Of a stretch of DNA of 34,286 nt, positions 1 through 34,286 are shown in pieces (position 1 is the stretch's first letter; each line of letters begins with the position of its first letter). The DNA is taken from NCBI RefSeq assembly GCF_000003605.2, contig NW_003150348.1, forward strand, positions 1 through 34,286, read 5' to 3'. The notes beneath the pieces were generated by a model. The model was not told the DNA's origin and did no database searches. It saw only the letters and a list, made by a program, of their open reading frames with translations. The stretch is from Saccoglossus kowalevskii. Lineage: Eukaryota > Hemichordata > Enteropneusta > Harrimaniidae. The translations under genes were made by a program, and so were the position numbers.

Positions 1-2
1 AT

Positions 3-497
3 TGGGAATTTCATTATTCCATGCCTTTTTTGGTAACTCTATGCAGCAAACTACGGGAGTTTCAGTGGAAATTAAACCACAATATCCTGTACACAAATGA
101 AATGTTATTTCATATGAATTCACCATTAGTATCGTCAGATTTATGCTCATTTTGTCATGGTACCACCGAGAACCTAGTGCATCTTTTTGTTGAATGCGAG
201 TCTATTAAATTCCTCTGGACATCAATTTTTAATCTATGGGGAACAAAACTAGGATGCCCAAGAACATTGTCAGCAAAACAGATTATATTAGGAGACAAGG
301 ACTTCTCCCCTCTACTAAACCATATAATTATAATTGTTAAAAGAAATATCTTTATGTGTAAATTAAAAAAGGAACTACCATGCTTTAATCTCATAAAATC
401 TGACATACGTTAAACGCAAAAAATAGAGTTAGAAATTTTAAATAGAAGACATACAATGTCCATTTTCCTGGACAAGTGGGGAGACTTCAATTGTTAA
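3..497 (+). pseudogene. ORF2 C-terminal tail (zinc-binding region of reverse transcriptase), one in-frame stop
   Basis: The frame is open from the left edge, so the start is outside the window. Counting from the Met at 21, residues 11-18 read LREFQWKL, followed by a HNILYTN stretch, then C42-x2-C45-x8-H54-x4-C59. This is the layout of the zinc-binding domain (zf-RVT type) downstream of the reverse transcriptase in many animal non-LTR retrotransposons. A TAA at 411-413 interrupts the frame, but the same frame then continues for 27 codons to TAA 495-497 with a tail that looks like the usual ORF2 C-terminus (charged IELEILNRR, then a DKWGDF motif). I therefore read it as one ORF broken by a single nonsense change rather than a true end at 411. 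It would have acted in reverse transcription of the element's own RNA; this copy is presumably dead. Confidence 0.8.
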
Positions 498-616
498 TGG
501 GTATTCAGTGTCTATTTTGTATGGGTTATACTAGCTGTGACATTTGTTGTATGTTGACATGCTGTAAAGAATTTCTATTGTATAGAATAAAAGATAGTTA
601 AACCCCCCCAAAAAAA
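498..616 (+). other. Retrotransposon 3' UTR with poly(A) signal and short A tail
   Basis: No open frame. It holds AATAAA at 586-591, a C7 run and an A7 run. The last A abuts GTCATTATGTCAAACATGATGAG, which is the normal 5' flank of a unit. Because nearby edge units read ATAAAGTCATT at this place, a few terminal As may belong to either side. Confidence 0.7.
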
Positions 617-880
617 GTCATTATGTCAAACATGATGAGTCCAATTCTGCCCTTTGACATTGAATTTCTCATTTGATGTCACCGTATTGACCTTTGTGCA
701 ATCATATATTGAGTAACGCAGTCAGAACATGCGCCATTTTAAATTGAAAACAATTCCATGAATTACGTAATCGACGATGCAGAACGCAATCAAAACTGTC
801 GCCACTTGAATTTGAAAACAATTCATTAATGACATAAACGACCATGCAGTATTAGTAGAATTTGCACAAAACAGGAGACG
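617..880 (-). repeat. Left-edge unit remainder: 5' flank and spacer without its tRNA gene
   Basis: Starts in class A flank sequence, runs through the two ~67-bp spacer modules and ends at the next tRNA copy (881). The gene this flank should serve would lie left of 617, where the retrotransposon now sits. Several changes not seen in the inner array are present, such as CATTGAATTTCTCATTTGATG and GTATTGACC. Confidence 0.8.
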
Positions 881-968
881 TTCTTCGAGCCGGATTCGAA
901 CCAGCGACCTAAGGATAACAGCGAATGACCACTACAGTCCTCCGCTCTACCAACTGAGCTATCGAAGG
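881..968 (-). tRNA. tRNA-Tyr copy, C1:A72 mismatch
   Basis: Outermost full-length copy. Only exon change is G72 to A (base 882). One intron substitution. Flank class A with ATAAAGTC instead of ATGTAGTC. Confidence 0.75.
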
Positions 969-1221
969 GATGACATAAAGTCATTATGTCAAACATGATG
1001 AGTCCAATTACATAAATTCACTAGGTCAAACACGATGCGTCCAATTCTCGAAGGGATGACATAAAGTCATTATGACAAGCATGATGAGTCCAATTCTGCC
1101 TTTTGACATTGAATTTCTCATTTGATGTCACCGTATTGACCTTTGTGCAATCATATATTGAGTAACGCAGTCAGAACATGCGCCAATTTAAATTGAAAAC
1201 AATTGCACAAAACAGGAGACG
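969..1221 (-). repeat. Rearranged edge spacer with triplicated 5' flank
   Basis: The GTCAAACATGATGAGTCCAATT flank motif appears three times, at about 980-1009, 1020-1046 and 1066-1095. A stray TCGAAGG (1048-1054), the first seven bases of a tRNA-Tyr gene, lies between copies two and three, so a tRNA 5' end was once here. The rest is normal spacer, shortened before 1200. Confidence 0.75.
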
Positions 1222-1269
1222 TTCTTCGAGCCGGATTCGAACCAGCGACCTAAGGATAACAGCAAATGA
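1222..1269 (-). pseudogene. tRNA-Tyr fragment: 3' exon and part of intron
   Basis: Matches the 3' exon (positions 38-73, with A72) and the adjoining 12 intron bases, then switches abruptly at 1269/1270 to spacer sequence (TTTTAAATTGAAAACAATTC). The 5' exon and A box are gone. Confidence 0.85.
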
Positions 1270-1413
1270 TTTTAAATTGAAAACAATTCTTTGAATTACG
1301 TAAGCGACGATGAAAAACGCAATCAAAACTGGCGCCACTTGATTTTGAAAACAATTCATTAATGACATAAACGACCATGCAGTATTAGTAGAATTTGCAC
1401 AAAACATGAGACG

Positions 1414-1501
1414 TCTTTCGAGCCGGATTCGAACCAGCAACTTAAGGATAACAGCAAATGACCACTACAGTCGTTCGCTCTACCAACTGAGCTATCGAAG
1501 G
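1414..1501 (-). pseudogene. Degenerate tRNA-Tyr copy
   Basis: Five exon changes: A71 (mismatch with C2), T48 (breaks the G15-C48 tertiary pair), A45, C29 (mismatch with C41 in the anticodon stem) and A27. Flank class A with GTAATAATTATG. Intron normal. Confidence 0.8.
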
Positions 1502-1777
1502 GATGACATGTAATAATTATGTCAAACATGATGAGTCTAATTCTGCCTTTTGACATTAAATGTCTCATATTGATGTCACCGTTTTGACGTTTGTGCAATT
1601 ATATATTGAGTAACGCAATCAGAAAATGCGCCATTTTAAATTGAAAACACTCCCATGAATTACGTAATCGACGATGCAGAACGCAATCAAAACTGGCGTC
1701 ACGTGAATTTGAAAACAATTCATTAATGACGAAAACGACCATGCAGTATTAGTAGAATTTGAGCAAAACAGGACACG

Positions 1778-1862
1778 TCCTTCGAGCCGGATTTGAACCA
1801 GCGACCTAAGGATAACAGAAGACCACTACAGTCCTCCGCTCTACCAACTGAGCTATCGAAGG
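1778..1862 (-). tRNA. tRNA-Tyr-GTA: tRNA-Tyr copy with a 12-nt intron
   Basis: The intron has lost three bases from its middle, the only intron length change in the array. Exons differ only by A57, which the B box tolerates. Flank class C. Confidence 0.85.
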
Positions 1863-2137
1863 GATGACATGTAGTCATTATGTCAAACATGATGACCCCA
1901 ATTCTGCCATTTGACATTGAATGTCTCATTATGATGTCACCGTTTTGACGTTTGTGCAATCATATATTGAGTAACGCAATCAGAACATGCGCCATTTTCA
2001 ATTGAAAACACTTTCATGAATTACGTAATCGACGATGCAGTACGCAATCAAAACTTGCGCCACTCGAATTTGAAAACAATCATTAATGACGTAATCGACC
2101 ATGAAGTACTAGTACTATGTACGCAAAATAGGACACG

Positions 2138-2225
2138 TCCTTCGAGCCGGATTCGAACCAGCGACCTAAGGATAACAGCAAATGACCACTACAGTCCTCC
2201 GCTCTACCAACTGAGCTATCGAAGA
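2138..2225 (-). tRNA. tRNA-Tyr-GTA: tRNA-Tyr copy, T1:G72 wobble
   Basis: C1 is T, turning the first pair into a wobble. Flank class A with GTCTAATTATG variant. The same change and flank recur at 8299, so the two are block copies. Confidence 0.8.
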
Positions 2226-2500
2226 GATGACATGTAGTCATTATGTCAAACATGATGAGTCCAATTCTGCCATTTGACATTGAATATCTAATTATGATGT
2301 CACCGTTTTGACGTTTGTGCAATCATATATTGAGTAACGCAATCAGAACATGGCCATTTTAAATTGAAAACACTTTCATGAATTACGTAATCGACGATGC
2401 AGTACGCAATCAAAACTTGCGAAACTCGAATTTGAAAACAATTCATTATTGACGTAATCGACCATGAAGTATTAGTACAATTTACGCAAAACAGGACACG

Positions 2501-2577
2501 TCCTTCGAGCCGGCGAATTAAGGATAACAGCAAATGACCACTACAGTCCTCCGCTCTACCAACTGAGCTATCGAAGG
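2501..2577 (-). pseudogene. tRNA-Tyr copy lacking the T loop
   Basis: Eleven bases covering the T loop and most of the 5' T-stem strand are missing (GCCGG joins CGAATTAAGG), removing the B box. The copy at 8662 has the same A45/T46 variant without the deletion and is the likely sister. Flank class B. Confidence 0.9.
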
Positions 2578-2852
2578 TATGACATTAAGTCATTATATCA
2601 AACACGATGACCCCAATTCTGCCCTTTGACATTGAATGTCTCATTTTTATGTCACCGTTTTGACGTTTGTGCAATCATATATTGAGTAACGCAATCAGAA
2701 CATGCGCCATTTTCAATTGAAAACACTTTCATGAATTACGTAATCGACGATGCAGTACGCAATCAAAACTTGCGCCACTTGAATATGAAAACAATCATTA
2801 ATGACGTAATCGACCATGAAGTACGAGTACAATTTACGCAAAATAGGACACG

Positions 2853-2940
2853 TCCTTCGAGCCGGATTCGAACCAGCGACCTAAGGATAACAGCAAATGA
2901 CCACTACAGTCCTCCGCTCTACCAACTGAGCTATCGAAGG
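2853..2940 (-). tRNA. tRNA-Tyr-GTA: tRNA-Tyr(GTA), intact
   Basis: Exons and 15-nt intron match consensus. Flank class A. Downstream spacer reads ACGAGTAC, shared with 7935 and 9388. Confidence 0.95.
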
Positions 2941-3215
2941 GATGACATGTAGTCATTATGTCAAACATGATGAGTCCAATTCTGCCATTTGACATTGAAT
3001 GTCTAATTATGATGTCACCGTTTTGACGTTTGTGCAATCATATATTGAGTAACGCAATCAGAACATGGCCATTTTAAATTGAAAACACTTTCATGAATTA
3101 CGTAATCGACGATGCAGTACGCAATCAAAACTTGCGAAACTCGAATTTGAAAACAATTCATTATTGACGTAATCGACCATGAAGTATTAGTACAATTTAC
3201 GCAAAACAGGACACG

Positions 3216-3304
3216 TCCTTCGAGCCGGATTCAAATCAGCGACCTAAGGATAACAGCAAATGACCACTACAGTCCTCCGCTCTACCAAACTGAGCTATCG
3301 AAGG
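3216..3304 (-). pseudogene. Damaged tRNA-Tyr copy, T56 and D-loop insertion
   Basis: C56 is T and G53 is A, both in the B box and the G19-C56 elbow contact; one extra base sits in the D loop. Flank B-like (ATCGAACATGATGACCCC). Confidence 0.85.
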
Positions 3305-3579
3305 GATGACATGAAGTCATTATATCGAACATGATGACCCCAATTCTACCCTTTGACATTGAATGTCCCATTTTGATGTCACCGTTTTGACGTTTGTGCA
3401 ATCATATATTGAGTAACGCAATCAGAACATGCGCCATTTTCAATTGAAAACACTTTCTTGAATTACGTAATCGACGATGCAGTACGCAATCAAAACTTGC
3501 GCCACTCGAATTTGAAAACAATCATTAATGACGTAATCGACCATGAACTACTAGTACAATTTACGCAAAACAGGACACG

Positions 3580-3667
3580 TTCGTCGAGCCGGATTCGAAC
3601 CAGCGACCTAAGGATAACAACAAATGACCACTACAGTCCTCCGCTCTACCAACTGAGCTATCGAAGG
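3580..3667 (-). tRNA. tRNA-Tyr copy, two acceptor-stem mismatches
   Basis: A72 against C1 and C70 against T3. One intron substitution. Flank class C. The same double change recurs at 10840 and 26872. Confidence 0.7.
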
Positions 3668-3778
3668 GATGACATGTAGTCATTATGTCAAACATGATGA
3701 CCCCAATTCTGCCATTTGACATTGAATGTCTCATTATGATGTCACCGTTTTGACGTTTGTGCAATCATATATTGAGTA

Positions 3779-3912
3779 ACGCAATCAGAACATGCGCCAT
3801 TTTCAATTGAAAACACTTTCATGAATTACGTAATCGACGATGCAGTACGCAATCAAAACTTGTGCCACTCGAATTTGAAAACAATCATTAATGACGCAAT
3901 CGACCATGAAGT
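3779..3912. repeat. Internal duplication of the spacer: two ~67-bp modules (representative)
   Basis: 3779-3846 (68 bp) and 3847-3912 (66 bp) align: both start ACGCAATCA-AAC-TGYGCCA, share a TTGAAAACA core and end in an AATCGACSATG-AGT stretch. Every full unit has the pair, so the ancestral spacer arose by a local duplication before the whole unit was amplified. Confidence 0.8.
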
Positions 3913-3942
3913 ACTAGTACTATGTACGCAAAACAGGACACG

Positions 3943-4030
3943 TCCTTCGAGCCGGATTCGAACCAGCGACCTAAGGATAACAGCAAATGACCACTACAGT
4001 CCTCCGCTCTACCAACTGAGCTATCGAAGG
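3943..4030 (-). tRNA. tRNA-Tyr-GTA: tRNA-Tyr(GTA), intact
   Basis: Exons and intron match consensus. Flank class A. Spacer contains AGTACTAGTACT, a 12-base perfect palindrome. Confidence 0.95.
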
Positions 4031-4305
4031 GATGACATGTAGTCATTATGTCAAACATGATGAGTCCAATTCTGCCATTTGACATTGAATGTCTAATTAT
4101 GATGTCACCGTTTTGACGTTTGTGCAATCATATATTGAGTAACGCAATCAGAACATACGCCATTTTCAATTGAAAACTCTTTCATGAATTACGAAATCGA
4201 CGATGCATTAAGCAATCAAAACTTGTGCCACTTGAATTTGAAAACAACCATTAATGACGTAACCGACCATGCAGTATTAGTACAATTTACGCAAAACAGG
4301 ACACG

Positions 4306-4393
4306 TCCTTCGAGCCGGATTCAAATCAGCGACCTAAGGATAACAGCAAATGACCACTACAGTCCTCCGCTCTACCAACTGAGCTATCGAAGG
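4306..4393 (-). pseudogene. tRNA-Tyr copy with T56 and A53
   Basis: Same B-box damage and same B-like flank as 3216 but without the D-loop insertion, so they are block copies. Confidence 0.8.
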
Positions 4394-4654
4394 GATGACA
4401 TGAAGTCATTATATCGAACATGATGACCCCAATTCTACCCTTTGACATTGAATGTCCCATTTTGATGACACCGTTTTGACGTTTGTGCAATCATATATTG
4501 AGTAACGCAATCAGAACATGGCCATTTTAAATTGAAAACACTTTCATGAATTACGTAATCGACGATGCCGTACGCATTCAAAACTTGCGCCACTCGAATT
4601 TGAAAACAATCATTAATGACGTAATCGACCATGAAGTACTAGTACAATTTACGC

Positions 4655-4658
4655 AAAA
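4655..4658 (-). terminator. Pol III terminator of the reference copy
   Basis: TTTT on the minus strand, nine bases past A73. The same run follows nearly every copy; exceptions are 6121, 32699, 33901 and the doublet gene at 16713. Confidence 0.85.
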
Positions 4659-4678
4659 CAGGACACGTCCTTCGAGCC

Positions 4679-4689
4679 GGATTCGAACC
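4679..4689 (-). promoter_or_regulatory. Pol III B box of the reference copy
   Basis: Minus strand GGTTCGAATCC (tRNA positions 52-62) is an exact match to GGTTCRANYCC, the TFIIIC-binding B box. Confidence 0.92.
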
Positions 4690-4736
4690 AGCGACCTAAG
4701 GATAACAGCAAATGACCACTACAGTCCTCCGCTCTA

Positions 4737-4748
4737 CCAACTGAGCTA
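4737..4748 (-). promoter_or_regulatory. Pol III A box of the reference copy
   Basis: Minus strand TAGCTCAGTTGG (tRNA positions 8-19) fits the A-box consensus TRGCNNAGYNGG. Present at the matching place in nearly all copies. Confidence 0.9.
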
Positions 4749-5030
4749 TCGAAGGGATGACATGTAGTCTTTATGTCAAACATGATGAGTCCAATTCTGC
4801 CCTTTGACATTGAATGTCTCATTATGATGTCACCGTTTTGACGTTTGTGCAATCATATATTGAGTAACGCAATCAAAACATGCGCCATTTTAAATTGAAA
4901 ACACTTTCATGAATTACATAATCGACGATGCAGTATGCAATCAAAACTTGCGCCACTCGAATTTGAAAACAATCATTAATGACGTAATCGACCATGAAGT
5001 ACTAGTACAATTTACGCAAAACAGGACACG

Positions 5031-5118
5031 TCCTTCGAGCCGGATTCGAACCAGCGACCTAAGGATAACAGCAAATGACCACTACAGTCCTCCGCTCTAC
5101 CAACTGAGCTATCGAAGG
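5031..5118 (-). tRNA. tRNA-Tyr-GTA: tRNA-Tyr(GTA), intact
   Basis: Exons and intron match the reference. Flank class B, one of only five perfect genes with this flank. Confidence 0.95.
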
Positions 5119-5394
5119 GATGACATGTAGTCATTATATCAAACACGATGACCCCAATTATACCCTTTGACATTGAATGTCTCATTTTGATGTCACCGTT
5201 TTGACGTTTGTGCAATCATATATTGAGTAACGCAATCAGAACATGCGCCATTTTAAATTGAAAACACTTTCATGAATTACGTAATCGACGATGCAGTACG
5301 CAATCAAAACTTGCGCCACTTGAATTTGAAAACAATTCATTAATGACGTAACCGACCATGCAGTATTAGTACAATTTACGCAAAACAGGACACG

Positions 5395-5482
5395 TTCTTC
5401 GAGCCGGATTCGAACCAGCGACCTAAGGATAACAGCAAATGACCACTACAGTCCTCCGCTCTACCAACTGAGCTATCGAAGG
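5395..5482 (-). tRNA. tRNA-Tyr copy, C1:A72 mismatch
   Basis: Only exon change is A72. Flank class A (GCCAAAC). Its spacer has the ATTCATTAATGACGTAACC form that often accompanies A72 copies. Confidence 0.8.
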
Positions 5483-5757
5483 GATGACATGTAGTCATTA
5501 TGCCAAACATGATGAGTCCAATTCTGCCCTTTGACATTGAATGTCTCATTATGATGTCACCGTTTTGACGTTTGTGCAATCATATATTGAGTAACGCAAT
5601 CAAAACATGTGCCATTTTAAATTGAAAACACTTTCATGAATTACATAATCGACGATGCAGTATGCAATCAAAACTTGCGCCACTCGAATTTGAAAACAAT
5701 CATTAATGACGTAATCGACTATGAAGTACTAGTACAATTTACGCAAAACAGGAAACG

Positions 5758-5845
5758 TCCTTCGAGCCGGATTCGAACCAGCGACCTAAGGATAACAGCA
5801 AATGACCACTACAGTCCTCCGCTCTACCAACTGAGCTATCGAAGG
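5758..5845 (-). tRNA. tRNA-Tyr-GTA: tRNA-Tyr(GTA), intact
   Basis: Exons and intron match the reference. Flank class A. Confidence 0.95.
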
Positions 5846-5846
5846 G

Positions 5847-5861
5847 ATGACATGTAGTCAT
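5847..5861. promoter_or_regulatory. Flank dyad next to tRNA start (representative)
   Basis: ATGAC-5-GTCAT, an inverted repeat at about -2 to -16 of the tRNA gene at 5758. Present in most units. No factor is assigned; it could simply be repeat sequence. Confidence 0.4.
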
Positions 5862-5895
5862 TATGTCAAACATGATGAGTCCAATTCTGCCCTTT

Positions 5896-5908
5896 GACAT
5901 TGAATGTC
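5896..5908. promoter_or_regulatory. Second flank dyad (representative)
   Basis: GACATT-G-AATGTC, 6-bp arms around one base, at about -51 to -63 of the gene at 5758. Kept in both flank classes, absent from the four 41-bp-deleted flanks. Confidence 0.4.
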
Positions 5909-6002
5909 TCATTATGATGTCACCGTTTTGACGTTTGTGCAATCATATATTGAGTAACGCAATCAGAACAAGCGCCATTTTCAATTGAAAACACTTTCAT
6001 GA

Positions 6003-6012
6003 ATTACGTAAT
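6003..6012. other. Spacer palindrome ATTACGTAAT (representative)
   Basis: Perfect 10-bp palindrome in the first spacer module. B-type dimers often change it to ATTACATAAT. Confidence 0.5.
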
Positions 6013-6088
6013 CGACGATGCAGTACGCAATCAAAACTTGCGCCACTCGAATTTGAAAACAATCATTAATGACGTAATCGACTATGAA

Positions 6089-6098
6089 GTACTAGTAC
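6089..6098. other. Spacer palindrome GTACTAGTAC (representative)
   Basis: Perfect 10-bp palindrome 22 bases past the 3' end of the tRNA at 6121, beyond the terminator position. Often weakened to GTATTAGTAC next to A72 copies. Confidence 0.5.
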
Positions 6099-6120
6099 AA
6101 TTTACGCACAACAGGACACG

Positions 6121-6208
6121 TCCTTCGAGCCGGATTCGAACCAGCGACCTAAGGATAACAGCAAATGACCACTACAGTCCTCCGCTCTACCAACTGAGCT
6201 ATCGAAGG
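6121..6208 (-). tRNA. tRNA-Tyr-GTA: tRNA-Tyr(GTA), intact gene, terminator lost
   Basis: Exons and intron match the reference, but the downstream run reads TTGT instead of TTTT. The next TTTT is at 6056-6059, 62 bases past the gene. Flank class B. Confidence 0.93.
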
Positions 6209-6483
6209 GATGACATGTAGTCATTATATCAAACACGATGACCCCAATTATACCCTTTGACATTGAATGTCTCATTTTGATGTCACCGTTTTGACGTTTG
6301 TGCAATCATATATTGAGTAACGCAATCAGAACATGCGCCATTTTCAATTGAAAACACTTTCATGAATTACGTAATCGACGATGCCGTACGCATTCAAAAC
6401 TTGCGCCACTCGAATTTGAAAACAATCATTAATGACGTAATCGACCATGAAGTACTAGTACAATTCACGCAAAACAGGACACG

Positions 6484-6571
6484 TCCTTCGAGCCGGATTC
6501 GAACCAGCGACCTAAGGATAACAGTAAATGACCACTACAGTCCTCCGCTCTACCAACTGAGCTATCGAAGG
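6484..6571 (-). tRNA. tRNA-Tyr-GTA: tRNA-Tyr(GTA), intact exons
   Basis: One intron substitution only. Flank class A. Confidence 0.94.
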
Positions 6572-6846
6572 GATGACATGTAGTCATTATGTCAAACATG
6601 ATGAGTCCAATTCTGCCCTTTGACATTGAATGTCTCATTATGATGTCACCGTTTTGACGTTTGTGCAATCATATATTGAGTAACGCAATCAAAGCATGCG
6701 CCATTTTAAATTGAAAACACTTTCATGAATTACATAATCGACGATGCAGTATGCAATCAAAACTTGCGCCACTCGAATTTGAAAACAATCATTAATGACG
6801 TAATCGACCATGAACTACTAGTACAATTTACGCAAAACAGGACACT

Positions 6847-6934
6847 TTCGTGGAGCCGGATTCGAACCAGCGACCTAAGGATAACAGTAAATGACCACTA
6901 CAGTCCTCCGCTCTACCAACTGAGCTATCGAAGG
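6847..6934 (-). pseudogene. tRNA-Tyr copy with a wrecked acceptor stem
   Basis: A72, C70 and C68 give three mismatches in the seven-pair acceptor stem. Intron as at 6484. Flank class B. Confidence 0.85.
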
Positions 6935-7209
6935 GATGACATGTAGTCATTATATCAAACACGATGACCCCAATTATAGCCTTTGACATTGAATGTCTCA
7001 TTTTGATGTCACCGTTTTGACGTTTGTGCAATCATATATTGAGTAACGCAATCAGAACATGCGCCATTTTAAATTGAAAACACTTTCATGAATTACGTAA
7101 TCGACGATGCAGTACGCATTCAAAACTTGCGCCACTCGAATTTGAAAACAATCATTAATGACGGAATCGACCATGAAGTACTAGTACAATTTACGCAAAA
7201 CAGGACACG

Positions 7210-7297
7210 TCCTTCAAGCGGGATTCGAACCAGCAACCTAAGGATAACAGCAAATGACCACTACAGTCCTCCGCTCTACCAACTGAGCTATCGAAGG
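7210..7297 (-). pseudogene. Degenerate tRNA-Tyr copy
   Basis: T67 (wobble), C63 (mismatch with T51) and T48 (Levitt pair lost). Flank class A. Confidence 0.75.
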
Positions 7298-7571
7298 GAT
7301 GACATGTAGTCATTATGTCAAACATGATGAGTCCAATTCTACACTCTGACATTGAATGTCTCATTTTGATGTCACCGTTTTGACGTTTGTGCAATCATAT
7401 ATTGAGTTACGCAATCAGAACATGGCCATTTTAAATTGAAAACTCTTTCATGAATTACGTAATCGACGATGCAGTAAGCAATCAAAACTTGCGCCACTTG
7501 AATTTGAAAATAATCACTAATGACGTAATCGACCATGAAGTACTAGTACAATTTACGCAAAACAGGACACG

Positions 7572-7659
7572 TACTTCGAGCCGGATTCGAACTAGCGACG
7601 TAAGGATAACAGCAAACGACCACTACAGTCCTCCGCCCTACCAACTGAGCTATCGAAGG
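7572..7659 (-). pseudogene. tRNA-Tyr copy, T72 and A52
   Basis: T72 against C1, A52 against C62, C45 and G23. One intron change. Flank class B-like (TATATAAAACACG). Founder or sister of 9025 and 9751. Confidence 0.75.
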
Positions 7660-7934
7660 TATGACATTAAGTCCTTATATAAAACACGATGACCCCAATT
7701 CTGCCCTTTGACATTGAATGTCTCATTTTTATGTCACCGTTTTGACGTTTGTGCAATCATATATTGAGTAACGCAATCAGAACATGCGCCATTTTCAATT
7801 GAAAACACTTTCATGAATTACGTAATCGACGATGCAGTACGCAATCAAAACTTGCGCCACTTGAATATGAAAACAATCATTAATGACGTAATCGACCATG
7901 AAGTACGAGTACAATTTACGCAAAATAGGACACG

Positions 7935-8022
7935 TCCTTCGAGCCGGATTCGAACCAGCGACCTAAGGATAACAGCAAATGACCACTACAGTCCTCCGCT
8001 CTACCAACTGAGCTATCGAAGG
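7935..8022 (-). tRNA. tRNA-Tyr-GTA: tRNA-Tyr(GTA), intact
   Basis: Exons and intron match the reference. Flank class C. Same spacer mark as 2853 and 9388. Confidence 0.95.
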
Positions 8023-8298
8023 GATGACATGTAGTCATTATGTCAAACATGATGACCCCAATTCTGCCATTTGACATTGAATGTCTCATTATGATGTCAC
8101 CGTTTTGACGTTTGTGCAATCATATATTGAGTAACGCAATCAGAACATGCGCCATTTTCAATTGAAAACACTTTTCATGAATTACGTAATCGACGATGCA
8201 GTACGCAATCAAAACTTGCGCCACTCGAATTTGAAAACAATCATTAATGACGTAATCGACCATGAAGTACTAGTACTATGTACGCAAAATAGGACACG

Positions 8299-8386
8299 TC
8301 CTTCGAGCCGGATTCGAACCAGCGACCTAAGGATAACAGCAAATGACCACTACAGTCCTCCGCTCTACCAACTGAGCTATCGAAGA
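8299..8386 (-). tRNA. tRNA-Tyr-GTA: tRNA-Tyr copy, T1:G72 wobble
   Basis: Same T1 change and flank as 2138. Flank class A. Confidence 0.8.
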
Positions 8387-8661
8387 GATGACATGTAGTC
8401 ATTATGTCAAACATGATGAGTCCAATTCTGCCATTTGACATTGAATATCTAATTATGATGTCACCGTTTTGACGTTTGTGCAATCATATATTGAGTAACG
8501 CAATCAGAACATGGCCATTTTAAATTGAAAACACTTTCATGAATTACGTAATCGACGATGCAGTACGCAATCAAAACTTGCGAAACTCGAATTTGAAAAC
8601 AATTCATTATTGACGTAATCGACCATGAAGTATTAGTACAATTTACGCAAAACAGGACACG

Positions 8662-8749
8662 TCCTTCGAGCCGGATTCGAACCAGCGAATTAAGGATAAC
8701 AGCAAATGACCACTACAGTCCTCCGCTCTACCAACTGAGCTATCGAAGG
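8662..8749 (-). tRNA. tRNA-Tyr-GTA: tRNA-Tyr copy, variable-loop variant
   Basis: A45 and T46 only. Stems intact. Flank class B (ATTAAGTC). Twin of 27599, and of 2501 before its deletion. Confidence 0.85.
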
Positions 8750-9024
8750 TATGACATTAAGTCATTATATCAAACACGATGACCCCAATTCTGCCCTTTG
8801 ACATTGAATGTCTCATTTTTATGTCACCGTTTTGACGTTTGTGCAATCATATATTGAGTAACGCAATCAGAACATGCGCCATTTTCAATTGAAAACACTT
8901 TCATGAATTACGTAATCGACGATGCAGTACGCAATCAAAACTTGCGCCACTCGAATTTGAAAACAATCATTAATGACGTAATCGACTATGAAGTACTAGT
9001 ACAATTTACGCAAAACAGGACACG

Positions 9025-9112
9025 TCCTTCGAGCCGGATTCGAACTAGCGACGTAAGGATAACAGCAAACGACCATTACAGTCCTCCGCCCTACCAACTG
9101 AGCTATCGAAGG
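9025..9112 (-). pseudogene. tRNA-Tyr copy, A52 and A37
   Basis: A52:C62 mismatch in the B box, C45, G23, plus A37 directly at the 5' splice site. Flank class B-like. Confidence 0.7.
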
Positions 9113-9387
9113 TATGACATTAAGTCCTTATATAAAACACGATGACCCCAATTCTGCCCTTTGACATTGAATGTCTCATTTTTATGTCACCGTTTTGACG
9201 TTTGTGCAATCATATATTGAGTAACGCAATCAGAACAGGCGCCATTTTCAATTGAAAACACTTTTATGAATTACGTAATCGACGATGCAGTACGCAATCA
9301 AAACTTGCGCCACTTGAATATGAAAACAATCATTAATGACGTAATCGACCATGAAGTACGAGTACAATTTACGCAAAATAGGACACG

Positions 9388-9475
9388 TCCTTCGAGCCGG
9401 ATTCGAACCAGCGACCTAAGGATAACAGCAAATGACCACTACAGTCCTCCGCTCTACCAACTGAGCTATCGAAGG
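9388..9475 (-). tRNA. tRNA-Tyr-GTA: tRNA-Tyr(GTA), intact
   Basis: Exons and intron match the reference. Flank class C. Block copy of 7935. Confidence 0.95.
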
Positions 9476-9750
9476 GATGACATGTAGTCATTATGTCAAA
9501 CATGATGACCCCAATTCTGCCATTTGACATTGAATGTCTCATTATGATGTCACCGTTTTGACGTTTGTGCAATCATATATTGAGTAACGCAATCAGAACA
9601 TGCGCCATTTTCAATTGAAAACACTTTCATGAATTACGTAATCGACGATGCAGTACGCAATCAAAACTTGCGCCACTCGAATTTGAAAACAATCATTAAT
9701 GACGTAATCGACTATGAAGTACTAGTACAATTTACGCAAAACAGGACACG

Positions 9751-9838
9751 TCCTTCGAGCCGGATTCGAACTAGCGACGTAAGGATAACAGCAAACGACC
9801 ACTACAGTCCTCCGCCCTACCAACTGAGCTATCGAAGG
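9751..9838 (-). tRNA. tRNA-Tyr copy, A52, C45, G23
   Basis: A52:C62 mismatch at the B-box edge; the others are mild. Exons as 9025 without A37, but flank class A. Confidence 0.7.
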
Positions 9839-10113
9839 GATGACATGTAGTCATTATGTCAAACATGATGAGTCCAATTCTGCCCTTTGACATTGAATGT
9901 CTCATTATGATGTCACCGTTTTGACGTTTGTGCAATCATATATTGAGTAACGCAATCAAAACATGCGCCATTTTCAATTGAAAACACTTTCATGAATTAC
10001 ATAATCGACGATGCAGTATGCAATCAAAACTTGCGCCACTCGAATTTGGAAACAATCATTAATGACGTAATCGACTATGAAGTACTAGTACAATTTACGC
10101 AAAACAGGACACG

Positions 10114-10201
10114 TCCTTCGAGCCTGATACGAACCAGCGACCTAAGGATAACAGCAAACAACCACTACAGTCCTCCGCTCTACCAACTGAGCTATCAAAG
10201 G
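10114..10201 (-). pseudogene. tRNA-Tyr copy with broken B box (T58)
   Basis: A58 is T and C62 is A, both in the B box; T5 is a wobble. Intron has two changes. Flank class A. Same allele at 11929. Confidence 0.85.
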
Positions 10202-10476
10202 GATGACATGTAGTCATTATGTCAAACATGATGAGTCCAATTCTGCCCTTTGACATTTAATGTCTCATTATGATGTTACTGTTTTGACGTTTGTGCAATC
10301 ATATATTGAGTAACGCAATCAGAACATGCACCATTTTCAATTGAAAACACTTTCATGAATTACGTAATCGACGATGCAGTACGCAATCAAAACTTGCGCC
10401 ACTCGAATTTGAAAACAATCATTAATGACGTAATCGACTATGAAGTGCTAGTACAATTTACGCAAAACAGGACACG

Positions 10477-10564
10477 TCCTTCGAGCCGGATTCGAACCAG
10501 CGACCTAAGGATAACAGAAAATAACCACTACAGTCCTCCGCTCTACCAACTGAGCTATCGAAGG
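10477..10564 (-). tRNA. tRNA-Tyr-GTA: tRNA-Tyr(GTA), intact exons
   Basis: Two intron substitutions (AACAGAAAATAACCA on the plus strand). Flank class A. Confidence 0.93.
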
Positions 10565-10839
10565 GATGACATGTAGTCATTATGTCAAACATGATGAGTC
10601 CAATTCTGCCCTTTGACATTTAATGTCTCATTATGATGTCACCGTTTTGACGTTTGTGCAATCATATATTGAGTAACGCAATCAGAACATGCACCATTTT
10701 CAATTGAAAACACTTTCATGAATTACGTAATCGACGATGCAGTACGCAATCAAAACTTGCGCCACTCGAATTTGAAAACAATCATTAATGACGTAATCGA
10801 CCATGAACTACTAGTACAATTTACGCAAAACAGGACACG

Positions 10840-10927
10840 TTCGTCGAGCCGGATTCGAACCAGCGACCTAAGGATAACAGCAAATGATCACTACAGTCCT
10901 CCGATCTACCAACTGAGCTATCGAAAG
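10840..10927 (-). pseudogene. Degenerate tRNA-Tyr copy
   Basis: A72, C70, T24 (mismatch with C11) and T2 (wobble). One intron change. Flank class B. Confidence 0.8.
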
Positions 10928-11202
10928 GATGACATGTAGTCATTATATCAAACACGATGACCCCAATTATACCCTTTGACATTGAATGTCTCATTTTGAT
11001 GTCACCGTTTTGACGTTTGTGCAATCATATATTGAGTAACGCAATCAGAACATGCGCCATTTTCAATTGAAAACACTTTCATGAATTACGTAATCGACGA
11101 TGCCTTACGCATTCAAAACTTGCGCCACTCGAATTTGAAAACAATCATTAATGACGTAATCGACCATGAAGTACTAGTACAATTTACGCAAAATAGGACA
11201 CG

Positions 11203-11290
11203 TCCTTCGAGCCGGATTCGAACCAGCGACCTAAGGATAACAGCAAATGACCACTACTGTCCTCCGCTCTACCAACTGAGCTATCGAAGG
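11203..11290 (-). pseudogene. tRNA-Tyr copy with A33
   Basis: Sole exon change is T33 to A, the universal U-turn base of the anticodon loop, so decoding should fail although transcription signals are whole. Flank class A. Confidence 0.8.
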
Positions 11291-11565
11291 GATGACATGT
11301 AGTCATTATGTCAAACATGATGAGTCCAATTCTGCCCTTTGACATTGAATGTCTCATTATGATGTCACCGTTTTGACGTTTGTGCAATCATATATTGAGT
11401 AACGCAATCAAAACATGCGCCATTTTCAATTGAAAACACTTTCATGAATTACATAATCGACGATGCAGTATGCAATCAAAACTTGCTCCACTCGAATTTG
11501 AAAACAATCATTAATGACGTAATCGACTATGAAGTACTAGTACAATTTACGCAAAACAGGACACG

Positions 11566-11653
11566 TCCTTCGAGCCGGATTCGAACCAGCGACCTAAGGA
11601 TAACAGCAAATGACCACTACAGTCCTCCGCTCTACCAACTGAGCTATCGAAGG
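11566..11653 (-). tRNA. tRNA-Tyr-GTA: tRNA-Tyr(GTA), intact
   Basis: Exons and intron match the reference. Flank class B. Confidence 0.95.
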
Positions 11654-11928
11654 GATGACATGTAGTCATTATATCAAACACGATGACCCCAATTATACCC
11701 TTTGACATTGAATGTCTCATTTTGATGTCACCGTTTTGACGTTTGTACAATCATATATTGAGTAACGCAATCAGAACATGCGCCATTTTCAATTGAAAAC
11801 ACTTTCATGAATTATGTAATCGACGATGCAGTACGCAATCCAAACTTGCGCCACTCAAATTTGGAAACAATCATTAATGACGTAATCGACTATGAAGTAC
11901 TAGTACAATTTACGCAAAACAGGACACG

Positions 11929-12016
11929 TCCTTCGAGCCTGATACGAACCAGCGACCTAAGGATAACAGCAAACAACCACTACAGTCCTCCGCTCTACCA
12001 ACTGAGCTATCAAAGG
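11929..12016 (-). pseudogene. tRNA-Tyr copy with broken B box (T58)
   Basis: Same T58, A62, T5 and intron allele as 10114. Flank class A. Confidence 0.85.
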
Positions 12017-12291
12017 GATGACATGTAGTCATTATGTCAAACATGATGAGTCCAATTCTGCCCTTTGACATTTAATGTCTCATTATGATGTTACTGTTTT
12101 GACGTTTGTGCAATCATATATTGAGTAACGCAATCAGAACATGCACCATTTTCAATTGAAAACACTTTCATGAATTACGTAATCGACGATGCAGTACGCA
12201 ATCAAAACTTGCGCCACTCGAATTTGAAAACAATCATTAATGACGTAATCGACCATGAACTACTAGTACAATTTACGCAAAACAGGACACG

Positions 12292-12379
12292 TCCTTCGAG
12301 CCGGATTCGAACCAGCGACCTAAGGATAACAGCAAATGACCACTACAGTCCTCCGCTCTACCAACTGAGCTATCGAAGG
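12292..12379 (-). tRNA. tRNA-Tyr-GTA: tRNA-Tyr(GTA), intact, 41-bp flank deletion
   Basis: Exons and intron match the reference, but the 5' flank from about -18 to -58 is missing (junction at 12391-12408). Same flank form at 28481, 30045 and 33217. Confidence 0.95.
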
Positions 12380-12390
12380 GATGACATGTA

Positions 12391-12408
12391 GTCATTTTGT
12401 CTCATTTT
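12391..12408. repeat. Flank deletion junction
   Basis: GTCATTTTGTCTCATTTT joins the near flank to the far flank, removing 41 bp including the GACATT-G-AATGTC dyad. Confidence 0.85.
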
Positions 12409-12612
12409 GATGTCACCGTTTTGACGTTTGTGCAATCATATATTGAGTTACGCAATCAGAACATGGCCATTTTAAATTGAAAACTCTTTCATGAATTACG
12501 TAATCGACGATGCATTAAGCAATCAAAACTTGCGCAACTCGAATTTGAAAACAATCATTAATGACGTAATCGACCATGAAGTACTAGTACAATTTACGCA
12601 AAACAGGACACG

Positions 12613-12698
12613 TACTTCGAGCTGGATCGAACCAGCGACATAAGGATAACAGCAAATGACCACTACAGTCCTCCGCTCTACCACTGAGCTATCGAAGG
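12613..12698 (-). pseudogene. tRNA-Tyr copy with two single-base deletions
   Basis: One base lost in the T loop and one in the D loop, plus T72, A63 and T45. Homopolymer losses continue upstream (CCGTTTGACGTTGTGC), so sequence error is possible. Flank class C. Relative of 28802. Confidence 0.75.
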
Positions 12699-12971
12699 GA
12701 TGACATGTAGTCATTATGTCAAACATGATGACCCCAATTCTGCCATTTGACATTGAATGTCTCATTATGATGTCACCGTTTGACGTTGTGCAATCATATA
12801 TTGAGTAACGCAATCAGAACATGCGCCATTTTCAATTGAAAACACTTTCATGAATTACGTAATCGACGATGCAGTATGCAATCAAAACTTGCGCCACTCG
12901 AATTTGAAAACAATCATTAATGACGTAATCGACCATGAAGTACTAGTACTATGTAAGCAAAACAGGACACG

Positions 12972-13059
12972 TCCTTCGAGCCGGATTCGAACCAGCGACG
13001 TAAGGATAACAGCAAATGACCACTACAGTCCTCCGCTCTACCAACTGAGCTATCGAAGG
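12972..13059 (-). tRNA. tRNA-Tyr-GTA: tRNA-Tyr copy, C45 only
   Basis: Single variable-loop change. Flank starts as class A but continues with ATTATACC of class B, a recombinant flank. Confidence 0.88.
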
Positions 13060-13334
13060 GATGACATGTAGTCATTATGTCAAACATGATGAGTCCAATT
13101 ATACCCTTTGACATTGAATGTCTCATTATGATGTCACCGTTTTGACGTTTGTGCAATCATATATTGAGTAACGCAATCAAAACATGCGCCATTTTAAATT
13201 GAAAACACTTTCATGAATTACATAATCGACGATGCAGTATGCAATCAAAACTTGCGCCACTCGAATTTGAAAACAATCATTAATGACGTAATCGACTATG
13301 AAGTACTAGTACAATTTACGCAAAACAGGACACG

Positions 13335-13422
13335 TCCTTCGAGCCGGATTCGAACCAGCGACCTAAGGATAACAGCAAATGACCACTACAATCCTCCGCT
13401 CTACCAACTGAGCTATCGAAGG
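13335..13422 (-). tRNA. tRNA-Tyr-GTA: tRNA-Tyr copy, T32 only
   Basis: C32 to T turns the anticodon-intron pair into T-G wobble. Flank class B. Confidence 0.85.
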
Positions 13423-13698
13423 GATGACATGTAGTCATTATATCAAACACGATGACCCCAATTATACCCTTTGACATTGAATGTCTCATTTTGATGTCAC
13501 CGTTTTGACGTTTGTGCAATCATATATTGAGTAACGCAATCAGAACATGCGCCATTTTAAATTGAAAACACTTTCATGAATTACGTAATCGACGATGCAG
13601 TACGCAATCAAAACTTGCGCCACTTGAATTTGAAAACAATTCATTAATGACGTAACCGACCATGCAGTATTAGTACAATTTACGCAAAACAGGACACG

Positions 13699-13786
13699 TT
13701 CTTCGAGCCGGATTCGAACCAGCGACCTAAGGATAACAGCAAATGACCTCTACAGTCCTCCGCTCTACCAACTGAGCTATCGAAGG
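13699..13786 (-). tRNA. tRNA-Tyr copy, C1:A72 mismatch
   Basis: A72 plus a change in the first intron base. Flank class B. Confidence 0.75.
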
Positions 13787-14062
13787 GATGACATGTAGTC
13801 ATTATATCAAACACGATGACCCCAATTATACCATTTGACATTGAATGTCTCATTATGATGTCACCGTTTTGACGTTTGTGCAATCATATATTGAGTAACG
13901 CAATCAGAACATGCGCCATTTTCAATTGAAAACACTTTCATGAATTACGTAATCGACGATGCAGTACGCAATCAAAACTTGCGCCACTTGAATTTGAAAA
14001 CAATTCATTAATGACGTAACCGACCATGCAGTATTAGTACAATTTACGCAAAACAGGACACG

Positions 14063-14150
14063 TCCTTCGAGCCGGATTCGAACCAGCGACCTAAGGATAA
14101 CAGCAAATGACCACTACAGTCCTCCGCTCTACCAACTGAGCTATCGAACG
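14063..14150 (-). tRNA. tRNA-Tyr copy, G2:G71 mismatch
   Basis: C2 is G. No other exon change. Flank class B (ATTTAGTC). Confidence 0.75.
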
Positions 14151-14424
14151 GATGACATTTAGTCATTATATCAAACACGATGACCCCAATTATACCCTTT
14201 GACATTGAATGTCTCATTTTGATGTCACCGTTTTGACGTTTGTGCAATCATATATTGAGTAACGCAATCAGAACATGGCCATTTTAAATCGAAAACACTT
14301 TCATGAATTACGTAATCGACGATGCAGTAAGCAATCAAAACTTGCGCAACTCGAATTTGAAAACAATCATTAATGACGTAATCGACCATGAAGTACTAGT
14401 ACAATTTACGCAAAACAGGACACG

Positions 14425-14512
14425 TTCTTCGAGCCGGATTCGAACCAGCGACCTAAGGATAACAGCAAATGACCACTACAGTCCTCCGCTCTACCAACTG
14501 AGCTATCGAAGG
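14425..14512 (-). tRNA. tRNA-Tyr copy, C1:A72 mismatch
   Basis: A72 only. Flank class B (ATCGAACACG). Confidence 0.78.
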
Positions 14513-14788
14513 GATGACATGTAGTCATTATATCGAACACGATGACCCCAATTCTGCCCTTTGACATTGAATGTCCCATTTTGATGTCACCGTTTTGACG
14601 TTTGTGCAATCATATATTGAGTAACGCAATCAGAACATGCGCCATTTTCAATTGGAAACACTTTCTTGAATGACGTAATCGACGATGCAGTACGCAATCA
14701 AAATTTGCGCCACTTGAATTTGAAAACAATTCATTAATGACGTAACCGACCATGCAGTATTAGTACAATTTACGCAAAACAGGACACG

Positions 14789-14876
14789 TTCTTCGAGCCG
14801 GATTCGAACCAGCGACCTAAGGATAACAGCAAATGACCACTACAGTCCTCCGCTCTACCAACTGAGCTATCGAAGG
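14789..14876 (-). tRNA. tRNA-Tyr copy, C1:A72 mismatch
   Basis: A72 only. Flank class B with a reworked start (ATGTCCTAAGTATATC). Confidence 0.77.
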
Positions 14877-15151
14877 GATGACATGTCCTAAGTATATCAA
14901 ACACGATGACCCCAATTATACCCTTTGACATTGAATGTCTCATTTTGATGTCACCGTTTTGACGTTTGTGCAATCATATATTGAGTAACGCAATCAGAAC
15001 ATGCGCCATTTTAAATTGAAAACACTTTCATGAATTACGTAATCGACGATGCAGTAAGCAATCAAAACTTGCGCAACTCGAATTTGAAAACAATCATTAA
15101 TGACGTAATCGACCATGAATTACTAGTACAATTTACGCAAAACGGGACACG

Positions 15152-15239
15152 TCCTTCGAGCCGGATTCGAACCAGCGACCTAAGGATAACAGCAAATGAC
15201 CACTACAGTCCTCCGCGCTACCAACTGAGCTATCGAAGG
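15152..15239 (-). tRNA. tRNA-Tyr copy, T12:C23 mismatch
   Basis: C23 disrupts one D-stem pair. Flank class B. Confidence 0.75.
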
Positions 15240-15515
15240 GATGACATGTAGTCATTATATCAAACACGATGACCCCAATTCTGCCCTTTGACATTGAATG
15301 TCTCATTTTTATGTCACCGTTTTGACGTTTGTGCAATCATATATTGAGTAACGCAATCAGAACATGCGCCATTTTCAATTGGAAACACTTTCATGAATAA
15401 CGTAATCGACGATGCAGTACGCAATCAAAACTTGCGCCACTTGAATTTGAAAACAATTCATTAATGACGTAACCGACCATGAAGTACTAGTACAATGTAC
15501 GCAAAACAGGACACG

Positions 15516-15603
15516 TCCTTCGAGCCGGATTCGAACCAGCGACCTAAGGATAACAGCAAATGACCACTACAGTCCTCCGCTCTACCAACTGAGCTATCGA
15601 AGG
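15516..15603 (-). tRNA. tRNA-Tyr-GTA: tRNA-Tyr(GTA), intact
   Basis: Exons and intron match the reference. Flank class A with TTTAACATTGAATGTCTAAATATG, shared with 15879 and 17076. Confidence 0.95.
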
Positions 15604-15878
15604 GATGACATGTAGTCATTATGTCAAACATGATGAGTCCAATTCTGCCATTTAACATTGAATGTCTAAATATGATGTCACCGTTTTGACGTTTGTGCAA
15701 TCATATATTGAGTAACGCAATCAGAACATACGCCATTTTCAATTGAAAACTCTTTCATGAATTACGTAATCGACGATGCAGTACGCAATCAAAACTTGCG
15801 CCACTTGAATTTGAAAACAATCATTAATGACGTAATCGACCATGAAGTACTAGTACAATGTACGCAAAACAGGACACG

Positions 15879-15966
15879 TCCTTCGAGCCGGATTCGAACC
15901 AGCGACCTAAGGATAACAGCAAATGACCACTACAGTCCTCCGCTCTACCAACTGAGCTATCGAAGG
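15879..15966 (-). tRNA. tRNA-Tyr-GTA: tRNA-Tyr(GTA), intact
   Basis: Exons and intron match the reference. Flank as 15516. Confidence 0.95.
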
Positions 15967-16241
15967 GATGACATGTAGTCATTATGTCAAACATGATGAG
16001 TCCAATTCTGCCATTTAACATTGAATGTCTAAATATGATGTCACCGTTTTGACGTTTGTGCAATCATATATTGAGTAACGCAATCAGAACATACGCCATT
16101 TTCAATTGAAAACTCTTTCATGAATTACGTAATCGACGATGCAGTACGCAATCAAAACTTGCGCCACTTGAATTTGAAAACAATCATTAATGACGTAATC
16201 GACCATGAAGTACTAGTACAATGTACGCAAAACAGGAGACG

Positions 16242-16329
16242 TCCTTCGAGCCGGATTCGAACCAGCGACCTAAGGATAACAGCAAATGACCACTACAGTC
16301 CTCCGCTCTACCAACTGAGCTATCGAAGG
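16242..16329 (-). tRNA. tRNA-Tyr-GTA: tRNA-Tyr(GTA), intact
   Basis: Exons and intron match the reference. Flank class A with CATTTAATGTCACATTATG. Confidence 0.95.
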
Positions 16330-16601
16330 GATGACATGTAGTCATTATGTCAAACATGATGAGTCCAATTCTGCCCTTTGACATTTAATGTCACATTATG
16401 ATGTCACCGTTTTGACGTTTGTGCAATCATATATTGAGTAACGCAATCAGAACATGCGCCATTTTCAATTGAAAACACTTTCATGAATTACGTAATCGAC
16501 GGCGTACGCAATCAAAACTTGCGCAACTCGAATTTGAAAACAATCATTAATGACGTAATCGACCATGAAGTACTAGTACAATTTACGCAAAACAGGACAC
16601 A

Positions 16602-16686
16602 TCCTTCGAGCCGGATTCGAACCAGCGACGTAAGGATAACAGCAAATGACCATTACAGTCCTCCGCTCTACCAACTGAGCTATCGA
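16602..16686 (-). pseudogene. tRNA-Tyr copy lacking its first three bases, second half of a doublet
   Basis: Positions 1-3 and the entire 5' flank are gone; TCGA joins TGATGTCACC. Also A37 and C45. It lies only 26 bp downstream of the copy at 16713 and keeps the TTTT terminator. Confidence 0.85.
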
Positions 16687-16712
16687 TGATGTCACCATTT
16701 TGACAGTACACG

Positions 16713-16800
16713 TCCTTCGAGCCGGATTCGAACCAGCGACCTAAGGATAACAGCAAATGACCACTACAGTTCTCCGCTCTACCAACTGATCTATCGAAGG
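16713..16800 (-). tRNA. tRNA-Tyr copy, first half of a doublet, no terminator
   Basis: A30 (mismatch with C40) and A11 (mismatch with G24). No TTTT lies between it and the partial copy at 16602, so a transcript would run through both. Flank class A. Confidence 0.75.
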
Positions 16801-17075
16801 GATGACATGTAGTCATTATGTCAAACATGATGAGTCCAATTCTGCCATTTGACATTGAATGTCTCATTATGATGTCACCGTTTTGACGTTTGTGCAATCA
16901 TATATTGAGTAACGCAATCAGAACATGCGCCATTTTCAATTGAAAACACTTTCATGAGTTACGTAATCGACGATGCAGTACGCAATCAAAACTTGCGCCA
17001 CTTGAATTTGAAAACAATCATTAATGACGTAATCGACCATGAAGTACTAGTACAATGTACGCAAAACAGGACACG

Positions 17076-17163
17076 TCCTTCGAGCCGGATTCGAACCAGC
17101 GACCTAAGGATAACAGCAAATGACCACTACAGTCCTCCGCTCTACCAACTGAGCTATCGAAGG
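17076..17163 (-). tRNA. tRNA-Tyr-GTA: tRNA-Tyr(GTA), intact
   Basis: Exons and intron match the reference. Flank as 15516. Confidence 0.95.
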
Positions 17164-17432
17164 GATGACATGTAGTCATTATGTCAAACATGATGAGTCC
17201 AATTCTGCCATTTAACATTGAATGTCTAAATATGATGTCACCGTTTTGACGTTTGTGCAATCATATATTGAGTAACGCAATCAGACATACGCCATTTTCA
17301 AATGAAACTCTTTCATGAAATACGTAATCGACGATGCAGTACGCATAAAACTTGCGCAACTCGAATTTGAAACAATCATTAATGACGTAATCGACCATGA
17401 AGTACTAGTACAATTACGCAAAACAGGACACG

Positions 17433-17520
17433 TTCTTCGAGCCTGATTTGAACCAGCGATTAAAGGATAACAGCAAATGACCACTACAGTCCTCCGCTCT
17501 ACCAACTGAGCTATCGAAGG
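17433..17520 (-). pseudogene. Degenerate tRNA-Tyr copy
   Basis: A72, A62, A57 and three variable-loop changes. The spacer at 17281-17420 has a cluster of one-base losses. Flank class B. Confidence 0.8.
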
Positions 17521-17796
17521 GATGACATGTAGTCATTTATATCAAACACGATGACCCCAATTATACCCTTTGACATTGAATGTCCCATTATGATGTCACC
17601 GTTTTGACGTTAGTGCAATCATATATTGAGTAACGCAATCAGAACATGCGCCATTTTCAATTGAAAACACTTTCATGAATTACATAATCGACGATGCAGT
17701 ACGCAATCAAATCTTGCGCCACTTGAATTTGAAAACAATCATTAATGACGTAATCGACCTTGAAGTACTAGTATAATTTACGCAAAACAGGACACG

Positions 17797-17884
17797 TCCT
17801 TCGAGCCGGATTCGAACCAGCGACCTAAGGATAACAGCAAATGACCACTACAGTCCTCCGCTCTACCAACTGAGCTATCGAAGG
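17797..17884 (-). tRNA. tRNA-Tyr-GTA: tRNA-Tyr(GTA), intact
   Basis: Exons and intron match the reference. Flank class A. Confidence 0.95.
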
Positions 17885-18159
17885 GATGACATGTAGTCAT
17901 TATGTCAAACATGATGAGTCCAATTCTGCCCTTTGACATTGAATGTCTCATTATGATGTCACCGTTTTGACGTTTGTGCAATCATATATTGAGTAACGCA
18001 ATCAGAACATGCGCCATTTTCAATTGAAAACACTTTCATGAATTACGTAATCGACGATGCAGTAAGCAATAAAAACTTGCGCAACTCGAATTTGAAAACA
18101 ATCATTAATGACGTAATCGACCATGAAGTACTAGTACAATTTACGCAAAACAGGACACG

Positions 18160-18247
18160 TTCTTCGAGCCGGATTTGAACCAGCGACCTAAGGATAACAG
18201 CAAATGACCACTACAGTCCTCCGCTCTACCAACTGAGCTATCGAAGG
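18160..18247 (-). tRNA. tRNA-Tyr copy, A72 and A57
   Basis: C1:A72 mismatch; A57 is tolerated. Flank class A. Same exon allele as 31611. Confidence 0.75.
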
Positions 18248-18522
18248 GATGACATGTAGTCATTATGTCAAACATGATGAGTCCAATTCTGCCCTTTGAC
18301 ATTGAATGTCTCATTATGATGTCACCGTTTTGACGTTTGTGCAATCATATATTGAGTAACGCAATCAGAACATGCGCCATTGTCAATTGAAAACACTTTC
18401 ATGAATTACGTAATCGACGATGCAGTACGCAATCAAAACTTGCGCCACTCGAATTTGAAAACAATCATTAATGACGTAATCGACTATGAAGTACTAGTAC
18501 AATTTACGCAAAACAGGACACG

Positions 18523-18610
18523 TCCTTCGAGCCAAATTCGAACCAGCGACCTAAGGATAACAGCAAATAACCACTACAGTCCTCCGCTCTACCTACTGAG
18601 CTATCGAAGG
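18523..18610 (-). pseudogene. tRNA-Tyr copy with weakened T stem
   Basis: T61 and T62 replace the two Cs of the B box and leave two G-T wobbles; A17 in the D loop. Intron changed. Flank class B. Confidence 0.75.
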
Positions 18611-18885
18611 GATGACATGTAGTCATTATATCAAACACGATGACCCCAATTATACCCTTTGACATTGAATGTCTCATTATGATGTCACCGTTTTGACGTT
18701 TGTGCAATCATATATTGAGTAACGCAATCAGAACATGCGCCATTGTCAATTGAAAACACTTTCATGAATTACGTAATCGACGATGCAGTACGCAATCAAA
18801 ACTTGCGCCACTCGAATTTGAAAACAATCATTAATGACGTAATCGACTATGAAGTACTAGTACAATTTACGCAAAACAGGACACG

Positions 18886-18973
18886 TCCTTCGAGCCGAAT
18901 TAGAACCAGCGACCTAAGGATAACAGCAAATAACCACTACAGTCCTCCGCTCTACCAACTGAGCTATCGAAGG
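18886..18973 (-). pseudogene. tRNA-Tyr copy, T61 and T57
   Basis: Two B-box changes including pyrimidine 57. Intron as 18523. Flank class B (ATATAGTTATTATATC). Confidence 0.72.
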
Positions 18974-19248
18974 GATGACATATAGTTATTATATCAAACA
19001 CGATGACCCCAATTATACCCTTTGACATTGAATGTCTCATTTTGATGTCATCGTTTTGACGTTTGTGCAATCATATATTGAGTAACGCAATCAGAACATG
19101 CGCCATTTTAAATTGAAAACACTTTCATGAATTACGTAATCGACGATGCAGTACGCATTCAAAACTTGCGCAACTCGAATTTGAAAACAATCATTAATGA
19201 CGTAATCGACCATGAAGTACTAGTACAATTTACGCAAAACAGGACTCG

Positions 19249-19336
19249 TCCTTCGAGCCGGATTAGAACCAGCGACCTAAAGATAACAGCAAATGACCAC
19301 TACAGTCCTCCGCTCTACCAACTGAGCTATCGAAGG
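19249..19336 (-). tRNA. tRNA-Tyr copy, T57 and T41
   Basis: Pyrimidine at 57 weakens the B box; T41 gives a wobble with G29. Flank class A. Duplicated at 19975. Confidence 0.7.
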
Positions 19337-19611
19337 GATGACATGTAGTCACTATGTCAAACATGATGAGTCCAATTCTGCCTTTTGACATTGAATGTCT
19401 CATTATGATGTCACCGTTTTGACGTTTGTGCAATCATATATTGAGTAACGCAATCAGAACATGCGCCATTTTCAATTGAAAACACTTTCATGAATTACGT
19501 AATCGATGATGCATTACGCAATCAAAACTTGCGCCACTCGAATTTGAAAACAATCATTAATGACGTAATCGACCATGAACTACTAGTACAATTTACGCAA
19601 AACAGGACACG

Positions 19612-19699
19612 TCCTTCGAGCCGGATTCGGACCAGCGACCTAAGGATAACAGCAAATGACCACTACAGACCTCCGCTCTACCAACTGAGCTATCGAAGG
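19612..19699 (-). pseudogene. tRNA-Tyr copy, C55 and T31
   Basis: Invariant T55 (the pseudouridine site) is C, and T31 faces T39. Flank class B. Duplicated at 20338. Confidence 0.75.
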
Positions 19700-19974
19700 G
19701 ATGACATATAGTTATTATATCAAACACGATGACCCCAATTATACCCTTTGACATTGAATGTCTCATTTTGATGTCATCGTTTTGACGTTTGTGCAATCAT
19801 ATATTGAGTAACGCAATCAGAACATGCGCCATTTTAAATTGAAAACACTTTCATGAATTACGTAATCGACGATGCAGTACGCATTCAAAACTTGCGCAAC
19901 TCGAATTTGAAAACAATCATTAATGACGTAATCGACCATGAAGTACTAGTACAATTTACGCAAAACAGGACTCG

Positions 19975-20062
19975 TCCTTCGAGCCGGATTAGAACCAGCG
20001 ACCTAAAGATAACAGCAAATGACCACTACAGTCCTCCGCTCTACCAACTGAGCTATCGAAGG
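19975..20062 (-). tRNA. tRNA-Tyr copy, T57 and T41
   Basis: Second copy of the 19249 allele. Flank class A. Confidence 0.7.
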
Positions 20063-20337
20063 GATGACATGTAGTCACTATGTCAAACATGATGAGTCCA
20101 ATTCTGCCTTTTGACATTGAATGTCTCATTATGATGTCACCGTTTTGACGTTTGTGCAATCATATATTGAGTAACGCAATCAGAACATGCGCCATTTTCA
20201 ATTGAAAACACTTTCATGAATTACGTAATCGATGATGCATTACGCAATCAAAACTTGCGCCACTCGAATTTGAAAACAATCATTAATGACGTAATCGACC
20301 ATGAACTACTAGTACAATTTACGCAAAACAGGACACG

Positions 20338-20425
20338 TCCTTCGAGCCGGATTCGGACCAGCGACCTAAGGATAACAGCAAATGACCACTACAGACCTCC
20401 GCTCTACCAACTGAGCTATCGAATG
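20338..20425 (-). pseudogene. tRNA-Tyr copy, C55, T31 and A2
   Basis: The 19612 allele plus A2, a new acceptor mismatch at the dimer edge. Flank class A, unlike 19612. Confidence 0.78.
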
Positions 20426-20700
20426 GATGACATGTAGTTATTATGTCAAACATGATGAGTCCAATTCTGCCCTTTGACATTGAATGTCTCATTATGATGT
20501 CACCGTATTGACGTTTGTGCATTCATATATTGAGTAACGCAATCAGAACATGCGCCATTTTAAATTGAAAACACTTTCATGAATTACATAATCGACGATG
20601 CAGTATGCAATCAAAACTTGCGCCACTCGAATTTGAAAACAATCATTAATGACGTAATCGACTATGAAGTACTAGTACAATTTACGCAAAACAGGACACG

Positions 20701-20788
20701 TCCTTCGAGCCGGATTCGAACCAGCGACCTAAGGATAACAGCAAATGACCACTACAGTCCTCCGCTCTACCAACTGAGCTATCGAAGG
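20701..20788 (-). tRNA. tRNA-Tyr-GTA: tRNA-Tyr(GTA), intact
   Basis: Exons and intron match the reference. Flank class A, with one base lost in CTCATTATG (CTATTATG). Confidence 0.95.
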
Positions 20789-21063
20789 GATGACATGTAG
20801 TCATTATGTCAAACATGATGAGTCCAATTCTGCCCTTTGACATTGAATGTCTATTATGATGTCACCGTTTTGACGTTTGTGCAATCATATATTGAGTAAC
20901 GCAATCAGAACATGCGCCATTGTCAATTGAAAACACTTTCATGAATTACGTAATCGACGATGCAGTACGCAATCAAAACTTGCGCCACTTGAATTTGAAA
21001 ACAATTCATTAATGTCGTAACCGACCACGCAGTATTAGTACAATTTACGCAAAACAGGACACG

Positions 21064-21151
21064 TTCTTCGAGCCGGATTCGAACCAGCGACCTAATGATA
21101 ACAGCAAATGACCACTACAGTCCTCCGCTCTACCAACTGAGCTATCGAAGG
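21064..21151 (-). pseudogene. tRNA-Tyr copy, A72 and A41
   Basis: Two stem mismatches, C1:A72 and G29:A41. Flank B-like (ATCAAACATGATGACCCC). Same allele at 31975. Confidence 0.75.
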
Positions 21152-21425
21152 GATGACATGTAGTCATTATATCAAACATGATGACCCCAATTATACCCTT
21201 TGACATTGAATGTGTCATTTTGATGTCACCGTTTTGACGTTTGTGCAATCATATATTGAGTAACGCAATCAGAACATGGCCATTTTAAATTGAAAACACT
21301 TTCATGAATTACGTAATCGACGATGCAGTACGCATTCAAAACTTGCGCAACTCGAATTTGAAAACAATCATTAATGACGTAATCGACCATGAAGTACTAG
21401 TACAATTTACGCAAAACAGGACACG

Positions 21426-21513
21426 TCCTTCGAGCCGGATTCGAACCAGCGACCTAAGGATAACAGCAAATGACCACTACAGTCCTCCGCTCTACCAACT
21501 GAGCTATCGAAGG
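21426..21513 (-). tRNA. tRNA-Tyr-GTA: tRNA-Tyr(GTA), intact
   Basis: Exons and intron match the reference. Flank class A. Confidence 0.95.
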
Positions 21514-21788
21514 GATGACATGTAGTCATTATGTCAAACATGATGAGTCCAATTCTGCCCTTTGACATTGAATGTCTCATTATGATGTCACCGTTTTGAC
21601 GTTTGTGCAATCATATATTGAGTAACGCAATCAGAACATGCGCCATTTTCAATTGAAAACACTTTCATGAATTACGTAATCGACGATGCAGTACGCAATC
21701 ACAACTTGCGCCACTCGAATTTGAAAACAATCATTAATGACGTAATCGACTATGAAGTACTAGTACAATTTACGCAAAACAGGACACG

Positions 21789-21876
21789 TCCTTCGAGCCG
21801 GATTCGAACCAGCGACCTAAGGATAACAGCAAATGACCACTACAGTCCTCCGCTCTACCAACTGAGCTATCGAAGG
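21789..21876 (-). tRNA. tRNA-Tyr-GTA: tRNA-Tyr(GTA), intact
   Basis: Exons and intron match the reference. Flank class A with CGACATG and ATTAAGTC changes. Confidence 0.94.
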
Positions 21877-22152
21877 GACGACATGTAGTCATTAAGTCAA
21901 ACATGATGAGTCCATTTCTGCCCTTTGACATTGACTGTCTCATTATGATGTCACCGTTTTGACGTTTGTGCAATCATATATTGAGTAACGCAATGAGAAC
22001 TTGCGCCATTTTCAATTGAAAACACTTTCATGAATTACGTAATCGACGATGCAGTACGCAAAAAAAACTTGCGCCACTTGAATTTGAAAACAATTCATTA
22101 ATGACGTAACCGACCATGCAGTACTAGTACAATTTACGCAAAACAGGACACG

Positions 22153-22240
22153 TCCTTCGAGCCGGATTCGAACCAGCGACCTAAGGATAACAGCAAATGA
22201 CCACTACAGTCCTCCGCTCTACCAACTGAGCTATCGAAGG
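22153..22240 (-). tRNA. tRNA-Tyr-GTA: tRNA-Tyr(GTA), intact
   Basis: Exons and intron match the reference. Flank class B. Confidence 0.95.
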
Positions 22241-22515
22241 GATGACATGTAGTCATTATATCAAACACGATGACCCCAATTATACCCTTTGACATTGAAT
22301 GTCTCATTTTGATGTCACCGTTTTGACGTTTGTGCAATCATATATTGAGTAACGCAATCAGAACATGGCCAATTTTAAATTGAAAACACTTTCATGAATT
22401 ACGTAATCGACGATGCAGTGGGCAATCAAATGTTGCGCAACTTGAATTTGAAAACAATCATTAATGACGTAATCGACCACGAAGTACTAGTACAATTTAC
22501 GCAAAACAGGACACG

Positions 22516-22603
22516 TCCTTCGAGCCGGATTCGAACCAGCGACCTAAGGATAACAGCAAATGACCACTACAGTCCTCCGCTCTACCAACTGAGCTATCGA
22601 AGG
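22516..22603 (-). tRNA. tRNA-Tyr-GTA: tRNA-Tyr(GTA), intact
   Basis: Exons and intron match the reference. Flank class A. Spacer has the GTGGGCAATCAAATGTTGCG form typical of 22400-24600 and 29000-29500. Confidence 0.95.
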
Positions 22604-22877
22604 GATGACATGTAGTCATTATGTCAAACATGATGAGTCCAATTCTGCCCTTTGACATTAAATGTCTCATTATGATGTCACCGTTTTGACGTTTGTGCAA
22701 TCATATATTGAGTATCGCAATCAGAACATGGCCATTTTAAATTGAAAACACTTTCATGAATTACGTAATCGACGATGCAGTACGCAATCAAAACTTGCGC
22801 AACTCGAATTTGAAAACAATCATTAATGACGTAATCGACCACGAAGTACTAGTACAATTTACACAAAACAGTACACG

Positions 22878-22965
22878 TCCTTCGAGCTGGATTCGAACCA
22901 GCGACCTAAGGATAACAGCAAATGACCACTACAGTCCTCCGCTCTACCAACTGCGCTATCGATGG
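22878..22965 (-). pseudogene. Degenerate tRNA-Tyr copy
   Basis: G12 (A box, faces A23) and A3 (faces A70); A63 restores a Watson-Crick pair with T51. Flank class B. Confidence 0.78.
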
Positions 22966-23240
22966 GATGACATGTAGTCATTATATCAAACACGATGACC
23001 CCAATTATACCCTTTGACATTGAATGTCTCATTTTGATGTCACCGTTTTGACGTTTGTGGAATCATATATTGAGTAACGCAATCAGAACATGCGTCATTT
23101 TAAATTGAAAACACTTTCATGAATTACGTAATCGACGATGCAGTGTGCAATCAAAACTTGCGCCACTTGAATTTGAAAACAATCATTAATGACGTAATCG
23201 ACCGTGAAGTATTAGTACAATTTACGCAAAACAGGACACG

Positions 23241-23328
23241 TCCTTCAAGCCGGATTCGAACCAGCGACCTAAGGATAACAGCAAATGACCACTACAGTCC
23301 TCCGCTCTACCAACTGAGCTATCGAAGG
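23241..23328 (-). tRNA. tRNA-Tyr-GTA: tRNA-Tyr copy, G6:T67 wobble
   Basis: T67 only. Flank class A. Same exon allele at 24332. Confidence 0.88.
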
Positions 23329-23603
23329 GATGACATGTAGTCATTATGTCAAACATGATGAGTCCAATTCTGCCCTTTGACATTGAATGACTCATTATGA
23401 TGTCACCGTTTTGACGTTTGTGCAATCATATATTGAGTAACGCAATCAGCACATGCGCCATTTTCAATTGAAAACACTTTCATGAATTACGTAATCGACG
23501 ATGCAGTGGGCAATCAAATGTTGCGCAACTCGAATTTGAAAACAATCATTAATGACGTAACCGACCATGCAGTACTAGTACAATTTACGCAAAACAGGTC
23601 ACG

Positions 23604-23691
23604 TCCTTCGAGCCGGATTCGAACCAGCGACCTAAGGATAACAGCAAATGACCACTACAGTCCTCCGCTCTACCAACTGAGCTATCGAAGG
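23604..23691 (-). tRNA. tRNA-Tyr-GTA: tRNA-Tyr(GTA), intact
   Basis: Exons and intron match the reference. Flank class B-like (ATATAGCCATTATATC). Confidence 0.94.
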
Positions 23692-23966
23692 GATGACATA
23701 TAGCCATTATATCAAACATGATGACCCCAATTATACCCTTTCACATTTGAATGTCTCATTTTGATGTCACCGCTTTGACGTTTGTGCAATCATATATTGA
23801 GTAACGCAATCAGAACATGGCCATTTTAAATTGAAAACACTTTCATGAATTACGTAATCGACGATGCAGTGGGCAGTCAAATGTTGCGCAACTCGAATTT
23901 GAAAACAATCATTAATGACGTAATCGACCACGAAGTACTAGTACAATTTACGCAAAACAGGACACG

Positions 23967-24055
23967 TCCTTTCGAGCCGGATTCGAACCAGCGACCTAAG
24001 GATAACAGCAAATGACCACTACAGTCCTCCGCTCTACCAACTGAGCTATCGATGG
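23967..24055 (-). pseudogene. tRNA-Tyr copy with acceptor insertion
   Basis: One extra T in the 3' acceptor strand and A3 in the 5' strand. Flank class B. Confidence 0.78.
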
Positions 24056-24331
24056 GATGACATGTAGTCATTATATCAAACACGATGACCCCAATTATAC
24101 CCTTTGACATTGAATGTCTCATTTTGATGTCACCGTTTTGACGTTTGTGCAATCATATATTGAGTAACGCAATCAGAACATGCGCCATTTTTAAATTGAA
24201 AACACTTACATGAGTTACGTAATCGACGATGCAGTGGGCAATCAAACGTTGCGCAACTCGAATTTGAAAACAATCATTAATGACGTAATCGACCGTGAAG
24301 TACTAGTACAATTTACGCAAAACAGGACACG

Positions 24332-24419
24332 TCCTTCAAGCCGGATTCGAACCAGCGACCTAAGGATAACAGCAAATGACCACTACAGTCCTCCGCTCTA
24401 CCAACTGAGCTATCGAAGG
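24332..24419 (-). tRNA. tRNA-Tyr-GTA: tRNA-Tyr copy, G6:T67 wobble
   Basis: T67 only. Flank B-like with CAGGATGACCCC, as at 29164. Confidence 0.87.
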
Positions 24420-24693
24420 GATGACATGTAGTCATTATATCAAACAGGATGACCCCAATTATACCCTTTGACATTGAATGTCTCATTTTGATGTCACCGT
24501 TTTGACGTTTGTGCAATCATATATTGAGTAACGCAATCAGAACATGGCCATTTTAAATTGAAAACACTTTCATGAATTACGTAATCGACGATGCAGTGGG
24601 CAATCAAATGTTGCGCAACTCGAATTTGAAAACAATCATTAATGACGTAATCGACCACGAAGTACTAGTACAATTTACGCAAAACAGGACACG

Positions 24694-24781
24694 TCCTTCG
24701 AGCCGGATTCGAACCAGCGACCTAAGGATAACAGCAAATGACCACTACAGTCCTCCGCTCTACCAACTGAGCTATCGAAGG
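24694..24781 (-). tRNA. tRNA-Tyr-GTA: tRNA-Tyr(GTA), intact
   Basis: Exons and intron match the reference. Flank class A. Confidence 0.95.
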
Positions 24782-25056
24782 GATGACATGTAGTCATTAT
24801 GTCAAACATGATGAGTCCAATTCTGCCCTTTGACATTGAATGTCTCATTATGATGTCACCGTTTTGACGTTTGTGCAATCATATATTGAGTAACGCAATC
24901 AGAACATGCGCCATTTTCAATTGAAAACACTTTCATGAATTACGTAATCGACGATGCAGTACGCAATCAAAACTTGCGCCACTCGAATTTGAAAACAATC
25001 ATTAATGATGTAATCGACTATGAAGTACTAGTACAATTTACGCAAAACAGGACACG

Positions 25057-25144
25057 TCATTCGAGCCGGATTCGAACCAGCGACCTAAGGATAACAGCAA
25101 ATGACCACTACAGTCCTCCGCTCTACCAACTGAGCTATCGAAGG
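25057..25144 (-). tRNA. tRNA-Tyr copy, C2:T71 mismatch
   Basis: T71 only. Flank class A. Confidence 0.77.
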
Positions 25145-25419
25145 GATGACATGTAGTCATTATGTCAAACATGATGAGTTCAATTCTGCCCTTTGACATT
25201 TAATGTCTCATTATGATGTCACCGTTTTGACGTTTGTGCAATCATATATTGAGTAACGCAATCAGAACATGCGCCATTTTCAATTGAAAACACTTTCATG
25301 AATTACGTAATCGACGATGCAGTACGCAATCAAAACTTGCGCCACTCGAATTTGAAAACAATCATTAATGACGTAATCGACCATGAACTACTAGTACAAT
25401 TTACGCAAAACAGGACACG

Positions 25420-25507
25420 TCCTTCGAGCCGGATTTGAACCAGCGACATAAGGATAACAGCAAATGACCACTACAGTCCCCCGCTCTACCAACTGAGCTA
25501 TCGAAGG
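25420..25507 (-). tRNA. tRNA-Tyr-GTA: tRNA-Tyr copy, A57, T45, G28
   Basis: All three changes are mild: A57 fits the B box, 45 is in the variable loop and G28-T42 is a wobble. Flank class A (ATTAAGTC). Confidence 0.8.
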
Positions 25508-25782
25508 GATGACATGTAGTCATTAAGTCAAACATGATGAGTCCAATTCTGCCCTTTGACATTGAATGTCTCATTATGATGTCACCGTTTTGACGTTTGT
25601 GCAATCATATATTGAGTAACGCAATCAGAACATGCGCCATTTTCAATTGAAAACACTTTCATGAATTACGTAATCGAGGATGCAGTACGCAATCAAAACT
25701 TGCGCCACTCGAATTTGAAAACAATCATTAATGACGTAATCGACTATGAAGTACTGGTACAATTTACGCAAAACAGGACAAG

Positions 25783-25870
25783 TCCTTCGAGCCGGATTCG
25801 AACCAGCGACCTAAGGATAACAGCAAATGACCACTACAGTCCTCCGCTCTACCAACTGAGCTATCGAAAG
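25783..25870 (-). tRNA. tRNA-Tyr-GTA: tRNA-Tyr copy, T2:G71 wobble
   Basis: T2 only. Flank class A. Confidence 0.85.
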
Positions 25871-26145
25871 GATGACATGTAGTCATTATGTCAAACATGA
25901 TGAGTCCAATTCTGCCCTTTGACATTTAATGTCTCATTATGATGTCACCGTTTTGACGTTTGTGCAATCATATATTGAGTAAGGCAATCAGAACATGCGC
26001 CATTTTCAATTGAAAACACTTTCATGAATTACGTAATCGACGATGCAGTACGCAATCAAAACTTGCGCCACTCGAATTTGAAAACAATCATTAATGACGT
26101 AATCGACCATGAAGTACTAGTACAATTTACGTAAAACAGGACACG

Positions 26146-26233
26146 TCCTTCGAGCCGGATTCGAACCAGCGACCTAAGGATAACAGCAAATGACCACTAC
26201 AGTCCTCCGCTTTACCAACTGAGCTATCGAAGG
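26146..26233 (-). tRNA. tRNA-Tyr copy, C13:A22 mismatch
   Basis: A22 only, at the end of the D stem. Flank class B, with a small indel swap at CATCATAATATTG. Confidence 0.78.
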
Positions 26234-26508
26234 GATGACATGTAGTCATTATATCAAACACGATGACCCCAATTATACCCTTTGACATTGAATGTCTCAT
26301 TTTGATGTCACCGTTTTGACGTTTGTGCATCATAATATTGAGTAACGCAATCAGACCATGGCCATTTTAAATCGAAAACACTTTCATGAATTACGTAATC
26401 GACGATGCAGTAAGCAATCAAAAACTTGCGCAACTCGAATTTGAAAACAATCATTAATGACGTAATCGACCATGAAGTACTAGTACAATTTACGCAAAAC
26501 AGGACACG

Positions 26509-26596
26509 TTCTTCGAGCCGGATTCGAACCAGCGACCTAAGGATAACAGCAAATGACCACTACAGTCCTCCGCTCTACCAACTGAGCTATCGAAGG
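26509..26596 (-). tRNA. tRNA-Tyr copy, C1:A72 mismatch
   Basis: A72 only. Flank class A. Confidence 0.78.
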
Positions 26597-26871
26597 GATG
26601 ACATGTAGTCATTATGTCAAACATGATGAGTCCAATTCTGCCCTTTGACATTTAATGTCTCATTATGATGTCACCGTTTTGACGTTTGTGCAATCATATA
26701 TTGAGTAACGCAATCAGAACATGCACCATTTTCAATTGAAAACACTTTCATGAATTACGTAATCGACGATGCAGTACGCAATCAAAACTTGCGCCACTCG
26801 AATTTGAAAACAATCATTAATGACGTAATCGACCATGAAGTACTAGTACAATTTACGCAAAACAGGACACG

Positions 26872-26959
26872 TTCGTCGAGCCGGATTCGAACCAGCGACC
26901 TAAGGATAACAGCAAATGACCACTACAGTCCTCCGCTCTAACAACTGAGCTATCGAAGG
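26872..26959 (-). pseudogene. Degenerate tRNA-Tyr copy, T19
   Basis: A72, C70 and T19; G19 is invariant and contacts C56. Flank class B. Confidence 0.82.
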
Positions 26960-27234
26960 GATGACATGTAGTCATTATATCAAACACGATGACCCCAATT
27001 ATACCCTTTGACATTGAATGTCTCATTTTGATGTCACCGTTTTGACGTTTGTGCAATCATATATTGAGTAACGCAATCAGAACATGCGCCATTTTCAATT
27101 GAAAACACTTTCATGAATTACGTAATCGACGATGCCGTACGCATTCAAAACTTGCGCCACTCGAATTTGAAAACAATCATTAATGACGTAATCGACCATG
27201 AAGTACTAGTACAATTTACGCAAAACAGGACACG

Positions 27235-27322
27235 TGCTTCGAGCCGGGTTCGAAACAGCGAGCTAAGGATAACAGCAAATGACCACTACAGTCCTCCGCT
27301 CTACCAACTGAGCTATCGAAGG
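27235..27322 (-). pseudogene. Degenerate tRNA-Tyr copy
   Basis: C72 against C1, C60, T53 in the B box and C46. Flank class A. Confidence 0.8.
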
Positions 27323-27598
27323 GATGACATGTAGTCATTATGTCAAACATGATGAGTCCAATTCTGCCCTTTGACATTGAATGTCTCATTATGATGTCAC
27401 CGTTTTGACGTTTGTGCAATCATATATTGAGTAACGCAATCAGAACATGCGCCATTTTAAATTGAAAACACTTTCATGAATTACGTAATCGACGATGCAG
27501 TACGCAATCAAAACTTGCGAAACTCGAATTTGAAAACAATTCATTATTGACGTAATCGACCATGAAGTATTAGTACAATTTACGCAAAACAGGACACG

Positions 27599-27686
27599 TC
27601 CTTCGAGCCGGATTCGAACCAGCGAATTAAGGATAACAGCAAATGACCACTACAGTCCTCCGCTCTACCAACTGAGCTATCGAAGG
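27599..27686 (-). tRNA. tRNA-Tyr-GTA: tRNA-Tyr copy, variable-loop variant
   Basis: A45 and T46, as at 8662 about 19 kb away, together with the same ATTAAGTC class B flank and spacer (GCGAAACTCGAATTTG). Evidence of long-distance block copying. Confidence 0.85.
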
Positions 27687-27962
27687 TATGACATTAAGTC
27701 ATTATATCAAACACGATGACCCCAATTCTGCCCTTTGACATTGAATGTCTCATTTTTATGTCACCGTTTTGACGTTTGTGCAATCATATATTGAGTAACG
27801 CAATCAGAACATGCGCCATTTTCAATTGAAAACACTTTCATGAATTACGTAATCGACGATGCAGTAAGCAATCAAAACTTGCGCCACTTGAATTTGAAAA
27901 ACAATCATTAATGACGTAATCGACCGTGAAGTACTAGTACAATTTACGCAAAACAGGACACG

Positions 27963-28050
27963 TCTTTCAAGCCGGATTCGAACCAGCGACATAAGGATAA
28001 CAGCAAATGACCACTACAGTCCTCCGCTCTACCAACTGAGCTATCGAAGG
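27963..28050 (-). pseudogene. tRNA-Tyr copy, A71, T67, T45
   Basis: C2:A71 mismatch and a wobble in the acceptor stem. Flank class B. Confidence 0.72.
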
Positions 28051-28120
28051 GATGACATGTAGTCATTATATCAAACACGATGACCCCAATTATACCCTTT
28101 GACATTGAATGTCTCATTAT

Positions 28121-28275
28121 GATGTCACCGTTTTGACGTTTGTGCAATCATATATTGAGTAACGCAATCAGAACATGCGCCATTTTCAATTGAAAACACT
28201 TTCATGAATTACGTAATCGACGATGCAGTACGCAATCAAAACTTGCGCCACTCGAATTTGAAAACAATCATTAAT
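28121..28275 (-). repeat. 155-bp unit without a tRNA gene (copy 1)
   Basis: From one GATGTCACCG landmark to the next. The 208-bp stretch with the tRNA gene and near flank is missing; CATTAATGA of the spacer joins TGTCACCG of the far flank, at a short homology with CATTATGA. Confidence 0.9.
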
Positions 28276-28480
28276 GATGTCACCGTTTTGACGTTTGTGC
28301 AATCATATATTGAGTAACGCAATCAGAACATGCGCCATTTTAAATTGAAAACACTTTCATGAATTACATAATCGACGATGCAGTATGCAATCAAAACTTG
28401 CGCCACTCGAATTTGAAAACAATCATTAATGACGTAATCGACTATGAAGTACTAGTACAATTTACGCAAAACAGGACACG

Positions 28481-28568
28481 TCCTTCGAGCCGGATTCGAA
28501 CCAGCGACCTAAGGATAACAGCAAATGACCACTACAGTCCTCCGCTCTACCAACTGAGCTATCGAAGG
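28481..28568 (-). tRNA. tRNA-Tyr-GTA: tRNA-Tyr(GTA), intact, 41-bp flank deletion
   Basis: Exons and intron match the reference. Flank deletion junction at 28580-28597. Follows a 155-bp unit on the left. Confidence 0.95.
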
Positions 28569-28801
28569 GATGACATGTAGTCATTTTGTCTCATTTTGAT
28601 GTCACCGTTTTGACGTTTGTGCAATCATATATTGAGTTACGCAATCAGAACATGGCCATTTTAAATTGAAAACTCTTTCATGAATTACGTAATCGACGAT
28701 GCATTAAGCAATCAAAACTTGCGCAACTCGAATTTGAAAACAATCATTAATGACGTAATCGACCATGAAGTACTAGTACAATTTACGCAAAACAGGACAC
28801 G

Positions 28802-28889
28802 TACTTCGAGCTGGATTCGAACCAGCGACATAAGGATAACAGCAAATGACCACTACAGTCCTCCGCTCTACCAACTGAGCTATCAAAGG
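28802..28889 (-). pseudogene. tRNA-Tyr copy, T72 and T5
   Basis: C1:T72 mismatch, T5 wobble, T45; A63 is compatible with T51. Flank class B. Same allele at 32337 and 33539. Confidence 0.72.
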
Positions 28890-29163
28890 GATGACATGTA
28901 GTCATTATATCAAACACGATGACCCCAATTATACCCTTTGACATTGATTGTCTCATTTTGATGTCATCGTTTTGACGTTTGTGCAAGCATATATTGAGTA
29001 ACGCAATCAGAACATGGCCATTTTAAATTGAAAACACTTTCATGAATTACGTAATCGACGATGCAGTGGGCAATCAAATGTTGCGCAACTCGAATTTGAA
29101 AACAATCATTAATGACGTAACCGACCATGCAGTACTAGTACAATTTACGCAAAACAGGTCACG

Positions 29164-29252
29164 TCCTTCAAGCCGGATTCGAACCACGCGACCTAAGGAT
29201 AACAGCAAATGACCACTACAGTCCTCCGCTCTACCAACTGAGCTATCGAAGG
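29164..29252 (-). pseudogene. tRNA-Tyr copy with T-stem insertion
   Basis: One extra base in the 5' T-stem strand (CCACGC) and T67. Flank B-like (CAGGATGACCCC). Confidence 0.78.
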
Positions 29253-29526
29253 GATGACATGTAGTCATTATATCAAACAGGATGACCCCAATTATACCCT
29301 TTCACATTGAATGTCTCATTTTGATGTCACCGTTTTGACGTTTGTGCAATCATATATTGAGTAACGCAATCAGAACATGGCCATTTTAAATTGAAAACAC
29401 TTTCATGAATTACGTAATCGACGATGCAGTGGGCAATCAAATGTTGCGCAACTCGAATTTGAAAACAATCATTAATGACGTAATCGACCACGAAGTACTA
29501 GTACAATTTACGCAAAACAGGACACG

Positions 29527-29614
29527 TCCTTCGAGCCGGATTCGAACCAGCGACATAAGGATAACAGCAAATGACCACTACAGTCCTCCGCTCTACCAAC
29601 TGAGCTATCGAAGG
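29527..29614 (-). tRNA. tRNA-Tyr-GTA: tRNA-Tyr copy, T45 only
   Basis: Single variable-loop change. Flank class B. Confidence 0.88.
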
Positions 29615-29684
29615 GATGACATGTAGTCATTATATCAAACACGATGACCCCAATTATACCCTTTGACATTGAATGTCTCATTAT

Positions 29685-29839
29685 GATGTCACCGTTTTGA
29701 CGTTTGTGCAATCATATATTGAGTAACGCAATCAGAACATGCGCCATTTTCAATTGAAAACACTTTCATGAATTACGTAATCGACGATGCAGTACGCAAT
29801 CAAAACTTGCGCCACTCGAATTTGAAAACAATCATTAAT
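29685..29839 (-). repeat. 155-bp unit without a tRNA gene (copy 2)
   Basis: Same junction as 28121-28275. Confidence 0.9.
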
Positions 29840-30044
29840 GATGTCACCGTTTTGACGTTTGTGCAATCATATATTGAGTAACGCAATCAGAACATGCGCC
29901 ATTTTAAATTGAAAACACTTTCATGAATTACATAATCGACGATGCAGTATGCAATCAAAACTTGCGCCACTCGAATTTGAAAACAATCATTAATGACGTA
30001 ATCGACTATGAAGTACTAGTACAATTTACGCAAAACAGGACACG

Positions 30045-30132
30045 TCCTTCGAGCCGGATTCGAACCAGCGACCTAAGGATAACAGCAAATGACCACTACA
30101 GTCCTCCGCTCTACCAACTGAGCTATCGAAGG
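30045..30132 (-). tRNA. tRNA-Tyr-GTA: tRNA-Tyr(GTA), intact, 41-bp flank deletion
   Basis: Exons and intron match the reference. Flank deletion junction at 30144-30161. Confidence 0.95.
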
Positions 30133-30366
30133 GATGACATGTAGTCATTTTGTCTCATTTTGATGTCACCGTTTTGACGTTTGTGCAATCATATATTGAG
30201 TTACGCAATCAGAACATGGCCATTTTTAAATTGAAAACACTTTCATGAATTACGTAATCGACGATGCAGTAAGCAATCAAAACTTGCGCAACTCGAATTT
30301 GAAAACAATCATTAATGACGTAATCGACCATGAAGTACTAGTACAATTTACGCAAAACAGAACACG

Positions 30367-30454
30367 TCTTTCGAGCCGGATTCGAACCAGCGACCTAAGG
30401 ATAACAGCAAATGACCACTACAGTCCTCCGCTCTACCAACTGAGCTATCGAAGG
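30367..30454 (-). tRNA. tRNA-Tyr copy, C2:A71 mismatch
   Basis: A71 only. Flank class A with ATATAGTCAGTATGGC changes. Confidence 0.75.
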
Positions 30455-30524
30455 GATGACATATAGTCAGTATGGCAAACATGATGAGTCCAATTCTGCC
30501 CTTTGACATTGAATGTCTCATTAT

Positions 30525-30679
30525 GATGTCACCGTTTTGACGTTTGTGCAATCATATATTGAGTAACGCAATCAGAACATGCGCCATTTTCAATTGAAAA
30601 CATTTTCATGAATTACGTAATCGACGATGCAGTACGCAATCAAAACTTGCGCCACTCGAATTTGAAAACAATCATTAAT
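30525..30679 (-). repeat. 155-bp unit without a tRNA gene (copy 3)
   Basis: Same junction. Here the next unit keeps a full-length class A flank, unlike the other three blocks. Confidence 0.9.
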
Positions 30680-30884
30680 GATGTCACCGTTTTGACGTTT
30701 GTGTAATCATATATTGAGTAACGCAATCAGAACATGCGCCATTTTAAATTGAAAACACTTTCATGAATTACATAATCGACGATGCAGTATGCAATCAAAA
30801 CTTGCGCCACTCGAATTTGAAAACAATCATTAATGACGTAATCGACTGTGAAGTACTAGTACAATTTACGCAAAACAGGAAACG

Positions 30885-30972
30885 TCCTTCGAGACGGATT
30901 CGAACCAGCGACCTAAGGATAACAGCAAATGACCACTACAGTCCTCCGCTCTACCAACTGAGCTATCGAAAG
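30885..30972 (-). tRNA. tRNA-Tyr copy, T64 and T2
   Basis: C50:T64 mismatch in the T stem and a T2 wobble. Flank class A. Confidence 0.73.
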
Positions 30973-31247
30973 GATGACATGTAGTCATTATGTCAAACAT
31001 GATGAGTCCAATTCTGCCCTTTGACATTGAATGTCTCATTATGATGTCACCGTTTTGACGTTTGTGCAAACATATATTGAGTAACGCAATCAGAACATGC
31101 GCCATTTTCAATTGAAAACACTTTCATGAATTACATAATCGACGATGCAGTACGCAATCAAAACTTGCGCCACTCGAATTTGAAAACAATCATTAATGAC
31201 GTAATAGACTATGAAGTACTAGTAAAATTTACGCAAAACAGGACACG

Positions 31248-31335
31248 TCCTTCGAGGCGGATTCGAACCTGCGACCTAAGGATACCAGCAAATGACCACC
31301 ACAGTTCTCCGCTCTACCAACTGAGCTATCGAAGG
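31248..31335 (-). pseudogene. tRNA-Tyr-derived copy with anticodon GTG
   Basis: A36 is G, so the anticodon reads GTG (histidine). Also C64, A51 (T stem mismatches) and A30 (anticodon stem mismatch); one intron change. C1-G72 and A73 stay tyrosine-like. Flank class A. Confidence 0.85.
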
Positions 31336-31610
31336 GATGACATGTAGTCATTATGTCAAACATGATGAGTCCAATTCTGCCCTTTGACATTTAATGTCTC
31401 ATTATGATGTCATCGTTTTGACGTTTGTGCAATCATATATTGAGTAACGCAATCAGAACATGCGCCATTTTCAATTGAAAACACTTTCATGAATTACGTA
31501 ATCGACGATGCAGTACGCAATCAAAACTTGCGCCACTCGAATTTGAAAACAATCATTAATGACGTAATCGACCATGAACTACTAGTACAATTTACGCAAA
31601 ACAGGACACG

Positions 31611-31698
31611 TTCTTCGAGCCGGATTTGAACCAGCGACCTAAGGATAACAGCAAATGACCACTACAGTCCTCCGCTCTACCAACTGAGCTATCGAAGG
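31611..31698 (-). tRNA. tRNA-Tyr copy, A72 and A57
   Basis: Same exon allele as 18160 but with flank class B. Confidence 0.75.
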
Positions 31699-31974
31699 GA
31701 TGACATGTAGTCATTATATCAAACACGATGACCCCAATTATACCCTTTGACATTGAATGTCTCATTATGATGTCACCGTTTTGACGTTTGTGCAATCATA
31801 TATTGAGTAACGCAATCAAAACATGCGCCATTGTCAATTGAAAACACTTTCATGAATTACGTAATCGACAATGCAGTACGCAATCAAAACATGCGCCACT
31901 TGAATTTGAAAACAATTCATTAATGTCGTAACCGACCACGCAGTATTAGTACAATTTACGCAAAACAGGACACG

Positions 31975-32062
31975 TTCTTCGAGCCGGATTCGAACCAGCG
32001 ACCTAATGATAACAGCAAATGACCACTACAGTCCTCCGCTCTACCAACTGAGCTATCGAAGG
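31975..32062 (-). pseudogene. tRNA-Tyr copy, A72 and A41
   Basis: Same allele and ATGTCGTAACCGACCACGC spacer as 21064, about 10.9 kb away. Flank B-like. Confidence 0.75.
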
Positions 32063-32336
32063 GATGACATGTAGTCATTATATCAAACATGATGACCCCA
32101 ATTATACCCTTTGACATTGAATGTCTCATTTTGATGTCACCGTTTTGACGTTTGTGCAATCATATATTGAGTAACGCAATCAGAATATGGCCATTTTAAA
32201 TTGAAAACACTTTCATGAATTACGTAATCGACGATGCAGTACGCATTCAAAACTTGCGCAACTCGAATTTGAAAACAATCATTAATGACGTAATCGACCA
32301 TGAAATACTAGTACAATTTACGCAAAACAGGACACG

Positions 32337-32424
32337 TACTTCGAGCTGGATTCGAACCAGCGACATAAGGATAACAGCAAATGACCACTACAGTCCTCCG
32401 CTCTACCAACTGAGCTATCAAAGG
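32337..32424 (-). pseudogene. tRNA-Tyr copy, T72 and T5
   Basis: Same allele as 28802. Flank class B. Confidence 0.72.
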
Positions 32425-32698
32425 GATGACATGTAGTCATTATATCAAACACGATGACCCCAATTATACCCTTTGACATTGATTGTCTCATTTTGATGTC
32501 ACCGTTTTGACGTTTGTGCAAGCATATATTGGGTAACGCAATCAGAACATGGCCATTTTAAATTGAAAACACTTTCATGAATTACGTAATCGACGATGCA
32601 GTAAGCAATCAAAACTTGCGCAACTCGAATTTGAAAACAATCATTAATGACGTAATCGACTATGAAGTACTAGTACAATTTACGCAATACAGGACACG

Positions 32699-32786
32699 TC
32701 CATCGAGCCGTATTCGAACCAGCGACCTAAGGATAACAGCAAATAACCACTACAGTCCTCCGCTCTACCAACTGAGCTATCGAAGG
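32699..32786 (-). pseudogene. tRNA-Tyr copy, T70 and A61, terminator lost
   Basis: T3:T70 mismatch and A61 in the T stem. The downstream run reads TATT; next TTTT is at 32634-32637. Intron changed. Flank class B. Confidence 0.75.
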
Positions 32787-32856
32787 GATGACATGTAGTC
32801 ATTATATCAAACACGATGACCCCAATTATACCCTTTGACATTGAATGTTTCATTTT

Positions 32857-33011
32857 GATGTCACCGTTTTGACGTTTGTGCAATCATATATTGAGTAACG
32901 CAATCAGAACATGCGCCATTTTCAATTGAAAACACTTTCATGAATTACGTAATCGACGATGCAGTACGCAATCAAAACTTGCGCCACTCGAATTTGAAAA
33001 CAATCATTAAT
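32857..33011 (-). repeat. 155-bp unit without a tRNA gene (copy 4)
   Basis: Same junction as the other three, again followed by a gene with the 41-bp flank deletion. Confidence 0.9.
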
Positions 33012-33216
33012 GATGTCACCGTTTTGACGTTTGTGCAATCATATATTGAGTAACGCAATCAGAACATGCGCCATTTTAAATTGAAAACACTTTCATGAAT
33101 TACATAATCGACGATGCAGTATGCAATCAAAACTTGCGCCACTCGAATTTGAAAACAATCATTAATGACGTAATCGACTATGAAGTACTAGTACAATTTA
33201 CGCAAAACAGGACACG

Positions 33217-33304
33217 TCCTTCGAGCCGGATTCGAACCAGCGACCTAAGGATAACAGCAAATGACCACTACAGTCCTCCGCTCTACCAACTGAGCTATCG
33301 AAGG
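33217..33304 (-). tRNA. tRNA-Tyr-GTA: tRNA-Tyr(GTA), intact, 41-bp flank deletion
   Basis: Exons and intron match the reference. Flank deletion junction at 33316-33333. Confidence 0.95.
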
Positions 33305-33538
33305 GATGACATGTAGTCATTTTGTCTCATTTTGATGTCACCGTTTTGACGTTTGTGCAATCATATATTGAGTTACGCAATCTGAACATGGCCATTTTAA
33401 ATTGAAAACTCTTTCATGAATTACGTAATCGACGATGCAGTAAGCAATCAAAACTTGCGCAACTCTCAATTTGAAAACAATCATTAATGACGTAATCGAC
33501 CATGAAGTACTAGTACAATTTACGCAAAACAGGACACG

Positions 33539-33626
33539 TACTTCGAGCTGGATTCGAACCAGCGACATAAGGATAACAGCAAATGACCACTACAGTCCCC
33601 CGCTCTACCAACTGAGCTATCAAAGG
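33539..33626 (-). pseudogene. tRNA-Tyr copy, T72, T5, G28
   Basis: The 28802 allele plus a G28-T42 wobble. Flank class B. Confidence 0.73.
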
Positions 33627-33900
33627 GATGACATGTAGTCATTATATCAAACACGATGACCCCAATTATACCCTTTGACATTGATTGTCTCATTTTGATG
33701 TCACCGTTTTGACGTTTGTGCAAGCATATATTGAGTAACGCAATCAGAACATGGCCATTTTAAATTGAAAACACTTTCATGAATTACGTAATCGACGATG
33801 CAGTAAGCAATCAAAACTTGCGCAACTCGAATTTGAAAACAATCATTAATGACGTAATCGACTATGAAGTACTAGTACAATTTACGCAATACAGGACACG

Positions 33901-33988
33901 TCCTTCGAGCCGGATTCGAACCAGCGACCTAAGGATAACAGCAAATAACCACTACAGTCCTCCTCTCTACCAACTGAGCTATCGAAGG
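33901..33988 (-). tRNA. tRNA-Tyr copy, G10:A25 mismatch, terminator lost
   Basis: A25 only. The downstream run reads TATT; next TTTT is at 33836-33839. Intron changed. Flank class B. Block copy of 32699 without its T70/A61 changes. Confidence 0.75.
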
Positions 33989-34263
33989 GATGACATGTAG
34001 TCATTATATCAAACACGATGACCCCAATTATACCCTTTGACATTGAATGTTTCATTTTGATGTCACCGTTTTGACGTTTGTGCAATCATATATTGAGTAA
34101 CGCAATCAGAACATGGCCATTTTAAATTGAAAACACTTTCATGAATTACGTAATCGACGATGCAGTAAGCAATCAAAACTTGCGCAACTCGAATTTGAAA
34201 ACAATCATTAATGACGTAATCGACCATGAAGTACATAGTACAATTTACGCAAAACAGAACACG

Positions 34264-34286
34264 TCTTTCGAGCCGGATTCGAACTG
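34264..34286 (-). tRNA. tRNA-Tyr copy cut by the window edge
   Basis: Only positions 51-73 are visible, with A71 as at 30367. The last visible bases, ACTG, differ from the usual ACCAG. Confidence 0.75.

What the first reader, a model, noticed from the sequence alone, without database searches (positions are those of the whole stretch)
617..34286. A very large single-isotype array: about 93 tRNA-Tyr copies in 33.7 kb
Sequence shows one intron-bearing tRNA-Tyr gene every ~363 bp, all on one strand, running off the window. Known parallels include the Arabidopsis Ser-Tyr-Tyr tRNA cluster and large tRNA arrays in zebrafish and Xenopus. A one-gene, one-isotype array of this density is unusual. It may supply extra tRNA-Tyr or may be a satellite that happens to carry the gene.
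Basis: partly seen in the sequence, partly recalled or inferred. Interest (0 to 1): 0.88.

Follow-up and report, generated by a model that had tools for sequence, protein, structure and literature searches.

The report
Acorn-worm tyrosine tRNA gene array
The window is a real head-to-tail array of about 93 tyrosine-tRNA genes from an animal that is very probably an acorn worm, and it is one of several such arrays in that genome, most of those read being devoted to a single kind of tRNA.

Summary
Confirmed. The window is a whole 34,286-bp contig. From 617 on it is an array with 93 tRNA-Tyr matches, all minus strand, 76 of 92 spacings 362-364 bp, anticodon GTA, 15-nt intron. Mitochondrial gene order and code fit published Saccoglossus, a hemichordate. 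The array family continues on contigs C2326 and C2836. 189 of 194 aligned units are distinct, which argues against assembly expansion.

The finding is wider than described. Of 11 tRNA kinds examined, 10 are arrayed; of the six kinds chosen blind, five are (iMet, Lys, Gly, Asn, Phe), while Asp gave only 5 non-arrayed matches. Dispersed Tyr and initiator-Met genes include other isodecoders, as in zebrafish, where egg tRNAs come from repeats (PMC11417395, passages). I favour a germline/oocyte-type supply kept alike by unequal exchange; expression is untested. Selfish amplification is the close rival: 135 of 194 Tyr copies carry exon changes, and the Lys copy read on C2779 is altered. Side lead: all 14 tRNA-Phe copies read carry a 33-35-nt T-loop insert.

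The parts
617..34286 (-). tandem array of tRNA-Tyr(GTA) units, consensus 363 bp, 93 gene matches, running to the contig end
6484..6571 (-). example unit gene: tRNA-Tyr with consensus exons (60.4 bits)
6520..6534 (-). 15-nt intron of the example gene, after anticodon-loop base 37
6471..6474 (-). TTTT run 9 nt after the end of the example gene, the likely Pol III terminator; 186 of 194 units have a TTTT in the 29-nt stretch at and after the gene's end
1224..1269 (-). truncated tRNA-Tyr fragment (46-nt match) near the left edge
3..413 (+). 3' end of a LINE reverse-transcriptase ORF (zf-RVT), followed by non-coding sequence and an A-run at 610-616 abutting the array

Best explanation
Shown: a real, isotype-pure tandem array of intron-bearing tRNA-Tyr genes in a genome that fits Saccoglossus, an acorn worm. 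The family fills the parts read of three contigs that total about 94 kb, with units alike across them, and at least ten tRNA kinds in this genome are arrayed. Inferred: units spread and are kept alike by unequal exchange or gene conversion, so single copies decay freely while the array consensus stays a canonical gene. Inferred, and less sure: Pol III transcribes the arrays mainly in the germline/oocyte to load the egg with tRNA, while the few dispersed genes, partly other isodecoders, serve the soma, as reported for repeat-borne and scattered tRNA genes of zebrafish.
For: Array and units. Same family on C2326 and C2836; mean unit difference 4.7-5.6% within and 4.8-5.6% between the pieces, with little trend with distance (4.7% at a lag of 2 units, 5.3% at 70-80). 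Of 194 units the anticodon is intact in 193, box A in 175, box B in 148, exons perfect in 59. Few dispersed copies: of 196 exact 20-mers in the assembly, 73 are in the window, 96 on C2326, at least 21 on C2836, leaving at most 6 elsewhere; four dispersed genes were found (capped list). Two of these (C1497, C1493) are other isodecoders, C1493 with paired changes in two stems; C4557 has the array gene exactly. Initiator Met: C3574 has the array type, C285 another with paired changes. BLAST found no shared flank beyond about 15 bp between array and dispersed Tyr genes, and no match between spacers of Tyr, Cys, Trp, iMet and Asn arrays and a Thr locus (Arg left out), so amplification looks independent. 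Zebrafish: isodecoders present in eggs are encoded in repetitive regions, those rising later by scattered genes (PMC11417395, passages). In pooled Tyr units, variants in four or fewer copies are denser in exons (72 in 73 sites against 145 in 221, p 0.006) and those in 20 or more copies rarer (1 against 18, Fisher p 0.009). CpG observed/expected is 1.36 in the window array, so no sign of germline methylation decay there.
Against: No expression data. Exon divergence is not clearly below spacer (2.1% against 3.5%, p 0.14). The exon/spacer contrast is absent in the window contig alone (p 0.83 and 0.86) and comes from C2326 and C2836; at 30 or more copies it is not significant (p 0.067). In the Asn array exons are more diverged than spacer (5.6% against 3.5%), and Trp shows no contrast. 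CpG observed/expected is mixed elsewhere (Thr locus 0.57, Cys and Trp 0.85). The Lys copy read on C2779 is altered. Asp has no detected array, which a general egg-loading scheme would not predict. The array terminator is only T4, while most of the dispersed genes read have longer T runs.
Confidence: 0.45

Rival explanations
1. Selfish, satellite-like amplification: tRNA genes are recombination-prone and their arrays grow by unequal exchange without benefit; most copies are silent or redundant.
For: Only 59 of 194 Tyr copies have perfect exons; exon and spacer divergence are similar by site and in the window contig alone there is no sign of selection; Asn array exons are more diverged than their spacer; the Lys copy read on C2779 is altered; Asp seems to manage with 5 matches.
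Against: The Tyr, iMet and Trp consensus and most of the Arg and Gly copies read are intact-looking tRNAs; few dispersed Tyr genes exist, so the array is probably a main source; high-frequency exon variants are depleted in the pooled units.
Confidence: 0.38
2. Constitutive supply: the arrays are the ordinary tRNA genes of all tissues, high in number by drift.
For: Canonical consensus; few dispersed Tyr genes.
Against: Pattern matches range from 5 for Asp to 290 for Asn (different mismatch limits), which codon demand would hardly explain.
Confidence: 0.13
3. Assembly expansion of a short cluster.
For: Contigs end inside the array; no read depth available.
Against: 189 of 194 units distinct; in the stretches read no two contigs share 1.5 kb above 98.1% identity; a LINE junction is assembled.
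Confidence: 0.04

Closest known systems
Homogeneous tDNA clusters of animals (survey PMC2888827, passages)
   Same: Neighbouring tDNAs of one amino acid under 1 kb apart, in parallel; clusters of fifty and more tDNAs are reported in Nematostella and teleosts
   Different: Here one gene per regular 363-bp unit, and arrays of one kind found for most tRNA kinds looked at, in a probable hemichordate
Entamoeba tRNA arrays (PMC2652664, passages)
   Same: Many tRNA kinds in tandem arrays with uniform units; low-copy dispersed genes for some kinds
   Different: Entamoeba units hold up to 5 tRNA genes, in some species with short tandem repeats between genes; here one gene per unit, except C2143
Arabidopsis SYY cluster (PMC12308677, passages)
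   Same: Tandem intron-bearing tRNA-Tyr genes with variant and pseudogene-like copies
   Different: SYY mixes Ser and Tyr and is silent in most tissues but active in root-tip cells; here Tyr only, expression unknown
Zebrafish repeat-borne tRNA genes, chromosome 4 (PMC11417395 and PMC11075544, passages)
   Same: Isodecoders in repeats differ from those of isolated genes, with some in both contexts
   Different: Stage-dependent abundance was measured there (PMC11417395), not here; PMC11075544 states the maternal role of these tRNA genes as a hypothesis

Membership tests
Homogeneous tDNA cluster | neighbouring tDNAs under 1000 nt apart with the same amino acid | tested here: met
   definition from PMC2888827. 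ARAGORN names 3 of 88 genes otherwise
Eukaryotic nuclear tRNA-Tyr gene | anticodon GTA, intron after base 37, cloverleaf, A and B boxes | tested here: met
Eukaryotic nuclear tRNA-Tyr gene | Pol III transcription and splicing | not testable with these tools
   no RNA data
Entamoeba-type tRNA array | units with up to several tRNA genes | tested here: not met
   one gene per 363-bp unit
Entamoeba-type tRNA array | short tandem repeats between genes (E. histolytica, E. dispar) | tested here: not met
   TRF lists only periods of 37 bp and longer in the window
Maternal (oocyte-type) repeat tRNA genes | isolated genes encode other isodecoders than the repeats | tested here: met
   met in part: Tyr 2 of 4 isolated genes (C4557 is array type, C2867 a mutated array type); iMet 1 of 2
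Maternal (oocyte-type) repeat tRNA genes | expression tied to oocyte and egg | not testable with these tools
   no RNA data
Satellite DNA without gene function | gene part evolves no slower than spacer | tested here: inconclusive
   mixed results

The most novel reading that the evidence does not exclude
An invertebrate deuterostome runs two tRNA gene sets: long arrays of one kind each as a germline/oocyte set, and a small dispersed somatic set with other isodecoders. With zebrafish this would make a maternal-array/somatic-dispersed tRNA system an old deuterostome trait, like oocyte and somatic 5S genes. In the same system, array-borne tRNA-Phe would be made by removing a T-loop insert, a non-canonical intron in an animal nuclear tRNA.
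Probability: 0.25. Interest if true: 0.8.

Novelty: new member of a known kind. Interest (0 to 1): 0.52.

Why it matters
Why some animals keep hundreds of tandem tRNA genes is open. This genome offers a useful natural contrast: at least ten kinds arrayed and one (Asp) apparently not, with array and dispersed genes of Tyr and initiator Met that partly differ in sequence or intron and so can be told apart by tRNA-seq. That makes 'egg supply' against 'selfish amplification' directly testable outside vertebrates.

Tried and rejected
ARAGORN's 'tRNA-Leu' calls were rejected as an artefact of leaving introns out. The recurrent 88-aa ORF on the other strand was not tested further; 363 is divisible by 3, so an open frame can recur by chance. 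Early guesses at the host (bivalve, lancelet and others, from recall) were dropped after the mitochondrial evidence. Transcription-associated mutagenesis as proof of germline transcription was considered and is not claimed: the exon excess fails in the window contig and in most other arrays. An anticodon-loop constraint test was not significant (5 of 91 variants, p 0.22). Scripts that failed or were superseded: stopped at Arg; no Arg units; fuzzy search missed most copies; one search replaces them, and there Arg again gave no units. Rows dropped: 231 copies or fragments were found in the three contigs; 195 units of 355-370 bp went into the alignment, one of them an empty row from the contig edge, so 194 count. 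One search's 'of 195' figures include that empty row and are restated here. Sequence examined: all 34.3 kb of C4039, 39.6 of 47.9 kb of C2326, 10.2 of 11.9 kb of C2836.
Full report
Observation. The window is the whole of contig C4039 (34,286 bp) of a 572-Mb, 4,830-contig genome held as G000. From 617 on it is a head-to-tail array. BLAST with the 88-nt gene gives 93 matches on one strand, 80 full length, 76 of 92 spacings being 362-364 bp. Rfam finds 91 tRNAs above its cut-off. With introns allowed ARAGORN tRNA-Tyr(GTA) among 88 genes; without them it genes, most of them as Leu. The first 616 bp are the end of a LINE (zf-RVT) with an A-run against the array, so the left edge need not be the array's end.

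Host. The one COX1 match in G000 lies on C4830, a 17,037-bp contig. It shows cox1 inverted, nad2 ahead of nad1 and nad5 next to cob; apart from cox1 I named these genes by eye from translations. In nad1, cox1 and cox2 AAA sits at Lys sites, AGA at a Ser site, AGG is absent, and ATA often sits where I recall Ile. PMC3121625 (passages) gives for Saccoglossus kowalevskii inversion of COX1, transposition of ND1 or ND2, AUA=Ile, AAA=Lys, AGA=Ser and no AGG. PMC2697986 (passages) gives nd5 next to cob in the hemichordates. I take the host as Saccoglossus, probably S. kowalevskii; no reference sequence of it was compared.

Extent. The same units fill the parts read of C2326 (47,865 bp) and C2836 (11,903 bp): 110 copies or fragments in 39.6 kb and 28 in 10.2 kb. 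An exact 20-mer of the gene occurs 196 times in the assembly, 0 for its reversed control; 73 of these are in the window. Units differ by about 5% within and between contigs with little trend with distance, so this is one homogenised family; whether it is one locus is not shown. 189 of 194 aligned units are distinct. In the stretches read, the longest match at 97% or more between pieces is 2.0 kb at 97.8%, and the best of those over 1.5 kb is 98.1%.

Anatomy. The 363-bp consensus holds 37 nt of exon, a 15-nt intron, 36 nt of exon and 275 bp of spacer. The spacer contains a degenerate internal repeat of about 66 bp. 186 of 194 units have a TTTT at the gene's end, though other TTTT runs in the spacer are as constant, so this alone shows nothing. 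Of 194 units exons are perfect in 59, box A intact in 175, box B in 148, anticodon in 193.

Selection. Mean divergence is 2.1% in exons and 3.5% in spacer, not significant by site (p 0.14). Counting distinct variants in 194 units, those in four or fewer copies are denser in exons (72 in 73 sites against 145 in 221, p 0.006; 49.5 expected from spacer rates by base), and those in 20 or more copies are rarer (1 against 18, Fisher p 0.009; at 10 or more p 0.0014; at 30 or more p 0.067). By contig, with lower cuts, the pattern is absent in C4039 (p 0.83, Fisher 0.86) and present in C2326 (0.0005, 0.003) and C2836 (0.002, 0.018). In other arrays it is mixed: Cys Fisher p 0.033, iMet low-frequency p 0.049, Trp none, Asn opposite in trend (p 0.09). 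I read this as weak support for array-level upkeep of the gene with free decay of single copies.

The wider system. Patterns add initiator Met (243 matches, at most 1 mismatch, about 603-bp spacing), Lys (40, at most 2), Gly (141, at most 3), Asn (290, at most 2; about 150-bp spacing) and Phe (238, at most 2; about 458 bp). These patterns were recalled from metazoan tRNAs; in each case the reversed control gave 0. Asp gave 0 exact matches and 5 with up to 3 mismatches, on three contigs and not arrayed; an Asp array of more different sequence would have been missed. So 10 of 11 kinds looked at are arrayed; Tyr, Arg, Cys, Thr and Trp came to notice because they are arrayed, so the fairer figure is 5 of the 6 chosen blind. 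C2143 differs: compound units of about 1.9 kb with Asn and initiator Met on one strand and Pro or Pro-like genes on the other.

Dispersed genes. Four Tyr genes outside the three contigs turned up (capped list); the 20-mer count leaves room for at most 6 with that exact arm. C4557 has the array gene and intron exactly, C2867 a mutated one, C1497 and C1493 other introns and isodecoders, C1493 with paired changes in two stems. No match with the array extends more than about 15 bp into their flanks, and most have longer T runs downstream than the array's T4. For initiator Met, C3574 has the array isodecoder and C285 another with paired changes. In zebrafish, isodecoders of eggs and early embryos lie in repetitive regions and late ones are scattered, with some in both (PMC11417395, passages); PMC11075544 (passages) offers as a hypothesis that the chromosome-4 tRNA genes are maternal. 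This parallel is the basis of my preferred reading. Selfish amplification is nearly as likely, given the decayed copies, the altered Lys copy on C2779 (the two copies read on C4166 score 63.2 and 58.2 bits) and the fact that Asp seems to do with five.

What is known. Homogeneous tDNA clusters, and clusters of fifty and more in Nematostella and teleosts, are reported in PMC2888827; tandem arrays in Entamoeba in PMC2652664; the Arabidopsis SYY cluster mixes Ser and Tyr and is active in root tips (PMC12308677); passages only in each case. Searches of the held library listed no title on tRNA arrays in a hemichordate; I saw listings there. Hence: new member of a known kind, with a wide and testable setting.

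Side lead. All 14 tRNA-Phe copies read (C544 8, one of them 5'-truncated; C4641 2; C913 3; C47 1) carry a 33-35-nt insert between T-loop bases 58 and 59 (a strict pattern caught 13 of 14). Between the C544 copy and the C913 and C47 copies compared, the 73 other bases differ at 1-3 sites, while the insert is identical at 22-24 of 35-36 columns. The insert can form a hairpin, but its energy beats shuffles clearly only for C47 (7 of 500 as low), weakly for C544 (44), and not for C913 (186 and 221). C47 has an acceptor mismatch. Exons kept and insert drifting is what an intron does; a duplicated T-arm in dead genes is the alternative. Genes without the insert may exist: 100 of 238 matches were listed and 14 were read.

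Noticed in passing
L073:117-222 and further copies in L073, L078, L081, L079, L080, L070: All 14 tRNA-Phe copies read carry a 33-35-nt insert between T-loop bases 58 and 59; without it the sequence is a standard-looking tRNA-Phe. The rest of the gene is nearly identical between families while inserts have drifted: a candidate non-canonical intron in an animal nuclear tRNA, or a duplicated T-arm in dead genes.
   Followed up: partly
L066 (C2143:1-4100): Compound repeat units of about 1.9 kb with tRNA-Asn and initiator tRNA-Met on one strand and tRNA-Pro or Pro-like genes on the other, unlike the one-gene arrays.
   Followed up: partly
L065 (C794:1-10000): tRNA-Asn array of about 150-bp units with exons more diverged than spacers (5.6% against 3.5%).
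   Followed up: partly
L074 (C2779:700-1400): The tRNA-Lys copy read has several changes and is missed by ARAGORN at default settings (Rfam 46.9 bits), while two copies on C4166 score higher.
   Followed up: partly
L076, L077; contigs C348, C2786, C4455: Asp-GTC is the exception: 5 matches with up to 3 mismatches, not arrayed.
   Followed up: partly
window 3-616: LINE 3' end with zf-RVT and an A-run abutting the array, so a retrotransposon may have inserted at or in the array.
   Followed up: partly
window 16602-16800: Two tRNA-Tyr genes only 111 bp apart, a local short-unit duplication.
   Followed up: no
window 28114-33643: Repeated sub-blocks of 155 and 321-322 bp, a local higher-order pattern; matches 1,364 bp apart recur near the end of C2326.
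   Followed up: no
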